From a virus: a stretch of DNA of 63,079 bases. The position numbers were made by a program, and so were the translations under genes. The notes beneath the pieces are model-generated. The model made no database searches, was not told the DNA's origin, and saw only the letters and a program-made list of their open reading frames with translations. Positions 1 to 63,079 of the stretch are shown here, in pieces (the first letter of the stretch is position 1; every line of letters starts with the position of its first letter). The stretch covers positions 1 to 63,079 of IMG/VR virus record IMGVR_UViG_3300030688_000024. The stretch is one strand, 5' to 3'.

Positions 1-216
1 GGTGTCCCCGCCAAGACGGTCGCTCTGATGACGGCACACCGCTCCAAGGGTCTCGAATTCCCCCGCGTCTTCGGCTATGGCGTTGCCAAGTGGATGCCGG
101 CGAAGGGTGCCAAGCAACCTTGGCAGATCGCCCAGGAAGAGAATCTCGAATACGTGCTGATCACCAGGGCGATGCTGACGTATATCGAAGTTGTTGTAGA
201 GGAGGAGGCACGATGA
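1..216 (+). CDS. UvrD/Rep-like DNA helicase, C-terminal fragment
   Basis: Only the last 71 residues are in the window; the gene enters from the left edge in frame 1. The visible part carries two superfamily 1A helicase motifs: TAHRSKGLEF (fragment residues 11-20), which resembles motif V, and EENLEYVLITRA (46-57), which resembles motif VI with its arginine finger. Family members unwind DNA 3' to 5' using ATP; a replication or recombination role in the phage is inference. It ends in TGA at 214-216 and converges with the minus-strand genes that follow. The fragment lacks the Walker motifs, so it cannot show whether the protein is intact. Confidence 0.85.
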   Translation, partial: GVPAKTVALMTAHRSKGLEFPRVFGYGVAKWMPAKGAKQPWQIAQEENLEYVLITRAMLTYIEVVVEEEAR

Positions 217-353
217 CACTTATGCCAGCACGCTGTGTCGAGGACAACAGCCACTTCCAGTCAATGCCTCCAACTGCTGGAGAGACACGGCAAGGTTCAA
301 TCCTCCCGGGATCGCTCTCGCAAGAAAATCTGGAAGGCTGTAAAGACTTCCGA

Positions 354-752
354 CTAGGTCAGGACCACCACAGTCGAATCCCGAAGCACCATAGTCCCCT
401 CCTCCGTCTCGACCATGAACTTCGGCTCGCTGTTGCCAAACCGCTTCTTCTTCTCGTCGATCGACAGGATGCGGATTGTCCTGAGACATCCCGCAGCAGC
501 GACATACTGGACCAGAAACCCAGACCTGTTTTCTACTGGTTGATAGTCAACCAGACGGAGCCAGAACGCGTGTTGCATCTCCACCAACGCCATGCCGGCG
601 GCGTCCTCGTCCAACATCTGCTTGGCGGTGATCCCACGGTCGACCACCACACGGCTGATGCTGCCAACCGGCCTGATCCTTGCGGTCAACGCCGCAGCGT
701 CCTGGAGACGCACGAGGTGAGCAGGACGTTGTCCTGGAGCTAGGCGTGGCAT
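354..752 (-). CDS. Hypothetical protein, 132 aa
   Basis: I do not recognise the family. The start ATG at 752 was chosen because it lies two bases after the stop of the upstream gene, giving a tight operon; the frame stays open further upstream, but that part overlaps the neighbour. The protein has a mixed, soluble-looking composition with a basic KKKR patch near residue 103 and no membrane segment or signal peptide. It is the last gene of a three-gene minus-strand group (1520 to 354) and converges with the helicase gene at the left edge. Function unknown. Confidence 0.7.
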   Translation of the reverse strand: MPRLAPGQRPAHLVRLQDAAALTARIRPVGSISRVVVDRGITAKQMLDEDAAGMALVEMQHAFWLRLVDYQPVENRSGFLVQYVAAAGCLRTIRILSIDEKKKRFGNSEPKFMVETEEGTMVLRDSTVVVLT

Positions 753-753
753 C

Positions 754-1050
754 TCAGGCCCCGCTTCCACCACCAACACGCCGGAACAAGCTGTTGCTGG
801 CTCCGCGTGTCTTGTTCCGCTCGGCGAACCGGGTCTTGACCTCATCAAAATCCACCTGGGGGTCGTTGACCCCTTCGACCAGCGTCAGCGTGCCCGTGCG
901 GGAATCGCCAACAAGCTGGGCGATGTAACCGCGACGACCCTGAGATTTCAGACGCGCCGCAGCGCCAGCCACAGAGGCTTTCGGATCGCCCGTCAATGCG
1001 GAGTGACCGCCATCCTCACCGATGACAACGTAGCTGGTAATCGCGTTCAT
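754..1050 (-). CDS. Hypothetical protein, 98 aa
   Basis: Unrecognised small soluble protein. The ATG at 1050 is preceded by a GTGAGG ribosome-binding site. The N-terminal half, rich in Gly, Ala and Ser, looks like a small beta/alpha domain. The C-terminal end (GASNSLFRRVGGGSGA) is a flexible glycine-rich tail. It sits between an operator-like palindrome at 1071-1085 upstream and the 132-aa gene directly downstream, so those two genes are probably co-transcribed. No function can be assigned. Confidence 0.7.
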   Translation of the reverse strand: MNAITSYVVIGEDGGHSALTGDPKASVAGAAARLKSQGRRGYIAQLVGDSRTGTLTLVEGVNDPQVDFDEVKTRFAERNKTRGASNSLFRRVGGGSGA

Positions 1051-1070
1051 GTTAGCCTCACTTTCTTGTA

Positions 1071-1085
1071 GTCACTAAGGCTTAC
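1071..1085 (-). promoter_or_regulatory. Operator-like 15-bp palindrome
   Basis: GTCACTAAGGCTTAC on the plus strand matches the recurrent GTMAS-N5-STKAC family. It lies 20 bp before the ATG at 1050 and just after the stop of the upstream gene at 1089. I see no clear -35/-10 pair around it, so it may act as a road-block between genes rather than at a promoter. Confidence 0.5.
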
Positions 1086-1088
1086 GCC

Positions 1089-1520
1089 TCAGTTCATGAA
1101 ATAGGGATGCACCATGGGGATGAGCAGAGCGAAGGCGACCGCGATGGCAGTGACGACCCCAGCGAAGAACGTCCGTTTACGGCGCCGAGCGATCCAGAGA
1201 TCGAAGCCGTCCGGAACGTCCTGGTTCACGACCACAGATACCTTCGGCTGAGCGAACACGTGCCGAAGGATACGGTGTTCGCCGGAGCGGCGTCCGTCCT
1301 CGAACGCCTGACTAAGAGCGTCGTGCGCCATCGTGATGATGCTCTGCTCAGGATCGAACGGACCATAGAGTTGGAAGACGCCCTCCACCCCTTCGATGGC
1401 GTCAGCAGCCTCACGGAGAGCCAGGACGTCTTCGGCGAGCGTCGCCTGGATTGCCTTGTATTCTTCGAGTGGGATCGCGACGTAGAGCAGCGGGTCGAAG
1501 TTGAGATTCGCGTCTGGCAT
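1089..1520 (-). CDS. C-terminally anchored membrane protein, 143 aa
   Basis: Hypothetical protein with a soluble, acidic N-terminal domain (residues 1-110), then a basic RRRKR cluster and one hydrophobic helix at about residues 116-138. This predicts a tail-anchored inner membrane protein with its bulk in the cytoplasm, by the positive-inside rule. The ATG at 1520 follows an AAAGGAAC ribosome-binding site and a promoter/operator at 1544-1572. No similarity to a known family is apparent. It could be a superinfection-exclusion or host-interaction protein, but nothing in the sequence proves this. Confidence 0.7.
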   Translation of the reverse strand: MPDANLNFDPLLYVAIPLEEYKAIQATLAEDVLALREAADAIEGVEGVFQLYGPFDPEQSIITMAHDALSQAFEDGRRSGEHRILRHVFAQPKVSVVVNQDVPDGFDLWIARRRKRTFFAGVVTAIAVAFALLIPMVHPYFMN

Positions 1521-1543
1521 GCATGTTCCTTTTCGTTGTTTGT

Positions 1544-1572
1544 TTCGTAAGTTATAGTTGCAGGCAAAGCAA
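1544..1572 (-). promoter_or_regulatory. Promoter with operator-like site for the 143-aa membrane protein
   Basis: On the minus strand TTGCTT (1567-1572) and TACGAA (1544-1549) are 17 bp apart. The 15-mer GTAAGTTATAGTTGC (1547-1561, plus strand) lies in the spacer and matches one half of the recurrent palindrome well and the other weakly. Confidence 0.45.
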
Positions 1573-1584
1573 GCAATAACGACG

Positions 1585-2103
1585 CTAGGCGTCGATTATT
1601 TTGAACTCCTGCGGAGGTTGGCGTAGAAGCCGGATTGTAATCGGCATTTCCCGAGGGATCACACCATCAGCGGGACCCTGCCACGGCGGAAGGCGCTCAC
1701 CTGCAAGAGCCAAAGCCCAGGTCGTCGCATGCTCATATAACGGATTGAACTGAAGCAACGCATCGTCACCAGATGTGAGCCCGACCTCAGACACCCACAG
1801 GTTGTTATACGTCGCCCGTGCATATGCACCAGCCAGCGCGCCGAGCCGAGCCACTTCCGATGCATCATCAGCCAGGAACGTGGTCGCCCGCGCCTCGACA
1901 GCCGCCTGCGTGATTTCCCGCAATCGGCGCAGAGAGACGTCAGCCTTGTGAACAAGGACGATCGGAACCAACCCGTGGCGCCCAACGGAATCCTTGTCTC
2001 TGCCTTTCGTAACCAGCCAATGCGTGTAATTTCGCAAAGTCAAATCCCCTCTTGAAGTCAGTTTCGAAGCGAGCATGATAGCATGACTTACGTCAGGAGG
2101 CAA
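1585..2103 (-). CDS. Hypothetical protein, 172 aa
   Basis: Unrecognised protein. The likely start is TTG at 2103, four bases after a GAGGAG ribosome-binding site and overlapping the end of the primase gene by 11 bp; an ATG nine codons in (2076) has no ribosome-binding site. Residues 30-60 carry a basic, hydrophobic-rich stretch, and residues 70-110 are alanine-rich helices. The overlap implies translational coupling with the primase-helicase, hence perhaps a replication accessory, but this is inference from position only. Confidence 0.65.
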   Translation of the reverse strand: MPPDVSHAIMLASKLTSRGDLTLRNYTHWLVTKGRDKDSVGRHGLVPIVLVHKADVSLRRLREITQAAVEARATTFLADDASEVARLGALAGAYARATYNNLWVSEVGLTSGDDALLQFNPLYEHATTWALALAGERLPPWQGPADGVIPREMPITIRLLRQPPQEFKIIDA

Positions 2104-5100
2104 CAGACTCCTCGACCTCTTCCTCGGGCTTCTCTCCGTCGATCACGTCAATGAACGGCAGCTTCTTCGCCTTCTCAGCGTGCTTCCTGATCTTCGACAG
2201 CGCCGGCACCAGGATGCAACGCCGACGCTCATCAACGCCAAAACCTTCGTGCTCGTATTTGTCCGTCCGGTATTCGGTCGGATCAGCCAGCAGCCAATCC
2301 TCGGCAAGACGACTGAACAGAGTGGCGTCACCGATCTTGTGCCGACCAGAACTCGACTGTCCGATGAATTTCGTGTAGGCTTTGAGCAGATCATTCTTGA
2401 CGAGGTAGCTCGGTTTGTCCTCATTGAGAGCGACTGGTCCGGACTCCTCGCCTTTCTCTTTCGGATGGATGAAGAACCCATTGTCGATGATCTGGTAGAA
2501 GAAGCGGTCCCCTGTCGACATAGTTTCCTGCGCCTGCTCAGACAGCCAGGGCGTAACGGGAGGCTTGCGGAGGACATTCCAATCACCACCGATCGGCTTC
2601 CAGTGCATCAGTTCGTAAACCATCGCCTCGATCCCGCCACTAAGCATCTGCTTCTCAACCTCGGCGAAGAACTCGATATCGCCACGGCGATCGTCACCAC
2701 AATGAAGGACAAAGAACCGACGTTCATCCTCCAATCCAGCCGGCACGATCCAACGCTCATTGCTGATCATGGCGAGACGCATGAAGTTGTCGAACCGCAT
2801 GCTATCCACACCCTTCGGCGTCAGCAGCATTTCGTCCGATGTGATCATGTCCTTCAGCACGCCACCGGCTTGGCTGTCTCCAGCCCAGAAGGCTTCTTCA
2901 CAAACCAGGAGGATCAAACCCTGCTGATGCTTATTGAACCCACCAACGATCTCATCACGACGGGACACCTTCAGCGACGCCGCGCCGATCGCCTCCCTGA
3001 TCCAATCGAACAGGACGGACTTACCTGTGCCCTTCCTACCCTTGATCACGACAGCACTGCCAAGCTTCTTCCCTGGATGCTGGAAAATCTGAGCGAGCCA
3101 AGTCATCAACCACTCGAAGTTTTCCTTATTACCGAGACAGATGTTGTCAAGCACGTGCTTCCTAAGAAGACTCCAGTCTCCAACGCGTCCCTTGTAGGAA
3201 ATCCCCTTCCAAATATTGTAGGCATTACCCACGTTTTCTATTCCTGGCTGAAAAACGACACGGTCATACTTGCGCCGTTCTTTCCAACGGCACCACTCCA
3301 GCGCAATCGGAGACTTTTTTGTGTTTCCATCGGCGCCCATGATCACGACCTCTCGATCCTGCAACCATGCGGTGAATGAATCCTTGTCCAGCATTTCCGG
3401 CGCTGTGCCCTGCTTTTCGGGCTCCTTCATGATCCGGAACTTACCACCCATCATGACGGCAGCGTATTTATTGTTCAGCCTAGCCAACTCAGTGGCGACG
3501 TCGTCGTCGAATGAGACGTCTTCCGCTCCGGCTTTTTTCGACCGACCGATCTTCATTTCGTCAGCAAGCGCCTTGGCGCCAACGCCTGTCTTGCGCACCA
3601 GGAGCTTTTTCAGACTGTCTTGCTCGGCTGCTGAGAACCCAGACATACCTACGTTGACAGCCACATGCCCAGCCAAGGGATCGTCGATCTCCATGGCACC
3701 GATGATCTTCTTCGCCTCGGAAAGGCTGGCGTATGGCTTGTTTTCTAGTTTCGGCGTGTCATCGTCATCACCTGATGCAGATTCTTCCTCTTCTTCGTCA
3801 CCCTCGACATCAGGAACCCACTCCTTCAGCTTCATGGCGTCATCGATGCCAGCAGTCTGACATGCCAGATCAATCAGGTTCAGCCGATCAAACCCAGCGC
3901 ACGAATCATGCCGGCAGCTTGCAACCGCCTGTCCGGTCTCACTGTCGGACGCATTGACGCAGAAGAACCCGACGTCGTTCTCATCGCCGGCATTTGTGTG
4001 ATTGTCGTCGTTGGGGCAGCGATGCGACCGGCCCATCCCAGACGACCGTGATCCACGGTCACCATCTCCGTCCCGCTCCAGTAGGAAGGTCTCGACGTCG
4101 AACCGGTCGCCATACTTGCCGAAGAACCTCTTCATGTTGGTCGTCTTGTAGACGCCGGTCTGCATCTCTTCCGCCGCCTGTTCGAACGGTGACAGCCCAG
4201 CCCGGCGAACTTCGTCCTTGGTGACCCGGTCGACCGTGTCCAGGTCCAATGGTTTCCCAGCAACCACATCGATGCGCCAGTCCGAGGCGCCCCGTGCGTG
4301 CCTGGGGTGGTAGAACAAGCGGGAGGGATCGACGCACGTCCGATCGAACCACGTCCCCAACAGCTTACTGGCGCCCGCGTAACGCTCTTTCCATTCGACG
4401 ATCGCCGCCTGTTGCGTGTTCGCCCGATCGGCGATGACGAACCGGTCCTTGAGTAGGAGCACAACGCGGAACTTGGGCATCGGTTGGTGCTCCAGGAACA
4501 CCTTGATGCCGTCCTTCGTGTGTTCAGTCTGCTGGAGTTTCGCACCGTCCAATATCTCAGGGCGGTAGCGCTTGACATCGATCAGGTAGCCAGCGACATC
4601 ACCAGCGGTCGGCGGTGCGTTCCCACCACCCATCCAGGTGACGACTGCATCCTTCTTGACGTCGGACACCGGCTTCATGTTCGAGTGGGTCGTGTAGATG
4701 ATCGCGAAGAGCCCCAAGGCCTGGATACGCTGGCGTAGCGCGTCGATGTCCTCACCCGTGTCCAGATCAAGCACCAGGATGTCCAGATGGGGGATCGAAT
4801 TCGCATGCCGATCGCCGCCGATGGTTGAACCTTGAAGGAAGCACGATCCATCTTTCTCGCCGGGCTCATGCTTTGACAGGCGATCGATCAACCCGCCGAC
4901 CGTGGTCTTCCAATTGCTCCAGCGCCCGCGACCGGTCGCCGCACCCTCTTTGCTGCCGCCCAGGATGATCTCACGCTTGAGCATGTCAGGGTCCAGCGTG
5001 CCGTAGATGATGGCGTCATTGTGCTCGCTGATTTCAGGGTCAGTGAACGCCACCTCGATCTGCTCGATCTCATACGCGACGTCACTTTGGGATTGGATTG

Positions 5101-5476
5101 TCCATCCGCCGGACCCAGGCAGCGGAACCGCCTCAGTCAGTCCCACAGGCCGTGTCCGAAGATCGACGGTGCCAACCAACCAGACCGCATACAAGTCGCC
5201 TGTGGCGTTGCTCAGGACCACCGACGGAGCCAGCGGAAGCGCATCCAAGGAGTCCACAGCGAACCCGACAGCGGACTGCTCCCACGGAGCGCCGGACTCA
5301 TCCCTCGTCTGTAGGCTGACCCAGGATTCACCATCACCGATGAACTCAGCGATCTCCTCGGGGTCCCGCGTCTGGATAATCTTTTCATCCGCACGGCAGA
5401 CAGAAACCAACCCGTCAGTCGCCTCGTTCCCGAATATGGCGAGGCAGAAATCTTCAATTTGGGATAGGACTGGCAT
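2093..5476 (-). CDS. Primase-helicase, large fused protein (1127 aa)
   Basis: Probable replication initiator and priming helicase. The N-terminal part holds LVLDLDTG near residue 235 and FRVVLLL near 340, as in archaeo-eukaryotic-type primase folds. A His/Cys cluster at about 485-525 (HRCPNDDNH, then C, C and C) could bind zinc. An acidic linker follows near 560-580. The C-terminal half has a Walker A motif KGRKGTGKS near 812 and an acidic Walker B-like LLVCEEAFW near 855, as in D5/DUF5906-type phage helicases that form ring hexamers. The ATG at 5476 overlaps the stop of a 9-codon leader ORF. The ribosome-binding site right before the ATG is poor, so coupling to the leader is likely. The fold assignment of the N-terminus is less certain than that of the helicase. 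Confidence 0.85.
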   Translation of the reverse strand: MPVLSQIEDFCLAIFGNEATDGLVSVCRADEKIIQTRDPEEIAEFIGDGESWVSLQTRDESGAPWEQSAVGFAVDSLDALPLAPSVVLSNATGDLYAVWLVGTVDLRTRPVGLTEAVPLPGSGGWTIQSQSDVAYEIEQIEVAFTDPEISEHNDAIIYGTLDPDMLKREIILGGSKEGAATGRGRWSNWKTTVGGLIDRLSKHEPGEKDGSCFLQGSTIGGDRHANSIPHLDILVLDLDTGEDIDALRQRIQALGLFAIIYTTHSNMKPVSDVKKDAVVTWMGGGNAPPTAGDVAGYLIDVKRYRPEILDGAKLQQTEHTKDGIKVFLEHQPMPKFRVVLLLKDRFVIADRANTQQAAIVEWKERYAGASKLLGTWFDRTCVDPSRLFYHPRHARGASDWRIDVVAGKPLDLDTVDRVTKDEVRRAGLSPFEQAAEEMQTGVYKTTNMKRFFGKYGDRFDVETFLLERDGDGDRGSRSSGMGRSHRCPNDDNHTNAGDENDVGFFCVNASDSETGQAVASCRHDSCAGFDRLNLIDLACQTAGIDDAMKLKEWVPDVEGDEEEEESASGDDDDTPKLENKPYASLSEAKKIIGAMEIDDPLAGHVAVNVGMSGFSAAEQDSLKKLLVRKTGVGAKALADEMKIGRSKKAGAEDVSFDDDVATELARLNNKYAAVMMGGKFRIMKEPEKQGTAPEMLDKDSFTAWLQDREVVIMGADGNTKKSPIALEWCRWKERRKYDRVVFQPGIENVGNAYNIWKGISYKGRVGDWSLLRKHVLDNICLGNKENFEWLMTWLAQIFQHPGKKLGSAVVIKGRKGTGKSVLFDWIREAIGAASLKVSRRDEIVGGFNKHQQGLILLVCEEAFWAGDSQAGGVLKDMITSDEMLLTPKGVDSMRFDNFMRLAMISNERWIVPAGLEDERRFFVLHCGDDRRGDIEFFAEVEKQMLSGGIEAMVYELMHWKPIGGDWNVLRKPPVTPWLSEQAQETMSTGDRFFYQIIDNGFFIHPKEKGEESGPVALNEDKPSYLVKNDLLKAYTKFIGQSSSGRHKIGDATLFSRLAEDWLLADPTEYRTDKYEHEGFGVDERRRCILVPALSKIRKHAEKAKKLPFIDVIDGEKPEEEVEESVAS

Positions 5477-5505
5477 CAGATATCCGAGACTCCATTGTCA
5501 GTCAT
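5476..5505 (-). CDS. Nine-codon leader ORF coupled to the primase-helicase
   Basis: ATG at 5505 follows a strong GAGGGGG ribosome-binding site, encodes nine residues (MTDNGVSDI) and stops in TGATG, where the last A also starts the primase-helicase ATG. The big gene has no good ribosome-binding site of its own, so ribosomes finishing the leader probably restart on it. This is read from sequence; no expression evidence exists. Confidence 0.5.
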   Translation of the reverse strand: MTDNGVSDI

Positions 5506-5536
5506 GCAACCCCCTCGAAAGTGAAACCACGCTCTG

Positions 5537-5592
5537 GTAAGTTTGGCTTACCTCGATAGGCGAACGAAGTCAACGCGTAAGGTTGGCCTTAG
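5537..5592 (-). promoter_or_regulatory. Promoter with two operator-like sites for the primase-helicase
   Basis: GTAAGTTTGGCTTAC (5537-5551) is one of the most symmetrical members of the palindrome family. A second, looser copy lies at 5577-5592. Between them TTGACT (5568-5573, minus strand) could be a -35 box, with the -10 overlapping the proximal palindrome 17 bp on. The 276 bp between the leader ORF and the next gene hold no convincing gene; a 39-codon minus ORF (5589-5708) lacks a ribosome-binding site. Confidence 0.6.
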
Positions 5593-5781
5593 AAAAGGGA
5601 CTTGTGGGACGTGTCAACAAAACTGCGCCGTGGCTCAACCCCTCCAGCCTCCCACACCCGTTTGCGCGCCATGACGAATGGAGCCATCACACAGGTCAGT
5701 TCCATCATGTGATCGAGCGTGGTGAGACGGCTGAATAGGCGGACGTCGAAGAGCCAAGGTAAGGCATAGTGACGCTGGGAG

Positions 5782-6183
5782 TCAAGGTGAAACAGGGTCG
5801 ACCTTTGAGAAGGTCTGGACCGTCACAACCTTTTCTTCCTCGATGCATGAGAGGTCATAAGCGTCATCCATCCAGCCGATGGACTCCGGCTCACCATGCT
5901 TACCGCCACCAGACCAATAGGTCCAACCAACCCAGGAACCGTCCGGCAGCTTGGCTGCGACTTCCTTGGATTCGTAGTGACGAGAGTAGTGCTTGCTCTT
6001 CAGTCCGGTTTCGACTTCGCCTTCGCGTAGTTCATTTCGGGCGTCTTGCATATCATCACATCCCATGTCTTGCTCTTCGTAAACATTGTCGATGTTCTCC
6101 GAAGTCAACTCCGGTGGAGTGGTCTTCCTCCACTCACAGACTTTCAGGATGATCAGGAGTTTGATCTTTTGCTCGGGCGTCAT
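5782..6183 (-). CDS. Hypothetical acidic protein, 133 aa
   Basis: Unrecognised, strongly acidic soluble protein. It has a predicted helical N-terminus (residues 1-60) and a Gly/Trp-rich segment near 82-100 (GSWVGWTYWSGGGKHGE) that looks like a beta-rich domain. The ATG at 6183 is preceded by GGAGG (GGAGGTAGACA). It stands alone between the primase operon and a long non-coding stretch. Small acidic early phage proteins are often inhibitors or DNA mimics, but there is no direct evidence for that here. Confidence 0.7.
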   Translation of the reverse strand: MTPEQKIKLLIILKVCEWRKTTPPELTSENIDNVYEEQDMGCDDMQDARNELREGEVETGLKSKHYSRHYESKEVAAKLPDGSWVGWTYWSGGGKHGEPESIGWMDDAYDLSCIEEEKVVTVQTFSKVDPVSP

Positions 6184-6203
6184 TGTCTACCTCCATTTTG
6201 AAA

Positions 6204-6300
6204 AGGCTCCGGTCGGGGGACTCGAACCCGCCGGATCAGTGCGGCGGAGAGGAGCTTGTATAACCGCTTACCCTTTCCGCTGTCCCTGCTGGGGACGCCA
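6204..6300 (-). other. tRNA-like 3' segment (degenerate or remnant)
   Basis: Read on the minus strand, 6214-6231 contains a T-arm with the loop TTCGAGT between GCGGG and CCCCC (four of five pairs), followed by GACCGGAGCC, which resembles an acceptor 3' strand. No matching 5' acceptor strand and no normal anticodon arm is found in the preceding 100 bases. A six-pair hairpin CCGCCG/CGGCGG competes with the T-stem. It is therefore not a functional canonical tRNA as far as I can fold it. Confidence 0.25.
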
Positions 6301-6647
6301 CCTTTATCGTGGCTGCATATCTCAGGCCGGTGTGGACACATCAGGCATCACCCCTCCCGCCACTCCGTTTGCAACGTCTCTATGCCTCGGCTCGTAACTA
6401 TTTCGCCTTGATGGGGCTTTTCGTCACTTTGCGCTTATCGCCGCGAGACGCCACGCCCCGTTCCTACGCTGGGGCCTGCTCCTACCTGATTGAACTTAGT
6501 CCCAACGATCGATCAAATACGTGAGGGTCGTTCTGCCCTGCGTCACTCGGATCGTCTGGTTGATTGTGCCTCCCTTCCTCAAGGACATGCCGGCAGCGGC
6601 TCCGCCATCATGAAAATCTCCACCCCTGCCTCCGGGGAGCGAGCCGG

Positions 6648-6747
6648 CTGAGCCGGGTGAAACTTAGGCCTGGGGGATGGTCCTTCATCAACACACGGCG
6701 CAAAACAAGCACCGAAGTCTCCGACCATCCCCCTACGCCCGGCTAAG
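6648..6747. ncRNA. Candidate structured RNA
   Basis: Nested inverted repeats form a long stem: CTGAGCCGGG (6648-6657) pairs with CCCGGCTAAG (6738-6747), nine of ten; then GGGGGATGGTC (6672-6682) pairs perfectly with GACCATCCCCC (6723-6733); inside, CTTC pairs with GAAG. About 27 nt remain as an apical loop. The sense strand cannot be told. No gene overlaps it. Confidence 0.4.
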
Positions 6748-6989
6748 GCGACCCCTCCGTGGTCAGGCGCTCTTTTGACAGGGTCCGACCCGCCTTCGAT
6801 CATCGGTAGCGATCCGACTAGCCAGCGGACTAGGCTGGCGCGTTGGCTAATAGCAACTTCGCCGTCCGAAACGACCCCTTACTCCCAAATCCCGCTTGAA
6901 CAGCGGAATGAACCCGAAGAGATACCAACCATCCATCTGCCATTCGTGCAGTCCCGACTTTGACTGCTGACACCAAATCTTGTAGAAGA

Positions 6990-7505
6990 TCATGCGAACA
7001 TCCTTGTAAACTTGTTGCACATAGCCGCCTCGATCTCGGCGAGGCGTGGACGACAGCCGTTGACCTGGATGACCTCCAGATCAGAACCCTTTTTTCCGAG
7101 CGGGCGATATTTGATCCGCCGGACCTTCGCTGCCTTCGCCAAGGCGATTACCGATGTGGTGAACGAGTAGTCCTCGGCGTCGTTGCGTGCTTTGGACATC
7201 GCCTTGTCCAGGCGTTTCATCGGAGAGATCAGCTTCTCGATCTCGCGCACGGTTGGAAGGTGCTTCGCGCACTGAACGTTGTCGAAACCGATAAGGCGGT
7301 TCGGCGACCCGGTCGATGCATAGACGAACGCGCGCAAGGTGATCTCACTCAGCGCATTCTGCTCCGGCGTGATCTCGTATTCATGCAGGAACTTATCCTC
7401 CACCGAACGGTCGACGGTAGAAAAGGAGAGAATAATGTAGTCGGAGCCATACTCGTTCGTCTCTTGAAGATACATGATGACTTCGGGATTTGGCGCCATC
7501 GACAT
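6990..7505 (-). CDS. Hypothetical protein, 171 aa
   Basis: Unrecognised soluble protein, acidic at the N-terminus and basic at the C-terminus, with no membrane segment. The start at ATG 7505 was chosen because it has an AGGAG site seven bases upstream and lies downstream of the promoter at 7537-7565. An in-frame longer form would run through that promoter and is rejected. A lysine/arginine-rich segment at about 120-150 (KAAKVRRIKYRPLGKKG) could contact nucleic acid. It is the last gene of the 10,439-6990 minus block and has its own promoter. Confidence 0.7.
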   Translation of the reverse strand: MSMAPNPEVIMYLQETNEYGSDYIILSFSTVDRSVEDKFLHEYEITPEQNALSEITLRAFVYASTGSPNRLIGFDNVQCAKHLPTVREIEKLISPMKRLDKAMSKARNDAEDYSFTTSVIALAKAAKVRRIKYRPLGKKGSDLEVIQVNGCRPRLAEIEAAMCNKFTRMFA

Positions 7506-7536
7506 TGAAAACTCCTGGTTGGTTTCGATGAAGGGA

Positions 7537-7565
7537 GTGTAAGTGATAATGACACTCCCTGTCAA
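7537..7565 (-). promoter_or_regulatory. Promoter with operator in the spacer
   Basis: Minus-strand TTGACA (7560-7565) and TTACAC (7537-7542) are exactly 17 bp apart. GTAAGTGATAATGAC (7539-7553) lies in the spacer with one half-site overlapping the -10 box. A wider palindrome GAGTGT...ACACTC frames it (7536-7558). It drives the 171-aa gene at 6990-7505. Confidence 0.7.
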
Positions 7566-7579
7566 CGAGAAAAGATGCG

Positions 7580-7801
7580 TTACGCTGTTATTCTTTCCAC
7601 CACGTAGATCGGGCATGGTCCAGCCAACCCATTGCCTCGGGCGAAACCGTTCAGCTTGATCTGACCGGACAGGTGCAGGATGCTCAGCGGGGCAGCAACC
7701 TGTTGCGGGGTCATCCCGTGACGCTCTGCCAGTTCCTCGATCGTGGCGCCGAGGTCTCCCTTGTCCAGGATGGTGCGCTTGATGATGCAGCGGTTGGTCA
7801 T
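7580..7801 (-). CDS. Small winged-helix-like DNA-binding protein, 73 aa
   Basis: Residues 18-52 (ATIEELAERHGMTPQQVAA followed by a short helix and GQIKLNG) read as a helix-turn-helix with a beta-wing, as in MarR- and DprA-type folds. The ATG at 7801 overlaps the stop of the upstream gene in ATGA, so it is translationally coupled. It probably binds DNA and may regulate the left-arm genes. Target and effect are unknown. Confidence 0.6.
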   Translation of the reverse strand: MTNRCIIKRTILDKGDLGATIEELAERHGMTPQQVAAPLSILHLSGQIKLNGFARGNGLAGPCPIYVVERITA

Positions 7802-8253
7802 CGTATCGCCTCCTTCACAAACCGCTTGGCGAGGACAGACACGTAATAGAATCCGTCACTGCATGGGGCGACGATGCCGGAATCGGTGAGCGACGTATCC
7901 CACACGATCTTTTCGTTCCGGCAGATGACCACGTGGCGGCATCCGGTCCTGCTGGTTCCAGTCAGCATGTAGAATTCGCCTGTGTTTAAGCAAGCAAAAC
8001 TGCTCAGGATCGGTTCTAGGTCCCCCTGATATGGAATGGTAATCTCGCACAGACCTTGCGACTGTAGCCAGTCCCGTTCGGCGTTTGACCTGACGTGGAC
8101 GGGAGGCCCACCTTCGCCGAAATGGGGGACATCGTCCCGATCCATCCCGAGCAAGCAGGCGAACGCGGTGCGCAGGCAGTCTCCATATTCTCCCTCTTCA
8201 GGTCGATGGTGGAACTTCTGCTTCTGAAAGCGGACGATGCTGGGTTGAATCAT
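7798..8253 (-). CDS. C39-like cysteine-peptidase-fold protein, 151 aa
   Basis: It has the pattern of a conserved family in phages and proteobacteria. GDCLRTAFACLLGM near residue 24 carries the candidate catalytic Cys, followed by DDVPHFGEG. HVVICRN near 106 carries the His, and VWDTS just after carries the Asp, the order expected of papain/C39-type folds. The biological role of these stand-alone phage proteins is not known; they are often small early genes. Start and stop overlap the neighbours by 4 bp on both sides, marking a tightly coupled operon. Confidence 0.6.
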   Translation of the reverse strand: MIQPSIVRFQKQKFHHRPEEGEYGDCLRTAFACLLGMDRDDVPHFGEGGPPVHVRSNAERDWLQSQGLCEITIPYQGDLEPILSSFACLNTGEFYMLTGTSRTGCRHVVICRNEKIVWDTSLTDSGIVAPCSDGFYYVSVLAKRFVKEAIR

Positions 8254-8543
8254 CGCGCGATCCCATACCGTGTCAGAACCGACAGGAACTCTTGCTCGCC
8301 GAAACCCAAACTACTTCCGATGACCTTGCTGTGCTCGTTGTCGGCCTTCATCGCCTCGATCTCCCCCAGTGCTCCGACCGAAGCCGCGAACATCTGGACG
8401 TTCTCCTCGAACGATCGCGCATGCCGGGTCAGCGATTCATCCATGTTTGACGCGGCTCGCTGCATCGTGTCGGCTGCACTGTCGATGGTCCGAGCAGCGC
8501 TCTGAACCTGTTCGGCACCGAGGAGGGTGATGTATTCAGCCAT
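8250..8543 (-). CDS. Hypothetical helical protein, 97 aa
   Basis: Starts at ATG 8543 behind GGGGAG; a longer frame runs back into the preceding gene and is rejected. Residues 10-75 are a nearly continuous amphipathic helix rich in Ala, Glu, Met and Ser (for instance ADTMQRAASNMDESL), typical of a coiled coil. No membrane segment. It overlaps the C39-like gene by 4 bp and follows a two-helix membrane protein gene. Function unknown. Confidence 0.65.
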   Translation of the reverse strand: MAEYITLLGAEQVQSAARTIDSAADTMQRAASNMDESLTRHARSFEENVQMFAASVGALGEIEAMKADNEHSKVIGSSLGFGEQEFLSVLTRYGIAR

Positions 8544-8553
8544 GCTTCTCCCC

Positions 8554-8724
8554 TTACGTGAGAACGCGAACGATTGCCGCCGTTGCGAAGAACGGAGGGA
8601 CGAGCCACAAGAGGGCATACTTCACAGGCACCTCACTTGTCTTAACCCGAACGATGGTGTCGATGACGTCCCGCGCTATGATAATAAGCGCGCAGATCAG
8701 TCCGATATACGTCAAGATTGACAT
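8554..8724 (-). CDS. Small membrane protein with two helices, 56 aa
   Basis: ATG at 8724 has a GAGGAG site seven bases upstream. The product has hydrophobic segments at residues 2-17 (SILTYIGLICALIIIA) and 36-52 (YALLWLVPPFFATAAI) separated by a charged loop, predicting a two-span inner membrane protein. It resembles small holin-like or exclusion proteins in shape only; the true lysis genes lie elsewhere (37.6-39.3 kb). It follows an operator-like site at 8737-8751. Confidence 0.7.
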   Translation of the reverse strand: MSILTYIGLICALIIIARDVIDTIVRVKTSEVPVKYALLWLVPPFFATAAIVRVLT

Positions 8725-8736
8725 TGCTTTCTCCTC

Positions 8737-8751
8737 GTCAGTTTAACTTAC
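8737..8751 (-). promoter_or_regulatory. Operator-like 15-bp palindrome
   Basis: GTCAGTTTAACTTAC, a close match to the family, overlaps the stop codon of the upstream gene (8748) and ends 12 bp before the next start codon at 8724. No clear promoter hexamers flank it. Confidence 0.55.
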
Positions 8752-8951
8752 CCTGCCGGGCACAAAGCGTGCTTCGACAGGGCGATGCTGATCTCGTCGA
8801 GACGATCCCAACGCTTCTCGTTGAGCAGAGAACCAGGCTTTTTCTCCAAGGTCCAAAGGATCGAACGCTGCTCAGCCTGCAACGCGGCGACAATCCCCTC
8901 CTGGCTAACTTCAGGAGGGAGGTGCGGAAGACGGACGCGACGGGATAGCAT
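8748..8951 (-). CDS. Hypothetical protein, 67 aa
   Basis: Unrecognised small, mostly helical soluble protein with alternating charged and hydrophobic residues (for example LQAEQRSILWTLEKK). Its ATG at 8951 lies three bases before the end of the preceding gene, so the two are coupled. The last codon overlaps an operator-like site. Nothing in the sequence points to a function. Confidence 0.6.
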   Translation of the reverse strand: MLSRRVRLPHLPPEVSQEGIVAALQAEQRSILWTLEKKPGSLLNEKRWDRLDEISIALSKHALCPAG

Positions 8952-8953
8952 GT

Positions 8954-9145
8954 CTAGCTTCGGTAGAAGCCGGCGAAGAGGCCACCCGCGCTCTTGCTTG
9001 GACGCTGGGACACATCGAAGGCTTCCCTCGCGCGTTGCGCTGCCTTCGATTTGCCAAACATGACTTCGACATACCAGACCGTAGTGATGACGAAGGCGCC
9101 TCCGAGAAGACCGATGCCCAGGCCCATATAGAATTGCGTGTCCAT
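8954..9145 (-). CDS. Small single-span membrane protein, 63 aa
   Basis: ATG 9145 has an AAAGGA site upstream. Residues 6-25 (YMGLGIGLLGGAFVITTVWY) form one transmembrane helix close to the N-terminus, followed by a basic, soluble tail (KSKAAQRAREAF and beyond) expected in the cytoplasm. A longer in-frame version back to 9244 overlaps a distinct small gene and is rejected. Part of the tight small-gene chain from 9889 to 6990. Confidence 0.65.
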   Translation of the reverse strand: MDTQFYMGLGIGLLGGAFVITTVWYVEVMFGKSKAAQRAREAFDVSQRPSKSAGGLFAGFYRS

Positions 9146-9161
9146 GCTGATCCTTTCTTTG

Positions 9162-9308
9162 TTATGGCAGGTATAGCCAGTAGCCATCCGACGAACCCCA
9201 GCCGCTCCAGGTCCACGCCCATTGGCGATGGGCAGAGCGACCACGCAGCCGGAGCCAGAAAGGCGTCCGCTTGATCGGCTCGATCGGGAAGTATCCGAAG
9301 GCGCTCAT
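9162..9308 (-). CDS. Trp-rich 48-aa protein coupled to the recombinase
   Basis: The ATG at 9308 overlaps the recombinase stop in TGATG, giving translational coupling. The 48-residue product starts MSAFGYFPIEPIKRTPFWLR and is unusually rich in tryptophan (seven) and arginine. The C-terminal half alternates Trp, Gly and Ser. I do not recognise it. The coupled start and strict reading frame argue for a real gene; the length is below most gene-finder limits. It could also be a small cofactor of the recombinase, but that is inference. Confidence 0.5.
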   Translation of the reverse strand: MSAFGYFPIEPIKRTPFWLRLRGRSAHRQWAWTWSGWGSSDGYWLYLP

Positions 9309-9889
9309 CAGAGCGCAGCCACAAGTCGGATGCTGTTCGGAGATGGCTCGATGTAGTTCTCCGTCGTTTGGATGCTGGCGTGTCCAGCCAACAGACGGAC
9401 GTCGACCAGGGAGCAGCCGTGAAGGTTCGCACTCCTCGCCAGACGTGTGATGAATGTTCGACGACCACTATGCGATGAGCAGCCATCAAGCTTCATCGTC
9501 TCGTATAGCCGGTGGAACCAGACTCGGACGGACACAGACGACAGGCGCTTAAATCTCCCGATCGTGCCGTAGGTGATGCCAGTATCTTTCGGGCGCTGAG
9601 CCCGCAGCATCGTCAGGACGATGTGAAGATGAGGATGCATCGGGATGGTGCGTTCCTTACTGCCCTTCGCGATGTCGCTGGGGACGAGGAAGAAATCACT
9701 CCGCACGACGCCCTCAGAATCGCACACATCAGTCCAATCCAGACCGGCGATCTCTTGGGCGCGTAGTCCTGCTTTGTAGCTGAGTAGGACCATCACCTGA
9801 TCACGAAGACCATGCTGTCCAGCCGCCACCTTGGTTAGCACCTTCGCGAAGGTCGCGTCATCGAGGGTCTTGGCGTGCTTGGTTGCCAT
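9308..9889 (-). CDS. Tyrosine recombinase, catalytic domain only (193 aa)
   Basis: All expected catalytic positions are visible: Arg43 in GLRAQEI, a Lys in AKGSKERT (75-81), His140 and Arg143 in HSGRRTF, His170 in LAGHAS and nucleophile Tyr179 in TENYIE. The usual N-terminal core-binding domain is missing; the protein begins directly at the catalytic domain, well below the 300-400 aa of complete integrases. It is distinct from the full-length integrase at 36,154. It might resolve genome multimers, invert a segment or act as a directionality partner; no inverted target repeat was found nearby. It is driven by a clear promoter at 9924-9952. Confidence 0.85.
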   Translation of the reverse strand: MATKHAKTLDDATFAKVLTKVAAGQHGLRDQVMVLLSYKAGLRAQEIAGLDWTDVCDSEGVVRSDFFLVPSDIAKGSKERTIPMHPHLHIVLTMLRAQRPKDTGITYGTIGRFKRLSSVSVRVWFHRLYETMKLDGCSSHSGRRTFITRLARSANLHGCSLVDVRLLAGHASIQTTENYIEPSPNSIRLVAAL

Positions 9890-9923
9890 CGGTTGCGGGT
9901 CCTACGTCTGTTTCGATGACCCT

Positions 9924-9952
9924 TTGTAAGCGATAATGACTCCGAGAGTCAA
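9924..9952 (-). promoter_or_regulatory. Promoter with operator in the spacer, for the small recombinase
   Basis: Minus-strand TTGACT (9947-9952), 17-bp spacer, TTACAA (9924-9929). GTAAGCGATAATGAC (9926-9940) fills most of the spacer and overlaps the -10 box. The geometry matches the 7537 and 10,516 promoters: six bases separate the -35 box from the operator in all three. Confidence 0.75.
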
Positions 9953-9976
9953 GCGTAAAAGATGCGTTGAGCACCT

Positions 9977-10138
9977 TTATAATTCACCGAGCTTGGCTTT
10001 GAGCACGAGGAGCGATGACCGGTAAGCCTCGACACCCTCCGCGAAGCCTTCCTTGAACTCAGAGGTAGTTTCGATCTCACTGTTAGCTTCCGCAATCAGG
10101 AGATCGCGAATTTGGTCGAGTTGCTCGATACTAAACAA
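9977..10138 (-). CDS. Hypothetical 53-aa protein with TTG start
   Basis: The frame opens with TTG at 10,138, seven bases after AGAAGGAG, and overlaps the stop of the upstream gene (TTGTTTAG). The product is an acidic helical protein (SIEQLDQIRDLLIAEANSEI, later EGFAEGVEAYRSSLL). Codon composition matches its neighbours. It is too short for most gene finders, but the ribosome-binding site, overlap and protein-like sequence support it. Function unknown. Confidence 0.55.
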   Translation of the reverse strand: MFSIEQLDQIRDLLIAEANSEIETTSEFKEGFAEGVEAYRSSLLVLKAKLGEL

Positions 10139-10439
10139 GCTCAGGCTCCTTCTGCTCCAAGGGTTCTGGGAACAATTCCCACTCCACCCACTCTACCAGC
10201 GCAACCTGTCCGCCGGGGTGACGTTCGATCAACTCAGCGGTCGTGATCGCCAGAATACCCATGCACTGCATGGGATTCAGCCATGCACGCTTGAACACCT
10301 TGCGCATCTCACGGATGCCACCATCCACAATCCCGTGCTCGGGACAGTCCATATGAAAGGAATGAGCCACTTTGACTAGAGGGAGAGGTGACAGGACGTA
10401 TCCGGTCCTCTCCCTCGGGATATTCTCGCATATGCACAT
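10131..10439 (-). CDS. Hypothetical protein, 102 aa
   Basis: Starts at ATG 10,439 behind GCGAGG; a GTG two codons earlier overlaps the ribosome-binding site. The protein contains four Cys (two near the N-terminus, CIC, then MDCPEHG and QCMG) and a DCPEHG-like segment that could bind a metal, but I cannot assign a family. It ends in an acidic patch (EWVEWELFPEPLEQKEPE). It is the first gene of the minus block and is divergent from the rIIA-like gene. Confidence 0.65.
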   Translation of the reverse strand: MCICENIPRERTGYVLSPLPLVKVAHSFHMDCPEHGIVDGGIREMRKVFKRAWLNPMQCMGILAITTAELIERHPGGQVALVEWVEWELFPEPLEQKEPELV

Positions 10440-10459
10440 GGTCACCTCGCCTTCCTCAC

Positions 10460-10490
10460 GACAGTATCACTTTCGAGCTTGCGCCGTCAA
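10460..10490 (-). promoter_or_regulatory. Minus promoter of the divergent control region
   Basis: Minus-strand TTGACG (10,485-10,490) is followed 17-18 bp later by ATACTG/TACTGT (10,461-10,467). GACAGTATCACTTTC (10,460-10,474) is a diverged copy of the palindrome overlapping the -10 box. It faces the plus promoter at 10,516 across 25 bp. Confidence 0.5.
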
Positions 10491-10515
10491 TAATATGCGT
10501 GGCGCATTTTAGCGG

Positions 10516-10544
10516 TTGACTCCAGGCGTCAGTTTAGCTTACAA
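10516..10544 (+). promoter_or_regulatory. Plus promoter with operator, start of the early right block
   Basis: TTGACT (10,516-10,521), 17-bp spacer, TTACAA (10,539-10,544). GTCAGTTTAGCTTAC (10,528-10,542) lies in the spacer with its 3' half-site forming the start of the -10 box. It would drive the rIIA-like gene at 10,578 and is one of the best examples of the operator-promoter arrangement. Confidence 0.75.
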
Positions 10545-10577
10545 AGGGTGCATCGGAACATTTGTTGAGGAGTTTCC

Positions 10578-12752
10578 ATGAAGGACGTTGTTGTGGTTGA
10601 TGCCGTCTCGGCTGAGACCGGTAGCTTGCAGGAAGTCGCTTCCTACACGATCCAAGCTGATGCGAAGATGTTTCGCATCCTGATCAATGGGCTCTACTCC
10701 GACAAGCCTCGTGCCATCGTGCGGGAACTTTGCGCGAACGCCCGTGACAGCCACGCCCAGGCCGGCATCCTCGATCGTCCGTTCAAACTCCAGCTTCCCA
10801 CCCGCTGGGACGAAACCTTCGCCGTCCGCGACTATGGCGTCTCCCTGACCCACGATCAGGTCATGCACCTTTACACGACCGTGGGAGCCTCCACCAAGGG
10901 CGACGACAACATAGCGGTTGGCAAGTTTGGACTCGGGTCCAAGACGCCATTCGCTTACACCGACAGCTTCGCCATCATGGCGATCCTGGACGGTGAGAAG
11001 CGCCTGTATAATGCGTTCATGGATGCGGGAACCCCCAAGATCGCGCTCCTGGTGACCGAACCGACCGACGAAGAGCAGGGCGTCGAGATTTCTTTTGCAG
11101 TGCAGCATAAGGATCACGATGCGTTCAAGCAGGCGGCGCGGCGCACGCTGCTGGGCTTCGACGTGATGCCGGAGAACAACGCCGACTTGGCTCAGGTCCA
11201 GTTCAACGTTCTCTATGAGGGCACCGACTGGAAGATCGTGTCGCGCGACCACATCAACGGCATGCAGGGTCCGATGGTCCGCCAAGGCTGCATCTTCTAC
11301 CCGATCGACCGGGAAGCGCTGCGGGCTGTTCGTCCGTCCGAGGCTCTCGATGCGCTGTCCGATGAGGTGTTGATTCTAGATATGCCGATTGGTTCGGTCG
11401 ATATCACGCCGTCCCGCGAATCTCTATCCTACGATGCGACCACCGCCAAGAACATCCTTGATCGATGCGAAGCTGTCTTCACGACTGTGATGGACACATT
11501 CACCCACGACGTCGCCGGACAGCCAACATTCTACGGCGCGATCCGCGCTCGTGAGAAGGTTTTGGGAAGCATCAGCAACTACCGGCTACGGGATCGGATA
11601 GGTGATCGTCTCCGGTGGCGCGGGCGGCGGGTTCCGGACAAGCTGAAAGTTGACCACAAACGAACGGACGTGCTCCGGAAGTATCACGGAGTGAATCTGA
11701 CGATCATCAACCACCCATACAATCGGCGTCGAACCGGAGGGACTGTCGAACTGATGGGTGCTGGATCGCTCGTGTTTGCACCTGACGAAGTTCTCACCTT
11801 CGTTTACAATCCGTCTGCGGTCAGTCCGAAGCACCTGAAAGCTCGCCTGCTCGCCGCTGACCGCCTGCCCGGTCGTGTCTATTATCTGGATAACTTCTGC
11901 CCAGGCACACGCGCTGAAACGTTCCTCCGCGTCGCTCTCGGTCGTCCTGACATTCCGATGAATTTCGTCGACCTGAACACGATTGAGTTCGTCAAGCCGG
12001 ACTATCAGCGGAAGAAGGCAAAGATTAACATCATGTCGGCTCGTGGAGATTTCGAGGAGGTTCTCGAAGACGATCTCTATGATCGCTACGGTTCAATCTA
12101 CTACGTTCGGTCCTACAATGGGGACGTCTCTCAGCCGGGAATTTCCACCTCGAACGAATATACCAACACAGCCTTCCAGACGCTGAAGGCGATTGAATTC
12201 ATCGAGAAGGACGCCGTGTTGGTCGTTATCCCAGCTTCTCGGAAAGACTATGCCACCAAGGTCCCGGAGGATTGGACGGCGTTCTTTGACTACGCCCAGC
12301 GTAAGGTTGCGCTCAATTTCGACGGTAAAAAAGCCGACAAGGCCTCTGTCCTGGATATGTTCAATTCCAGACACAGTTGCTGGGCTGGCGAGATCGCAGC
12401 GCTAACTTCAGTCGGTCCTATCGACAATCCAGACAGCGTGTTTGGACAAACCGTGACGCTCATCGCCGATTACATGACGGCGCAAACTCTCGGTGAGTCG
12501 GATCGAAGGTTGGTGAATATCATCCCACGCATCTTCGAGCAGGCTGAGATCGACGAGCTTATTCCGGATCGGGGAAAAGCCTACGACACGAGTGTTCTCA
12601 CGCAAGCCAAGGAACGGTTCTTCGCTGCCTACCCGCTGGTCACCCACTGCAACAGCTACATGGAAGCGGACGAAGCCGCCCAATGGGTTGAATACATCAC
12701 CCTGAAAGACCGAGCCGATGGAGAAAAACGCGCCTACGACGCCCTGACGTAA
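10578..12752 (+). CDS. rIIA-like protein with GHKL ATPase domain (724 aa)
   Basis: The N-terminal 200 residues carry the GHKL (gyrase, Hsp90, histidine kinase, MutL) ATP-binding signature: N-box RELCANARDS (49-58), VRDYGVSL (83-90) and the glycine lid GKFGLGSKTPF (115-125). The T4 rIIA family has this layout and about this length (T4 rIIA is 725 aa). In T4, rIIA with rIIB counters the Rex exclusion system of a lambda lysogen; the biochemical mechanism is not known. The neighbouring 12,850 gene is rIIB-like, which strengthens the call. Clear promoter and operator upstream. Confidence 0.8.
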   Translation: MKDVVVVDAVSAETGSLQEVASYTIQADAKMFRILINGLYSDKPRAIVRELCANARDSHAQAGILDRPFKLQLPTRWDETFAVRDYGVSLTHDQVMHLYTTVGASTKGDDNIAVGKFGLGSKTPFAYTDSFAIMAILDGEKRLYNAFMDAGTPKIALLVTEPTDEEQGVEISFAVQHKDHDAFKQAARRTLLGFDVMPENNADLAQVQFNVLYEGTDWKIVSRDHINGMQGPMVRQGCIFYPIDREALRAVRPSEALDALSDEVLILDMPIGSVDITPSRESLSYDATTAKNILDRCEAVFTTVMDTFTHDVAGQPTFYGAIRAREKVLGSISNYRLRDRIGDRLRWRGRRVPDKLKVDHKRTDVLRKYHGVNLTIINHPYNRRRTGGTVELMGAGSLVFAPDEVLTFVYNPSAVSPKHLKARLLAADRLPGRVYYLDNFCPGTRAETFLRVALGRPDIPMNFVDLNTIEFVKPDYQRKKAKINIMSARGDFEEVLEDDLYDRYGSIYYVRSYNGDVSQPGISTSNEYTNTAFQTLKAIEFIEKDAVLVVIPASRKDYATKVPEDWTAFFDYAQRKVALNFDGKKADKASVLDMFNSRHSCWAGEIAALTSVGPIDNPDSVFGQTVTLIADYMTAQTLGESDRRLVNIIPRIFEQAEIDELIPDRGKAYDTSVLTQAKERFFAAYPLVTHCNSYMEADEAAQWVEYITLKDRADGEKRAYDALT

Positions 12753-12761
12753 CTTTTTGCG

Positions 12762-12790
12762 TTGACGAGCGTAAGTTGTTCTGTCATGGT
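12762..12790 (+). promoter_or_regulatory. Promoter with operator before the rIIB-like gene
   Basis: TTGACG (12,762-12,767), 17-bp spacer, CATGGT (12,785-12,790, a weak -10). GTAAGTTGTTCTGTC (12,771-12,785) lies in the spacer. The promoter allows rIIB-like expression independent of rIIA-like. Confidence 0.55.
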
Positions 12791-12849
12791 GCCGGGGTAG
12801 CTTACTTTTGATGATTCCGACTTAACCCAACCAAGGAGATAAACCACCC

Positions 12850-13920
12850 GTGGCAAATGTCGCATACTCCATCACGCCGAGCGCGATCACAGTCGTTGTC
12901 GGAAACCGACCCAAGGTCGTCACATCCCGTGCAACCAACTACGCGGCTCTGGCAGACGCTCTACGCCAACCGGTTCATGACGTCGACCTGATCGCCGAAC
13001 TGGCGGACATCTCCACGTTCATCGCCCGCGTGACCCACGGCGACGTCCAGATTGCGGATGGAAACGTCCGGTGGCGCGGTGAAGCGGTCAAGAATGTTGT
13101 TGCTGAGAGGCTCATCGATCTGCTGAAGGGTGGACACGATCTGACTTCCTTGGCGAATTTCCTCGGGCGCCTGATGCTCAACCCGCTCCAGTCAACCCGG
13201 GACGAATTGTTCCTCTGGCTGGAGTCCGGCAACCAACCGATTACGCCGGAAGGAATGATCCTGGCGTTCAAGAAGGTGCGGGAAGACTACCGCGACATGC
13301 ATTCTGGCTCCATCGACAACTCGGTCGGGCAGCAGCCGACGATGCCACGCGAACAGGTGGATGCGGATCGGAACCGTGAATGTTCTGTCGGTCTGCACTT
13401 CTGCTCGTTCGGCTATCTGGCCCATTTCGGCTCCAACGGTCGCGGCGAGCACATCATGATCGTCCTGGTCGATCCAGCGGACGTCGTCGCGATCCCGAAG
13501 AACTACAACAACCAGAAGGGGCGCACCTGGACCTACAAGGTCATCGGCGAGGTCGAAACAGCCAACGCCGGCACGTTCTTCCAGGATTCGCCTGTGGTCC
13601 AGCCCTACGTGTCGCAGACGGCACTTCTCGTGGAGGACCCTGAAGGTCTCGATGAGGGCATCGACGAAGACGAAGACGAAGACGGGGTCGATGGCGAAGA
13701 GATACCCGGCACCGACGATGATGACGACGACGGGGAAGTCGTCGGCGAGCAGGCCCACGGCAAGCCGGCACTCATGTTCAACCATGGTGGTCGCTCTTTC
13801 CTCGCCTCCGAGGTCAGCAAGCTGTTGACCGACAATGGGCAGCGCGGTGCGTCCCGCCTGACCGGCATTCCTCGCACGACCTTGCAGGAATGGAACAAGG
13901 CGATCATCGCCCAAGCCTGA
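12850..13920 (+). CDS. rIIB-like protein with C-terminal helix-turn-helix (356 aa)
   Basis: GTG start at 12,850 after AAGGAG. The first 260 residues resemble phage rIIB proteins, including GLHFCSFGYLAHFG near 182. A highly acidic linker rich in Asp and Glu (about 265-300) joins this to a terminal domain with GASRLTGIPRTTLQEW, a helix-turn-helix pattern shared with the A1-like protein of this phage. Together with the adjacent rIIA-like gene this forms an rIIA/rIIB pair, thought to act against exclusion by resident prophages. The DNA-binding tail suggests it may contact DNA; that is inference. Confidence 0.75.
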   Translation: MANVAYSITPSAITVVVGNRPKVVTSRATNYAALADALRQPVHDVDLIAELADISTFIARVTHGDVQIADGNVRWRGEAVKNVVAERLIDLLKGGHDLTSLANFLGRLMLNPLQSTRDELFLWLESGNQPITPEGMILAFKKVREDYRDMHSGSIDNSVGQQPTMPREQVDADRNRECSVGLHFCSFGYLAHFGSNGRGEHIMIVLVDPADVVAIPKNYNNQKGRTWTYKVIGEVETANAGTFFQDSPVVQPYVSQTALLVEDPEGLDEGIDEDEDEDGVDGEEIPGTDDDDDDGEVVGEQAHGKPALMFNHGGRSFLASEVSKLLTDNGQRGASRLTGIPRTTLQEWNKAIIAQA

Positions 13921-13938
13921 TTTCGACAACACCTGAAG

Positions 13939-13975
13939 AGCCGAAGGGAGAAATCCTTTCGGCTTTGGAGTTTTT
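13939..13975 (+). terminator. Probable terminator after rIIB-like gene
   Basis: AGCCGAAGG pairs with CCTTTCGGCT (one bulged T) around a short loop, followed by TTGGAGTTTTT. The T-run is interrupted by GGAG, which also serves as ribosome-binding site for the ATG at 13,979, so termination may be partial. Confidence 0.4.
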
Positions 13976-13978
13976 CGC

Positions 13979-14188
13979 ATGGTAAAAACGATGTTCGACC
14001 ACTGGCTCATGCGTCCCACCGTTAACCCGCGTTCGGAGGGTTCGACTGTAACGGGCGCTGGCGGCGGACAACGTGTGAACGATCCATCCTACATTCGAAG
14101 CCTGTTCGAGGATGCCCCGACCGAGGCGCTGATCGCCGCGAAGGATGTAATCGAGAAGCTTCTGCACGAACGCGTCCACGCTATCTGA
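13979..14188 (+). CDS. Hypothetical protein, 69 aa
   Basis: Small soluble protein with a flexible Gly/Ser/Pro-rich N-terminal part (residues 12-32) and a C-terminal helix (EALIAAKDVIEKLLHE). ATG 13,979 is eight bases after GGAG. It lies between a probable terminator and the macro-like gene. No family recognised. Confidence 0.55.
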   Translation: MVKTMFDHWLMRPTVNPRSEGSTVTGAGGGQRVNDPSYIRSLFEDAPTEALIAAKDVIEKLLHERVHAI

Positions 14189-14197
14189 GGAGTGCCT

Positions 14198-14581
14198 ATG
14201 CCGATCATTCGCCAGAAGATGATTTACCGCGCCGATCTACAGGCGAACCCTGAAGTCCTATATCTGTTTGGCGACAACGATCGCCGTGAAGGTTTTGGCG
14301 GTCAGGCTGCTGAGATGCGCGACGAAGACAACGCGGTAGGCATCCGAACTAAGTGGGCGCCTCATATGCGCCAGACAGCCTTCTTCTCCGACGATGACTA
14401 TGATCAGATCGAGGGAATGATCAACGCCGACCTGGAGCCGGTTCGCGAGCACCTGGAGAAGGGCGGCGTCGTCATCATCCCAACCGATGGCCTCGGGACC
14501 GGACTGTCGAAGCTCCCGGAGATGGCGCCGGCTGTCGCCGCGTATCTGACGGACCAACTGAACGAACTCGACGAAGTCTGA
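14198..14581 (+). CDS. Macro-domain-like phage protein, 127 aa
   Basis: Contains YLFGDNDRREGFGGQA (near residue 23) and GGVVIIPTDGLGTGLSKLPE (near 88), the two conserved segments of a small phage family with a macro-domain-like fold (DUF7831-type). Macro domains bind ADP-ribose, so it could reverse or read ADP-ribosylation; this is inference from fold resemblance. ATG 14,198 was preferred to the GTG two codons upstream because GAGGAG lies five bases before it. The stop overlaps the next start in ATGA. Confidence 0.6.
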   Translation: MPIIRQKMIYRADLQANPEVLYLFGDNDRREGFGGQAAEMRDEDNAVGIRTKWAPHMRQTAFFSDDDYDQIEGMINADLEPVREHLEKGGVVIIPTDGLGTGLSKLPEMAPAVAAYLTDQLNELDEV

Positions 14582-16431
14582 TGCAGGTAGACTATCACTC
14601 AGGCCTCTACATCGCCCAGTGCAAGTTCGAGGAGCGCCATGCCTTCTCAGACGCCGGCTGGGACTGGTCCAAAGATCGCCGCGCCTGGACGACCGCATCG
14701 CTGGACAAGGCAAAGGCCTTCCAGCCGTTTGCGACCGACGCGGCGTATGGCGCGATCCAGGACGCTGAGAACAAGCGACTAGGGGCGCTAGGGCTCTCCT
14801 ACGCTGCGGACTACCCCATAGACATCCCCTGCCCTCCTGGGCTCGCATACGACCCACATCAGCGTGCCGGCATCTACTATGCGAGCCTGCGCACTGACAC
14901 CCTCAACGCCGACCCGCCCGGTCTGGGCAAGACGATCATGGGGGTTGGGCTCTCGAATCTTCGTCCCGAGATACGAAACGTGCTGGTTGTTTGCCCGGTT
15001 CACTTGAAAATCAACTGGCTTCGCGAGTGGAACAAGTGGTGCGTGAAGGGTCTCACCGTTGGCATCGCTGGCTCGGTCACCAAGCGAGAACGCTTGATCG
15101 ATCCTGAAACCGGGAAGACCCAGAAGAACCCTCTCACCGGCAAAGGCATGTATCGGACCTGGACCGAGAAGGTCTGGCCTGACGCTCAAGTTGTGATCAT
15201 CAACTACGATCAGCTTGCAGACTTCGGCACCAAGATTAGGGCGATGCTGTGGGACCTGTTGATCGTTGACGAGTCCCACTACCTCATGAACGAGGACACC
15301 GAGCGGACGCGACAGATCATCGGCGGAGGAAAGCAGCGAAAGAAGAAGACCGTAGACGGACGTATCGTCAAGTTTTGGAACCCAGCCGTGAACCCGATCC
15401 CAGCCGATCGTCGCCTGTTCCTGACAGGCACGCCGATCACCGGCAAGCCGCTCAACCTTTGGCCTGTGGCAAAGACATTCGATCCGGACGGGATCGGCAA
15501 GAACTGGTTCACGTTCGTTCATCGCTACTGCGGCGCTTTCAAGATGGGCACTAGACTAGACGTTACGGGCGCGTCAAATCTGGAGGAACTCCAGGTCAAG
15601 TGCCGGCTGAAGTTCATGATCCGACGCGACAAAGCGCTGGTCATGAAAGACCTTCCCCCCATGCGTCGCCAATTGATCGAACTACCCGCCGAGGGGCTCG
15701 CCAAGCTGGTCGATCGCGAAATCTCCGCCATGCGGACGGTGCGCAACGCCCTGGCGGATTTCGAACGCATGCTCCAAGGCAAGGACGACCGTCCGGATGA
15801 GATCGACTGGCCGGGGCTCGCCGCTGCGCTGGAGCGTCGGTTCGGACAGTTCCGCGATCTGGATTACATCGAACGGTTCAAGGTCCTAAGCCCTCCTGAA
15901 CAGGTTGCGTTTCAGGAGTTGTCGACCGCACGCAAGGAACTGTCCGCCGCCAAGATTCCGATGGTGGTGGAACATCTAAAGACGTGGATTGATGCTGGCG
16001 AGAAGATCATCGTGTTCGTTGTTCACACGGAGATGGCGGAAGCTCTTCGTGATGCTTTCCCCGGCTGTGGCTTCATCACCGGGAAAGTGTCACCCACAAA
16101 ACGGCAAGCCGAAGTCGATAGATTTCAAAACGATCCTTCGTGCCTACTCATGGTGTGCAACTTCATTGCCGGAGGAACTGGCTACACGATGACAGCCGCG
16201 AGCACCGTTGTGTGCGCTGAGCTTGAATGGTCGCCCTACCTGATCGAACAGGCGGAAGCCAGGGCATGGCGACGAGGGCAGAAGAACGCCGTCCTTTCGC
16301 AGCACTTGGCTGTCGAAGGATCGACCGATGCCCGTCTGGTGGAGGTTCTTCTCGAAAAAGAAGCGATAGTTCATGACGCACTCGATATATCTGCGATTCC
16401 CGAAAAGAATCTCTTGCTTTATTTAACCTAG
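14581..16431 (+). CDS. SNF2-family DEAD/H helicase (616 aa)
   Basis: Superfamily 2 ATPase with Walker A DPPGLGKT (about 111-118), DESH box VDESH (229-233), motif III LTGTPI (near 281), and C-terminal helicase motifs GGTGYTMTAAS (near 529) and EQAEARAWRRGQ (motif VI, near 557). The N-terminal 90 residues are a HARP-like lead-in (GWDWSKDRRAWTT), as in SMARCAL1-type annealing helicases of phages. It probably remodels or anneals DNA during replication or recombination. ATG overlaps the previous stop (ATGA), so it is coupled. Confidence 0.9.
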   Translation: MQVDYHSGLYIAQCKFEERHAFSDAGWDWSKDRRAWTTASLDKAKAFQPFATDAAYGAIQDAENKRLGALGLSYAADYPIDIPCPPGLAYDPHQRAGIYYASLRTDTLNADPPGLGKTIMGVGLSNLRPEIRNVLVVCPVHLKINWLREWNKWCVKGLTVGIAGSVTKRERLIDPETGKTQKNPLTGKGMYRTWTEKVWPDAQVVIINYDQLADFGTKIRAMLWDLLIVDESHYLMNEDTERTRQIIGGGKQRKKKTVDGRIVKFWNPAVNPIPADRRLFLTGTPITGKPLNLWPVAKTFDPDGIGKNWFTFVHRYCGAFKMGTRLDVTGASNLEELQVKCRLKFMIRRDKALVMKDLPPMRRQLIELPAEGLAKLVDREISAMRTVRNALADFERMLQGKDDRPDEIDWPGLAAALERRFGQFRDLDYIERFKVLSPPEQVAFQELSTARKELSAAKIPMVVEHLKTWIDAGEKIIVFVVHTEMAEALRDAFPGCGFITGKVSPTKRQAEVDRFQNDPSCLLMVCNFIAGGTGYTMTAASTVVCAELEWSPYLIEQAEARAWRRGQKNAVLSQHLAVEGSTDARLVEVLLEKEAIVHDALDISAIPEKNLLLYLT

Positions 16432-16451
16432 CACGTCAGTTTCCCTTACCT
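16423..16451 (+). promoter_or_regulatory. Promoter with operator before the HD-domain gene
   Basis: TTAACC (16,423-16,428), 17-bp spacer, TTACCT (16,446-16,451). GTCAGTTTCCCTTAC (16,435-16,449) spans the spacer end and the -10 box. The -35 is weak, but the spacing equals that of the better promoters. Confidence 0.5.
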
Positions 16452-16469
16452 TGTAAAGTTGGAGTGACA

Positions 16470-17033
16470 ATGACACTAGCGGGACGGATCACCACCTACA
16501 GCGGCAACCTGTTCAACATCCTGGACCCGGCTCCGGATGATTTCCGCATTGAGGACATCGCTCACAGCCTGTCTCTGAAGTGCCGATACAATGGCATGTG
16601 CAAGGCGTTCTATTCGGTCGCCCAGCATAGCGTTTATGCCAGCTATATGACGGCTGACAACGACCTGAAGAAGGCACTCCTCCTCCACGATGGGACCGAG
16701 GCCTACATTGATGATCTCGTGCGTCCGTTGAAGGTCCTGTTCCCTGACTACATTGCCTTGGAGCACGCCCTCGGCAACAAGCTCGCCGTCTCGTTCGGTC
16801 TCGCCGTAGGCGCGTTCGAGACGCCTGAGTTGAAGTCGATCGATATGCGCCTGATGGCTCTCGAAGCGACCGTCATGGTTACCAATCCGGATACCATCTT
16901 CGCTTGGACGGGTCGACCGGACGCCTCAATCTATTCGGTTGATCCGTCCTTCACTTTCTGGACCCCGATCGTCGCCGAGAAGATGTTCCTTCAGCGGTTC
17001 TATGAGTTGCGGACGGAGGAGTCTGGATCGTGA
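16470..17033 (+). CDS. HD-domain phosphohydrolase, YfbR-like nucleotidase (187 aa)
   Basis: Metal-binding HD pattern: His in SVAQHSVYAS (about residue 53), then LLLHDGTEAYIDDL (about 71-84) with the HD pair and the following acidic residues. YfbR-type enzymes remove phosphate from deoxynucleoside monophosphates. In a phage this fits control of dNTP pools next to methyltransferase and polymerase genes. ATG 16,470 was chosen over an upstream GTG (16,464) that overlaps the GGAG site. It ends overlapping the methyltransferase start. Confidence 0.8.
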   Translation: MTLAGRITTYSGNLFNILDPAPDDFRIEDIAHSLSLKCRYNGMCKAFYSVAQHSVYASYMTADNDLKKALLLHDGTEAYIDDLVRPLKVLFPDYIALEHALGNKLAVSFGLAVGAFETPELKSIDMRLMALEATVMVTNPDTIFAWTGRPDASIYSVDPSFTFWTPIVAEKMFLQRFYELRTEESGS

Positions 17034-17626
17034 ATTTCATCAGTTCGAATGACGTCGCCATGGGAAACCTTGGCTACGATCGGGTGGAAGCTGACTTCTA
17101 CCCGACGCCGGGCTGGCTGACCGAGGCGGTCGTTCCGTTCCTGCGTCTGCACGGCGTAACGATCGATACCCACGTGTGGGAGCCGGCCTGTGGCGATGGA
17201 GCCATGTCAGGTGTGCTGGCCCGCAGCTTCGACAAGGTGACGTCGACCGATCTCCACAATTATGGCGCGGTCGATGCTCGGGCTGGTGTCGACTTCCTGA
17301 AGCAGGACGTCCACTGGAAAGGTTCAATCGTAACCAACCCGCCGTATGGGGATTTGGCCGAGGCGTTCATCCGGCATGCGCTGAAGGTCACGACGAAGCA
17401 CAGAGGCGTCGTCGCCATGTTGTTGCGGAATGAATATGACTGTGCCAAGGGCCGGTCTGATCTGTTCCGTCTTCATCCGTTCGCTCGCAAGCTGGTGCTG
17501 ACGACTCGTCCTCGTTGGATTGAGGATAGCACGGGAGCGCCGCGTCATAACTATAGTTGGTTCATCTGGGATTGGGCACGAGTAACGTCGGACCCTATTC
17601 TTTCCTATCACCTGAAGGGTAAGTAA
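17030..17626 (+). CDS. DNA adenine-N6 methyltransferase-like protein (198 aa)
   Basis: Motif I EPACGDGAMSG (about 51-61) for S-adenosylmethionine binding and catalytic motif IV NPPY (103-106) identify a class I amino-methyltransferase; NPPY is usual for adenine-N6 or cytosine-N4 enzymes. At 198 aa it lacks an obvious target recognition domain. No restriction enzyme gene is beside it, so protection of phage DNA from host restriction is the likely purpose. GTG start at 17,030 follows GGAGGAG and overlaps the previous stop (GTGA). Confidence 0.8.
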   Translation: MNFISSNDVAMGNLGYDRVEADFYPTPGWLTEAVVPFLRLHGVTIDTHVWEPACGDGAMSGVLARSFDKVTSTDLHNYGAVDARAGVDFLKQDVHWKGSIVTNPPYGDLAEAFIRHALKVTTKHRGVVAMLLRNEYDCAKGRSDLFRLHPFARKLVLTTRPRWIEDSTGAPRHNYSWFIWDWARVTSDPILSYHLKGK

Positions 17627-17628
17627 GA

Positions 17629-19239
17629 ATGACAAAGACCGAGTTCCTGAAGGCCTACTCGAAGCTGTTGAAGAAGCACGGCAGTCAGCGCGCGGTTGCG
17701 AGCGCCACGAAGATCGCCCGCACGACAATCCAGGAATGGCTGAAGGAAGACGTTGGACCAAAGTTCATCGACCGCAAGCCGTCAAAACCCGTAGTCGTTT
17801 CCGTCCCGGAGAGCGGCACACGCCGCTTCATCCTCACCTCGGCACAGGACGGCACGAACGTCCACGAAGGCTTCCTGACGAACCTGGAAGCCTACGCCGC
17901 CTACCTCGGGGCTGCGATCAGCATCGCCGGCTTCACCTACAACAAGCGGCTGTTCCAGGAGAACAGGAAGGACGATCCCCGGTGGACCGGCTACCACACG
18001 CGGGTCGAGCCCTACCTGGAGCACAACCAAGTTCAGATCGGCGACAATCTGTTGTGGTGCGCCGAGATGAACACGCTTCCCACGGCTGTGACGCCGCTGA
18101 CTGGCTTCGAGGTTTACACCGGGAGCAAGTGGGGAATCTTTCCCCACGCCAAGGTTCAGCTTTCGTCCGTCCCGACGATGAAGCACACGCCGGCAAAACA
18201 AATCATGACGACCGGCGCGGTGACGCTGCCGAACTATGTTCAGAAACGGGCTGGCATCAAGGCTCAGTTCCACCACATCATCGGCGCGGTGCTGGTTGAG
18301 ATCGACAGCGATGGACATCATTTCTGCCGGCACCTGCTGGCGGACAAGAATGGATCGTTCTACGATCTGACGCGGTTCGTGGCTGACGGACGCGTCACCG
18401 AAGGACACCGCCTGGAGGCAATCAATTGGGGGGATATCCACCTCGAAAAGTTAGACTCCGTCGTTGCTAAGGCTGCCTGGGGACTCAGTATCGAAAGCGA
18501 CGGTGTCGTTGTTTCGGACGAGGAGGCGCGCGAGGTGAGCATGCTTGCTGAGTTGGACCCGAAGGTTCAACTGTTTCACGATGCGACCGACTTCTCGGTG
18601 CGCAATCATCATAGCATCAAGGACCCTCACTTCCGGTTCAAGATGCACGTCGCCGGCACCGAACGGGTTGAAGATGCCTTCGACGGTTTGTCGGACTTCC
18701 TGTTGCTGACTGAGGGTGAGAGTTGCTTGTCGGTCGTCGTCGAGAGCAACCACGATCTGGCGGTGAAGCGCTGGCTCGCAGAGAGTGACTGGCGGGACGA
18801 TCCCGTCAACGCCATCTTCTTCCTGGAAGCCCAGTTCGAGGTTCTGAAGGCGATCAAGGCCGGAGAAGACTTCTCCGTCCTGGAGTGGGCAGTTACCCGA
18901 AACCGTGAGAGCGATTTCGATCGGATTGCGTTCCTCCGTGAGGACGAGTCCTTCACGATCTGCGACGGGCTGATCGAATGCGGGATGCACGGGCACCTCG
19001 GCGCCAACGGATCACGCGGAAGCCCGAAGCAGTTCACGCGGATGGGGCAGCGCGCCAACACGGGGCACACTCATTCGGCGTCCATAATCGACGGCATCTA
19101 CACAGCCGGTGTCTCGGGAAGCTTGGACATGGGTTATAACAAAGGGCTCTCGTCGTGGTCCCATAGCCACATCCTGACTTATCCATCAGGGAAGCGGACG
19201 ATTGTGACGATGATGGACGGCAAGTGGCACGCGGACTAA
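17629..19239 (+). CDS. T5 A1-like protein with N-terminal helix-turn-helix (536 aa)
   Basis: The C-terminal third has closely spaced metal-ligand motifs: GMHGHLGANGSRGS (about 444-457), GHTHSASIIDGIY (about 478) and WSHSHILTYPSGKRT (about 510). These match the phage family named after T5 A1, a pre-early protein needed for host DNA breakdown and takeover, and suggest a metallophosphoesterase-like site. The N-terminus (SQRAVASATKIARTTIQEW) is a helix-turn-helix also found at the end of the rIIB-like protein. Nuclease or takeover function is inferred, not shown. Confidence 0.6.
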   Translation: MTKTEFLKAYSKLLKKHGSQRAVASATKIARTTIQEWLKEDVGPKFIDRKPSKPVVVSVPESGTRRFILTSAQDGTNVHEGFLTNLEAYAAYLGAAISIAGFTYNKRLFQENRKDDPRWTGYHTRVEPYLEHNQVQIGDNLLWCAEMNTLPTAVTPLTGFEVYTGSKWGIFPHAKVQLSSVPTMKHTPAKQIMTTGAVTLPNYVQKRAGIKAQFHHIIGAVLVEIDSDGHHFCRHLLADKNGSFYDLTRFVADGRVTEGHRLEAINWGDIHLEKLDSVVAKAAWGLSIESDGVVVSDEEAREVSMLAELDPKVQLFHDATDFSVRNHHSIKDPHFRFKMHVAGTERVEDAFDGLSDFLLLTEGESCLSVVVESNHDLAVKRWLAESDWRDDPVNAIFFLEAQFEVLKAIKAGEDFSVLEWAVTRNRESDFDRIAFLREDESFTICDGLIECGMHGHLGANGSRGSPKQFTRMGQRANTGHTHSASIIDGIYTAGVSGSLDMGYNKGLSSWSHSHILTYPSGKRTIVTMMDGKWHAD

Positions 19240-19245
19240 TTCGCC

Positions 19246-19274
19246 TTGCAGCGTAAGCCGTTCTGACGTATGTC
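19246..19274 (+). promoter_or_regulatory. Promoter with operator before the small GIY-YIG gene
   Basis: TTGCAG (19,246-19,251), 17-bp spacer, TATGTC (19,269-19,274). GTAAGCCGTTCTGAC (19,253-19,267) fills the spacer. The -10 box includes the ATG at 19,270, which argues that translation starts later, at 19,300. Confidence 0.65.
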
Positions 19275-19299
19275 ATCCAAACCAGCCCGAAGGACCATC

Positions 19300-19620
19300 A
19301 TGCAGCCCGACGCCAACACACGATCCGAACACAGACAGATCGTCAAAGCCTCCGTCCTCATTCAGAAGGTGGGCATCTACTTCCTGATCGCCAACCGGAA
19401 GATCGTTTACGTCGGCAAGTCCTGCAACATCCCGGGGCGCGTCGCAGAGCATATGCTGTCGAAGGAATTCGACAGCTTCTCCTTCATCCCCGCCGGGCGC
19501 CAGGAACTGGACGCCTTGGAGCGAGCCTACATCGACAAGTTCCTGCCGGTCCTCAACCGAGACCCGACAACCGAGAGGCTCCGGCGCCAAACGACTGTCA
19601 AACGACGTAAGGGAAACTGA
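19300..19620 (+). CDS. Small GIY-YIG nuclease-domain protein (106 aa)
   Basis: The GIY-YIG pattern is visible: GIYFLIANRKIVYVGKS with the second motif as YVG, Arg in NIPGRVAEHM, and Glu in LDALERAYIDKFLPVLN. These are the expected catalytic positions of this nuclease fold. It is a single domain without a DNA-binding extension, like the minimal phage members, so it may be a stand-alone nuclease rather than a homing enzyme. ATG 19,300 has GAAGG eight bases upstream and lies downstream of the promoter. Confidence 0.75.
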   Translation: MQPDANTRSEHRQIVKASVLIQKVGIYFLIANRKIVYVGKSCNIPGRVAEHMLSKEFDSFSFIPAGRQELDALERAYIDKFLPVLNRDPTTERLRRQTTVKRRKGN

Positions 19621-19621
19621 C
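19607..19621 (+). promoter_or_regulatory. Operator-like site overlapping stop codon and ribosome-binding site
   Basis: GTAAGGGAAACTGAC ends in the TGA of the GIY-YIG gene, and its AAGGGA is the only plausible ribosome-binding site for ATG 19,624. The identical 15-mer recurs at 28,624. No promoter hexamers precede it here. Confidence 0.5.
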
Positions 19622-19623
19622 AC

Positions 19624-20043
19624 ATGTATCACGTTGAAATCCACGTCATCGACACCGTGAACAATCGAGACCTCGCCTACATGGGGCTCAACGTTACCCA
19701 AGGGTTCACACAGCCTGAGATTATCGAGGCTGCGGCGATCTTCATCGCGTCGGTCGCGGAAGTTCAGGCGGATGTGGATCGGGAGCCGGCGGAGGAAGAC
19801 AAGCCGCTTGTGCCGGCGACCTACACGGCGACGTTGACTCACGTTGGGGAGGATAAGCACATCAATGCCATCAAGGAGCTTCGCACCTTCGCCGGGCTGA
19901 CTTTGAAGGACGCGAAGGACGCCGTTGATGCTGTCAGGGACAAAGGCACGCCGTGGATCGTCAAGGACGGGCTATCGTCCGAGGATGCTCTGGCGCTGAA
20001 ATCCGCGTTTGAGGCGGCAGGCGCCTCGGTGGTGCTCACCTGA
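19624..20043 (+). CDS. Protein with ribosomal L7/L12 C-terminal-like domain (139 aa)
   Basis: The second half (about residues 78-139) follows the bacterial L7/L12 (bL12) C-terminal domain closely: NAIKELRTFAGLTLKDAKDAV, then WIVKDGLSSEDALALKSAF and EAAGASVVL. The N-terminal half is unrelated to the L12 dimerisation domain. In ribosomes this domain recruits translation factors. Viral genomes carrying bL12 homologues have been reported; whether this chimeric protein joins ribosomes is unknown. Alternatively the fold is reused for protein binding. It overlaps the next gene by one base and shares its transcript. Confidence 0.65.
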   Translation: MYHVEIHVIDTVNNRDLAYMGLNVTQGFTQPEIIEAAAIFIASVAEVQADVDREPAEEDKPLVPATYTATLTHVGEDKHINAIKELRTFAGLTLKDAKDAVDAVRDKGTPWIVKDGLSSEDALALKSAFEAAGASVVLT

Positions 20044-20681
20044 TGTCCGCCTCCTACCTATACGAAATTCACCTCACCGTCCGGACCACCGACATTCCCC
20101 GGTTCCGTGCGATCTGTGATGAGGTGGGCGTCAAGGCGATTGTCATCGATCTCCAAGACAAGACAGGCGGTAACGTCATGATGGACGTCATGACGTCGTC
20201 GAAGTTCTCCGGGACGGACGGGCAAGCGTATCAACAGGCGCAGCACCTGAAGCAGCTTATTCAGATCGCCGGGCTTGACGTGGTTCGCACCAAGATAGAA
20301 ACGGTGCCCTGGCATCTGCTGGCTTCGGACGTTGATATAGAAAATATGGTCCTACGCGAGGGGCGCTACTTCGAAGCACACATCCCTGTCCTGCTGACTG
20401 CGAACGATGGCGAGCAGAGCGAACTACTGACAGGAATTGCCACCGGGCGTGTTTTGCACCGCTCGCGTAACGCTCTGAAGGTGGTGTCTGATGAGCAGAC
20501 TGTTGTCATGCTGACGCGGCGGTCGAAGTCTGCTGGAGCATACGCGTTTGAGTTCGTCGTGGGGCTGGACGTCGACGCGTTGAAGCACGCGGGCTTCAAC
20601 CTCGCCAAGCCAAATCCTGAGATCGAATTCGCATTGTTCGACTCCAATGTTCACCACGATCTGGCCTGGATCAAAGCCTAA
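20043..20681 (+). CDS. Hypothetical protein, 212 aa
   Basis: ATG 20,043 shares its A with the preceding TGA (TGATG), so it is coupled to the L7/L12-like gene. The sequence looks like a two-domain alpha/beta protein: residues 5-90 (strands around YLYEIHLTVRTTDI, then a helix) and 100-212. A segment RTKIETVPWH near 80 recurs in my memory of phage proteins of unknown function, but I cannot name the family. Located directly before DNA polymerase, so a replication accessory is possible. Confidence 0.65.
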   Translation: MSASYLYEIHLTVRTTDIPRFRAICDEVGVKAIVIDLQDKTGGNVMMDVMTSSKFSGTDGQAYQQAQHLKQLIQIAGLDVVRTKIETVPWHLLASDVDIENMVLREGRYFEAHIPVLLTANDGEQSELLTGIATGRVLHRSRNALKVVSDEQTVVMLTRRSKSAGAYAFEFVVGLDVDALKHAGFNLAKPNPEIEFALFDSNVHHDLAWIKA

Positions 20682-20683
20682 GC

Positions 20684-22801
20684 ATGCCATTCGACGGTAT
20701 CCTAGACACGTCGACGCTGTCGATCGAGAGCAAGCACCCTCGGATCAAGACAGCGATCTGGGACGTTGAGACAAACGGACTTCTCGATACCCTAACGCGC
20801 GTCCACTGCTTGGTGATCCGCGACTTCGAACGGAGGAAGACATATCGTTTCCGACGGAACGAGGTCGAGGACACGATCGACGAAGGCCTTGATATGCTGG
20901 AAGCAGCAGAGATGGTCGTCGGGATCAACATCCTCTATTTCGATCTGCCGGCGCTGGATAAGGTCTACGATGGCGTAAACATCCGAGGCAAGGTCCGTGA
21001 TGCGCTGGTTATGTCCCGCATGTGCTTCACCGACCAGAAGGACAAAGACTTCCGGTTGTTCGAGCAGGGTAAAATCCCAGGCAAGATGATTGGCGCTCAC
21101 ACGTTGAAGGCGTGGGGATATCGGCTCGGTCTGCTGAAGGGTGACTACGCCGACGTGATGGAGGAGCGTGCCAAGGAGCTAGGGATCACTGATCCTCGGC
21201 TCTTGACACAGTTCGTGTGGGGCACCTGGAACCAAGAGATGGACGACTACTGCGTCCAGGACGTCGATGTCACAACGATGCTGTGGCAGAAGATTCTCAA
21301 CACGCAGTGGGCTGAAGAAGCTACGATCCTGGAGCACACAATCCACGATCTGATGGGTCAGCAGGAACGCAATGGTATTCATTTTGACGTTGCAGCAGCG
21401 GAAGCGCTCGCGATCGAGTTGGAGACAGAGGCCCACAAGCTAGAGCAAGAGGCGATTTCTCATTACGGAATGTGGTGGGCTCCGGGTAAGAAACACATCG
21501 TTCGCGCGCTTTGGGACGATCCAGATGGGCTTAACAAAGCCAAGAAGTATAAAGCGCCGAGACCTGAGTTTGGCGAAGACGCCAGTCGAGCAGTTTGGGG
21601 TGATGTCTTCGTCCCGAAGAAGTCACTCAAATACAAAGACCCGTCTCGGGCTGATCGAACCGAGGGGGCACCTTTCTGTCCCGTGGTCTGTAAGGAGTTC
21701 AATCCTGGTTCCCGCGATCAGGTCATCGATCGGTTTTCTACGGTATATAATTGGCATCCGGTGGATTTCACGGAAACAGGACGTCCAGAGGTTTCCGACG
21801 ATGTGCTTCGGCGCATTGGTGCTGCGATCCCTATGGCGTTCGAGATAGCCGAGATTTTCTATTACAAGAAGCGCCTTGGGCAACTGAAGACCGGTCCTGG
21901 TGCGTGGTTGAAGAAGGTTGGTCGGGACGGGTTGATCCATGCCTACGTCAATGTTGGCGGGACTGTGTCCGGTCGGGCGTCGCACGTCAGCCCCAACCTC
22001 GCCCAGGTTCCGAAGGTCAAACTCCGGAAGAACAAGGAGACAGGAAAGACTGAGATATTGAAGGGTCGTGCTGGGGATCACGGATACGAATGCCGTAGCC
22101 TTTTTGGTGTCCCTGATGGATGGACTTTAACGGGAACTGACCTGTCCGGAATCGAGTTACGGGCTTTCGGGGAAAAACTAGCACGGTATGATGGCGGTAA
22201 ATACCTAGAACTAATTCTGTCTGGCGACATTCATACTTACAATCAGGAACTAGCTGGACTACCCACCAGAGACAATGCGAAGACGTTTATTTATGCTCTT
22301 CTGTATGGTGCCGGCGATATCAAGCTTGGGTCCATCGTATCTCCTTTGGCATCTGAAGAAGAGCAGAAGGCGATTGGCGAAGAGCTACGCGAGCGTTTCA
22401 TGCGCAATCTGCCGGCCTATGCCAGTCTGGTTCGCGAAATCAAAAAGCACGCCAAACGTGGATTCCTCCCAGGGCTTGACGGTCGGAAGCTTTATGTCCG
22501 GTCGCCCCACTCTGCTCTCAACACTCTGCTTCAGAGTGACGCGGCTTTGATAAGTAAACGCTGGGCGTGTTTAACCGAGGAGTATTTAATCGAAGCTGGA
22601 CTGGTTCACGGTTGGGACGGTGATTTCGTTTTCCAACTCTACATCCACGACGAGCTTCAGATCGCATCCCGTGGTAGAAATGCTGCCCTAGTTGAAGAGT
22701 GTTGCATCAGGGCTGCTCGGGACGCCGGTATCTCGTTCGGCTACTCGTGTCCGATCGACGCGGAGTCCAAGCATGGTATGACGTGGGGAGCTACCCACTG
22801 A
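20684..22801 (+). CDS. Family A DNA polymerase with 3'-5' exonuclease (705 aa)
   Basis: T7-like replicative polymerase. Exonuclease motif I IWDVETNG (25-32), polymerase motif A TGTDLSGIELR (about 483-493), motif B RDNAKTFIYALLYGAG (about 529) and motif C IHDEL (about 653-657) are all present, so both active sites look intact. Length matches T7 gene 5 (704 aa). Codon choice at 22,130-22,310 and around 22,550 is more AT-rich than in the rest. The stop overlaps the downstream HNH-type gene in TGATG. Confidence 0.95.
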   Translation: MPFDGILDTSTLSIESKHPRIKTAIWDVETNGLLDTLTRVHCLVIRDFERRKTYRFRRNEVEDTIDEGLDMLEAAEMVVGINILYFDLPALDKVYDGVNIRGKVRDALVMSRMCFTDQKDKDFRLFEQGKIPGKMIGAHTLKAWGYRLGLLKGDYADVMEERAKELGITDPRLLTQFVWGTWNQEMDDYCVQDVDVTTMLWQKILNTQWAEEATILEHTIHDLMGQQERNGIHFDVAAAEALAIELETEAHKLEQEAISHYGMWWAPGKKHIVRALWDDPDGLNKAKKYKAPRPEFGEDASRAVWGDVFVPKKSLKYKDPSRADRTEGAPFCPVVCKEFNPGSRDQVIDRFSTVYNWHPVDFTETGRPEVSDDVLRRIGAAIPMAFEIAEIFYYKKRLGQLKTGPGAWLKKVGRDGLIHAYVNVGGTVSGRASHVSPNLAQVPKVKLRKNKETGKTEILKGRAGDHGYECRSLFGVPDGWTLTGTDLSGIELRAFGEKLARYDGGKYLELILSGDIHTYNQELAGLPTRDNAKTFIYALLYGAGDIKLGSIVSPLASEEEQKAIGEELRERFMRNLPAYASLVREIKKHAKRGFLPGLDGRKLYVRSPHSALNTLLQSDAALISKRWACLTEEYLIEAGLVHGWDGDFVFQLYIHDELQIASRGRNAALVEECCIRAARDAGISFGYSCPIDAESKHGMTWGATH

Positions 22802-23349
22802 TGCAGATACTAGACGAAATGACTGACTTGAGGGAGGCGAAGGAACAAGGCCTCACCTACTACGACTCTGCGAGACCATGCCGTAACGGTCACATAGGAA
22901 AGCGAACCGTGCTGAATCATCAATGCGCTACGTGCAAGGACGAGAACTACAAGCGCTGGTCCTCCGGGGACAAAGGAAGAGAGTATAGAATTAAAGACAG
23001 ATTGAGGTATCGAAACCAGCCCGCTGCTCGAATTCTGACCAGACTGAAAACTCGCGCAGGAAGGAAGGGACTGGCTTTCGATCTTGACCTTACCGACATA
23101 GTGATACCGAATTTTTGTCCGGTCCTCGGAATCCCCATCAGTATATCAGACACAGATCGATTGGATTGTTCGCCATCTGTAGATCGGTTTGACAACTCCC
23201 TTGGATATGTCAAGGGGAACATCAGGTTCGTCAGTTGGCGAGCGAACAAGATCAAATCAGACGCAACGGTGCAGGAGCTAGAAGCTGTGACCAACTACGC
23301 ACGATCGGGCGTTGGTCGGTTCGATTCTTCGACTGGTGACGCAATTTAG
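22801..23349 (+). CDS. HNH-like (putative homing) endonuclease (182 aa)
   Basis: Cysteine-rich N-terminus (ARPCRNGHIGKR and HQCATCKDEN, about residues 25-48) suggests a zinc site. The C-terminal part, FCPVLGIPI, then PSVDRFDNSLGYVKGNI and FVSWRANKIKSDAT, is characteristic of phage HNH-related endonucleases. It abuts the polymerase gene, a common target of free-standing homing endonucleases. ATG 22,801 was chosen because it overlaps the polymerase stop. The gene is more AT-rich than its surroundings, which fits recent transfer. Confidence 0.7.
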   Translation: MQILDEMTDLREAKEQGLTYYDSARPCRNGHIGKRTVLNHQCATCKDENYKRWSSGDKGREYRIKDRLRYRNQPAARILTRLKTRAGRKGLAFDLDLTDIVIPNFCPVLGIPISISDTDRLDCSPSVDRFDNSLGYVKGNIRFVSWRANKIKSDATVQELEAVTNYARSGVGRFDSSTGDAI

Positions 23350-23350
23350 G

Positions 23351-23378
23351 TTGACGTGCGTAAGTTTTGCTATACAAG
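23351..23378 (+). promoter_or_regulatory. Promoter with operator before the exonuclease gene
   Basis: TTGACG (23,351-23,356) with a -10 candidate TACAAG (23,373-23,378, 16-bp spacer). GTAAGTTTTGCTATAC (23,360-23,375) is a family member with one extra base. The ATG at 23,396 follows with AGAGGTG. Confidence 0.6.
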
Positions 23379-23395
23379 AGCGGGAAGAGGTGACC

Positions 23396-23980
23396 ATGAA
23401 GTTTCTGTATTTCGACACTGAGACCACAGGCAAGCTGAACTACAACGCCCCGGCAATCCACAACAGCCAGCCACACTTGGTTCAGCTATGTGCATTGCTC
23501 CAGGACGAGTCTGGCGAAATCGTCTCTGAGGTCAACCTCATTGTTCGGCCTGAAGGATACGACATCCCAGCCGAGGCTGCGGCGATCCACCGGATCGACA
23601 CCGCTCTAGCCTTGTCCGTGGGGGTAAGGTTGTCTAACGCGTGCTTTATTTTCCGTGACCTGATGGAGCGTGCGGACATCGCTGTCGCCCACAATATCGA
23701 TTTCGATACAAAGATCATGCAGCGCGCTTTCTTCGAGACTGACACGCCGCCGCTGCCATGGGAGCAAATCCCCCAGCGATGCACGATGAAGGCCGCAACA
23801 CCACTGTGCAAGATTCCAGGACCACGCGGCTACAAGTGGCCCAAGCTGACCGAGGCCCATACTGCGTTCTTCGGGGTCGGCGTTGACGGCGCACACAATG
23901 CGACAGCGGACACACACGCCTGCCGACGCATTCACAATTATATGGTTCGCATCGGTGCGTTCGGGGTGCAGATAGCGTGA
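23396..23980 (+). CDS. DnaQ-like DEDDh 3'-5' exonuclease (194 aa)
   Basis: Exo I DTETTG (residues 7-12), Exo II HNIDFD (about 101-106) and Exo III HNATADTHA (about 169-177, the DEDDh His-x4-Asp form) are all present. These two-metal nucleases degrade single-stranded DNA or RNA 3' to 5'; this one could serve in repair, proofreading or host nucleic acid turnover. The start was chosen behind the promoter and ribosome-binding site. It overlaps the next start (GTGA). Confidence 0.9.
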   Translation: MKFLYFDTETTGKLNYNAPAIHNSQPHLVQLCALLQDESGEIVSEVNLIVRPEGYDIPAEAAAIHRIDTALALSVGVRLSNACFIFRDLMERADIAVAHNIDFDTKIMQRAFFETDTPPLPWEQIPQRCTMKAATPLCKIPGPRGYKWPKLTEAHTAFFGVGVDGAHNATADTHACRRIHNYMVRIGAFGVQIA

Positions 23981-24465
23981 TCTCTTCAGCGGTCCTCTCT
24001 GCCGACAAGCTCTACCGGTATCGCCTGAAGCGTGCCTGGGCTGACGGAGACCTTCTGCCGATCGTCATGCTCAACCCGAGCACGGCGGACGCGCAGCTAA
24101 ACGACCCGACAATTCGTCGCTGCATCAAGTTTGCTGCCAGAGAAGGCATGGACGGCGTCGCAGTCGCTAATCTATACGGGCTCAGAGCGACTGACCCGGA
24201 GGCGCTGCGCACCGCTGTCGATCCGTTCGGACCTGACAATGATGATGCACTGAACGACCTACTGCTTGATACCTTCGGATCGAAGTCCTCGTTCATCCTA
24301 TGTGCCTGGGGAGTCCTTGGCGGTGTTCGCGGCGGCGACGCGCGCTTCGTCCACATGGCGAAGTCACGCGGCGTTGCTCTCCGATGCCTCGGTAAGACCA
24401 AGGCCGGACACCCACGCCATCCCCTCTACCTTGCAGGCGACACGCCATTGGAGTCATTCCCATGA
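23977..24465 (+). CDS. DUF1643-family protein (162 aa)
   Basis: Matches the DUF1643 pattern: YRYRLKRAWADGDLLPIVMLNPSTADA near residue 13, DPTIRRC, and CAWGVLGG near 106, ending in GKTKAGHPRHPLYL. The family occurs in bacteria and phages with no established reaction. GTG start at 23,977 overlaps the exonuclease stop. Transcribed with exonuclease and Cas4-like nuclease genes, so a nucleic-acid role is possible. Confidence 0.85.
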   Translation: MISSAVLSADKLYRYRLKRAWADGDLLPIVMLNPSTADAQLNDPTIRRCIKFAAREGMDGVAVANLYGLRATDPEALRTAVDPFGPDNDDALNDLLLDTFGSKSSFILCAWGVLGGVRGGDARFVHMAKSRGVALRCLGKTKAGHPRHPLYLAGDTPLESFP

Positions 24466-24644
24466 TGGACCTACCACCACAAGTTCACGCGGACGCCATC
24501 GCAATGATCGGCGAACGAAAGCTCGCGGCTGAGCAGAAGATCATGCACGCCGCAAACAATATCTCCGGACAGATGATGCTGGAGATTTACGCTGACGGAT
24601 ACCGTCAGGCCTTGTTCGACAACAACCTGCTTCCCAAGGAGTAA
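24462..24644 (+). CDS. Hypothetical protein, 60 aa
   Basis: ATG 24,462 overlaps the previous TGA (ATGA). The product is a short helical, mildly acidic protein (VHADAIAMIGERKLAAEQK, later GYRQALFDNN). No motif recognised. The AAGGAG that overlaps its stop codon serves the next gene. Confidence 0.6.
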   Translation: MMDLPPQVHADAIAMIGERKLAAEQKIMHAANNISGQMMLEIYADGYRQALFDNNLLPKE

Positions 24645-24646
24645 CC

Positions 24647-25012
24647 ATGCTCACCTCGTTCCGAAATCGTGCCTTGTCTGCTGCGTCCAATCTGTATTCC
24701 TACGTGAAGAGCGTAGCGGACCTTGACTTCTCGTCCGAAGCGCAGGCGATGGTCGCGGACGCAGCAGCCGGACGCGTGCCTTATGTCCGCCGCATCCCGG
24801 TGTTCGCCAACTTCGCAACCGCTCACGAAGGCCTCCGAGGCAATCGGCTGCGCAAGACCCGCAACGGCGGTGACGCTGGTCAAGTCACAGGTGAACGCGG
24901 TTCACGCAATCGCCGGCACATCGCCCGAGCGAAGGACTCCAACGGTCGTATGTGCATCCTGCACGCCACCAAGGGCTGGCGTCTGGAATCCCGGGAAGAG
25001 CGCCTCGCATGA
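24647..25012 (+). CDS. Hypothetical basic protein, 121 aa
   Basis: ATG 24,647 has AAGGAG seven bases upstream. The N-terminal 60 residues look helical and alanine-rich. The C-terminal half is strongly basic and low in hydrophobic residues (RLRKTRNGGDAG, later GSRNRRHIARAK), suggesting nucleic-acid contact or disorder. Its stop overlaps the Cas4-like start in ATGA. No family recognised. Confidence 0.6.
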   Translation: MLTSFRNRALSAASNLYSYVKSVADLDFSSEAQAMVADAAAGRVPYVRRIPVFANFATAHEGLRGNRLRKTRNGGDAGQVTGERGSRNRRHIARAKDSNGRMCILHATKGWRLESREERLA

Positions 25013-26232
25013 GGCTCGACTTCGAGGCGATGTTCTCGGCATACGTCGCCGGGACGACCAAGTCGTGGGAGCACGATCGCAGCAAAACCCTCGGAGCCAG
25101 CGAGGTGTTTGGCTGTCTGCGAAAGGCTTGGTTCAAGAAGCGTGCGATCGAATTCACCGAACGCATCCAGATCGGCATGGATACCGTTGAGGATGGCGTC
25201 GACGTCATCGACGGGATCGAATACCCGCGCTTCGTGGAAACGCCAACCTATGCTGACGTCGATCGTTATCCGCCCGATGAAGACACCGAGGAAAGCTGGG
25301 GCGCCATGCGTCGCGGTGACATCTTGGAAGCTCACTTCGTCGTGCCGGCGATCCGAGACAACCTGCCGAAAGGCAAGCTGATCTTCGGCGGCAACGATCA
25401 GAAGACGTTCATCGAAGGCTACAACTCGGCAACACCAGACGGCATCATCATTGGCATCGATCGTGACGCGCTGGCAAACTACGGCGTGCCTGACATCGGC
25501 ACGTCCTGCATCATGTTCGAGATCAAGTCGATCGACCCTCGGGTGAACCTGAAGGAAGAAAAGGCGATCCATCACGGACAGACGCAGCAGCAGATGGGGT
25601 TGGTAAGGGAGAAGACGCCCTACAAGCCCAACTTCGCTGTGATCCTCTACGTTGATGCGAGTTTCCTCGACAAGATCAAGGTATTCGTCGTCGAGTTCGA
25701 TGAGGAGTCCTGGGCTGCTGCCAAGCATCGGGCGAATGAAGTCTACACGACGGACGATCCGGCGAAGATCATGCCGGAGGGAAGGCTGGACGGGGAATGT
25801 GCATTCTGCATCTTCACGAAGTCCTGCGCCATCGTGACGAATGGAACGATCCCTGACGACAATTCGAAGCTGATCGCGAAGGACGAAGAACTGCTCGTCG
25901 AGTTCGATCCGTTGGCGGCGGAATACCAGGAATGCCAGCGGGCGGCAAAGGAAGCCGAGAAGGCCTTCGAACAGGTGAAGATGAAGGTCAAGACCGAACT
26001 GGCTCTGATTGGCTCTCGCAAGATTGGTGGCAAGAAGATGCGCCGCCTTTACTCGTTCTCCTGGAGTCCTCGCGCAGGGCAGAAGAGGCTAAGCACGGCG
26101 CTGTTGCAGGAAGCGCTCGGCGAAGACCTTGACGCCTTCAAGGCCGAGGGAAATCCATTCGACGTGCTCACGGCTAAGTTTGCCGATGAAGCTGACGGAG
26201 CCGAAAAAATCGACGCTGTTTCGCTCGATTAG
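25009..26232 (+). CDS. Cas4/RecB-like PD-(D/E)XK exonuclease (407 aa)
   Basis: Nuclease core: TPDGIIIG (about 142-149) supplies the Asp and MFEIKS (about 168-173) the E-x-K. A Cys in VFGCLRKAWF (near 36) and a cluster CAFCIFTKSC (about 263-272) match the iron-sulfur arrangement of Cas4/AddB-type nucleases. Phage members generate single-stranded DNA for recombination or degrade host DNA. ATG 25,009 overlaps the preceding stop; an upstream start in the same frame would overlap that gene by 60 bp. Followed by a putative ssDNA-binding gene. Confidence 0.8.
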   Translation: MRLDFEAMFSAYVAGTTKSWEHDRSKTLGASEVFGCLRKAWFKKRAIEFTERIQIGMDTVEDGVDVIDGIEYPRFVETPTYADVDRYPPDEDTEESWGAMRRGDILEAHFVVPAIRDNLPKGKLIFGGNDQKTFIEGYNSATPDGIIIGIDRDALANYGVPDIGTSCIMFEIKSIDPRVNLKEEKAIHHGQTQQQMGLVREKTPYKPNFAVILYVDASFLDKIKVFVVEFDEESWAAAKHRANEVYTTDDPAKIMPEGRLDGECAFCIFTKSCAIVTNGTIPDDNSKLIAKDEELLVEFDPLAAEYQECQRAAKEAEKAFEQVKMKVKTELALIGSRKIGGKKMRRLYSFSWSPRAGQKRLSTALLQEALGEDLDAFKAEGNPFDVLTAKFADEADGAEKIDAVSLD

Positions 26233-26234
26233 CG

Positions 26235-26270
26235 TTGACAGTTTGACTGACGTCCGGTAGTAATAATGAC
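26235..26270 (+). promoter_or_regulatory. Promoter with two operator-like sites
   Basis: Consensus TTGACA (26,235-26,240), 17-bp spacer, TAGTAA (26,258-26,263). GACAGTTTGACTGAC (26,237-26,251) overlaps the -35 box, and GGTAGTAATAATGAC (26,256-26,270) overlaps the -10 box, resembling the 7539 and 9926 sites. It drives the 285-aa gene at 26,307. Confidence 0.7.
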
Positions 26271-26306
26271 ACGGGCGGACGATCCACCCAAGTGCAAGGA
26301 GCACAC

Positions 26307-27164
26307 ATGAACCAGATTGCGAAAACCCAGAATACCAGCTTGGCGAACTTCTCGGACGGACCTGATCCGTTTGCGGCAGCAGCCGCAGCGATGGGTGCTG
26401 TTCAGGGGCAGTTTTTGAAGTTCGACGGCAACTCAGGCGACTACAGCTACGGCGCCGACGCCAACGCGAAGGACCTAGAGCACGGCACTCAGTTGGCGGT
26501 GAACTTCACCACCTTCAAGCGCGGCTTCATCTGCTGGAAAGAGCAGAAGGTCGTCGAAGAGATCATGATCCCTATCCTGGACGGCAACCCGCCGGCTCAG
26601 CACGCGCTGACCGATCACGGCCCGTATGCGACATACGCGGACGGAACGAAGGACGGGTGGGCCGAACAGCGGAGCCTGGAACTTCGTTCGCTGGAAAATG
26701 GCGAACTGTTCGTCTGGAAGGCGACCTCCAAGTCGGCGCTTCGATCGCTCGCCTCGATCCTGAACGATTTCTCGAAGACGTATCGGACGAAGCCAGGACA
26801 AGTCCCTGTCATCGAACTCGACGCCGTCGCGTTCGAGATCGAACTTGGCGAGAACGGCCAGCCGAAGAAGAAGTTCAAGAAGTTCGCGCCGGCTCTGAAG
26901 ATCGTCGGCTGGTTGCCGATGGCTGAGTTCGAGGAACTGGTGATCGAAGGGGGCGGAGGTGCCCCTGCTGAAGGCGCTGAAGGCGGCGCTGACGATGCCA
27001 GCAACTACGAGGGCTCCAACGCCCAGCCTGCCAAGCAGCCCGATCCTGAGCCGGACCCGGAACCCGAGGTCGAGCACATCAAGGCTCCGACGCCGAACGT
27101 GGCTCCGGAAACGGCGGCTACTGCTGCGCCTGCCGGCGGCAACCGCCGCGCCAAGCGCTTCTAA
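26307..27164 (+). CDS. Putative single-stranded DNA-binding/recombination protein (285 aa)
   Basis: Not firmly recognised. Residues 30-215 look like one folded domain with many strands and aromatic residues (FKRGFICWKEQKVVEEI and later segments). Residues 216-275 are a low-complexity tail rich in Pro, Glu, Asp, Gly and Ala. The end is basic and aromatic (GGNRRAKRF). The position between a Cas4-like exonuclease and a RecD/Dda-like helicase suggests a ssDNA-binding or annealing partner. The layout of fold plus flexible tail resembles SSBs, but the tip is basic, not acidic. Confidence 0.6.
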   Translation: MNQIAKTQNTSLANFSDGPDPFAAAAAAMGAVQGQFLKFDGNSGDYSYGADANAKDLEHGTQLAVNFTTFKRGFICWKEQKVVEEIMIPILDGNPPAQHALTDHGPYATYADGTKDGWAEQRSLELRSLENGELFVWKATSKSALRSLASILNDFSKTYRTKPGQVPVIELDAVAFEIELGENGQPKKKFKKFAPALKIVGWLPMAEFEELVIEGGGGAPAEGAEGGADDASNYEGSNAQPAKQPDPEPDPEPEVEHIKAPTPNVAPETAATAAPAGGNRRAKRF

Positions 27165-27185
27165 GGGCGGACCCGACCCGTCCCC

Positions 27186-27218
27186 GGGGGAGTGCTTAGG
27201 CGCTCCCCCTTCTTCCTT
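27186..27218 (+). terminator. Probable terminator
   Basis: GGGGGAGTGC pairs with GCGCTCCCCC (one G-T pair) around a TTAG loop (27,186-27,209), followed by the pyrimidine run TTCTTCCTT. Located right after the 285-aa gene and before the helicase gene. Confidence 0.55.
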
Positions 27219-27247
27219 CAGCCTTAGATGAAAAGGGGAACCCTCGT

Positions 27248-28615
27248 ATGGGGCTTCCGACTTTGACTCCGCATCAGGACGACGCTGTCTGCGACGCCAA
27301 GGAATGGTATGCAGAAAGTTCAGCAGGCGGTGTCCTAGAGCGTCCTGACTACTACTTAGCCGGCTATGCCGGCACGGGCAAGTCGACGATTCTTCCAGCT
27401 ATCGTTGACGGCACAGGCGTTCACCCCGACAACATCGAATTCGTCGCGCCGACCGGCAAAGCCGCGAAGGTGATGACCGAGAAGCTGAAGCAGGCAGGAA
27501 TCGAACGTCGTGCCCGCACCATTCACTCACTGATCTATAGGCCGCGTCCGCTGAAGGCTGAAGTGCTGGAGAAGCAATTGCGCGCTTTGAAAGATCAGCG
27601 CACCAATATTCTCCAAGACATCCACGAGTCCGGCGACATGTCTCCTGAAGAACTTGTAGACTGGCGCCGCAACCCTCGCTTGGTTGAGATCGATACTACG
27701 ATCGCCATTACTGAGAAAGACTTGGACAAGGCTTATGATCTGTCAGAAGGCCCTAAGTTCCAGTTGAACGTGGATAGTGACATCCGGAAGGCCAAACTCC
27801 TCGTGTGCGACGAGGCTTCCATGGTCGGGTCCACGATCGCCGACGATCTGCGTAGCTTCGGTATCCCCATCTTGGTCATGGGCGATCCTGGCCAGCTTCA
27901 GCCGGTAGGCGATGCACCTGGGTTTACCGATCGGGCTCCTGACTTCTTCCTGTCCGAGATTCATCGTCAGGCTAAGGATAATCCGATCATAGCCTTGGCT
28001 ACCATGGTCCGTGAGGGAAAATTCCTGAAGGCTGGAAAAATGGGAGGAGGCGTCGAGATTGTGGATCGCATACGCGACACAGCGACCTACGATCAGAATC
28101 GCGAAGCCCAGATCATCGTAGGAACCAACAAACGCCGCTGGATGGTGACAAGCAAACTTCGGAAAGTCCTCGGCTACAATTCAACAGGTCCTTGCGCTGG
28201 CGAGCCTCTGCTGATCTGCAAGAACAGCCGAAATGTCCCTGACCTAGTGAACGGCACGTTCGTCAACTGTGTGCATGACGCTGGCTTCTTGGAAGAAGGT
28301 CATGACTCGTTCAAACTGTTGATTGAGGACGAGTTCGGTGTTCAGCGTTCGGTCCTGGCTTACCAAGGCATGTTCGAAGAGCACACGCTTCTCAAGAAGG
28401 GCGCAGCGACAGCGCCGAAGAACCAAGCATTCCGCGCTCGGATTGACTCGGAACATGTCGACTGGGGCTGGGCGATTACCTGCCACAAGTCTCAGGGCTC
28501 TCAGTGGGATGACGTTATCCTGCACGATGAGTCTGCCGTCTTCAAGGACGAATGGATGAAGTGGCTCTACACCGGAGTAACTCGGGCAGCGAAGCGTTTG
28601 ACGGTCGTTCTGTGA
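27248..28615 (+). CDS. RecD/Dda-like superfamily 1B DNA helicase (455 aa)
   Basis: Walker A GYAGTGKST (about 39-47), PTGKAAKVM (motif Ia), Walker B CDEASM (about 187-192), GDPGQLQPVG (motif III) and the C-terminal CHKSQGSQWD (motif V, about 411) with VTRA near the end. These define a 5'-3' helicase of the Dda/RecD group (UvrD_C_2 end). In T4, Dda helps start replication and remove proteins from DNA. ATG 27,248 follows AAAGGGGAA. Next gene 24 bp on. Confidence 0.9.
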   Translation: MGLPTLTPHQDDAVCDAKEWYAESSAGGVLERPDYYLAGYAGTGKSTILPAIVDGTGVHPDNIEFVAPTGKAAKVMTEKLKQAGIERRARTIHSLIYRPRPLKAEVLEKQLRALKDQRTNILQDIHESGDMSPEELVDWRRNPRLVEIDTTIAITEKDLDKAYDLSEGPKFQLNVDSDIRKAKLLVCDEASMVGSTIADDLRSFGIPILVMGDPGQLQPVGDAPGFTDRAPDFFLSEIHRQAKDNPIIALATMVREGKFLKAGKMGGGVEIVDRIRDTATYDQNREAQIIVGTNKRRWMVTSKLRKVLGYNSTGPCAGEPLLICKNSRNVPDLVNGTFVNCVHDAGFLEEGHDSFKLLIEDEFGVQRSVLAYQGMFEEHTLLKKGAATAPKNQAFRARIDSEHVDWGWAITCHKSQGSQWDDVILHDESAVFKDEWMKWLYTGVTRAAKRLTVVL

Positions 28616-28638
28616 CCGCATTGGTAAGGGAAACTGAC
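28598..28638 (+). promoter_or_regulatory. Promoter and start-adjacent operator before the dNMP kinase gene
   Basis: TTGACG (28,598-28,603), 17-bp spacer, TTGGTA (28,621-28,626). GTAAGGGAAACTGAC (28,624-28,638) overlaps the -10, contains the ribosome-binding site and touches the ATG at 28,639. It is identical to the 15-mer at 19,607. Confidence 0.55.
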
Positions 28639-29202
28639 ATGACGACTGAAACACTTACACTGATCGGCCTCGCCGGTCGCAAGGGACACGGGAAGGACAC
28701 AGCAGCGGCTGGCTTGACAGGCTACGAGAACGTCAAGTTCGCCGGCCCGCTCAAAGCCATGCTCCGGACATTCATGGAATACGTCGGGCTCCCGGCTGAG
28801 ACAATCGATCGCTGCATCGAAGGCGACATGAAGGAAGTCCCGATGCCGTGCTTCGGCGGGAAGACAACCCGGTTCGCGATGCAGACTCTCGGAACCGAGT
28901 GGGGACGAAACACCATCTCCGACTCTTTGTGGGTCAACGCCTTCCATGATCGCGCCACCCAGTTCGACAAGGTCGTATGCTCCGACATGCGTTTCCCGAA
29001 CGAGGTCCAGTTCATCAAGGACATGGGAGGCACGACCGTCCGCATCGTCGATCCTCGGAAGTCTCAGTCCACTGATGACCACCCGTCCGAGACCGCGATC
29101 GATTCGTTGCCGGTCGATTACGTCGTGATGAACGAGCACGGCATTCTCGATCTGGAAGTAGCAGTCCGCAGCATCGCGGCGACTGCGGAGATCAGCCTAT
29201 GA
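28639..29202 (+). CDS. Deoxynucleoside monophosphate kinase (187 aa)
   Basis: P-loop GRKGHGKDT (13-21) and the family segments FAGPLKAML, RFAMQTLGTEWGR and VVCSDMRFPNE match phage dNMP kinases of the T4 gene 1 type, which phosphorylate dNMPs to dNDPs for DNA synthesis. The ATG at 28,639 directly follows the operator-like 15-mer. The stop overlaps thyX in ATGA. It belongs to the nucleotide group that continues to dUTPase. Confidence 0.85.
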   Translation: MTTETLTLIGLAGRKGHGKDTAAAGLTGYENVKFAGPLKAMLRTFMEYVGLPAETIDRCIEGDMKEVPMPCFGGKTTRFAMQTLGTEWGRNTISDSLWVNAFHDRATQFDKVVCSDMRFPNEVQFIKDMGGTTVRIVDPRKSQSTDDHPSETAIDSLPVDYVVMNEHGILDLEVAVRSIAATAEISL

Positions 29203-30122
29203 CCCAAACCGTCACCAAGCTCCTCCACCACATCTCTCCCGCCGGCAAGGAAATCGCCAGCCTGGAGCTATACTATCCGCGTGCCATCCTGCATGAGGAG
29301 GTGATGACGCACCGCGCGTTCTCACGTAATGCTTCGTCCTCCCGGGCGACTCCAATCCAGTCGATGATCGATCAGGTGCGCGTCGATCCGGCGCTTCCGA
29401 TCCGTTGGGGCACCAATGGTAAGGGCATGCAGGATCACGGCGTCATGTCTGAGGAGAACGCGGCGAAGGCGATGGCAGTCTGGCTGAAGGCGCGTGACGA
29501 GGCTATCGAACGCGTAGGCGAACTGATGATCCTGCCCGAGCAGCCTCACAAGCAAATCTGCAATCTGCTTCTACGCCCCTGGGAGCACATCCGCGTCGTT
29601 GTGACTGCGACTGACTGGGCAAACTTCTTCGCTCAGCGCCGGCATGAAGCAGCGAAGCCGGAGTTCTACGATCTGGCGGACAAGATGTGGAAGGCGCTGA
29701 AAAGTTCAGAGCCCAAGCCTCTTGCCCCAGGCGAGTGGCACCTTCCTTATGTGCAGCAGCACGAAATCGAAGCGTATCGCCGGGCCAAGGGAGAGAAGCG
29801 CGATCAGATGCAAGCCAATTTGATCAAGGTCAGCGCGGCTCGGTGCGCCCGCACCAGCTACAAAAACCATCGTGGTAAGGTCGCCACGTTCGCGGAAGAC
29901 ATCGATCTCTACAACTTCCTGGTCGACAAGCATCACCCGTCGCCACTGGAACATCAGGCGACGCCGGATACGTCCAAACTCCTGACCGGCTTGTCTGGCG
30001 GGAAGATGAAGTTGAAGCGGGTTTACGACAACCCGGAACTGCACGGCAACTTCAGCGGCTACATCCAGCATCGCAAGACGCTGCCGGGTGAGAACATCAT
30101 GAGCTACAACCCGGAGGACTAA
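29199..30122 (+). CDS. thyX: Flavin-dependent thymidylate synthase ThyX (307 aa)
   Basis: ThyX motif HRAFSRNASSSR (residues 38-49) matches the family's RHRxxSxNxxSxR signature. Further conserved segments are the Gln-rich HKQICNLLLRPW and NFFAQRRHEAAKPE. The enzyme makes dTMP from dUMP with FAD, NADPH and methylene-tetrahydrofolate. It is somewhat longer than many ThyX proteins (about 220-300 aa). Coupled to the dNMP kinase gene by a 4-bp overlap, it completes a dTMP-to-dTDP route. Confidence 0.9.
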   Translation: MTQTVTKLLHHISPAGKEIASLELYYPRAILHEEVMTHRAFSRNASSSRATPIQSMIDQVRVDPALPIRWGTNGKGMQDHGVMSEENAAKAMAVWLKARDEAIERVGELMILPEQPHKQICNLLLRPWEHIRVVVTATDWANFFAQRRHEAAKPEFYDLADKMWKALKSSEPKPLAPGEWHLPYVQQHEIEAYRRAKGEKRDQMQANLIKVSAARCARTSYKNHRGKVATFAEDIDLYNFLVDKHHPSPLEHQATPDTSKLLTGLSGGKMKLKRVYDNPELHGNFSGYIQHRKTLPGENIMSYNPED

Positions 30123-30146
30123 TACCCTCCAACGAGAACTGATTGC

Positions 30147-30263
30147 GTGGGCGTCTATGTGGAAGGACACATCCTGAAGCCACTACCATGGGGTCGTTAC
30201 GATGGGGAGGAATCGATGGCGCGTAGTGGCCTCTTCGGTTCTATTGATCCGATCGCTGATTAG
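30147..30263 (+). CDS. Possible 38-aa small protein
   Basis: A 204-bp gap after thyX holds a GTG-started frame of 38 residues (start MGVYVEGHILKPLPWGRYDG) that ends in TAG at 30,263. An internal ATG at 30,216 in the same frame has a strong GGGGAGG site and would give only 15 residues. The codons look like coding sequence. I cannot decide which start, if either, is used. Confidence 0.25.
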   Translation: MGVYVEGHILKPLPWGRYDGEESMARSGLFGSIDPIAD

Positions 30264-30326
30264 TCGGTATCGAACCCGGCACGCCCTCGCAATCAGTTCT
30301 CGAACACTTGAAAAGGAACACACGTA

Positions 30327-30575
30327 ATGGCAACAGTTACCATCACCCTGACCGACGTCGAAAAGGACGGAAAGCCAGGGATTAACATGCACACAAACTG
30401 GGGGGCGCTGACCCCGGTCGAGTCCCGCGAACCGACCCAGGCTATGGTTCTGGCGACTGAGTTCCGCTACCAGTTCACTGGTGGACAACTCGATCTGAAC
30501 GTGACCCTCGCGCGCATCCACGCCGAAGCGGAGGCGTCAGTGCAGATCAAGAAGGCCATCGAGGGGGACGCATGA
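30327..30575 (+). CDS. Hypothetical protein, 82 aa
   Basis: ATG 30,327 follows GAAAAGGAACACACGTA. The sequence starts ATVTITLTDVEKDGKPGI and is mostly beta-like, ending in a helix (EAEASVQIKKAIEGD). Short phage proteins of this type with a TVTITL start occur near nucleotide genes, but I know no function. Overlaps the next gene by 4 bp. Confidence 0.6.
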   Translation: MATVTITLTDVEKDGKPGINMHTNWGALTPVESREPTQAMVLATEFRYQFTGGQLDLNVTLARIHAEAEASVQIKKAIEGDA

Positions 30576-30925
30576 AGCAACTGCCTCCCACTAAGGAAAC
30601 CCTGGATGCCATGCGGCTCCAGGGTAAGAGCCGAGCGGAAATGTGCGAGGCTACCGGCGTCTCGATCTCGTTGATGAAGCGGCTGATCAAGGCTCTCGGT
30701 GTGTCTCCGCGCCCGACAAAAAACAGCGCCCAGAAGAAACCATCTGGTCGAGAGAAGCCTCGCTACCTTGCAGTCGATGAAGGCATTTCACTGATGGATC
30801 GATGCAAGCAGATTCTTGGTCCACGCATGGGCGAAGATCATCGTGGCTACCTGCTCGACGGTCGCCCCGCCAGCAGCACACAGGTCATCAAAGCATCTGG
30901 TCTTCAGGCTCGTCCAGGTGGGTAA
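30572..30925 (+). CDS. Helix-turn-helix protein, 117 aa
   Basis: Residues 10-42 (LDAMRLQGKSRAEMCEATGV, then SISLMKRLIKALGV) form a helix-turn-helix of the type seen in phage and transposon regulators, with a basic linker (KNSAQKKPSGREKPR). The C-terminal part (MDRCKQILGPRMGEDHRGYLLDG) looks like a second small domain. Probably DNA-binding. The stop TAA at 30,923-30,925 lies inside an operator-like site. It overlaps the upstream gene in ATGA. Confidence 0.6.
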   Translation: MKQLPPTKETLDAMRLQGKSRAEMCEATGVSISLMKRLIKALGVSPRPTKNSAQKKPSGREKPRYLAVDEGISLMDRCKQILGPRMGEDHRGYLLDGRPASSTQVIKASGLQARPGG

Positions 30926-30981
30926 GAAAAACTGACCCTACGTCAGTTTCGCTTGACACCTGGACCGACCACAGATACGTT
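30922..30981 (+). promoter_or_regulatory. Promoter with paired operators before the GIY-YIG/RNR segment
   Basis: Two family members lie head to head: GTAAGAAAAACTGAC (30,922-30,936) and GTCAGTTTCGCTTGAC (30,942-30,957). The second runs into TTGACA (30,953-30,958), which is 17 bp from TACGTT (30,976-30,981). The arrangement suggests cooperative binding at this promoter. Confidence 0.65.
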
Positions 30982-31065
30982 CATTCCCTCGCCACGATCC
31001 AGGCTATCCCAACAACCATAGGTAAAACTCTGGAAGTGCTTCTGCGCCTTATTTAAGGAAATCGA

Positions 31066-31749
31066 ATGCTGCCAAAGTCCCCAGGTATCTACAAGATAGT
31101 GAATAAGAAGTCTGGCAGAATTTACGTCGGCAGCACGCGGAATCTCGATGAGAGATGGGGAACTCATATAAGAAAATTAAACACGAATAGAGGGTCTCCT
31201 CTTCTCCAGACGGACTGGAATGAATATAGCAGGGAAACTTTTGAGTTCTCTGTTATCGAACTGTTAACAGAAGTCGACAAGTTGCTAGAGCGGGAGCAGT
31301 TCTACATAGATACCCTGAGTCCATTTTACAATCGTTCGCCAACCGCTGGGTCCCCTTTGGGAGTGAAGCACACTCCGGAAACCTGCACAAAGATGAGTGT
31401 TGTCAGGATCGGAGGAGCACACACGGAAGAGCACAAGCTGGCGATAAGCCGTGGCGTTACTTCGGCTTTGTCCTCTCCAGAAGTCAGAGAACGCATTAGT
31501 AATGCGATGAAAGGCCGAGATGTCTCGCCAGAGACTGGCAAGAAACTAGCTGCTATTTTTGCTCAGTCTTTTATTGTGACTAATCCTTCAGGGGAAAATT
31601 TCGAGATAACCAACCTAAGCGAATTTTGTCGGCAGAACACGCTGTCGCAAGGGCACATGAGCGCCGTCGCCAATGGGCGCAGAACTCAACATAAGGGCTG
31701 GCTTTGCCAGCATTCTCCAGAAATGAACGAGGCCGCTGATGTTCAATAA
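31066..31749 (+). CDS. GIY-YIG homing endonuclease with NUMOD-type repeats (227 aa)
   Basis: The GIY-YIG domain spans residues 1-95: GIYKIVNKKSGRIYVGSTRN with Arg in LDERWGTHIRK and Glu in LLEREQFYIDTLSPFYN. It is followed by NUMOD3-like segments (GVKHTPETCTKMS, HTEEHKLAISRG, AMKGRDVSPETGKK) and a C-terminal NUMOD1-like part. This is the layout of I-TevI-type homing enzymes. The gene is clearly more AT-rich than its neighbours, a sign of transfer. It sits immediately before, and overlaps by 11 bp, the ribonucleotide reductase gene, a frequent homing site. Confidence 0.9.
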   Translation: MLPKSPGIYKIVNKKSGRIYVGSTRNLDERWGTHIRKLNTNRGSPLLQTDWNEYSRETFEFSVIELLTEVDKLLEREQFYIDTLSPFYNRSPTAGSPLGVKHTPETCTKMSVVRIGGAHTEEHKLAISRGVTSALSSPEVRERISNAMKGRDVSPETGKKLAAIFAQSFIVTNPSGENFEITNLSEFCRQNTLSQGHMSAVANGRRTQHKGWLCQHSPEMNEAADVQ

Positions 31750-33970
31750 CACGCCATATGTAGCACGGGATATATCCGAAGGAATGGGAATGGCCGTGGC
31801 CCAACGCACGATCTTACGACGAAAAGCTGATGGTGACTTGGAAGTGTGGGGCGACGTCGCTCGCCGCGTTGCTGTCGGTAACTGTTCGCTGCATCCGTCT
31901 GGCGCCGCTGACCTGGAGAAGCTGGAATATCATATCGGTCGGGGTAACACGCTGATGTCCGGCCGTCACCTTCAGCACGGCGACGAGAACCAATCCAAAC
32001 GCAACATGGAAGTGTTCACGAACTGCTCCACCGCAGCGGCGTCCTTCCTCTCCTTCTATCTCCTGCTGAATGGGTCCGGCGTAGGGCGCTGCTACGACGA
32101 CGACATGATGCTGGTGGACTGGGATCGCGCGCCAACCGTTCGTTGCGTTCTTGACTCCTCGCATCCCGATTTCGATTGGGCGAACCACGAGAGCAAGCGC
32201 GATGCGTTGCATAAGTTCGGCACCGGTCCCAACGTCGTATGGCACACGGTCGAGGATAGCCGTGAAGGCTGGTCGAAAGCTCTCGAAATATGGGAAGTGA
32301 TGGCGTTCGAGAAGATTCATTCCGACCGCATGCTGGTCCTGGATTTCTCCCCGGTGCGCTGTAAGGGCTCTCCGATCGGTGGGATGCAAAACCGTCCCGC
32401 GTCTGGTCCGGTTCCGCTCATGGGTGCCTTCCTGAAGGCCGCGACGCTGAAGGGCGCTGGCCTCCCTCGGTGGCTGCAAGCCATGTATGTCGACCACTAT
32501 TTCGCTGAGTGCGTCCTAGTCGGCGGCGCACGCCGCGCCGCGCGTATGGCGACCAAGCATTGGTCCGATCCGAACGCCTTGGACTTCGTCATCGTCAAGC
32601 GCCCGATCGAATACAATGGTCTGGACGTCGACGAGATCGTGGAGCTTCGCACGAAGGGGAACCCGGGGGCGTTCCTCTGGTCATCGAACAATTCAGTTAC
32701 GGTCGATGCTGAGTTCTGGAAGCTTGTCAAAAGTGAGCCAACCGGGTTTCCACATCAGCAACACGCCATCAACGTGTTCAACACAGTCTGTGAAGCAGCC
32801 TACGCCAATGGGACTGGAGAGCCCGGCTTCATCAACTCGGACATGCTGGTCCAGAATGACGCCGGATGGTCCGACCTGAACCGAGGGGACTTCGTCGGGT
32901 CCGCCAAATTCCAGGTGGAAGACGACAGCCAGATTCTCCTCTCGAAGCTGGCGAAGCGTGCCAAGAAGAAGAAGCATCACACGATCGTCAATCCGTGCGG
33001 CGAGATACCGCTGAATGTCCTGGGTGGATTCTGCGTCATCGCCGACATCGTCCCGTTCCATTGTGACGACTTGGACGAGATCGACGATTGCTTGCGCACA
33101 GTGACTCGGGCGCTGATCCGTGTGAACCTTATGGACTCCATCTATAATAAGGAGGTCAACCGGACGAACCGGATCGGCGTCGGCTTCACCGGCATCCACG
33201 AATTCGCCTGGAAGTTCTTCGGACTAGGGTTCCTCGACCTGATCGATGAGGAGAAGGGTCAGCTTTTCTGGAACACCATGAGGATGTTCAACCTCATTGT
33301 TCGGGACGAAGCCGAACGCTACTGCAAAGAGATCGGTGTCAACGTTCCCCACACGATGACCACGGTCAAGCCGGCGGGGACTACCAGCAAGCTGTTTGGT
33401 CTTACCGAGGGTTGGCATCTTCCATCCATGCGTCAGTTCCTCCGCTTCGTCCAATTCCGGAACGACGACCCGCTGGTCGAAACCTACCGAAACCTTGGCT
33501 ATCCGGTTCGTGAACTGGTATCCTACCAGGGAACCTCGATCGTCGGGTTCCCGACCAAGCCAGCCATCACGACCCTCGGCATGGGCGACAAGCTGGTGAC
33601 CGCGCCGGAAGCCACGCCCGAGCAGCAGTTCGAATGGCTGCGCCTGGGTGAGAAGTATTGGATCGAGGGGACCGATGGTCCTCGCTACGGCGGTCAGATC
33701 AGCTTCACGCTGAAATACGACCCGAAGGTCGTGAGCTACGCCACGTTCCGGAACATGATCTTTACGCACCAGGACAGTGTCCGGTGCTGCTCCGTGATGC
33801 CACAAGAGGATTCGTCCGCTTACGAGTATCAGCCCGAACAGCCTGTGTCTCAGGCTGAATACGAGGCTGTCGTCCGCAACATCCAGAAGGTGGTGGCGGA
33901 GGATGTTAGCTTCGAACACATCGACTGCGCGTCCGGCGCCTGTCCGGTCGACTTCGGAGTGAAAGCCTGA
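31739..33970 (+). CDS. Class II (B12-dependent) ribonucleotide reductase, monomeric type (743 aa)
   Basis: Matches the Lactobacillus leichmannii-type RTPR in length (about 740 aa) and motifs. NPCGEIPL (about 419-426) and the nearby GGFC supply active-site Cys and Glu; FTNCSTAAASF near residue 90 holds the paired thiol; the C-terminal DCASGACP (about 732-739) is the redox-active Cys pair reduced by thioredoxin or glutaredoxin. The enzyme reduces ribonucleotides to deoxy forms and needs adenosylcobalamin. The start has GAGG six bases upstream inside the homing endonuclease gene. A glutaredoxin gene follows directly. Confidence 0.9.
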   Translation: MFNNTPYVARDISEGMGMAVAQRTILRRKADGDLEVWGDVARRVAVGNCSLHPSGAADLEKLEYHIGRGNTLMSGRHLQHGDENQSKRNMEVFTNCSTAAASFLSFYLLLNGSGVGRCYDDDMMLVDWDRAPTVRCVLDSSHPDFDWANHESKRDALHKFGTGPNVVWHTVEDSREGWSKALEIWEVMAFEKIHSDRMLVLDFSPVRCKGSPIGGMQNRPASGPVPLMGAFLKAATLKGAGLPRWLQAMYVDHYFAECVLVGGARRAARMATKHWSDPNALDFVIVKRPIEYNGLDVDEIVELRTKGNPGAFLWSSNNSVTVDAEFWKLVKSEPTGFPHQQHAINVFNTVCEAAYANGTGEPGFINSDMLVQNDAGWSDLNRGDFVGSAKFQVEDDSQILLSKLAKRAKKKKHHTIVNPCGEIPLNVLGGFCVIADIVPFHCDDLDEIDDCLRTVTRALIRVNLMDSIYNKEVNRTNRIGVGFTGIHEFAWKFFGLGFLDLIDEEKGQLFWNTMRMFNLIVRDEAERYCKEIGVNVPHTMTTVKPAGTTSKLFGLTEGWHLPSMRQFLRFVQFRNDDPLVETYRNLGYPVRELVSYQGTSIVGFPTKPAITTLGMGDKLVTAPEATPEQQFEWLRLGEKYWIEGTDGPRYGGQISFTLKYDPKVVSYATFRNMIFTHQDSVRCCSVMPQEDSSAYEYQPEQPVSQAEYEAVVRNIQKVVAEDVSFEHIDCASGACPVDFGVKA

Positions 33971-34203
33971 TGCTCACAGTATGGTCGATGCCTGGGTGCA
34001 TCTGGTGCGTGAAGGTCTGCGAGCTACTCGCGGACCTCGGCATCCCGTTCGAGAAGCATGAACCTCCCCTCGTCGAGCTACGCGTGATGATGCGTGAGAA
34101 GGGCCTGACAACGCTGCCCCAGGTCTTCACCAGCGAGGGACGACTGATAGGCGGATACGAAGCCACCCGCGAATGGGTCCTCAAGGAAGGTGCCAACCAA
34201 TGA
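33970..34203 (+). CDS. Glutaredoxin-like protein (77 aa)
   Basis: Redox motif CIWC at residues 10-13 after MPG, a cis-Pro in TTLPQVF, and GGYEATREW near the end define a minimal glutaredoxin/NrdH fold. Position right after the ribonucleotide reductase, with stop and start sharing a base, suggests it is the electron donor for that enzyme. The stop overlaps the dUTPase start. Confidence 0.9.
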   Translation: MLTVWSMPGCIWCVKVCELLADLGIPFEKHEPPLVELRVMMREKGLTTLPQVFTSEGRLIGGYEATREWVLKEGANQ

Positions 34204-34643
34204 AGCACACTCTCTCCGTCATGCGAACCAGCACAACCGGTCAGCTTCCCGTCCGGTCGTCCTCTGGCGCCATCGGCTACGACGTGTATGCCGACCTTCC
34301 GTTTCATACGGAAGGGCTGCTGCTCCCATCCGGCAAGCGCAAGCTGATCTCGCTCGGGTTCGCGATGGTCTGTCCACCTATGTGCTATGGACGGCTGGCG
34401 CCCCGCTCTGGGCTATCCGTCAAGGCTGGCATCCACGTGATGGCAGGTGTGATCGACCCAGACTACCGGGGCGAAGTAAAGGTGCTCTTACTCAACACCG
34501 GAAGTGAGCCTGTCACGATTCGCCACGGCGATCGTGTCGCTCAGCTTATCCTGGAAATGGCTGCTGTTCTGGATATCGAGGAGAAAGAAACCCTGACTGA
34601 CACAGCAAGAGGTGCGGGAGGTTTCGGAAGCACTGGAATCTAG
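34200..34643 (+). CDS. dut: dUTPase (147 aa)
   Basis: Trimeric dUTP diphosphatase with the expected motifs in order: SSGAIGYDVYA (I), APRSGLSVKAGI (II), GVIDPDYRGEV (III), HGDRVAQLIL (IV) and the C-terminal P-loop-like RGAGGFGSTG (V). It converts dUTP to dUMP, feeding ThyX and keeping uracil out of DNA. ATG 34,200 was chosen for the AAGGAAGG upstream and the 4-bp overlap with the glutaredoxin gene. It is the last gene of the long plus block and its end forms a hairpin. Confidence 0.93.
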   Translation: MKHTLSVMRTSTTGQLPVRSSSGAIGYDVYADLPFHTEGLLLPSGKRKLISLGFAMVCPPMCYGRLAPRSGLSVKAGIHVMAGVIDPDYRGEVKVLLLNTGSEPVTIRHGDRVAQLILEMAAVLDIEEKETLTDTARGAGGFGSTGI

Positions 34644-34680
34644 CGTGACGCAGGTATCTATATTGCGCTAGATTTCTATT
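34637..34680 (+). terminator. Probable terminator of the early plus-strand block
   Basis: AATCTAGCG (34,637-34,645) pairs perfectly with CGCTAGATT (34,666-34,674) around a 20-nt loop, then TTCTATT. The stem includes the dUTPase stop codon and separates this block from the repressor promoter. Confidence 0.5.
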
Positions 34681-34747
34681 CACGGTTGTGTTATGTAAGT
34701 CCTGCGAACGTTCGGATAGTTTTTCTGAATGTTCTTAGTCTGTTCGC

Positions 34748-34775
34748 TTGCATTTTATTCTACATAGGCTTACAA
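34748..34775 (+). promoter_or_regulatory. Repressor promoter with operator half-site
   Basis: TTGCAT (34,748-34,753), 16-bp spacer, TTACAA (34,770-34,775). TCTACATAGGCTTAC (34,759-34,773) keeps one good half-site (CTTAC) of the family, in the same position as at the stronger promoters. This suggests weaker, autoregulatory binding. The preceding 100 bp also hold GAACGTTC and a GTAAGTCCTG half-site. Confidence 0.5.
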
Positions 34776-34825
34776 CATGACTCCCACGACCGACATTTCT
34801 CGGAGAGTGTTAAAGGAGTCTGACA

Positions 34826-35467
34826 GTGAAAGCCCCACAGACAGTTGGTTCTCGAATTCGAGGCGCGCGTGAAGCGGCAGAGCTTACTCAGCAACAGCTT
34901 GCCACGAATCTTGGATTGAGCCGAGCAGCCGTCGCCCAGTGGGAGGCGGATGTTACATCTCCGTCGATCGCCAGGATTTACGAGGCTGCTCGTTTTTTCC
35001 AGAATGTGAGCGCCGAATTCCTTGCATTCGGAGTTACTGGCGATCCTGTTGTCGTGATCCGTGGTCCAGAAGGGACAACCAAAATTCGTGAGGTAACGTT
35101 TGGAGACGCGGCGACCGATCAATCAGTTGCTGCTGAGTGGTTGATGCCGGAGACCTACGTGCGAAGCGATCTTCGCATTCCTTCTCCAGAATCTGTCATC
35201 GTCTGGCGCGTGGAGGGCGATACCCTGGCTCCGTCATACGAGCACGGTGACCGCGTCGTCGTGGATACGAACAGCAAGCGCCCGTCACCTCCTGGTGTAT
35301 TTCTCATCTGGGATGGTGTCGGTCCTTGCCTTGCGAACGTGAATGTCGTCCACGCTGCTGGCGGCAAACAGTCCGCCAAGGTGTCGACCGGCGCCGACAG
35401 CTATGAGGTTCCTATCGACAAACTGTCTATCATCGGACGCGCTCGTGGGCGTCTCCACTCTTCCTGA
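34826..35467 (+). CDS. CI/LexA-type phage repressor (213 aa)
   Basis: GTG start seven bases after AAAGGAG. The N-terminal helix-turn-helix (XRE type) is at about residues 20-50: ELTQQQLATNLGLSRAAVAQW. The C-terminal part resembles an S24/LexA peptidase domain: VEGDTLAPSYEHGDRVVVD (about 127-145), then PPGVFLIWDG. The normal catalytic Ser of GDSM is Thr here, and the Lys usually following the VFxxWDG strand is not seen (GPCLANVNV), so self-cleavage may be lost. It is the obvious candidate to bind the recurrent 15-bp palindromes and hold the prophage silent. Flanked by terminators on both sides. Confidence 0.85.
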   Translation: MKAPQTVGSRIRGAREAAELTQQQLATNLGLSRAAVAQWEADVTSPSIARIYEAARFFQNVSAEFLAFGVTGDPVVVIRGPEGTTKIREVTFGDAATDQSVAAEWLMPETYVRSDLRIPSPESVIVWRVEGDTLAPSYEHGDRVVVDTNSKRPSPPGVFLIWDGVGPCLANVNVVHAAGGKQSAKVSTGADSYEVPIDKLSIIGRARGRLHSS

Positions 35468-35485
35468 TTTTTCCATTTTGGCATG

Positions 35486-35516
35486 AAAAGGCGCAGCTTC
35501 GGCTGCGCCTTTTTTA
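35486..35516. terminator. Strong bidirectional rho-independent terminator
   Basis: GGCGCAGC pairs with GCTGCGCC around a TTCG tetraloop (35,490-35,509), with AAAA before and TTTTTT after. It serves the repressor gene and, on the other strand, the excisionase-like gene. Confidence 0.9.
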
Positions 35517-35526
35517 TTACTAAATC

Positions 35527-35736
35527 TCATGCTGCGAGTTTCATCCATCTGCTGACGAGAGCGTCCAACACGTCGACTCGGACGTGGCGCTTTCTCGCGA
35601 TGGTGACGCTTGGAAGTTTCCCTTGGTCCACCTGAGACCGAACCCACTGTGGTGTGATCGATGAGACGCCGGCAACGCCGTGGATATGGTCCGCTGCTTC
35701 CTCGAAGGTGAGAAGCTTGATTACCGCAGATTGCAT
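35527..35736 (-). CDS. Excisionase-like DNA-binding protein (69 aa)
   Basis: Small MerR/excisionase-type helix-turn-helix protein: LLTFEEAADHIHGVAG, then ITPQWVRSQVDQGKLPSVTIARKRHVRV, the usual helix-turn-helix plus wing order of phage Xis/Cox proteins. It lies between the repressor and attP/integrase, divergent from the integrase. Excisionases bend the attachment region and steer integrase towards excision; a second role as regulator is possible. Its promoter carries a perfectly symmetrical operator (35,765-35,779). Confidence 0.7.
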   Translation of the reverse strand: MQSAVIKLLTFEEAADHIHGVAGVSSITPQWVRSQVDQGKLPSVTIARKRHVRVDVLDALVSRWMKLAA

Positions 35737-35759
35737 GACTACCCCTTTTCCTTAACCAC

Positions 35760-35788
35760 AAGATGTCACAATTTGTGACGCACGTCAA
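35760..35788 (-). promoter_or_regulatory. Promoter of the excisionase-like gene with symmetrical operator
   Basis: Minus-strand TTGACG (35,783-35,788), 17-bp spacer, CATCTT (35,760-35,765). GTCACAATTTGTGAC (35,765-35,779) is perfectly symmetrical about its central base and fits GTMAS-N5-STKAC. The spacer position is like that of the other repressed promoters. Confidence 0.6.
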
Positions 35789-35835
35789 TATGGATTGCGA
35801 AAGTTCTCCGTAACCTCCTCCGGGACCCCTGAATT

Positions 35836-36109
35836 TTGTGGGGCATTGTGTGTGATTGTGCGCGCACCACAAAGTTACTGCACGTTGAAACAAGCGCCAG
35901 GACGCTTATGTCACCCAGGGTGTCAGCCGTAAGGCGACCACAGGCTCGCTGCTAGCTCTGTAAGTTATTGATTTCTAAGGGTTTCATTGGTGGGCGCTGT
36001 AGGATTCGAACCTACGGCCCGCTGATTAAGAGGCTCGATGTCATTTTTACTAACCTTTTGGAAAGATTGAAGAAGCCTGAAGACCATTGACCGTTGTGTG
36101 CAAATTGTG
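35836..36109. other. Putative attP arm repeats (TTGTG)
   Basis: TTGTG occurs at 35,836, 35,846 and 35,856, exactly 10 bp apart, on one side of the tRNA-like core, and at 36,094 and 36,105 on the other side. Helical-phase direct repeats flanking a core are what arm-type integrase sites look like. The stretch 35,737-36,153 (417 bp) carries no gene. Confidence 0.5.
35988..36032 (-). other. attP core: 3' half of tRNA-Lys(CUU)
   Basis: On the minus strand these 45 bp read CTCTTAA (anticodon loop, CUU) through the T-arm GTAGGTTCGAATCCTAC to GCGCCCACCA. The 5' half of the tRNA (acceptor, D-arm) is absent: the preceding bases do not fold into it. A tRNA 3' half beside an integrase gene is the standard form of a phage attachment site. 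On integration it restores the host tRNA-Lys gene. Confidence 0.85.
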
Positions 36110-36153
36110 TCATGTCTGGTTTCACGAACAATGACATTTAGGAAGACGGCTAT

Positions 36154-37368
36154 ATGGCGAGCATCTCGGTCAGGCGTTGGAAAAACAAAGATGGCACGCC
36201 TGGGAGCAGCCACCAAGTCACTTATCGAGGCTCAACAGGAAAGGTAGAACGACGATCTTTCGTTCGGAAAGTGGATGCAAAGCGGTTTGTTGAGACGATC
36301 TCACAGGTCCGTGCTGATCCGGCTCCAGAGACAAAAGAATCAGTAGCTCTGCCTGTGATGACAAGTGGACTCACCTTCGAAGATGCGGCGAGGGACTACC
36401 TGGAGGCGTGCCGAGTCGGTCGATCAGGCGGTGATCCGATCGAGCGAGCGACCTTGGAGTCCTACACGTGTGGATTGCAACTTCACGTCTTCCCTGTCCT
36501 GGGACATAAAATCTTGTCGAGTCTCAAGCCGAGAGACATACGTGAATTCAGAGATATCGTGTCCGCCATGGATCGATCGCGTCGGTCGAAGCGCCTCTAT
36601 CTCTTCCTGGCTAAGTCAGTCTTGAGCCACGCGATCGAACAGGAATGGATCGAGACCAACCCGGGCTCTGACATCAAGCTCCAGCGGAGCAAGCGGTTGG
36701 ACGTGGCTCCAGCGTCGACGAAGATTCGGATTCACAGCCGAGAGGAGGTAGGTCGAATGTTGTCGACCGCGCGCCTCTTAATAGAGGAGAGCGCCGACAA
36801 GAGGGAATGGAAGCGCTGGAGACTCTTCGAGCCCATGCTCCACACGATGATCTTCTCGGGTCTCCGTATGTCCGAACTGCGAGGGCTCCCCTGCGAGGCG
36901 GTCGACCTGCCTAACCAGACGATCCGGGTCTTCCAACGCGCTGATCGGTTCGAAGCTATTGGTCCGCCGAAGAGCGTCCACAGCTATAGGACGATCCACA
37001 TCTCGGCGGACCTAGCCAAGCGGCTGGGAGACTGGATGAACGGTCGGACGACTGGGCTCGTGTTCCCTACCAGGAACGACAGCACGATCCAGCTAACCAA
37101 CATCTACCGGCGTATGTGGATTCCGCTCCAGCATCGGGCCGGCGTGACGATCCTAAACCCACACTGTGCTCGCCACTTCTTCGCCTCCATGCTGATCCAC
37201 CAAGGGGCTCGGATGAAGGCGTTGCAGGAAGCGATGGGCCACCATGATCCAATGTTCACGATGAGAGTCTACGGGCACCTCTTCACTGATTCGGAGGATG
37301 TCGCCTTGGCGAAGGATATGGCGACGCGCATGCACGCGTCTATAACACAGGATGACGATGAAGACTGA
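36154..37368 (+). CDS. int: Tyrosine-type integrase (404 aa)
   Basis: Full-length phage integrase. A short N-terminal arm-binding region (residues 1-55), a core-binding domain (about 70-180) and a catalytic domain with Arg in SGLRMSEL (about 237), Lys in PKSVHSYR, HCARH (about 336-340), His in MGHHD and nucleophile Tyr in MRVYGHL (about 373). It recombines attP with the host tRNA-Lys gene. GGAAG lies nine bases before ATG 36,154, and the tRNA-like core is 120 bp upstream. The stop codon is part of a downstream hairpin. Confidence 0.93.
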   Translation: MASISVRRWKNKDGTPGSSHQVTYRGSTGKVERRSFVRKVDAKRFVETISQVRADPAPETKESVALPVMTSGLTFEDAARDYLEACRVGRSGGDPIERATLESYTCGLQLHVFPVLGHKILSSLKPRDIREFRDIVSAMDRSRRSKRLYLFLAKSVLSHAIEQEWIETNPGSDIKLQRSKRLDVAPASTKIRIHSREEVGRMLSTARLLIEESADKREWKRWRLFEPMLHTMIFSGLRMSELRGLPCEAVDLPNQTIRVFQRADRFEAIGPPKSVHSYRTIHISADLAKRLGDWMNGRTTGLVFPTRNDSTIQLTNIYRRMWIPLQHRAGVTILNPHCARHFFASMLIHQGARMKALQEAMGHHDPMFTMRVYGHLFTDSEDVALAKDMATRMHASITQDDDED

Positions 37369-37411
37369 TACGCGGGTGCGTATCAAACAACCTTATACGG
37401 ATACGCGTATC
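37366..37411. repeat. GATACGC inverted repeats after the integrase gene
   Basis: TGATACGC and GCGTATCA (37,366-37,385) form an 8-bp stem with loop GGGT. GATACGCGTATC (37,400-37,411) is a perfect 12-bp palindrome of the same word. The four GATACGC half-sites in 46 bp could be protein-binding sites or a terminator-like element without a T-run. Confidence 0.5.
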
Positions 37412-37427
37412 AACCGGGAAACGTGGC

Positions 37428-37525
37428 GACGTCCGACCCAGGATTGATGGTCTAGGGCCGGACGTCTGTGGCACGAGAGAGTCACCCCGACTCGCGACTA
37501 ACGAGGTCGCGAGCCTAGAACGGGG
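37428..37525. ncRNA. Candidate structured RNA between integrase and lysis genes
   Basis: GACGTCCG (37,428-37,435) pairs with CGGACGTC (37,459-37,466). Then CCCCG (37,485-37,489) pairs with CGGGG (37,521-37,525), enclosing a perfect CTCGCGAC/GTCGCGAG hairpin with a 7-nt loop (37,491-37,513). No gene overlaps. It may end transcripts arriving from both sides or be a small RNA. Confidence 0.35.
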
Positions 37526-37557
37526 CGGCGTAAGAATGCCATCGACAGACAGCCGCG

Positions 37558-37632
37558 TCAATGAAGCTGGAGAAACACCGCCGCTATCATGATCCCGTAA
37601 TAGACAGCAGTGGCGATCGATGTGGTGCTCAT
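37558..37632 (-). CDS. 24-aa membrane peptide coupled to Rz1
   Basis: ATG 37,632 overlaps the Rz1 stop (ATGA) and has a near-perfect AAGGAGG site inside the end of the Rz1 gene. The peptide MSTTSIATAVYYGIMIAAVF followed by four residues is one hydrophobic helix. Position and ribosome-binding site support translation. A role in lysis timing is possible but only inferred from neighbours. Confidence 0.5.
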   Translation of the reverse strand: MSTTSIATAVYYGIMIAAVFLQLH

Positions 37633-37925
37633 TTCGAATTAACCTCCTTGTTCTCTTGCGTCAGAAGCCCGCTCACCGCGCCGAGGTTCTTGGAACAATC
37701 GTCCCAGGCTCTCCACAGCGTGGCTACGAAGACCGACACGCTCTTCTGTGTCGCAGTCTTATCAGGAACCTCTGGAGCGTCCTGACAGGTCAGCAGTGAC
37801 GCCGGGATCGGCGCCACCATCGTGACGTCATTTGTTACCGGTGGTTGGCTTCCGCAGCCCTGCAAGAGCGTCAAGAGTAGCGCGCAGGACAGGAGCAACG
37901 GGGCCGTCTTCGGAAGGATCGGCAT
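37629..37925 (-). CDS. Rz1-like outer-membrane lipoprotein spanin (98 aa)
   Basis: Signal peptide with lipobox: a hydrophobic stretch to LLTLLQGCGS, lipidation predicted on the Cys near residue 24, followed by Pro-rich sequence typical of o-spanins. The start lies inside the 3' end of the Rz-like gene in another frame (98-bp overlap), the classical nested arrangement. With the i-spanin it would fuse inner and outer membranes in the last step of lysis. Confidence 0.85.
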   Translation of the reverse strand: MPILPKTAPLLLSCALLLTLLQGCGSQPPVTNDVTMVAPIPASLLTCQDAPEVPDKTATQKSVSVFVATLWRAWDDCSKNLGAVSGLLTQENKEVNSK

Positions 37926-38241
37926 TTTGCGCCTCCTGGGTTATATGGTCGATCGCGATCTGTTGGTTTGCGGCGTCGGTGATCCGGTTCGTCGCAACGA
38001 CGCTCGCCTGTTTCTCCAGGTCCAGCATCCGCTTGGCGTCGGTGAGGTTTGCGTTCAGTGTCGCGACGGACTCTTCTAGGCTGTCGATCTGCTTTCCTCT
38101 GGAGTCCCAGGACCAGACGAACACACCTAGAGCGACCGCCCCTGCGATCCCGAGCATTAGCTTCCAATTGCTGAACAAGCTCGTCCCAGCCGCTAGGATT
38201 GGGCCGACACCAGGGATGAAACTGAGTAAGGTGCTAAGCAT
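37828..38241 (-). CDS. Rz-like inner-membrane spanin (137 aa)
   Basis: One N-terminal membrane helix (about 27-44, LMLGIAGAVALGVFVW) followed by a charged periplasmic coiled coil (IDSLEESVATLNANLTDAKR, later segments to about 90) and a C-terminal tail. This is the layout of phage i-spanins such as lambda Rz. ATG 38,241 was preferred to a longer frame that overlaps the holin gene. The Rz1-like gene starts within it in a different frame. Confidence 0.8.
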   Translation of the reverse strand: MLSTLLSFIPGVGPILAAGTSLFSNWKLMLGIAGAVALGVFVWSWDSRGKQIDSLEESVATLNANLTDAKRMLDLEKQASVVATNRITDAANQQIAIDHITQEAQNADPSEDGPVAPVLRATLDALAGLRKPTTGNK

Positions 38242-38251
38242 GCGGCTGTCC

Positions 38252-38533
38252 TCACTGTGTAGGCGAGGGAGGTTGATCAGCGTCAGATGCCTTGAATCGA
38301 TCACCGATGGCGCCAAGCATCCCAGATCGATGCACGCAGTCGACTCCTAGATAGGTGCAGACGACCACCTCCATGATTCCACTCAGTGCGTCCACGACCT
38401 TTCCGGCTAACTCGCCCTGGCGAAGGAGCAGCGCAGCCATGATGCCAGCGTAGCAAGAGACAGTGAGTCCCCAGACGAAAAACGCGTGGCGCGTGTCTTG
38501 GCTTGTGTTCGCTAGGGCGGTGAAGAGTTTCAT
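38252..38533 (-). CDS. Putative holin with two membrane helices (93 aa)
   Basis: Hydrophobic segments at about 17-38 (HAFFVWGLTVSCYAGIMAAL) and 47-64 (DALSGIMEVVVCTYLGV) and a polar C-terminus resemble small class II-type holins. Placed between endolysin and spanin genes, with its ATG overlapping the endolysin stop (ATGA). Holins form inner membrane holes that release the endolysin. The 122-aa protein upstream is a second candidate. Confidence 0.65.
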   Translation of the reverse strand: MKLFTALANTSQDTRHAFFVWGLTVSCYAGIMAALLLRQGELAGKVVDALSGIMEVVVCTYLGVDCVHRSGMLGAIGDRFKASDADQPPSPTQ

Positions 38534-39252
38534 GATCCCCCCAAAGCTCTCAAGGCGATGGTTGACATATTCAGGCGTTGAGCGGCACCAAGGTATCCAC
38601 CATTAACGACGTGCGTGATGCCGTCGATGTTCCAATTGTCTGCGTCATCGTTCAGGTGGTGCGCCGACCAGAACCAACAGGCAGAGGCGGCAGCGCCGTC
38701 CTTGGTCGTGTGGACCCACTCCGCTGCTTCTTCCGGCGTCTTTCCGAACGTTTTACCGAATGCGGCGTAGTTGGATTCGAAGGTGAGTTGGATAAGCCCA
38801 CCGCCACGGTAGAGCCAGCCATCGCCGCTGGCTGCGTTGCCGTTTCCATACCGGCCAGCATAGACGCGGTCAGCCAGAGCTTGGGGATTGCCGACGCAGG
38901 GTGCGGCAGACGCGAGAGTCGGAAACAGCCCAGGCCAAACTTGGCATAGGCGAACGGCTGTGTAATTGAGGTTCTCGACGGTCGACGTGAATAGGGCGCT
39001 CTCAACATCGATCTGCCCCAAAAAAGCAGCTTTCTGCCTCGGTGAGACGATGCCTTCCTTCGTCATCCAAGGCTCTAGCGCACTCGCCCACTCAGCCGCA
39101 TGCACTCCGAGACGTGGAGCAGTAGCATCGATCGCAGCAAGAAACAGATCAGGAGCAACCGCCTGTTGCGGGGGAACCACAACAGGCGGAGCTACATCAG
39201 GAGCTTTAGGAGTCGGCTCGAAAACCGACTCAACGGCATCCAGGATACTCAT
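38530..39252 (-). CDS. Endolysin, glycoside hydrolase family 19-like (240 aa)
   Basis: An N-terminal Pro/Val-rich linker (about 10-32) precedes a GH19 chitinase-like domain. FLGQIDVESALFTSTVENLNY carries the catalytic Glu, DRVYAGRYGNG follows, and YRGGGLIQLTFESNYAAFGK is the substrate-cleft segment typical of phage lysozymes of this family. It hydrolyses peptidoglycan. There is no signal peptide, so release depends on the holin. ATG 39,252 follows GGCAGGAA; a longer frame upstream lacks a ribosome-binding site. Confidence 0.9.
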   Translation of the reverse strand: MSILDAVESVFEPTPKAPDVAPPVVVPPQQAVAPDLFLAAIDATAPRLGVHAAEWASALEPWMTKEGIVSPRQKAAFLGQIDVESALFTSTVENLNYTAVRLCQVWPGLFPTLASAAPCVGNPQALADRVYAGRYGNGNAASGDGWLYRGGGLIQLTFESNYAAFGKTFGKTPEEAAEWVHTTKDGAAASACWFWSAHHLNDDADNWNIDGITHVVNGGYLGAAQRLNMSTIALRALGGS

Positions 39253-39268
39253 TTCCTGCCACCACTGC

Positions 39269-39637
39269 TTAGAACGCGTGGAACACGAAATGCCCAACCA
39301 GAGCCACAGCGGACGAGAGCGCCGAAGCCGCGAGCACACCCGCAACGATCTTGCCGGCGAGCGTCGTCGGGACATCAGCCTTCAGGCGGGAGAGTTCGGC
39401 CTTGATGTCAGCCACAGCCTTCGTGTAATCGCTCTCGACGTCAGCCTTGAGTTCGGTCACGACGGAGGTCAGGTCAGTGTCCATCGCCACGTTCAGCTTG
39501 GTGACATCGGATGTCACCTTGGCAAGGTGAGCAGCCGCCGCAGCGACGACAGCCGCCTTCAGTTCGCCGGACAGGGTCGTTGCGGTCGGAGCAGCGGCAG
39601 TCGCAACGGCGACCGTCGCGGTCTGAGTTTCGGACAT
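39269..39637 (-). CDS. Ala-rich coiled-coil protein with C-terminal membrane helix (122 aa)
   Basis: Residues 10-85 are Ala/Thr/Val/Lys-rich and helical (AAHLAKVTSDVTKLNV, then ADVESDYTKAVADIKAELSR), predicting a coiled coil. Residues 95-120 (GKIVAGVLAASALSSAVALVG) form a membrane helix. It is first in the lysis operon and has its own promoter. Possibly an alternative holin or an anchored regulator of lysis; not recognised as a family. Confidence 0.65.
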   Translation of the reverse strand: MSETQTATVAVATAAAPTATTLSGELKAAVVAAAAAHLAKVTSDVTKLNVAMDTDLTSVVTELKADVESDYTKAVADIKAELSRLKADVPTTLAGKIVAGVLAASALSSAVALVGHFVFHAF

Positions 39638-39670
39638 GGGTATTCTCCTCAATCGGGGTGATAGGTTTGC

Positions 39671-39700
39671 TTAACATCGTCTTTTTGGCTGACGCGTCAA
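39671..39700 (-). promoter_or_regulatory. Lysis operon promoter with operator
   Basis: Minus-strand TTGACG (39,695-39,700) with ATGTTA/TGTTAA 17-18 bp away (39,671-39,677). GTCTTTTTGGCTGAC (39,679-39,693) is a family member in the spacer. Confidence 0.55.
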
Positions 39701-39748
39701 GTAATGTGAAAGTGGCTCAAAACATTTCCGCGCCCAGGAAACGCTGAC

Positions 39749-42700
39749 TCATGTCACCTGATACTGGAGGGAAAGACAGGAATTGGCAAACGTAGCGTCT
39801 GCCGTCGCTTGGTTTATGATCTCGATCGAGTCACCAGCCGACAGGGCAACAGCGGAGAAGGTAGGCCACGTCACAACCCCTGCCGTGCTGATGCTGATCG
39901 TGCCTTGGTTCGTTATCGTTCCGGCAACGTCCGTGTAGAGGATCAACGTGTTCGTCGCGGTCGGGTTGACTTTGACCCGCGCCTTCGGAGCGCCACCGTT
40001 GGCTAACAGCGTGCCACCCTGCGTAACCACGATGATCATATCTTGACCACCAGCGGGGACGCCGACGATCGGAAACGGTATCGTTCTGATCTTCGCTGAC
40101 GTTTCGATGTCAATTGTTCCCGAAGAGAACGTAACTCCGGCTCCGAGAGTGACGGCAGATAGGATCGTTCCGTTCGAATAAACCAATCCAGACGCCGGCA
40201 CCGTTTGAGTGGAGATGCCATTCAGCCCAGTCAGACTCAACGTCCCAGACGCGTAGGAGAGATTCGATCCGAGGGTGAGGGTCGCTAAGAGACTGCCATT
40301 CGAATACACCATCCCAGCGGAAGGGATTGATTGCGAGGCAATACCGTTCAGTCCGCCGATGTCAGAATAGGTGAGCGTAACCGGCCCGGTTCTACCGGCG
40401 ACTGATAGCACTTCACTGCCTAAGCCGTCGATCTTGCGCCACACTCCGTCAGTCCCGTCGAATGAAGCCTTATCACCCACATCCCAGGAAGAGATCGTGT
40501 CGAGAGTCGTCGTGCCGGCGACCGACACGGTGTAGGTCGCTCCGTTCGATCCTGCGCCGCTCACCAACGTGGGCGAGTTTGTCGAGGCATTCCAGACTCC
40601 GGCCCATACCATCGCCTCACCAAGTGACGATGGAAGCTGAGCGAGCGGGACGCGTCCGCTCGAATCCAGACCAGCGTAACCGTTGTTTGCACCTTTGTTA
40701 GTTGACAGTTCGACGCCAGAAAGAGTTAACGTCCCTGTGGAGAACCCGAGGTTCGACCCGAGGGTGAGATCAGCCAGGGCGGTGCCGGTAGAATAGACGA
40801 TGCCAGAGCCCGGGACGGTGATTCCTGTTGGCGTGCCCCAGAATGGTAACGTAGTTCCTTGCATAAGAACTTCACCAGAAGTTCCCGCTCCGAGCGCTGT
40901 CCAGCCTGTGCTGCCTCGATACAGAACGCCTCCGACCGAAGTCCCGAATGCAAAATCCAAGATCGACGAAGCAGACTGAGGAGTTGGAATAGCACCGACA
41001 GTGCCTAGGTTGGCAAGAATTCCTCCAACAGTAGCAGTCCCGAGAGACAGGATGCCTGTGGCGAGGCCAAGACCTGATCCGATCGCCACCGTCCCAGCCA
41101 CGCCGACAGTGCCAGAGGCGCCGAGCAGGACGGAGGTGCTTGCACCAGGGATTGCCGTTACCCAGGCTGGAGTCCCTGTCTGAGCTTCGAGAACCTGCCC
41201 AACGGTGCCAAGAGTGATCTCCGCCCAGGCGGTCGCGGAGCGATACAGGATAGCGCCCTGGTTCGCTCCGAAGGCGCTGTCTAGGAGTGCGGAAGGAGAG
41301 ACGCCGGTTGGGACGCTAGAGACAGTTCCCAAGTTCGCCAACAGGTCTCCAGCAGCGACAGGAGCAAGAGCAACCGTGCCGGTGGTGGTGATTGGTCCTC
41401 CGGTCAACCCAGCGCCTGTGTAAACCTCAGTGATCGTTCCGTTTCCCGGAGCGGAGATCGTCGCCACTCCAGAGGTGATCCCCACCGTGATCCCAGGCCC
41501 AGCATTCAGTGTAGTCGTCGATCCAATGCCGACGCCACCGCTCTCCATCGCCAGAGATTGCATGCCGGTGGCGTTGAACGTTCCACCAGAGATGGAGAAG
41601 CCTGCCCCGATCACGAGGGCGCCGGGCGCTGCGCTCGCCGTCCCCGTGTTTGCCAAGAAGGACCCGGCAGGGATCGGCGCCAAGCTGATCGTGCTACCGC
41701 TGACGACGAGTCCCGTGCCTGCCGCTGCGCCTGTCGAGCTATTGAGTTGGGTCCAACCGATCGCGGTCGTCCCTATGGTGACGGTGCCGGTAGCAGTGCA
41801 GAGCCACAGAGAGTTTGCGAGTGATGCTCCATATTGTTCGACGGCGACGAAAGCGCCTTCAAACTCGGCGGACGACTGCATGGACGTATCGCGTGTCAGC
41901 ACCCAGGGGGTCGAGACGGACCCAGCCTGCGTGACAATGTAGAGTCCGTTGTTTGCACCTGTAGCTTCGTTCTTGACGATGACCCGGACACCAACGGGAG
42001 GTGCGTAGCTGTCAACTAAAAGGGTGCCAGCAGCCGATGCCGTCAGCGTGGCACCGACTCCTGACGACCCATTGTTATACACGTTCGTCGGCAACGCGGC
42101 GGTTGTCGCTACGGCAGCAGACGGCTTGATCGTCAGGCCTTGGATGGCGCCGTCGACGTATCCTTTGGTTGCTGCATCGGATGCGCCGACAGGCGTCGAA
42201 AGCCCAGTGATTGATCCGCCGACGATCGTCCCCGAGTTGGTAAGGACGCCGGTCAGGGTCGCGCCGGCTAGGGTCTCCCCCGTCAGGATAGCATCAAGGG
42301 CGAGCGTGCCAGCAGCCAGGGTGAGATTGGCTCCGATGGTTATGCCCGAGGCCATGCCGATGGTCCCTGACCCGCCTAGCAGTTCCCCAGACGCAGCCGG
42401 CACCGATGTCTTCCAAACAACACTGCCCGCGCCGTCAGATTCCATAATCTGACCAACCGTCGCGGTCCCGACACCATGAATGGAGACAGTCCCAACGTTC
42501 GTGATCGAGCCGCCATCAAGCCCTCCGCCAGCGACCAAGTCAGTCACCGTTCCGAGGCCAGGACCGCCCGCAATCGCCAGGGTGTTTCCCCCGGTGATCG
42601 TGAAGCTGGGTCCAATGATCATTCCGGAAGGAGCGGCTGATCCGGTCCCTGTATTTGCCATGATCGAGTTCGGCGCGATCGGCGCCAGACTGATCGATCC

Positions 42701-43249
42701 AGTGGTTGTGATAGTTCCGCCGTTCAGCCCTGTGCCAATGACTAGCTGGGTCACAGCCTGCGTCGACGAGATCGGGACAAACCCAAGCGCGGTCGCCACA
42801 TCACTCTCAGTAAGCGTGATGGGTCCAGTGCGTGTATTGAAGGCTGTAACACCGCCTGACCCACCACCGCTCCCTGGAGCAGAGATGGCCTTCGTATTGG
42901 TGCCGTCGCAGTAGAGCAGGATGATGGTGCCGGCGCCGACGAAGACAGCGGCTCCAGTAGTTCCGCCAACCGTTACGGGGTATGTCCCGTTCGCTGTGTT
43001 GTCGATGATGAACAGTCGTGTCACCAACGGGATCGTTAGTGTCCCGGCGCCTGAGAGCGCACCCATCAGGAAGGTGACCGCCTCACCGAACTGAAGCAGC
43101 GTTAGCGTCGCGGCATTCGCTGTGAAAGCTACCGAAAGTTCAGCGTTGCCGGCATTCTCCAGCGCCAAGAAGGCGTCGTTGATCGTCACCTCTTTCTGGT
43201 TCTGATTCGAGGCGACCTGGGGGAGACTGAGGATTGGCGTTACTGGCAT
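39749..43249 (-). CDS. Tail fibre / receptor-binding protein (1166 aa)
   Basis: Begins with a DUF2793-like segment (ILSLPQVASNQNQKEVTIND), common at the attachment end of alphaproteobacterial phage fibres. The rest is low-complexity Gly/Thr/Ser/Ala/Val repeats. The unit LANxGTxSAxP recurs (for example near residues 190-200, 565-575, 680-690 and 770-780), together with longer units containing ILYR and GEVL, which suggests internal duplication of trimeric beta-helix modules. The last 90 residues lose the repeat and may hold the receptor-binding tip. Separate promoter and operator upstream. Confidence 0.8.
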   Translation of the reverse strand: MPVTPILSLPQVASNQNQKEVTINDAFLALENAGNAELSVAFTANAATLTLLQFGEAVTFLMGALSGAGTLTIPLVTRLFIIDNTANGTYPVTVGGTTGAAVFVGAGTIILLYCDGTNTKAISAPGSGGGSGGVTAFNTRTGPITLTESDVATALGFVPISSTQAVTQLVIGTGLNGGTITTTGSISLAPIAPNSIMANTGTGSAAPSGMIIGPSFTITGGNTLAIAGGPGLGTVTDLVAGGGLDGGSITNVGTVSIHGVGTATVGQIMESDGAGSVVWKTSVPAASGELLGGSGTIGMASGITIGANLTLAAGTLALDAILTGETLAGATLTGVLTNSGTIVGGSITGLSTPVGASDAATKGYVDGAIQGLTIKPSAAVATTAALPTNVYNNGSSGVGATLTASAAGTLLVDSYAPPVGVRVIVKNEATGANNGLYIVTQAGSVSTPWVLTRDTSMQSSAEFEGAFVAVEQYGASLANSLWLCTATGTVTIGTTAIGWTQLNSSTGAAAGTGLVVSGSTISLAPIPAGSFLANTGTASAAPGALVIGAGFSISGGTFNATGMQSLAMESGGVGIGSTTTLNAGPGITVGITSGVATISAPGNGTITEVYTGAGLTGGPITTTGTVALAPVAAGDLLANLGTVSSVPTGVSPSALLDSAFGANQGAILYRSATAWAEITLGTVGQVLEAQTGTPAWVTAIPGASTSVLLGASGTVGVAGTVAIGSGLGLATGILSLGTATVGGILANLGTVGAIPTPQSASSILDFAFGTSVGGVLYRGSTGWTALGAGTSGEVLMQGTTLPFWGTPTGITVPGSGIVYSTGTALADLTLGSNLGFSTGTLTLSGVELSTNKGANNGYAGLDSSGRVPLAQLPSSLGEAMVWAGVWNASTNSPTLVSGAGSNGATYTVSVAGTTTLDTISSWDVGDKASFDGTDGVWRKIDGLGSEVLSVAGRTGPVTLTYSDIGGLNGIASQSIPSAGMVYSNGSLLATLTLGSNLSYASGTLSLTGLNGISTQTVPASGLVYSNGTILSAVTLGAGVTFSSGTIDIETSAKIRTIPFPIVGVPAGGQDMIIVVTQGGTLLANGGAPKARVKVNPTATNTLILYTDVAGTITNQGTISISTAGVVTWPTFSAVALSAGDSIEIINQATADATFANSCLSLQYQVT

Positions 43250-43284
43250 TGAAATCCGATCCGATCAGACGAGAGATTTCGTCA

Positions 43285-43313
43285 CAGGTAGGTATGGCTT
43301 ACGGTGGTGTCAA
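43285..43313 (-). promoter_or_regulatory. Tail fibre promoter with operator
   Basis: Minus-strand TTGACA (43,308-43,313), 17-bp spacer, TACCTG (43,285-43,290). GTAGGTATGGCTTAC (43,288-43,302) lies in the spacer. Confidence 0.65.
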
Positions 43314-43334
43314 TGATAATGACGCCGTGGTGCG

Positions 43335-46300
43335 CTAAAAAGCGGCGAGGTCCGCAGCCCCAGGCCAGCCATGTCCGATTGCCGCCGAATTCTGGAAGAC
43401 GACAATGTGCAACGTGGATACGCTGGGTGAGAAGGAGTCCGTTCCCATCTCCGCTGCTGTGTAGGTCAACATCGGCGAGGTCAGGCCGAGGAACGAGCGA
43501 ACGATCGCAGCAGACGCTGGAGTCGCGTAGTTTGCCGTCGCCGGGTTGTATGGCGCGGCGAGGATGTAGGCATCATAGGACTCAGACTGCTCGGCAAGTG
43601 GGACGGTGCCGGTCCCATCTTCGAGGTCAGAATCAAACCGAGACCGACGAGACCATGAGATAGCGACGTCGCTTCCGCTTGGCTCGCGGGAGAAGTTCAC
43701 CGGAGCGTATGGCTTCAGATCATACCCAAGGTAGGTCACCGACGTCATCGGAGCGGCGTCTAGGAAGGTCCCATTCGGGACGAGCTTGTCATATTGGACG
43801 TCGCCGATCTGGCTGAGTGGGATCGTATTGAGATGTAGGTTCGTATCCAAGAAGATCAAAGTCTCCCCAGGCACATGTGTGCAACAAGCCCATTCGGTCC
43901 CCTGCCTGCCCCGGAGCAATGTGCTCAGTGTGAGGGTCCCATCACTGTTAGTCGTGACGTTCTGGAACTGAATTATTTCCGAACCCACCAGCGCAGCGTT
44001 GGCGCCATTCATGAAGTCTAAAAAGGCAGCAGAGGATAGCGTCGTGTTCTGGACGACCATGGCAACCTTGAGGGTATTCACGTTGTCAGTGCTGAACGGA
44101 AGTTTTGTATTTCCCAGAGTGCCGATAACTGTTCCCCACGTAACGGATGTCGAAATATAGTCGAACGGAGAGAAAGTCTCTCCGTCAGTAGAATCGTTTA
44201 GCTCTCCTCCGGCCCAGTTAACCGTGAACGCCCCAGCGCCATAGTATATACGAGAAGCCGTCCCTCCTGTATCGTCAAATGTTCTTAGCAATGGAACATT
44301 TAGCAAGAACGGACGGGCGTAGGAGTTCTGAGGAACCACCTTAACGTAAGGAGAAGGCACATTAGTTAGTGTGGTGTTCTGCGTGTATGTCTGAGAGTCT
44401 TCTCCAACTGCTTCTAGTTTGAGAGAATAATCAGCACCTGTATTTATCTGAGAGATGCGAACATTATAGGAGTCCCCACTGTCTAGATTGACAGAGATCG
44501 TGTCGGACGGGTCGAGATACAGATATTGCCATCCGAGGGAAGTGTCATAGTGATCCACCTCCGTCCAAAGGGTCCACAACCATGTCGACGCTACGGTGTT
44601 TGCATCCGTCAGATGCATGGCGACCGGGATGTCAACGATCAGCCTCTGCTTGCTGTAGACGGTGGCGACAGGTGCGTTGTGTCGCTTTGCAAATCCAGCG
44701 TTCGGGAGGTAGTCGTTGTCCAGGTCGATAAAGTTGACCTGAATGTAGGTTGGCAGATCGATCGCCTGCGATCGGGTCTTCTTCCAGAAATTGCCGTCCT
44801 CCGGCTTGACAGCCGAGCCAAGGTCAGCCTGCGGGATCGTTGCGATCGATGTTGTCCCCTTCGGGACGAACTTCAGCGTGAAATCGGATTCGATGACGTC
44901 AAAGAAATACGCCTGAGCGAGCGACGCCAGCACGTCTTTCCCGGTCGTGACCCGCGTGATGGCGAAGCCAGCAGTTGTGTTCTCTAGGAGGCTCGTGTCG
45001 ATTTGTGAGGGGGTGAGTCCACACCGGGTTCCCACAATATCCGAGACGATATCAGACAGCGGGTAGGTGACCCCTGTCGTAAGCCCGAGGTAAATACGAG
45101 AAAAGCTGACGTCTTGATTAGCGCATATAATAGAATTTGAGGCGCCATCATATATCATCGCAGCATTCGCGTCGGGAGTCGCTCCAGTGGTTAAGTTCTG
45201 CTGTAGAGTTACAGCACCGGTTCGCGTGTTAAGAGTGGTAAACTGCTCTTGAGCCACGTTAGTCCGAAACCCGACTTGTCCGGAAGTCAAGTTTGTTTGC
45301 GGGCCGATCCCAACGCCACCCGCTACTCTCCAAATAATCGCACCTGTTGTTGAATTGACCTTAACGGTGCCGCTGAAAGCTGTTACGATAAGATTTCCAT
45401 CGGTTTTGTCGTAGGCTATCGAGCATGACCCACCGACCTCTGTTGTCCCAGGCGTGAAGGCCGATCGATCCAACTGGACTACCGTGTTGACGTCCAGAGC
45501 GAAAGTGTAAAATCCAGAAGTCTCAAGTATCTGAGAAATAATATCAGTTTTATCTATAATGGCGGCAATAGACATCTTCAAGACTATAACGTTAGTCCCG
45601 CCAGAGCCATCCATATTTGCAACAAATACATCGGAATAGGAAGTATTAACTGATCCCGCCACTGCCGCAGTATTTCCGTATGGGTAACCATAAGGAAGTG
45701 GAGGGGCGTTGGCTAGGTTCGATTCGGGTCCGATCAGCCCCTCAAGTTGGTCAGTCATGATCACGTAACCGCCAGCCCATGGAGTTGACGATTCGATGCA
45801 AAACAGGATGTCTTTGCTCCCGTTATTCGTCGTAACCTGTTGAACACAGATTTGAGAAGCGGGGAAATAAACTTGGTTGCCTGTGTTATGCAGAATATCG
45901 TAAGTCGTGGGGGTAGCAACAGAAATGATCGATTCCAGAGTGTTGGTATCGATTTTAGCGTATGAGTTTCCTGCGCTTCCTCCAGAGGTGTAGAGATACC
46001 CTCCTTGTCCGACTGCTAAAGTTCCCCCTACGTCAAGATTGATCGCTTGCTGATATTCAGCATTGTTCACCAACGAATAAGCTCGTATCCCTGGCTGTCC
46101 TGCGTCATAGCCTACACGGAACATCCGCTGAGTGACCCAGTCGACTGCCACAATGTCAATATCGTTGGAACCGAGTTGTGTAAACGGACCACTCGTAATC
46201 GGCGTAAGTTGAATGTTCGGACAATCTGACACAGCAGCATTCGTGAGTTCTGCTGTTATGTTGGGGATGCGATTGCCGAAGTTGGTGATCGTGAAGCCAG

Positions 46301-46847
46301 GGAATAGGGCGTAGCACAGTCCACGATACGCTGGGCAGGCAAGAGGCGACGCCGGCACGTTGGTTCCAACCCACTCAGCGATCATCGGATCAGGCATCTG
46401 ATCTTCGCTGCCATTATAGAAGAAGAAGTTGGTTTTGACGGTCTCCGCAACCAACGACGGGTTCGTCACATCGTATATCAAGATGCCATCTGCCCACATG
46501 CGGGTGATGTTTGTGACAGGCCCTTCACAGAAGGCGACAGCGAAATCAACGCGGGAAATGGGAGTCGAAGACGACCCGCCCATCATACTGCCTTTGCCGG
46601 TTGACCCTTTCTTCGTATAAATGTTGTCACAGAAGATCATGTTCCCCTGGAGGCGCATGGTTCCATAAAGCACGTTGATAGGGACGCCGTAAGTCGACGC
46701 TGTTATCTTGGGATACGTCGCGGAAGCCGGAGGGTTCGATGGAAAAAGAAGTCCACCAACTAACGACCCAGCCATGAAGCCAAGCTGGGGCATTCCGAAA
46801 TACGTTCCGATTACGCCGCCAATGACTCCGCATGCTAATTGAGCCAT
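43335..46847 (-). CDS. Tail hub/tip protein, GTA gp15-like (1170 aa)
   Basis: The N-terminus (a glycine-rich hydrophobic segment, then PKITASTYGVPINVLYGTMRLQGN) and the order of neighbours identify it with the large tail-hub protein encoded by GTA gene 15 and phage relatives. A phage-tail domain (about 640-800) contains FDVIESDFTLKFVP and TYIQVNFIDLDNDY. The C-terminal part has LSTLLRGRQGTEW near 1020, typical of the family. It would close the tail tube and attach fibres. The middle (about 220-600) looks like a seven- or eight-bladed repeat region unique to this phage. Confidence 0.8.
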   Translation of the reverse strand: MAQLACGVIGGVIGTYFGMPQLGFMAGSLVGGLLFPSNPPASATYPKITASTYGVPINVLYGTMRLQGNMIFCDNIYTKKGSTGKGSMMGGSSSTPISRVDFAVAFCEGPVTNITRMWADGILIYDVTNPSLVAETVKTNFFFYNGSEDQMPDPMIAEWVGTNVPASPLACPAYRGLCYALFPGFTITNFGNRIPNITAELTNAAVSDCPNIQLTPITSGPFTQLGSNDIDIVAVDWVTQRMFRVGYDAGQPGIRAYSLVNNAEYQQAINLDVGGTLAVGQGGYLYTSGGSAGNSYAKIDTNTLESIISVATPTTYDILHNTGNQVYFPASQICVQQVTTNNGSKDILFCIESSTPWAGGYVIMTDQLEGLIGPESNLANAPPLPYGYPYGNTAAVAGSVNTSYSDVFVANMDGSGGTNVIVLKMSIAAIIDKTDIISQILETSGFYTFALDVNTVVQLDRSAFTPGTTEVGGSCSIAYDKTDGNLIVTAFSGTVKVNSTTGAIIWRVAGGVGIGPQTNLTSGQVGFRTNVAQEQFTTLNTRTGAVTLQQNLTTGATPDANAAMIYDGASNSIICANQDVSFSRIYLGLTTGVTYPLSDIVSDIVGTRCGLTPSQIDTSLLENTTAGFAITRVTTGKDVLASLAQAYFFDVIESDFTLKFVPKGTTSIATIPQADLGSAVKPEDGNFWKKTRSQAIDLPTYIQVNFIDLDNDYLPNAGFAKRHNAPVATVYSKQRLIVDIPVAMHLTDANTVASTWLWTLWTEVDHYDTSLGWQYLYLDPSDTISVNLDSGDSYNVRISQINTGADYSLKLEAVGEDSQTYTQNTTLTNVPSPYVKVVPQNSYARPFLLNVPLLRTFDDTGGTASRIYYGAGAFTVNWAGGELNDSTDGETFSPFDYISTSVTWGTVIGTLGNTKLPFSTDNVNTLKVAMVVQNTTLSSAAFLDFMNGANAALVGSEIIQFQNVTTNSDGTLTLSTLLRGRQGTEWACCTHVPGETLIFLDTNLHLNTIPLSQIGDVQYDKLVPNGTFLDAAPMTSVTYLGYDLKPYAPVNFSREPSGSDVAISWSRRSRFDSDLEDGTGTVPLAEQSESYDAYILAAPYNPATANYATPASAAIVRSFLGLTSPMLTYTAAEMGTDSFSPSVSTLHIVVFQNSAAIGHGWPGAADLAAF

Positions 46848-47269
46848 TATTCCTCCAAGCCTGGGAAGGCCAACACTTCGAGCAGGTTCATCCCTAGCTC
46901 CCCGTCTTTGAAACGCTCTTCGACTACCTTCTTACGATCAGCCCGAGAATGGATGATGTGAGGAACGCCGTTGATGGTGGAGAAAATCCCCACATGGCAT
47001 CCGTAGACGCTTTGGCGGAATATTCCGACCGTTCCGTCTGGCGTTAACACGCCAGACACAGGTGTCAAGAAACGTCTAAGGTGGTTCAGCATGGCGTTGC
47101 CGATCGGAACCCTGGCATAGTCCACGCGATCTTCGTGAGGCACCTCGAAGGTTCTCCCCACGACCACAACGAGACCAATGCAATCCACGCCACTCCGTGT
47201 GCGCCCTTGATGGACCCAAGGGACAGCGAGCCAGCTTCTAGCCTCGGCGACAACATCAGCGCGCTTCAT
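46847..47269 (-). CDS. NlpC/P60 peptidase, GTA gp14-like (140 aa)
   Basis: Catalytic Cys in SGVDCIGLV (about residue 30), His in YGCHVGIF (about 92) and a further His in HIIHSRAD fit the NlpC/P60 papain-like fold. Such tail-tip peptidases cut peptidoglycan cross-links during DNA entry. Start and stop are shared with neighbours by a few bases, as in the GTA cluster. Confidence 0.9.
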   Translation of the reverse strand: MKRADVVAEARSWLAVPWVHQGRTRSGVDCIGLVVVVGRTFEVPHEDRVDYARVPIGNAMLNHLRRFLTPVSGVLTPDGTVGIFRQSVYGCHVGIFSTINGVPHIIHSRADRKKVVEERFKDGELGMNLLEVLAFPGLEE

Positions 47270-48789
47270 GACGAGGCGTCCGGATAAGTCAGCATGACGT
47301 CCTGACCAGGGACGTCTGGTTCTCCTCGAAAGTTGAGGATGTTATTATATTGGAAGTAACAAGTCTTTCGGGTCTTGTCACACCCGGGTTGCCAATAAAA
47401 CTTGTCGCCTACGCTAATAGCGAAAGGCATATTCAGATACAGATCAAGGACTCCAGTCTCTGGCGTGTAGTCTTTCATCTCCATCGACAATCCGGTGTTC
47501 AGTCCAGTTACCCACGTTACAAGTCCGCCAGCCATATACGGGGAACCTACAACGTTCGATCCTGAGAAATTAGTGATCTGCACTTGGTTGATATTGTCGT
47601 TGTCCACAACGACGTTTCCGCTGTCGGCGTTGTTGACCTTCTGGATCACCACTGAATGAAGGTTCGTAGCGCTGAACGCCATGATCGCGGTGGCGGCAAT
47701 CTGCCCGGCGTTGTTTGCTGCGTTGATGGCATTCGCCAACCATTTGACCTGATCGCTCGTATTGTAGGTTGTTGGCAGCGTCCATCCGACCGTCTGTGAT
47801 CCGATCGTAAGGACTATCGTGTAGGTTGGGACAACAGCCGTCTGAGTGAAGGTTACGGTAGCCAATGACCCTTCCGGGGTTGCCGGGACAGAAACACCAG
47901 CAGCTACGAATGTGTTTTTCGCCGAGGCTGATGTCACGGTTCCGACGCCACGCAGCGGGGTGATCGATGTCCATACGACACCTGTAGTCTCTGTGGTTGT
48001 CGCTCCTACGGTCGGATTGAAGGTTGGAGGCGTCGCTCCAGTCGTCCCGCCTGTGGTGCAAGTATAAACTGCCAGTGCATGCAAATCATCAGTAGCTGCC
48101 GGGTCTGAAACAGACGACGCGTCGGAGACGAATGTAATTGAGTTAACATTGGCGCCAGAACTATTAAGAGCCGCGAGTATAACTCCAAGCAGGCCTGTAG
48201 AAGTGGAACTTACACCTCCCAACTCACTGACTACAGTGACTGACTGAGCGGAGGCAACGACCGGAGTGTCTGGCGCCCACTTCGCTGGAGCAAGCGGTAT
48301 TTTACATTTGGAATCACCCAAGTCAGCACGGCATAGCGGAAGGTAACTTTTGGTGACGTCCGTAATCAAAGCTTGCGTCAAACCGCGCAATTCGGCTCTG
48401 AATGTCCCGGTGGGCGTCCAGACGGACTCGCCAAAGGTCCCCGATCGCATCTTCAAGATGCCTTGAGACAGATCGGCCCAGTTCACCAGAAACAGTTGGA
48501 CCTGGGCATAATCATACCGGCCTGACTTGAGGTCTGCGTCGGAAATCGCACCGGAGTCCAAGATGCCTGTCACGTCCATGTTGTCGACCGACAATGTCTG
48601 GTCTGACTTCAGCGCCGTCCGTAAGTATGCACTGGATGCCTCGTAGATTACACCATTGACGAGCAGCGGTTTATCGTGATCGGTGAAAGCAAACACCTTA
48701 CCGTCCGTTCGCGTGACCAGCCAGCATGACGCTAGGGTCGTCACATCCTGGTGGATATGATTCATCAAGTTGGTGGTTATTGCTTTCAT
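47266..48789 (-). CDS. Tail tip protein, GTA gp13-like, with inserted domain (507 aa)
   Basis: N-terminal 170 residues match the DUF2163 family (ASCWLVTRTDGKVFAFTDHD, later LPLCRADLGDSKCKI). The C-terminal 60 residues match the BR0599-like end (FYWQPGCDKTRKTCYFQYNN, then FRGEPDVPG). GTA gp13 is about 300 aa; here an extra beta-rich segment of roughly 230 residues (about 180-430) with LANAINAANNAG separates the two. A similar segment occurs in the tail tube protein. The C-terminal Cys residues may bind a metal or form disulfides. Confidence 0.8.
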   Translation of the reverse strand: MKAITTNLMNHIHQDVTTLASCWLVTRTDGKVFAFTDHDKPLLVNGVIYEASSAYLRTALKSDQTLSVDNMDVTGILDSGAISDADLKSGRYDYAQVQLFLVNWADLSQGILKMRSGTFGESVWTPTGTFRAELRGLTQALITDVTKSYLPLCRADLGDSKCKIPLAPAKWAPDTPVVASAQSVTVVSELGGVSSTSTGLLGVILAALNSSGANVNSITFVSDASSVSDPAATDDLHALAVYTCTTGGTTGATPPTFNPTVGATTTETTGVVWTSITPLRGVGTVTSASAKNTFVAAGVSVPATPEGSLATVTFTQTAVVPTYTIVLTIGSQTVGWTLPTTYNTSDQVKWLANAINAANNAGQIAATAIMAFSATNLHSVVIQKVNNADSGNVVVDNDNINQVQITNFSGSNVVGSPYMAGGLVTWVTGLNTGLSMEMKDYTPETGVLDLYLNMPFAISVGDKFYWQPGCDKTRKTCYFQYNNILNFRGEPDVPGQDVMLTYPDASS

Positions 48790-49406
48790 ATCCGCACCTC
48801 GATCAGTCTAATGCCTTCCCAGGACTCTACTTCCCAGAAATCCTGACGAACGTTCAGCTTGTCGATGTCGAACCGAACTGGTGTATCGAATTCGATATAG
48901 CTTACGACGATCGGATGTGTCGCCGCTGGCGCCGTAGCGAAGGTGAACATTCCTGTCGTGTAGTCGACTGTGAACGCTGTGGTAGGGACACCGGCAATAA
49001 GGACAGTCGTTAGGGTCCCGGTGACTGGCTTTGCGATTGTCCTCGTGAATGAGGATAATCCTAGAGGATCAGTGTAGACCTTGATCAACTGGAATGCCGT
49101 AGTAGTTCCATCTCCTACCGCTAGTTCCTGGTTGGCGATATAGTAATCTGCCCAGTCTTTGAAGCGGAAGGCGTAGGCTTTACCTTTCATCGCCATAAAG
49201 AACTGGACCAGCACGTCCATGTCTGATCTGGACTTGATGCCCTGAGACACATCGTATTCGGCCCTGGTCATCGACCAGTTAATGTTCCTCTGTTCCCACC
49301 CGCCCTCGGTCGTAAACACGGTCGTGCTGAAGCCAGAGCCGCCAGACGATCCATAGGAGATGTCTGGAGGAAACTGGGTCTCGACAAAGGTGCTGGTAGT
49401 TGTCAT
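48786..49406 (-). CDS. Tail tip protein, GTA gp12-like (DUF2460, 206 aa)
   Basis: Typical family segments: QFPPDISYGSSGGSGFST, EQRNINWSMTRAEYDVSQGI, FFMAMKGKAYAFRFKDWADY and a C-terminal FDIDKLNVRQDFWEVESWEG. In GTA particles and related phages this is a distal tail component that contacts the hub. The ATG lies five bases from the tape measure stop with only a weak ribosome-binding site, so coupling is likely. Confidence 0.9.
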   Translation of the reverse strand: MTTTSTFVETQFPPDISYGSSGGSGFSTTVFTTEGGWEQRNINWSMTRAEYDVSQGIKSRSDMDVLVQFFMAMKGKAYAFRFKDWADYYIANQELAVGDGTTTAFQLIKVYTDPLGLSSFTRTIAKPVTGTLTTVLIAGVPTTAFTVDYTTGMFTFATAPAATHPIVVSYIEFDTPVRFDIDKLNVRQDFWEVESWEGIRLIEVRI

Positions 49407-49410
49407 TGCA

Positions 49411-52400
49411 TCATGGTCCGTTTCGCTTAACTGCGCGTTGGATTGAATTACCCAGCGAGGTATGGATTTGACCTTCTGATGCTCTGAAGGAGTCAGCGTC
49501 AGGTGTGCTTACGTTGAAATGCACGTTTACAGGGCCTGACCCGCCTTGTCCACCTCCTCCTGGCATTTCGATCGGAATTTTTCGTCCACGAGAAAGTGGA
49601 ATGACTGCTTCGTTCGGGTGCAGGACAGACGGGATACCACCAGACGTGTTTTGGACACCTTCTGCGTAGTGAGGCACGGCTTTGCCCTGCCATGCGCCGT
49701 AGGACATAGAGCCTTTGTTTACAGGTTGCCCGGCATACCCTCCTTCTGAGTAAAGGCCTAGATTGGTTAAAGCGCTCCCTTCAGACGCCGCAGCAGCTTC
49801 TCCTCCCATATTACTGAGGGCATCAAGAGAAGAACTAGAAGCAGCCCCCATCGTATCCCAAGTTCCATTATCCACGCCGGGAACTACGCCTGTTCCCATG
49901 CCGAACGCATTCATCAGTCCACCATTTGAGCCAAGGAAACTCGTCGATCCGAACGTATTATCGAACCAGCTTCCTTGATCTCCTCCAGCGCCAAACATGG
50001 ATTCATCACCTCGGATCGGCCCAGCGGACCCGAACAGTCCTGCCGATCCGAAGAGCGATCCGTTCGACCCAAGTGCGCCGCCGGAACTAAAGGTCCCCTC
50101 CGACCCAAACAAGCCTGACTTTCCAAATAGTTCACCATTCGATCCAAGCAATCCTTCCGATTTGAAGAGTCCTGCAAGAGGCATTGCGGACGATAGAGCG
50201 CTTGCTCCTGGTCCGCCGACGCCGTGCTGCTGAGCGTAGGACAAGGCTCCCCCTACCCCACCCAACGCCGAGGAATCTCCGCGAGAGCCACCGGATGATC
50301 CGCCAGTAGAACCAGTTCCTGCGCTATTTCCGCCGGTTGCGCTGCCCGGCAAATCCCATCTTCCGGAATCTACATACCCGGACGAGTTAGGGTCGCTATA
50401 AGACCCGCTTGTGCCGTCAGTAGCTGAGCCATTAGAACCGGCATAATCTCCGCCTGATTTGCTCCCGATAGTGCTCCCGGCTACTCCAGGGTCTCCACTG
50501 GTAGCTCCCATTCTGCCGGAACCACCAACGATAACGACTTGAAGCGCGCTCTCATCTGGCGTCATCATTTTCTTCAAGGATGCGTCGTATCCGATCCCCT
50601 GCGCTGCGCCGCCTGCACCGGTCTTGGGAACGATTCCAAGCATTTGGGCGATCGGCCCTAGAACCGTGCTGCCATGGGGGTCCGCATCCTTGCCTCCGGT
50701 CAGCCCAAGGAAATCTGTCCCTCCCCGCACGCTGTCCTGGACCATGGTGTGCAGAACGGTATTCTCCATCTGCTTGCCCATCTCCATCCAGCCACCCTTC
50801 TTCATGAAATCCTTCGGGGCTTCGAGAAACTTCGTGATGGCGTCTGTCAGATCACCAGCAATTTTTTGCTCGACCTTGCCAAGTTCTGTATTCAAATCCT
50901 GGAACGAATTCGCCCACGCTTGCAGCCCGACGTTCTGGTTGGCAGACGCCTCCTGGAGTTTCTGGTTGAGTTCGAGTTTGGCTTTGAGGGCAGCAATCTC
51001 AGCATCGTCCATCCCTTTGCCAGGATTGTCTTCCTTTGCCTTCTTCTCCATCTCAAGAAGCTTGGTGTAAACTTCACGCTGACGAGAGCCCATGCCCAGT
51101 AGCTGAGCTTCCTTGTCTAGGGCTTTGCCGTATTCTTGTGCTGGTTGGAGGACTTTGTTGTAGCTCTCTCTGGCAACAGCCATCTTCTGGTTCATCTGCT
51201 CTTGGGTTATGTTGTGAAGCAGAACATTGGCTGTTAGCCCAGACTCAGTAATGGCGAGTTCACGCAACGCTTTATCATAAGGCGTGACAGCATGCGTCGC
51301 TTCCATCACCTTGTCGGTGGCAGCTTGTGTCGCTTTGGCATACTCATCCTTCAGGAAGGCTTTGCCTTGGTCTCCATTTTCTCCACCCGGCATCTTAGAA
51401 GCGAGAGCCAACGCGCCTTTCGAATGAACGCCTTTCGCCTGTGCGTCCTTGATCGCCGCGATCTCTTCTTCGTAGCGCTCGATCAGAGCGTATTCCGGGG
51501 TCAGCGACTTGAACACGGAGTCGAGTTTGTCTTGGGCTTTTTCAGCGTCGGTCTTTCCTTTGGTTGGTTTGGGCTCACCGAGCGTCGGCTTCGGGACGCC
51601 AGCCATGAAGGCATCAGAATTATAATAGGCCCCGCCGCGCCCGTTCATGAGGGAGTCGTTCTTATCCTGTTGCTCCGCAGCCTTGCGCTTATTCGCATTC
51701 GCAATGCTCTGTGCGTAAAGTTCGTCTCCGGTGACTTGCGGTGCGGCGCTCTGCCCTGGAAAATGAAATCCAGGAAAGATCGACGCCAGCGGATTGTGCA
51801 TAACATTGTTGCCCTGATTGATCGCAGCGGCCTTCAGATCAAACAGCTTATGCAACGTGTATTCAGCCCAGGTCGTTGTATCGCCCTTGATGTTGACGCC
51901 CATAGAATGAGCAACACTCGCCATGCCTTCCCACGTGCTCTTGAACGTGGTCCCGATGGAGTCCATGATTTGAGAGAACGACGCCTTGAAATCGATCCAC
52001 TGATCTCGGATAACATCGGCGACCGTTGCGTTCGTGTGTTGGAACTGGAGGACCTCATCCTGCCCCTCGTAGAGCACAGTCGCCACTCCGGCGAGCGGCG
52101 CAGCAATCGCTAGTGCGATCCCAGCGAAGCTCGTAGCGAACGCAGCAGCGCCTTCCGCCAACCCCCCGATAGCAGCACCGACGATCGATAGCCGGCTGAC
52201 GGTCGCAGTCGAAGCAGCGGCAGAAGCGGCTTCCGCCTCCGCGAGTGTCCACCCGTTGGCAATCTGCTCCCCCGCTCCAGCCGCCCAAGGGCTCGCCAAG
52301 CTGGCAGCGCTGGACGCTGCCTTGGCGGCGCTCATGGCAAGCTGAGCAGCCGCTAAGCTTTTCATGGCGGTCGCTGCCCTGGTGATCGGGGAAATGATGT

Positions 52401-54111
52401 TTCCGATCAAAGCTCCAGTGCTGCTGAACGCACTGCCCAGACGACTCACAGACTCAATCGCGCCGAGGACCAAGAATGCCTTGAATGCCGTCGTGACCAA
52501 ATCGATATGGTTCGCAGCCCACTCAGCGGCATCGCCCATGACGTGCAGGGTGTCAGCAACATCTCCGGCGATCCGCTTGAACATGTCCTGCATGTTGTCT
52601 TGCTTCAGTAGATCGGTGAGCCGGTTGATCTCCTTACCCATGGCGTCCCAAACGCCGTTCGCATTCATCAAATCCAGCGTTTTCGTCCACTCTCCCTTGA
52701 AGCGGTTGAGTGCGGCAACTGGCGAATTCAACGCTGTCGCCAAGCCCGAAGCCGTGTCCTTCGCGTAGAGAGTGCCGGCCTGAAATAGCGCCTCGGGGCG
52801 AACCATCCCCTTCTTCAGCGCGACCGTTAGCTCGGCCTGGGCAGTCTCCAACGTCTTTCCTACGACCTTGGAATCGTCGGTCATTTTGTGCTGAGCCATA
52901 TACACGATCTTGGCTAGGTCGTTTTGGAACCCGGGCAGGATCGGATCGATCTGCCGATGAAGCTGAATGGCGCTCACGTTGTTCTGCGACAGGCTGGTGT
53001 CGATGGCACGGAAGACCTGACGCGCGCCTTCATCTGAGGCGCCCACGGCACGGAGCGAAGAGGCAAAACCTTCGAAGGCCTTCTGCGTGGACCCGAGTGA
53101 ATACCCCGCCATGTGTGACGCAGCAGCAAACGAGGCGTAGCTGGTGCGGACGGTGTCTAGGCTGAGCCCGTATCTGTCAGCGACCGTCGACGCAAACTTC
53201 ATGTTGTCGGTAAGGCTTTGCTGACTGGCGATTGCGCTTCCTGGGACAGTCGTGGCGATTTCCAAGATATGTTGGAACGCCGTCAGCTTGGCGCCCTCTT
53301 CATAGAGCGAGCGAAACATCTCACCTGTGGTCAGGGCTGGGATCATCGTGCGTAGGACTGACGCCGCCTGGAAGGATGGATTGGCGACGTTCTCCAAACC
53401 ACGCAGTTCTCCGGTCGCCCGGTTGTGTCCAGAGAATACGCCATCGTATGGGCCTGTGACGATGCTGGAGCGTGGTCCGTAGTTTCCGCCGCCGTAGCCT
53501 CGCCCGCCACCGCCGCCGCCGCCAGAGCCAGAGCCACCAGCACGTGGCGCGCTGCCTCGGAGAGCCCTGACACCGGCAAGCGCATTGCGTGCATCGTTCG
53601 CCGCCTGGGTGATCTGGGAAAGCTGAGCAACGATACGAGGGATGTCAGCCGTGATCTTGATGCTGTTCAGTGTGTGGACGAACGCCGACAGATTGGATGA
53701 CTGTTGAGCGCTTGGCGCTTTGAAGTTGTGGATGGATGCCGACAGCGCCGTCAGCTTGGCGGGATCGGCGGACGGGTTGTGAAATCCCCCGAGAGCTTTG
53801 GTGAAGGCATGCAGGTTCGCTGACGTCTGTGCGGTTGGGACGCGGAAAGAGCCGAGAGCCCGCCCGAGGGCGCCAAGACTGGTGGACAGGCTGGCGTCTA
53901 CCTTCATCGATCCGATCGCGGACACATCCCGGGCTGCTTTGCTGAAGTCAAGACCAGCAAGACGACCTTTGATCCGGGTGAATGCGGCGTCGGTCGACTT
54001 GTCCAGGCGTTCGACGGCGGAGCCGATCTTGTTGATCGCACCCACATACTGGTCGCTTCCGGCCTTTGCTCCGGATGCGTCAATACCAAGTTGTAAGTTG
54101 TCTTCAGCCAT
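49411..54111 (-). CDS. Tape measure protein (1566 aa)
   Basis: Very long protein right after the tail chaperone genes. The N-terminal 200 residues are helical with a Gly-rich linker, followed by a tape-measure core (about 230-440) and central hydrophobic segments (about 560-690) typical of membrane-insertion regions. The C-terminal 450 residues are Gly/Ser-rich; about 1310-1420 holds the repeated unit FGSxGxLGSNGxLFG. Its length would set the tail length, by the usual rule of about 1.5 angstrom per residue roughly 230 nm. A histidine/glycine-rich end (YAEGVQNTSGGIPSVLHPNE) matches tape measure tails. Confidence 0.9.
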   Translation of the reverse strand: MAEDNLQLGIDASGAKAGSDQYVGAINKIGSAVERLDKSTDAAFTRIKGRLAGLDFSKAARDVSAIGSMKVDASLSTSLGALGRALGSFRVPTAQTSANLHAFTKALGGFHNPSADPAKLTALSASIHNFKAPSAQQSSNLSAFVHTLNSIKITADIPRIVAQLSQITQAANDARNALAGVRALRGSAPRAGGSGSGGGGGGGRGYGGGNYGPRSSIVTGPYDGVFSGHNRATGELRGLENVANPSFQAASVLRTMIPALTTGEMFRSLYEEGAKLTAFQHILEIATTVPGSAIASQQSLTDNMKFASTVADRYGLSLDTVRTSYASFAAASHMAGYSLGSTQKAFEGFASSLRAVGASDEGARQVFRAIDTSLSQNNVSAIQLHRQIDPILPGFQNDLAKIVYMAQHKMTDDSKVVGKTLETAQAELTVALKKGMVRPEALFQAGTLYAKDTASGLATALNSPVAALNRFKGEWTKTLDLMNANGVWDAMGKEINRLTDLLKQDNMQDMFKRIAGDVADTLHVMGDAAEWAANHIDLVTTAFKAFLVLGAIESVSRLGSAFSSTGALIGNIISPITRAATAMKSLAAAQLAMSAAKAASSAASLASPWAAGAGEQIANGWTLAEAEAASAAASTATVSRLSIVGAAIGGLAEGAAAFATSFAGIALAIAAPLAGVATVLYEGQDEVLQFQHTNATVADVIRDQWIDFKASFSQIMDSIGTTFKSTWEGMASVAHSMGVNIKGDTTTWAEYTLHKLFDLKAAAINQGNNVMHNPLASIFPGFHFPGQSAAPQVTGDELYAQSIANANKRKAAEQQDKNDSLMNGRGGAYYNSDAFMAGVPKPTLGEPKPTKGKTDAEKAQDKLDSVFKSLTPEYALIERYEEEIAAIKDAQAKGVHSKGALALASKMPGGENGDQGKAFLKDEYAKATQAATDKVMEATHAVTPYDKALRELAITESGLTANVLLHNITQEQMNQKMAVARESYNKVLQPAQEYGKALDKEAQLLGMGSRQREVYTKLLEMEKKAKEDNPGKGMDDAEIAALKAKLELNQKLQEASANQNVGLQAWANSFQDLNTELGKVEQKIAGDLTDAITKFLEAPKDFMKKGGWMEMGKQMENTVLHTMVQDSVRGGTDFLGLTGGKDADPHGSTVLGPIAQMLGIVPKTGAGGAAQGIGYDASLKKMMTPDESALQVVIVGGSGRMGATSGDPGVAGSTIGSKSGGDYAGSNGSATDGTSGSYSDPNSSGYVDSGRWDLPGSATGGNSAGTGSTGGSSGGSRGDSSALGGVGGALSYAQQHGVGGPGASALSSAMPLAGLFKSEGLLGSNGELFGKSGLFGSEGTFSSGGALGSNGSLFGSAGLFGSAGPIRGDESMFGAGGDQGSWFDNTFGSTSFLGSNGGLMNAFGMGTGVVPGVDNGTWDTMGAASSSSLDALSNMGGEAAAASEGSALTNLGLYSEGGYAGQPVNKGSMSYGAWQGKAVPHYAEGVQNTSGGIPSVLHPNEAVIPLSRGRKIPIEMPGGGGQGGSGPVNVHFNVSTPDADSFRASEGQIHTSLGNSIQRAVKRNGP
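49920..50180 (-). repeat. Coding repeats in the tape measure gene
   Basis: Imperfect units of about 30 bp encode variants of LFGSxGLFGSxG. They are in frame and vary at third positions, so they reflect protein repeats rather than a CRISPR or regulatory array. Confidence 0.6.
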
Positions 54112-54122
54112 GACAGTCTCCG

Positions 54123-54913
54123 CTAGTAGGTAGTCCGTGCCGGTGGCTTCGGCTTGTCTTTTTTAGCCTTCTTCTTTCTCTCCGCGTTCTGGTAGTGATC
54201 ATCGATCCAGATGCCGTCTAGGATTGGGAGAATTCTGAGGGCGAGCGCTAGATCGTCTTCGTCGCGCACGCCTCTCATATCGAGGACAGCCTTCATGTCA
54301 GAAGGCTTAAACCTGAGAGGGCCTCCGAACCCGTATTCGCGGGTCTCGGAGAGGAGTTGGAAGGTGTTCCAGAGCCAGATGAGGTCCGCGTATAACTCGG
54401 GTATCTCATCCAGCGTCTTGGACTTTATGCCCTTCTCTTTCCTAAGCTGCTGTAGCCATTTCGATTCCTGGGCGACGGGATTTAACGACGCCGCTAGGAA
54501 TCCTGTTAGTTTTTTTCCGCGTCCTCGTCGATCTGGGCGCGGTAGTTGTCAGCATCGACGCAGACCGAGAAGATGGAGTCCCGGAATTCGGGGAGGGCTT
54601 TTAGCACGTCGTATGCGCGAGCAGGCGAGTAGGATACCACTTCGCCGTCACCGAGGTCGATGCCTTCCCAATCCACAATCAGCCCACGAGACATCTGCTG
54701 GAGCAACAGTTCCTCGGCGGTGTCGGATGGGAGAGGGCCGCGCCGGATTTGGTCCAGGAACGGCTTCTCCAGTTCCTTGCGGACTTCGAGCGAACGCTTC
54801 GACTTCAAGCGCCGGACTTTGACGCGGATGCCGTCGCCAAAATCGATCCAAACGCCATTCTGTTCCTTGTCGTCGTCGGTCAGGAAGCGAGAAAACAATG
54901 CACTTTTAGTCAT
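54123..54913 (-). CDS. Tail assembly chaperone fusion by -1 frameshift (gpGT-like, 263 aa)
   Basis: The upstream frame (54,913-54,506) ends in GAA AAA AAC TAA. The heptamer A AAA AAC (54,509-54,515) is a canonical -1 slippery site placed directly before the stop. After slipping, reading continues CTA ACA GGA without a stop for 128 codons to TAG at 54,123, just upstream of the tape measure ATG. The extension is protein-like (PVAQESKWLQQLRKEKG, later ALRILPILDGIW) and ends in Lys/Pro-rich sequence. Lambda G/GT works this way: the fusion binds the tape measure while the short form coats it. Confidence 0.8.
54506..54913 (-). CDS. Tail assembly chaperone, short form (gpG-like, 135 aa)
   Basis: Zero-frame product of the frameshift pair. 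It has the usual profile of a phage tail chaperone: acidic, helical, with DFGDGIRVKVRRLKSKRS near residue 25 and SRGLIVDWEGIDLGDGEVV near 75. It is made in excess over the fusion and coats the tape measure protein during tail assembly. The ATG overlaps the end of the HNH endonuclease gene by 8 bp with GAGGTG upstream. Confidence 0.85.
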   Translation of the reverse strand: MTKSALFSRFLTDDDKEQNGVWIDFGDGIRVKVRRLKSKRSLEVRKELEKPFLDQIRRGPLPSDTAEELLLQQMSRGLIVDWEGIDLGDGEVVSYSPARAYDVLKALPEFRDSIFSVCVDADNYRAQIDEDAEKN

Positions 54914-55430
54914 GTTGTGGCACCTCAGAGTTGTCGGATTGTCGGGATTTAGTCAGGTAGTCTATGGCGCTGAAGAGACGTTCGGTGCTGTCCTTCAGGT
55001 GGCCTATTCCGGTGTTGCATGCGGAACAAAGAAGTCCGCGAACTTTGCCGGTTTCGTGGTCGTGATCTACGACTAGTTTGTCGGTTGGTTCGATGCAGAT
55101 GAGACACCTGCCCTCCTGCGCTTCCACCATTTCGTCATAGTCTTCGATGGTAATTCCATAGTTGGTTTTAAGCCACCAACTTTTCCAGGACTTCTTCTGT
55201 CTCTCTGGATTTGCTGCCCTCCAAGAACTGGATTTCTTGGTGAGTTCGTTTTTCTTGTCTTCGGGTAGAGCGTTACGCCACCTAGCGACTCTTATGCGCT
55301 CGTATCTTCGATCTGCTGCTATCTCTTCTTCCGTTCTTTCGGCTCTGCTTTTTGCATACCATGCCCGCTTGTTAGATCGGATTATTTCTTTATCCTCTTC
55401 GGTCGCTTTAGCCCAGTCTTCTGCTCTCAT
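54906..55430 (-). CDS. Endonuclease VII-like HNH protein (174 aa)
   Basis: The C-terminal half matches recombination endonuclease VII/HNH: YGITIEDYDEMVEAQEGRCLIC, then VVDHDHETGKVRGLLC and CNTGIGHLKD, with four zinc Cys and the DHDH catalytic pair. The N-terminal 85 residues are very basic and Trp/Arg/Lys-rich, a DNA-binding arm. It interrupts the tail gene order between tail tube and chaperones, and is AT-richer than both. It is most likely a free-standing homing endonuclease. No good ribosome-binding site precedes its ATG. Confidence 0.85.
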   Translation of the reverse strand: MRAEDWAKATEEDKEIIRSNKRAWYAKSRAERTEEEIAADRRYERIRVARWRNALPEDKKNELTKKSSSWRAANPERQKKSWKSWWLKTNYGITIEDYDEMVEAQEGRCLICIEPTDKLVVDHDHETGKVRGLLCSACNTGIGHLKDSTERLFSAIDYLTKSRQSDNSEVPQHD

Positions 55431-55453
55431 GACTCAAACCAGGAGAGAGAGAT

Positions 55454-55486
55454 GGCGCGCACTCGACCCGACACCGAATGCGCGCC
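55454..55486 (-). terminator. Hairpin after the tail tube gene
   Basis: GGCGCGCA (55,454-55,461) pairs perfectly with TGCGCGCC (55,479-55,486) around 17 nt. No T-run follows, so it may stabilise the tail tube mRNA or reduce read-through into the endonuclease gene. Confidence 0.35.
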
Positions 55487-55521
55487 GCGCTGGCGCCAGC
55501 GATACGAAGAACGTTGCCTCA

Positions 55522-57345
55522 TTAGACAGGCACGAGACTCGAAAACCGATCGATCTGGATCATGCACTGGGTTTGGACGTCTCTGAAGGACTCGAAAGTA
55601 ATGTCATTCATCACATCCTGGTCGATTCCTTTTGAGTTGACAGGATCGGCAGTAATCTTCACCGCCGGCAGAGTGAAGTAATACGAGTTCAAAGTGCTGT
55701 CAAAGACTGACCAAGACAACGACACAGTATCGTGGTTCAAGAAGTTGTTGAAAAGGTCCCACGTCTCGAAGTAGCACTGAGCCGAGCCAGTCAACTCGAA
55801 CCGACCGGTGCCGATGCCGACAGGGAACTTGCTGGACACAGCCATCTGGTTGCGTAGGTTGGCTTTCCCATCCAACTTGATCTCCTTGATCGCGGTGGTC
55901 AGCGGCAAGCCGTTCTTCATCAACTGACCGACGTCGGTCGTGGCATTCATGATCTCGGTCTCCACCGGAGCCAGAACCGTGTAGGCGCCGCCGGCTAGGA
56001 CCGTGGAGGTTCCAACGGTGGTAGCGCGTCCCATGAACTCGAACGAACCGGTCAGAACAGCGGAGGCGCTGAACGACAGGCTGAAGCTGTTCACCATCTG
56101 CCCGTCCTGGAGCATGTATTGACCTACGTCTTCGAAGCCGGCTTCGAGAGAAGCAGACTGCGGCACGATGTTGGCAACCGAGGACGGGTTGCGGAGCATC
56201 GATCCCTGGATCGTGACAGCGATGCTGCCTGCGTTCGCGTTGGTCGTCGGTGCCGGCGTAACAGTCAACACGTCGGAGCCCACAGCCACGATCGTGTAGA
56301 TGCCGTGCTGGGTAGCGTCGCCGCCAGCGAAGGCGCCGAGGGTGATGTTGGTTCCAGAAGCGGGCTCGGTCTTCGCGAGCGATCCGCCTGTGACATTTAG
56401 GTTCTTGATGCTGACCACGCCAGCAGCGGCGTAGGCGTTCACATCAAGATAAGTTGGCGTGCTCCCACCGACCGAACCGACGCCGTTGATGCGGGCGGCG
56501 TTGATGGCAGCGGCCAAGTTGGTCGCAGACAGCGTCGCAGTCGTGCCGATGGCGAAATCGACGCCGGCAGTGAAGGTGTAGCTGTTGAGGCTGTCATTCA
56601 CCGTGATGGTGCTGGCAGCGACGCAGGTAGCGGCGAACGTGACGGTGCCGACGTCGTAGCCGAGGCCTTCGACGTGGATTTTCTGACCGATGTTCAACTG
56701 GCCTACAGCCAGGGCTGACGCAAACGCATTCGTGCTGTTGCTATCGAACGCTGACGCGCCGGCAGTCCCGGCGCGGATCGCAGTGTTGGACAGAACGATG
56801 ACATCGTTCGCATCCTTCACGACAGACTTTGCGTTGCCGGCTTCGACGATGGAAGTGGTGGTGGAGAAGGTGATGTTGGTTGCACCGCCTGCGTAAGCAA
56901 CGCTCGCGATTTGGAAGAATCCGTTGTTCACCGGATTGACGAACCCAGCAACCTTCATCCGGCGACCGGGCGTGATGTAGCCGACGACGGTCGGACCAAC
57001 GATCGAGATGATGTTGTCGGCGGTCCAGGACACGCCTGCACCTTTCCAGAAGTCGAACGTCATCGGACGAGTCCAGGTGCCAAGCACGAACGCCTGAAAC
57101 AGGTCATCGTGTCCGCCGGCCTGAAACTCAAAGTTGATGCCACCATCAGACATCATTTCGGTTTCGATGATGTCGGAGACCATGCGGTCGTCTCGGATCG
57201 TGTTCGACTTGGTCGTGTTCTTCTTGAGACTCAGCGAATGGCTGGTCATGTTCAGTTCACGAGTGATGCCAGTCGACTGGGTCTGACCCCATTGGGTCTC
57301 CCACAACAGTCGGAGGTTCGTTTGGTTGGTGGACGAAAACGTCAT
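55522..57345 (-). CDS. Tail tube protein with large inserted domains (607 aa)
   Basis: Residues 1-115 and about 410-607 look like a phage tail tube (Phage_tube_2-like): RMVSDIIETEMMSDGGINFE, DLFQAFVLGTWTRPM and later FPVGIGTGRFELTGSAQCYFETW. Between them lie about 300 residues of Gly/Ala/Thr-rich beta sequence, including SATNLAAAINAA, resembling the insert of the gp13-like protein; these probably decorate the outside of the tail. AGGAGG precedes ATG 57,345, and a clear promoter lies 55 bp upstream. Confidence 0.75.
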   Translation of the reverse strand: MTFSSTNQTNLRLLWETQWGQTQSTGITRELNMTSHSLSLKKNTTKSNTIRDDRMVSDIIETEMMSDGGINFEFQAGGHDDLFQAFVLGTWTRPMTFDFWKGAGVSWTADNIISIVGPTVVGYITPGRRMKVAGFVNPVNNGFFQIASVAYAGGATNITFSTTTSIVEAGNAKSVVKDANDVIVLSNTAIRAGTAGASAFDSNSTNAFASALAVGQLNIGQKIHVEGLGYDVGTVTFAATCVAASTITVNDSLNSYTFTAGVDFAIGTTATLSATNLAAAINAARINGVGSVGGSTPTYLDVNAYAAAGVVSIKNLNVTGGSLAKTEPASGTNITLGAFAGGDATQHGIYTIVAVGSDVLTVTPAPTTNANAGSIAVTIQGSMLRNPSSVANIVPQSASLEAGFEDVGQYMLQDGQMVNSFSLSFSASAVLTGSFEFMGRATTVGTSTVLAGGAYTVLAPVETEIMNATTDVGQLMKNGLPLTTAIKEIKLDGKANLRNQMAVSSKFPVGIGTGRFELTGSAQCYFETWDLFNNFLNHDTVSLSWSVFDSTLNSYYFTLPAVKITADPVNSKGIDQDVMNDITFESFRDVQTQCMIQIDRFSSLVPV

Positions 57346-57400
57346 GGCGCCGCCTCCTGACAGGGACTGGGACGCCCCAAGGGCGTGGTCGATGTCGGTG

Positions 57401-57429
57401 TGACTATCGCGCGTAAGTTAAGCTGTCAA
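57401..57429 (-). promoter_or_regulatory. Tail tube promoter with operator
   Basis: Consensus TTGACA (57,424-57,429), 17-bp spacer, TAGTCA (57,401-57,406) on the minus strand. GTAAGTTAAGCTGTC (57,413-57,427) overlaps the -35 box. A separate promoter is expected for such an abundant virion protein. Confidence 0.7.
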
Positions 57430-57451
57430 GAAAAAGAGCGCCGTGGCTCAG

Positions 57452-57871
57452 TCAAGAAGATGGATCGTCGCGCCAATAAGGAACTCGGCACATCACGCGG
57501 TAGAACCCCTCGTTCCGCCCTATGTTCTTGTATTCGGGTTGACGTAGAACAACACTCGATCCATCGGACAGTCCGATCTTCCGGTTCTTCATGAAATCAC
57601 CGATGAACGATGCGATCGTGTTGGCTTGTGATGTCCCTGTGTGCTCGGGAACCAGGACGTCGAACTGGATGAGCCCGACGTGCCGGTCAACTTTGTGGTT
57701 GCCAAGATTCGTTCCGAAGCTCTTACCATCGATCAGTCGCAACGAGGTCCAAGTGGTCTCTGGCTGTATGAACCGCGCATTGTCATACTTGACAGGGATC
57801 GCAGGATACGCGTTCGCCATCGCGGTCTGCACGTTGGTCTCGACCCACAGTCGCATGGCTTCCAGTGACAT
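57452..57871 (-). CDS. Tail terminator-like protein (139 aa)
   Basis: Position directly before the tail tube and size match tail terminator proteins (lambda U/HK97 gp10 type, DUF4128-like). Segments RLWVETNVQTAMANAYPAIP and HVGLIQFDVLVPEHTGTSQA are typical: an N-terminal helix and then the strand LIQFDV. It would cap the finished tail tube. AGGAG lies six bases before ATG 57,871. Confidence 0.7.
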   Translation of the reverse strand: MSLEAMRLWVETNVQTAMANAYPAIPVKYDNARFIQPETTWTSLRLIDGKSFGTNLGNHKVDRHVGLIQFDVLVPEHTGTSQANTIASFIGDFMKNRKIGLSDGSSVVLRQPEYKNIGRNEGFYRVMCRVPYWRDDPSS

Positions 57872-57879
57872 GTCTGCTC

Positions 57880-58359
57880 CTACAACTGTCCAGCCGCGAG
57901 CTTCGCGACAACGTATTCAAATGAGACCCGAATCATTCCCTCGGCAGCGCGGATGCGGAGCGGTTCAGGGGGTAGCACGCCGTCTTCGATGTCCATGATG
58001 TCTGGGTCATTGTTGGTCAACCAAAACATCTTGTATGGGTTCTTTAGGTTCAGGGCCAACAGAGATGCGTTCGCCAGTTCCAGGTTTGGCGGACGGCGAG
58101 GCTCAGTTCCTATCTCCATCTCGTTGGTGTGCCCGGGTGGTCCATTGTCGACCGGATCGATGTAATCGAGAGCGGGTATCCCGACCGACCATTGGTAGTT
58201 GGCGATAGCTGATCCAGACCAGACGGGCGTTCGCTCAACGATCTCAGTGTGCAGAGTGTAGATGACGTTCTTGACCTTCTCAGCAAACCGGCGCTCAGCC
58301 TCACCTTTGGCAGCTTGAAGCGTCGCCAGGAAACTCCTCTTGTTGGTTACGTTCGCCAT
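57880..58359 (-). CDS. Neck/minor tail component, HK97 gp10-like (159 aa)
   Basis: Fits the HK97-gp10-like neck family in size and place. An N-terminal helix (RFAEKVKNVIYTLHTEIVER) is followed by TPVWSGSAIANYQWSVG, as in this family where a TPVDTGxLRxS-like segment occurs. It would link connector and tail terminator. The start shares one base with the preceding stop (TGATG). Confidence 0.7.
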   Translation of the reverse strand: MANVTNKRSFLATLQAAKGEAERRFAEKVKNVIYTLHTEIVERTPVWSGSAIANYQWSVGIPALDYIDPVDNGPPGHTNEMEIGTEPRRPPNLELANASLLALNLKNPYKMFWLTNNDPDIMDIEDGVLPPEPLRIRAAEGMIRVSFEYVVAKLAAGQL

Positions 58360-58736
58360 CAGATTTCTCGAATATGGATCGTCCAGGACGCATTCGCAAC
58401 GGTCCCGAGGACGCGCTGGACCTTCCAGTTCTTCCCGATGACGGTCAGATAGTCCTCTGGGGTTGGCGTTACCGGTAGATCGAGGTAGGAGCAGAGCAGC
58501 TTGGCGTCAGTGGCTATAACGACCTTATTGTCAACCTCAGTCGATCCAAACCTTGAGGTAGTGCCGTTGAAGTTATAGACCGTCGTCGTATCTGTCGTCG
58601 TCCCTGTTACCGGGTTGTAAACCGACGCGCTAACCGACGTGTAGACAACCGCGTCCGCCGCGTCTCCGAGGATCACGAACGCGGTTTGGACGAGACCCTG
58701 GATCAGCCCACGGAACTGGTTTGCCGGGCCTGACAT
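58359..58736 (-). CDS. Head closure/connector-like protein (125 aa)
   Basis: Small beta-rich protein with a helical N-terminus (RGLIQGLVQTAFVILGDAA) and a strand-rich body ending in GKNWKVQRVLGTV. Size and place between adaptor and neck genes match head-closure proteins (SPP1 gp16/HK97 gp7 type). Assignment is mainly by gene order. Start and stop overlap neighbours by one base each. Confidence 0.6.
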   Translation of the reverse strand: MSGPANQFRGLIQGLVQTAFVILGDAADAVVYTSVSASVYNPVTGTTTDTTTVYNFNGTTSRFGSTEVDNKVVIATDAKLLCSYLDLPVTPTPEDYLTVIGKNWKVQRVLGTVANASWTIHIREI

Positions 58737-59329
58737 CAGACCCTCGTAATCTTGGAGAAGTTTGTCCGCCCGCTGGCGATCGTGCCAAGCCCTCGAATGA
58801 TGTAGCCGATCTCGGTAGGGACGATCGGGAGTGTGTAGTCCGGCAGGAACTTCAAGGTGATGGTGTCAGCCTTCAGTTCGGTCAGACCGTCTTGGGGACG
58901 CTCCGAGCTACGGTCGTTCACGATTAGGTAGCGTGCCATCTCAACGGTTGCGGCAATCAATGCCGGCGGGATGACGTTGCTCTCTATGGGGTTACCGTCG
59001 ACATCATATACGCCACTACGAGGCCAGCGGAGCGATTGCTGCGGGACTCCCGTTCCTGGAGCCGGTATCGACGCCCATGTATCAACGAGGTTCGTATAGG
59101 CGGGATTGGCTAGATACAAAGAGGTCTGTGTGCCATTCCAGGTCGCACGCTGATCGAGATACCGGGTCGCCCATGACAGAAGCTGTTGCTGGTTCAGTGT
59201 GGAGATCGAGGCCCAGGACGCGGCGACATGGATGTTCGACGCGAGGTAGTCTGTCGCAGTCTGGACGTCGACGTAACTGTTTGCATTGGGCACCATTGAC
59301 CCGTCTTCGACCACGAACGTGTAGGCCAT
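58736..59329 (-). CDS. Head-tail adaptor, DnaT-like family (197 aa)
   Basis: N-terminus MAYTFVVEDGSMVPNANSYV followed by helices (ATDYLASN, LSWATRYLDQR) is the signature of the phage family annotated as DnaT-like ssDNA-binding protein, which is structurally a head-tail adaptor. Segment QSLRWPRSGVYDVDG is also characteristic. It binds the portal ring. GGGGAG precedes ATG 59,329 and a promoter/operator lies upstream, so the connector genes can be expressed apart from the capsid genes. Confidence 0.8.
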   Translation of the reverse strand: MAYTFVVEDGSMVPNANSYVDVQTATDYLASNIHVAASWASISTLNQQQLLSWATRYLDQRATWNGTQTSLYLANPAYTNLVDTWASIPAPGTGVPQQSLRWPRSGVYDVDGNPIESNVIPPALIAATVEMARYLIVNDRSSERPQDGLTELKADTITLKFLPDYTLPIVPTEIGYIIRGLGTIASGRTNFSKITRV

Positions 59330-59363
59330 GGTTTACTCCCCGGGACAAAAGTGGATCACCGAG

Positions 59364-59392
59364 GTCGTAAGGGTTGCTTTACACGCCGTCAA
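59364..59392 (-). promoter_or_regulatory. Connector operon promoter with operator
   Basis: Minus-strand TTGACG (59,387-59,392), 17-bp spacer, TACGAC (59,364-59,369). GTAAGGGTTGCTTTAC (59,367-59,382) is a family member with one extra central base. Confidence 0.6.
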
Positions 59393-59432
59393 GGAAACCG
59401 ACCTTACGGCTCATTGACATGGCAAAAGAAAA

Positions 59433-59459
59433 GGGCGCCTACTAGGCGCCCTGTTTTTT
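59433..59459. terminator. Bidirectional rho-independent terminator
   Basis: GGGCGCCT pairs with AGGCGCCC around a 3-nt loop (59,433-59,451), with TGTTTTTT on one side and, for the minus strand, TTTTCTTTT on the other. It ends the 59,488-59,727 transcript before the connector promoter. Confidence 0.85.
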
Positions 59460-59487
59460 CCAGAAGAGGTGACCACCGACTACCCGG

Positions 59488-59727
59488 TCAGGATATCGGC
59501 AATCCTCCGGAGAACTTGAGGAGGAGCATGCTGAGCTTTCTTGCCCTGCTCGCAAGAATGTTTGCCGCCATGCGCGACAATTCGCTCTGGGATTCTTCTG
59601 ATATTTCGAACGCTTCCTTGATAATCTCCTGCTGGAGACTTTCGCCACATCCCTCGTCCAAACCACTCACCCTTTTTGTATCCGTGACCACCCTGATCAC
59701 GTGTTCGGGAGTTTTCTCATAAACCAT
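59488..59727 (-). CDS. Hypothetical acidic helical protein (79 aa)
   Basis: Frame starts at ATG 59,727, or at TTG 59,739 four codons earlier; neither has a strong ribosome-binding site. The product is acidic and helical in the middle (ESLQQEIIKEAFEISEESQS) with a basic, leucine-rich C-terminus. It is a single gene between an operator-like site and a terminator within an otherwise non-coding stretch, in a place where lysogenic (moron) genes often occur. Function unknown. Confidence 0.5.
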   Translation of the reverse strand: MVYEKTPEHVIRVVTDTKRVSGLDEGCGESLQQEIIKEAFEISEESQSELSRMAANILASRARKLSMLLLKFSGGLPIS

Positions 59728-59748
59728 TAAGAGCGTCAAGGTTCACAT

Positions 59749-59763
59749 GTAAGCCTGACTGAC
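59749..59763 (-). promoter_or_regulatory. Operator-like site upstream of the 79-aa gene
   Basis: GTAAGCCTGACTGAC fits the family. TTACAT on the minus strand could be a -10 box, but no good -35 is found 17 bp away. A looser copy, GTAAAGTCATAATGAC, lies at 59,802-59,817. Confidence 0.45.
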
Positions 59764-60047
59764 GCGAACAGGCGACAAATCGGAGGGTAACAGTGCGTCC
59801 CGTAAAGTCATAATGACGTGCCTCCTGTTACAATCAAATACAAGCAGCCACATTAAGAGGTCGTAAGGCCTTGCGGAGCGTAGAACCGTTGTCCTACTTT
59901 GCCTCCTCATCCAGTGAAAGGAAGACCCGACCGAAATGAAATGTGAAATATTTCAATAATAATTGGTTTCAAACTGATGTCGAACCGTTATATGGCTAAT
60001 ATGTGACAATAAGTTCTTCACCTAATCTTTGGTGTGTCCTGATTATC

Positions 60048-60076
60048 ACATAAGATGACAGGGTGTTTCCCGTCAA
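60048..60076 (-). promoter_or_regulatory. Promoter-like pair in the AT-rich island (distal)
   Basis: Minus-strand TTGACG (60,071-60,076), 17-bp spacer, TTATGT (60,048-60,053). No gene starts within 300 bp, so any transcript would be untranslated leader or a small RNA. Confidence 0.45.
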
Positions 60077-60155
60077 AAATAATTTGATGCTCGACCTAAT
60101 TGCATAATGCACTCGACATCAACTTCAGTCTGACATCCCGATCCTGTCACAGACA

Positions 60156-60184
60156 CGGTAACAACACGTATCACATGTCGTCAA
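60156..60184 (-). promoter_or_regulatory. Promoter-like pair in the AT-rich island (proximal)
   Basis: Minus-strand TTGACG (60,179-60,184), 17-bp spacer, TTACCG (60,156-60,161), in tandem with the pair at 60,048. It reads in the same direction, away from the 113-aa gene that ends at 60,214. Confidence 0.4.
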
Positions 60185-60213
60185 TTCTACGTTAATTCAT
60201 AGAATTCCTATCG

Positions 60214-60555
60214 TTAATTTGACGAATGGTAAACGCCCCACATCGAAACTACGAACGCCACCGCGATGCTTATCGCGCCGTGAATCATGCCCTTGCGCCA
60301 GAACTCGGCGCGCTGCCTCTTCGCGACAGCTTGATCGTAGATATGTTCGAACGCCGCCCTGGTCGATCGGACGGTTTCCCGATCTTCCAGATCGAGTCCG
60401 AGGCCACGGAACGTCTCATTAACGACACGTTGTGCAGCACTCTCCGCCGCCTTGTTGGAGACGGTTTCGATAAGGAGGGTGAACGATGGCGACGACATGA
60501 AAGCCTGAACCGAAGCCCACGACGCGTCACCCCGATACGGATCGGGGGGAGGCAT
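60214..60555 (-). CDS. Tail-anchored membrane protein (113 aa)
   Basis: Soluble helical N-terminal part (AFMSSPSFTLLIETVSNKAA, then a long amphipathic helix to about 85) and one C-terminal membrane helix (about 90-110, MIHGAISIAVAFVVSMWGVY). Similar small membrane proteins lie near capsid genes of alphaproteobacterial phages, but I know no function. ATG 60,555 is two bases after the preceding stop; ribosome-binding site GTAGG. Confidence 0.65.
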   Translation of the reverse strand: MPPPDPYRGDASWASVQAFMSSPSFTLLIETVSNKAAESAAQRVVNETFRGLGLDLEDRETVRSTRAAFEHIYDQAVAKRQRAEFWRKGMIHGAISIAVAFVVSMWGVYHSSN

Positions 60556-60556
60556 G

Positions 60557-60760
60557 TTAGATGCCTACGCGGATGACGGTGGGGACAATGGGCTCGGGCT
60601 CTGGCGTCTTCTCGACGACAGGCGACACAACGCTAGACGTCTCAGCCGTTTTGGTTGGTGCCGTTGGGCTCCACCCGTCCGTGATGATCAGCCTCTTTGC
60701 GACGGCAGGAAGCACCTCGAACGGTTCACCCTTTTTGTCCCACACTTGAAACAACTGCAT
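60557..60760 (-). CDS. Hypothetical protein, 67 aa
   Basis: Short protein beginning MQLFQVWDKKGEPFEVLPAV and continuing into a Pro/Thr/Glu-rich unstructured tail (TKTAETSSVVSPVVEKTPEP). GGGAGG precedes ATG 60,760, and a promoter lies 33 bp upstream. The first 35 residues may be a small folded head or neck accessory domain. Confidence 0.65.
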   Translation of the reverse strand: MQLFQVWDKKGEPFEVLPAVAKRLIITDGWSPTAPTKTAETSSVVSPVVEKTPEPEPIVPTVIRVGI

Positions 60761-60792
60761 GTAAGCCTCCCGGGGCGATCAATGATGCTTTC

Positions 60793-60821
60793 CGGATAGT
60801 TTCCAGGCTGTCACGTGTCAA
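60793..60821 (-). promoter_or_regulatory. Promoter without operator
   Basis: Consensus TTGACA (60,816-60,821), 17-bp spacer, TATCCG (60,793-60,798) on the minus strand. It lacks a clear palindrome of the recurrent family, making it an exception that could be active in the lysogen. Confidence 0.6.
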
Positions 60822-60832
60822 GTAAAACGGAA

Positions 60833-60858
60833 ACGGCCCACCCCGAAAGGTAGGCCGT
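60833..60858 (-). terminator. Terminator of the capsid operon
   Basis: On the minus strand ACGGCCTACC pairs with GGTGGGCCGT (one T-G pair) around TTTCGG, followed by TTCCGTTTTACTT. It lies 42 bp after the last capsid-operon gene (stop at 60,900). Confidence 0.75.
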
Positions 60859-60899
60859 CGATGTCTCAGGTCGAAAGTCAAGTCACAGGCAGTTGCCCC

Positions 60900-61262
60900 T
60901 TACTCGCCCCGTTCCTCAACGATCGCCGCGATGATCTTTTCCTTCGTGTCGGTCGGATCGAAGTCCATATCGAAATGCTTCTTCGCGAACGGGATCAACT
61001 CGTCCACGGTCAAGCTGTTGAGGTCAATCTCTTCAGCGTTCTCCGGATCGACAGGCTTTGCCGACTTGGCAACCACAACCACGACCTTCTGGGTGGCGAC
61101 GCCCGGCGCCTGAGCGACGGAATAATGCCATCCGCAATGCTGAACGAGGTCGTTGGCGTTCAGCCGCGAGTGCGAATGCGGCTTGCCTTCTTTGTCATAG
61201 ACGGTGATGTGCCCGACCTTCGGGGGAGGCAGGGGTTCGGCGCGATGTTCTTCCACAGCCAT
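60900..61262 (-). CDS. Head-operon protein with LEM/SAP-like C-terminus (120 aa)
   Basis: Start chosen at ATG 61,262 with GAAGGAAATG upstream; a longer frame has no ribosome-binding site. The N-terminal part contains HITVYDKEGKPHSHSRLNAN and a WHYS segment. After a linker, the C-terminal 40 residues (IDLNSLTVDELIPFAKKHFD, then TKEKIIAAIVEERG) look like a small helix-extended-helix (LEM/SAP/HeH-like) domain seen in many phage head-region proteins. It probably binds DNA or a capsid partner. Confidence 0.6.
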   Translation of the reverse strand: MAVEEHRAEPLPPPKVGHITVYDKEGKPHSHSRLNANDLVQHCGWHYSVAQAPGVATQKVVVVVAKSAKPVDPENAEEIDLNSLTVDELIPFAKKHFDMDFDPTDTKEKIIAAIVEERGE

Positions 61263-61337
61263 GTGTTCATTTCCTTCTGGTGTCGGGGGACAAAGACGAA
61301 AAGGAGGCACGAGGCCCCCTTTCCTAGATCAGCCGGC

Positions 61338-61784
61338 TTACATGCCCGGCAGAGGTGCGCAGTAGGCGGTGTAGGTGATCGTCGGAGACGTTCCACCGAG
61401 GGTGAGATACAGGCGGAGCGAGCCGACCAAGGCACCCGCCAGGGCGTTGATCACGTCGTCACGTTCGACGATCAGGACGGTGCGACCAGCACCGGTAATC
61501 GCTTCGGTAACGATGGCGACCGGCGCGGCGAACGCCCCGGAGTCCGGAGCCACCTGAACAGCAGCGGAGAACGTCGGCGTGGTGCCACCAACCGCCGTGG
61601 TCTCGATCACGATGGCAAATTCCAGAGGATCAGCGACGTCGCCGGCATTCCAGTATGCACCCAGAACATCGAGAGGGATGGAGTTGGTCGAGGCGCCACT
61701 CGACGTTACAGCGACGGAACCAGTCGGCTGCAACGCAGTCAGTGCGTCATAAGAAAAGCGGTTCGAAGAAGTCTTGACGGACAT
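61338..61784 (-). CDS. Capsid cement/decoration-like protein (148 aa)
   Basis: Resembles the Bbp16-type cement proteins encoded right after major capsid genes: NRFSYDALTALQPTGSVAVTS near the start, YWNAGDVADPLEFAIVI, and strand-rich LRLYLTLGGTSPTITYTAY at the end. ATG 61,784 has AAAGGAGG upstream. These proteins stabilise the expanded capsid from outside. Confidence 0.65.
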   Translation of the reverse strand: MSVKTSSNRFSYDALTALQPTGSVAVTSSGASTNSIPLDVLGAYWNAGDVADPLEFAIVIETTAVGGTTPTFSAAVQVAPDSGAFAAPVAIVTEAITGAGRTVLIVERDDVINALAGALVGSLRLYLTLGGTSPTITYTAYCAPLPGM

Positions 61785-61821
61785 GGTGTGTCCTCCTTTG
61801 AAGGATGCAGGATCAGGAGAA

Positions 61822-61846
61822 CCCCTCCAGGACGTGCCTGGAGGGG
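61822..61846 (-). terminator. Intergenic hairpin between capsid and cement genes
   Basis: CCCCTCCAGG pairs perfectly with CCTGGAGGGG around ACGTG. No T-run follows. It may act as an attenuator or mRNA-stabilising end that keeps capsid protein in excess over the downstream products. Confidence 0.45.
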
Positions 61847-61855
61847 ATGTCCGTC

Positions 61856-62791
61856 TTACGTGGCGGTGATCGAGGCGTTGGTTACGCCCCAGATGCGAGA
61901 GGCACAGCGCCCGTGCATCGCGGCGAAACCGACCAGCCATTCTACCCGGGTGCGCAGGACCGGCTTGGTCTGCAACTCGCCCAGATCAGTCACTTCCATC
62001 GTGCCGTTCTGGAGTCCGTTCAGCATGCCGGTGCCGATCGACACGACGTAGATGGACTGGCAGGTAGTGCCGCCAGACGGGCCGACCTCGGTGAAGTCAA
62101 GGATTTTCGCACCCGTGTCGTCATAGTCAACGATCAGGATAGGCAGATCGTTGTAGAGGGTGACGCGCTTGCCGAATTCGTCCAGCGCGTAGTCGATGAA
62201 GCCACCAACCTGATAGTTTCGCGCAGCGGTCGTCAGCTTCAGGCGCATCGGTTTCGACATCAGAATGTGCGTGGGGTTGTCCACCCGGTCGATCGCAGTA
62301 TCCAGGGCTTCCAGGCTCATCGCGCTGTTGGTCGTCGGGGCGCCCACAGTCGGACCCACCAACTGGTAGCCGGCAATGCGCTTGCGCAGGCCGTCGAACT
62401 GACGGGGGTCGGCATCGCTGTCGCCGTTGATGAACTTCGCCGACAGGTAGAGGCTCATCGCCTTCACCTTCAACGCTTCCTGCACCGAGCGCTGGTCTTC
62501 GCCGCGCGTCTTGATGGTCGCCTTATCGATGTCCAGATCGCCACCGGCAATCTTCAGGACTTCGACCTGGGGATTGAGAATGCCGACGCTCTCCGAATAC
62601 GCTTCGTTGAAGCCTCGGAACGCAACGCCAGGGAGCTTGCCTTCCTGATTGTAGCTCAGCGACCCGCCGGGGATGTCCTCGAACGGCAGCACGCGCAGGA
62701 TGTCGGAATTCGCGGCAAACATTTCGATGATGGCAGTGCGATGCACATCGCCGTCATGGAGCTTGGATGCTTCGAGCAGGGTCAAGGCCAT
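61856..62791 (-). CDS. Major capsid protein (311 aa)
   Basis: Matches the GP7/phage major capsid family of HK97 fold: MALTLLEASKLHDGDVHRTA at the start, ILRVLPFEDIPGGSLSYNQE, LSAKFINGDSDADPRQFDGL, THILMSKPMRLKLTTAARN and the C-terminal RVEWLVGFAAMHGRCASRIW are characteristic. No N-terminal protease or scaffold segment is fused, so the upstream gene probably supplies scaffolding. AAAGGAG precedes ATG 62,791. Confidence 0.9.
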   Translation of the reverse strand: MALTLLEASKLHDGDVHRTAIIEMFAANSDILRVLPFEDIPGGSLSYNQEGKLPGVAFRGFNEAYSESVGILNPQVEVLKIAGGDLDIDKATIKTRGEDQRSVQEALKVKAMSLYLSAKFINGDSDADPRQFDGLRKRIAGYQLVGPTVGAPTTNSAMSLEALDTAIDRVDNPTHILMSKPMRLKLTTAARNYQVGGFIDYALDEFGKRVTLYNDLPILIVDYDDTGAKILDFTEVGPSGGTTCQSIYVVSIGTGMLNGLQNGTMEVTDLGELQTKPVLRTRVEWLVGFAAMHGRCASRIWGVTNASITAT

Positions 62792-62839
62792 GGGGTGGTC
62801 TCCTTTAAGTCATAGCGGGGTTCGTTCTGATAGAAAGAC

Positions 62840-62881
62840 GTCATATCCCCTTACTAACGTCAGTCCAGCTTACTCTCTCAA
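62840..62881 (-). promoter_or_regulatory. Capsid promoter with tandem operators
   Basis: GTCATATCCCCTTAC (62,840-62,854) and GTCAGTCCAGCTTAC (62,859-62,873) are two family members in tandem. Minus-strand TTGAGA (62,876-62,881), 17-bp spacer and GTTAGT (62,853-62,858) give a promoter, with the second operator in the spacer. Confidence 0.65.
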
Positions 62882-62904
62882 ACGCAGAACGACCCGCCGA
62901 CCTG

Positions 62905-63079
62905 TTACTTGCTCTTCTTGCTCTGGTGATAGAGCCGAAGTTTCGCTTCAGGAGACAACTTGGCGATGTCTGCTTGTGACAGTCCGCCAAGGCCGTTTGC
63001 GCTGTTACCCCCGGAGGCACCGCCGCCGTTCGAATTCTTGAACAGGTAAGGCGCTTCGTTGCGCAGCTTGCCCATCCAT
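62905..63079 (-). CDS. C-terminal fragment, probable scaffold or head protein
   Basis: The last 58 residues of a gene cut by the right edge. They include a Gly/Ser/Asn-rich linker and end in a basic helix (SQADIAKLSPEAKLRLYHQS, then KKSK). Basic C-terminal helices directly upstream of a major capsid gene are typical of scaffolding proteins, where they bind the capsid protein, but the fragment is too short to be sure. Confidence 0.55.
   Translation of the reverse strand, partial: WMGKLRNEAPYLFKNSNGGGASGGNSANGLGGLSQADIAKLSPEAKLRLYHQSKKSK

Follow-up and report, generated by a model that had tools for sequence, protein, structure and literature searches.

A palindrome repeated before most gene blocks of a phage genome is a likely genome-wide operator of the phage's own CI-like repressor

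The DNA analysed here, the whole 63,079-nt stretch of IMG/VR virus record IMGVR_UViG_3300030688_000024 (positions 1-63,079; hereafter the window), possesses a palindrome that is enriched and located before most gene blocks, with about 25-30 copies. The palindrome is also conserved, and its type is associated with the type of repressor encoded. These sites likely serve as operators for the CI-like repressor that the phage itself encodes at 34826-35467, although binding, repression and the route of induction are inferred, without binding or expression data. A distributed operator system of this repressor had been proposed from sequence alone in an initial annotation and was supported as the best reading; its focus on a single phage was widened, the network being a trait of a lineage of phages similar to DSS3P8, Mwe-JY26 and phiCbK.

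The site is a 15-bp pseudo-symmetric sequence, usually consisting of one GTAAG and one GTCAG half with a central A or T. Exact copies of GTMAG-N5-CTKAC numbered 11 in the window versus 0.2 in Markov shuffles (shuffle maximum 2), and copies with no more than one mismatch numbered 26 versus 6.4, while the same arms at spacers 0-24 other than 5 were found in 0-1 copies each. With a palindromic weight matrix, 32 sites were detected (28-30 in repeat runs; about 2 expected to be false), compared with 0-8 in shuffled genomes subjected to the identical procedure. This thresholded version with shuffled controls replaced an unconstrained soft EM, which collapsed onto a codon-periodic signal. Some random 5-mer seeds, run on real genomes, likewise ended at 20-30 sites; the number of sites therefore does not decide the matter by itself, whereas placement and conservation do.

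Twenty-three of the 32 matrix sites (72%) were intergenic, versus 12.4% intergenic sequence in the window (p=1e-14), and the intergenic share was 56-88% in relatives, with a median distance of about 50-65 bp ahead of a gene start. Matrix sites within genes were located at 22223, 23621, 48340 and 49495. The outcome that would have refuted the initial annotation, sites as frequent in genes as in promoter regions, was checked and did not occur. Its 21 listed positions all carried the sequences given for them, but its pattern GTMAS-N5-STKAC was exact at only 12, the remainder having one or a few mismatches. The claim that all lie in intergenic space or at junctions held, since 19 were intergenic in new gene calls and two (7539 and 19607) were at gene junctions, the former becoming intergenic if its gene starts at 7505. 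The claim that most lie inside a TTGAC-17 promoter was overstated, exact TTGAC being observed at the -35 place in 6 of the 21 (0.2 expected). Three listed sites (30942, 43288 and 62840) were under the matrix threshold, that at 35765 (GTCACAATTTGTGAC) belonged to a different sub-type, and six sites (2074, 5756, 10457, 17616, 36037 and 43306) had been missed.

The sites described below are predicted operators for which there are no binding data. Among those supported by the matrix, in the left part of the window, were two (1048 and 1068; 1048..1088) upstream of gene 754-1050 (minus strand), one (5534..5554) upstream of the primase/helicase gene 2093-5476 (minus strand), one intergenic site (5756..5776), the strongest site in the window (8734..8754; 21.8 bits) upstream of leftward genes, and two (9903 and 9923; 9903..9943) upstream of 9308-9889 (minus strand). 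Further matrix sites were located between rIIA and rIIB (12768..12788), upstream of a dNMP-phosphatase gene (16432..16452), at the start of an A1-like DNA-transfer gene (17616..17636), at two junctions (19250..19270 and 19604..19624), and upstream of the HNH/ribonucleotide-reductase genes (30919..30939), the integrase (36037..36057; score 18.1), the lysis genes on the minus strand (39676..39696) and leftward structural genes (59746..59766). The sites at 5534 and 17616 are conserved in Mwe-JY26, as are those upstream of the tail protein gene 55522-57345 (minus strand; 57410..57430) and of the major head protein gene 61856-62791 (minus strand; 62856..62876). Conservation in both Mwe-JY26 and DSS3P8 was observed for the site upstream of a nucleotidyltransferase gene (26234..26254), that abutting the dNMP-kinase ATG at 28639 (28621..28641), and that upstream of the tail gene 39749-43249 (minus strand; 43306..43326). 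The divergent promoter region between rIIA (10578, plus strand) and the leftward early genes contained two sites (10457 and 10525; 10457..10545), the latter preceded by TTGACT at -35 distance, and the site at 7536..7556 covered the -10 of a minus-strand promoter close to consensus, TTGACA-18-TACACT. Between the repressor and integrase genes, a DSS3P8-type variant, GATGTCACAATTTGTGACGCA, was found at 35762..35782, and the corresponding region of DSS3P8 also contains a site (56566). Unlike lambda-type immunity, in which operators are confined to the immunity region, the 32 sites extend across 62 kb.

When sites were turned to the downstream gene, TTGAC was fixed at -19 from the centre in 11 of 62 (0.05 expected), and therefore the downstream half-site sits on the -10. 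The sites thus lie over the spacer and -10 of TTGAC-type promoters, where they would probably block initiation, a likely reading made without binding or expression data. A fixed position relative to TTGAC with the -10 covered could also be expected of a promoter element for a modified RNA polymerase rather than an operator. This alternative is very unlikely, because a promoter needs neither two-fold symmetry around an A/T centre nor arms at a fixed spacing, the palindrome shifts relative to the -35 among phages (sites of the window type have TTGAC at -19, those of CcrSwift and Cp1R7A-A1 at +3/+4), and no alternative sigma factor was identified.

With respect to transcription, the unequal half-sites pointed in no preferred direction, the counts being 10:5 in the window (p=0.3) and 5:4 in Mwe-JY26. 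Symmetric sites without correlation to transcription direction therefore resemble classical promoter operators and not stoperators of the mycobacteriophage type. The likeness to the latter, drawn in the initial annotation, held only in part. Cluster A mycobacteriophages (L5, TipsytheTRex; PMC9283540) similarly have about 26 repressor sites distributed among the promoters and intergenic gaps of a single genome, but theirs are asymmetric 13-mers, oriented with transcription and recognised by a monomeric repressor that has two DNA-binding domains, whereas the window phage combines a CI/P22-C2-type repressor with 15-mers that are symmetric and show no orientation bias. Stoperators in that sense, at which the bound repressor would also halt elongation at intergenic sites, are favoured by several gene-junction sites within the long rightward operon that lack an evident promoter (for example 19604 and 17616). 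The asymmetry and orientation of L5-type sites, set against palindromes lacking direction bias, make this alternative unlikely.

The proposed binder of all sites is a 213-aa protein (34826..35467, plus strand) having a P22-C2-like HTH with the recognition helix SRAAVAQWE and an S24/186-CI-like C-terminal domain. Its N-terminus matched the Cro/CI HTH family PF01381 at 45 bits (cut-off 23), with P22 C2 as the best solved relative, while its Pfam S24 match was weak and under the cut-off. Folded alone, the protein gave a poor model (pLDDT 42), but with 13 related rows a good one (pLDDT 85) was obtained; this predicted structure matched 186 CI, LexA and lambda CI, and P22 C2 bound to DNA with a TM of 0.9 on the HTH domain. 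The operator half-site of P22 C2 is known to end in TTAAG, as compared with GTAAG in the window. The catalytic Ser/Lys dyad of S24 self-cleavage was absent from the repressor alignments of the window, Mwe-JY26 and DSS3P8: the position of the canonical G-D-S-M motif reads GDTLAP, GSNMAP and SHAVEP, respectively, and the Lys of most small-prophage relatives is missing in these phage repressors. Induction is therefore probably not via RecA-stimulated self-cleavage. The best full-length structural match, 186 CI, is likewise known not to be cleaved through RecA. Adjacent to the operator at 35762 is a gene for a small HTH_17, excisionase-like protein (35527..35736, minus strand; match below the curated cut-off), followed by a tyrosine integrase (36154..37368, plus strand) that points to a temperate lifestyle. 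In the window, the promoter of the repressor gene itself lacks a site above the threshold (best 8.5 bits), which weighs against the assignment.

Distant prophages linked the motif to this type of repressor. GTAAG-N5-CTTAC occurs beside the repressor gene of small prophages that share the recognition helix (RAAV[AG]QWE; p~1e-11), which provides an independent pointer to the 34826-35467 protein. In 22 non-redundant distant loci with the helix type, the top over-represented dyad in the repressor flanks was TAAG-N5-CTTA (8 in 7 loci versus 0.14 expected), and one locus held GTCAGTTTAGCTTAC, identical to the window site at 10528. After removal of duplicate genomes, exact sites numbered 10 per 35 kb near the repressor gene versus 3 per 349 kb far from it (p=9e-9), although no more than 8 of the 27 helix-bearing loci had an exact site adjoining the gene. 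Two genomes (G006 and G007) have just two motif copies each, one of which adjoins the repressor gene. A class-wide genome search, intended to validate this independently, was not significant when taken alone (p=0.18), and two of its four right-helix matches were genomes already in the first set. It is a known phenomenon for host-regulator sites to occur at phage promoters, as with CtrA in alphaproteobacterial phages (PMC9437464), and the palindromes might accordingly be host sites exploited by the phage. This is very unlikely: the consensus sequences GTMAG-N5-CTKAC and TGTCA-N7-TGACA differ from the CtrA motif TTAA-N7-TTAA, GTMAG-N5-CTKAC was at chance level in four alphaproteobacterial genomes of 3-7 Mb (2-5 copies versus 3-7 for a control pattern), and the motif varies between phage groups.

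Orthologous repressors, together with an identical or diverged palindrome throughout the genome, were found in Mwe-JY26 (26 sites), the DSS3P8 group (64-88 sites of a diverged palindrome, TGTCA-N7-TGACA), Citromicrobium phage RXM (29), Cp1R7A-A1 (65-74) and the virulent, phiCbK-like CcrSwift (about 49). The repressor ortholog of CcrSwift is gp316. In the window, Mwe and DSS3P8-like phages, the repressor gene is located at the end of the nrd-dut block, and the recognition helix SRAAV[AG]QWE is identical. At orthologous genes of the window and Mwe, sites were present in both for 10, in one only for 4 and in neither for 24 (p=6e-6), and retention was likewise significant between DSS3P8 and MD18 (p=7e-10). 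Operator sequence thus diverges while positions before orthologous genes persist. The sites, up to about 90 per genome, are a property of the DSS3P8-, Mwe-JY26- and phiCbK-like lineage, including members that are apparently purely lytic; their role as operators is inferred. In XM05 and EliS-L02, no GTCA-type network was found despite a repressor homolog, the repeated palindrome there being GTTAASSTTAAC; these two phages were dropped as repressor-less negative controls after a profile search found the homologs. A different phage regulator might bind the sites as an activator or temporal switch, such as the conserved 117-aa HTH-like protein (30572-30925), which lies next to thyX in the same phages, has a weak HTH resemblance and is annotated in some as "transcriptional regulator". 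This too is very unlikely, as RXM and Lacusarx have the operator network and a CI ortholog but no detectable 117-aa homolog, and in small prophages the palindrome adjoins a CI gene bearing the same recognition helix. Another candidate binder, TgrL of phiCbK (PMC10688885), was set aside: it corresponds to gp216, while the repressor ortholog is located near the lysis and nrd-dut genes, and judged by gene position the two appear to be different proteins.

In the mechanism proposed for the CI-like repressor, a dimer would bind the 15-bp site and overlap the spacer and -10 (in relatives, the -35) of host-type promoters ahead of most transcription units. In a lysogen, the early, replication, lysis and structural genes and the integrase would each be repressed directly, in place of one control region with antitermination, and induction would require another signal or an antirepressor. 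Known systems share parts of this scheme. The repressors P22 C2, 186 CI and lambda CI have the same fold and palindromic operators, but few of these, clustered at the immunity region, versus 26-88 genome-wide. C1 of phage P1 (PMC8546580) has 22 operators dispersed over the genome, but these are asymmetric 17-bp sequences unrelated to the present ones (ATTGCTCTAATAAATTT). In SPbeta, a short repeat (SPBRE) in about ten promoter regions, also first predicted in silico, is bound by the master repressor MrpR (PMC10516654), which, unlike the window repressor, has a tyrosine-recombinase fold, and the sites are fewer. The c repressor of the actinobacterial phage phiC31 is known to bind inverted repeats scattered over the genome. 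The integrase/repressor pair of DSS3P8, a phage of the same lineage with an orthologous repressor, has been described and lysogenic potential inferred (PMC4961962); the terms palindrome, promoter and repeat are absent from that paper, in which the network is undescribed.

In CcrSwift, GANTC, the CcrM methylation site, was central in 23 of 49 operators, although the genome avoids GANTC (322 found versus 688 expected from base composition); binding could therefore depend on host cell-cycle methylation. A bolder reading, which we consider possible without favouring it, is that a CI-like repressor with a genome-wide network is conserved across the DSS3P8/phiCbK superlineage and kept in virulent phiCbK-like phages as a whole-genome lytic timing switch, perhaps tied to that methylation.

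Dispersed repressor sites were already known in a few phages (P1, L5-like phages and SPbeta); in the present case, very many promoters appear to be governed through symmetric operators by a repressor of the classical CI/P22 type. The prophage is predicted to be silenced promoter by promoter and induced by a route other than RecA cleavage, and the question is raised why virulent giant phages retain a genome-wide repressor network. As the lineage comprises widespread alphaproteobacterial phages, with DSS3P8, MD18, RcXuper and phiCbK-like phages as cultivated members, the predicted operator set would provide a ready regulon map for phages of the DSS3P8/phiCbK type.

The window, a 63,079-base IMG/VR virus record, encoded rIIA/rIIB, a primase, a DNA polymerase, an A1-like DNA-transfer protein, ribonucleotide reductase, dUTPase, and tail genes, together with a tyrosine integrase (36154–37368, +) and a CI-like repressor (34826–35467, +); gene starts are our own calls. 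It represents a siphophage and is probably a fragment of an incomplete genome. The nearest annotated relatives were Microcystis phage Mwe-JY26 and the Roseobacter-group phages DSS3P8, MD18, RpAliso, and RcXuper, with phiCbK-like phages being more distant. The palindrome GTMAG-N5-CTKAC occurred 11 times versus 0.2 in shuffled sequence, almost solely at spacer 5, and a palindromic weight matrix detected 32 sites (about 2 expected by chance; 0–8 when the identical procedure was applied to shuffled genomes), 72% of them intergenic versus 12% of the sequence. The recurrent palindrome proposed in the initial annotation was thus upheld in its enrichment, spacer specificity, and intergenic placement, while the consensus proposed there, GTMAS-N5-STKAC, held only partly: 12 of 21 listed positions were exact, 3 were weak, and 35765 was a variant.

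A dyad scan of relatives, taking in all 4- and 5-mer inverted repeats, gave TGTCA-N7-TGACA as the top over-represented dyad in DSS3P8 (31 vs 0.4), MD18 (17 vs 0.2), RpAliso (31 vs 0.15), and RcXuper (21 vs 0.14), which has the geometry GTCA-N7-TGAC in common with the window motif. The weight-matrix approach recovered 26 sites from Mwe-JY26, 29 from RXM, 43 from Lacusarx, and 64–88 from members of the DSS3P8 group; in all of these phages the sites were strongly intergenic and had A or T at the centre. Cp1R7A-A1 possessed 65–74 copies of sites such as TGTCAAGAAATTCTTGACA (82% intergenic), and the virulent phiCbK-like phage CcrSwift about 49 such as TGTCGTGAATCTTGACA (67% intergenic). At the level of sites, without binding data, the network of predicted operators is therefore a lineage trait not limited to the window phage. 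Not every phage of the wider group shares it, because XM05 and EliS-L02 encode a homolog of the repressor, yet their repeated palindrome differs.

Among 38 ortholog pairs of the window and Mwe-JY26, an upstream site was present in both members of 10, one of 4, and neither of 24 (p=6e-6); genes retaining it included those for primase, rIIA, rIIB, dNMP phosphatase, A1, nucleotidyltransferase, dNMP kinase, two tail proteins, and the major head protein. Retention was likewise observed between DSS3P8 and MD18 (p=7e-10). A second tyrosine-recombinase-like ORF besides the integrase (9308–9889, -; PF00589, 68 bits) had a reciprocal best hit in DSS3P8, with a predicted operator upstream in both phages.

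Two further observations concern repeated sequences in these relatives. Another palindrome, GTTAASSTTAAC, matching neither the GTCA-type operator nor the CtrA consensus, was present in about 20–54 copies in XM05, EliS-L02 (92–93% intergenic in these two), RXM, and Lacusarx, clustering in one region of each genome (72–126, 131–140, 1–10, and 119–130 kb, respectively). In CcrSwift (NC_019411.1), GANTC, the CcrM methylation site, was exactly central in 23 of 49 operator-like sites (e.g., 77650, 32485, and 18701; loci L088–L098), and was avoided by the genome (322 found vs 688 expected from base composition); these sites may conceivably be methylation-sensitive operators.

An ortholog of the repressor was found in every examined phage with the network. 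Wherever annotation was viewed, its gene closed the ribonucleotide reductase/dUTPase block, also in RXM, Lacusarx, and CcrSwift, in which no neighbouring integrase was seen; that of Cp1R7A-A1 adjoined spanin genes. The window, Mwe-JY26, and DSS3P8-like proteins shared the recognition helix SRAAV[AG]QWE, differing within it only by one A/G. In an independent set of 22 non-redundant loci from unrelated small prophages and viral contigs, whose repressors carry that helix type, TAAG-N5-CTTA ranked top among all 4-mer dyads beside the repressor gene (8 copies across 7 loci vs 0.14 expected), and the density of exact sites was about 33-fold higher close to the gene than at a distance (p=9e-9); none lay beside the repressor in compared loci with other recognition helices. 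Alternatively, the sites could belong to a host regulon, but the motif occurred only at chance level in bacterial genomes of 3–7 Mb, not known to include the true host, making this very unlikely. The sites are thus likely operators of the CI-like repressor, binding being inferred without a binding experiment. Separately, a conserved 117-aa HTH-like protein (30572–30925, +), adjoining thyX in all close relatives, was directly followed by a double palindrome (30922, 30942).

The repressor model (pLDDT 85) matched phage 186 CI, LexA, and lambda CI over its full length, and its HTH matched P22 C2 in complex with DNA (TM 0.9). The repressors of the window, Mwe-JY26, and DSS3P8 have lost the S24 serine and lysine that most small-prophage relatives possess; RecA-stimulated cleavage is therefore predicted, by inference, to be absent. 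186 CI needs an antirepressor, and it would be a plausible model for induction. Between repressor and integrase, a small HTH_17 (excisionase-like) protein lies next to a nearly perfect DSS3P8-type operator (35527–35782). The dUTPase-repressor gene order was conserved in the window (34200–35467) and its relatives in the lineage. Switching by dUTPases is known for Stl-type repressors, and the fold matches included the structures 7dlv and 7pwj; from gene order and these matches, a dUTPase-repressor interaction is conceivable.

With sites turned toward the downstream gene, TTGAC lay exactly at -19 from the site centre in 11 of 62 sites of window-type phages (0.05 expected), therefore placing the downstream half-site on the -10 position. 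In CcrSwift and Cp1R7A-A1, TTGAC was formed by the outer arm itself (offset +3/+4), from which we infer that the predicted operator likely covers the -35. A dimer bound in either arrangement would block RNA polymerase. The claim that most sites lie inside a TTGAC-17 promoter was too strong, as only 6 of 21 had an exact TTGAC at -16 to -19. At gene junctions where no promoter is evident, some sites could still act on elongation. Unlike halves (GTAAG with GTCAG) were usual in the window (26 of 32 sites heterotypic vs 17.7 expected, p=0.004), and half-site direction showed no correlation with transcription there (10:5, p=0.3). The proposed likeness to mycobacteriophage stoperators was thus partly supported: the sites are many and dispersed but, in contrast to L5-type stoperators (PMC9283540), symmetric and of a direction independent of transcription.

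The DSS3P8 paper names the integrase and repressor but does not mention operators (PMC4961962); no match to repressor or palindrome was found in the phiCbK genome paper (PMC3556154), and the motif was unreported in the relevant passages of a motif-searching meta-analysis of alphaproteobacterial phages (PMC10783043). The literature searched, which is not exhaustive, contained no report contrary to the suggestion that such a system was undescribed for this phage type. Distributed repressor sites are already known from phage P1 C1 (22 asymmetric sites; PMC8546580), L5-type mycobacteriophages (26 asymmetric sites; PMC9283540), and SPbeta MrpR (about ten promoters; PMC10516654); as far as that search reaches, the version carried by this lineage is likely new.
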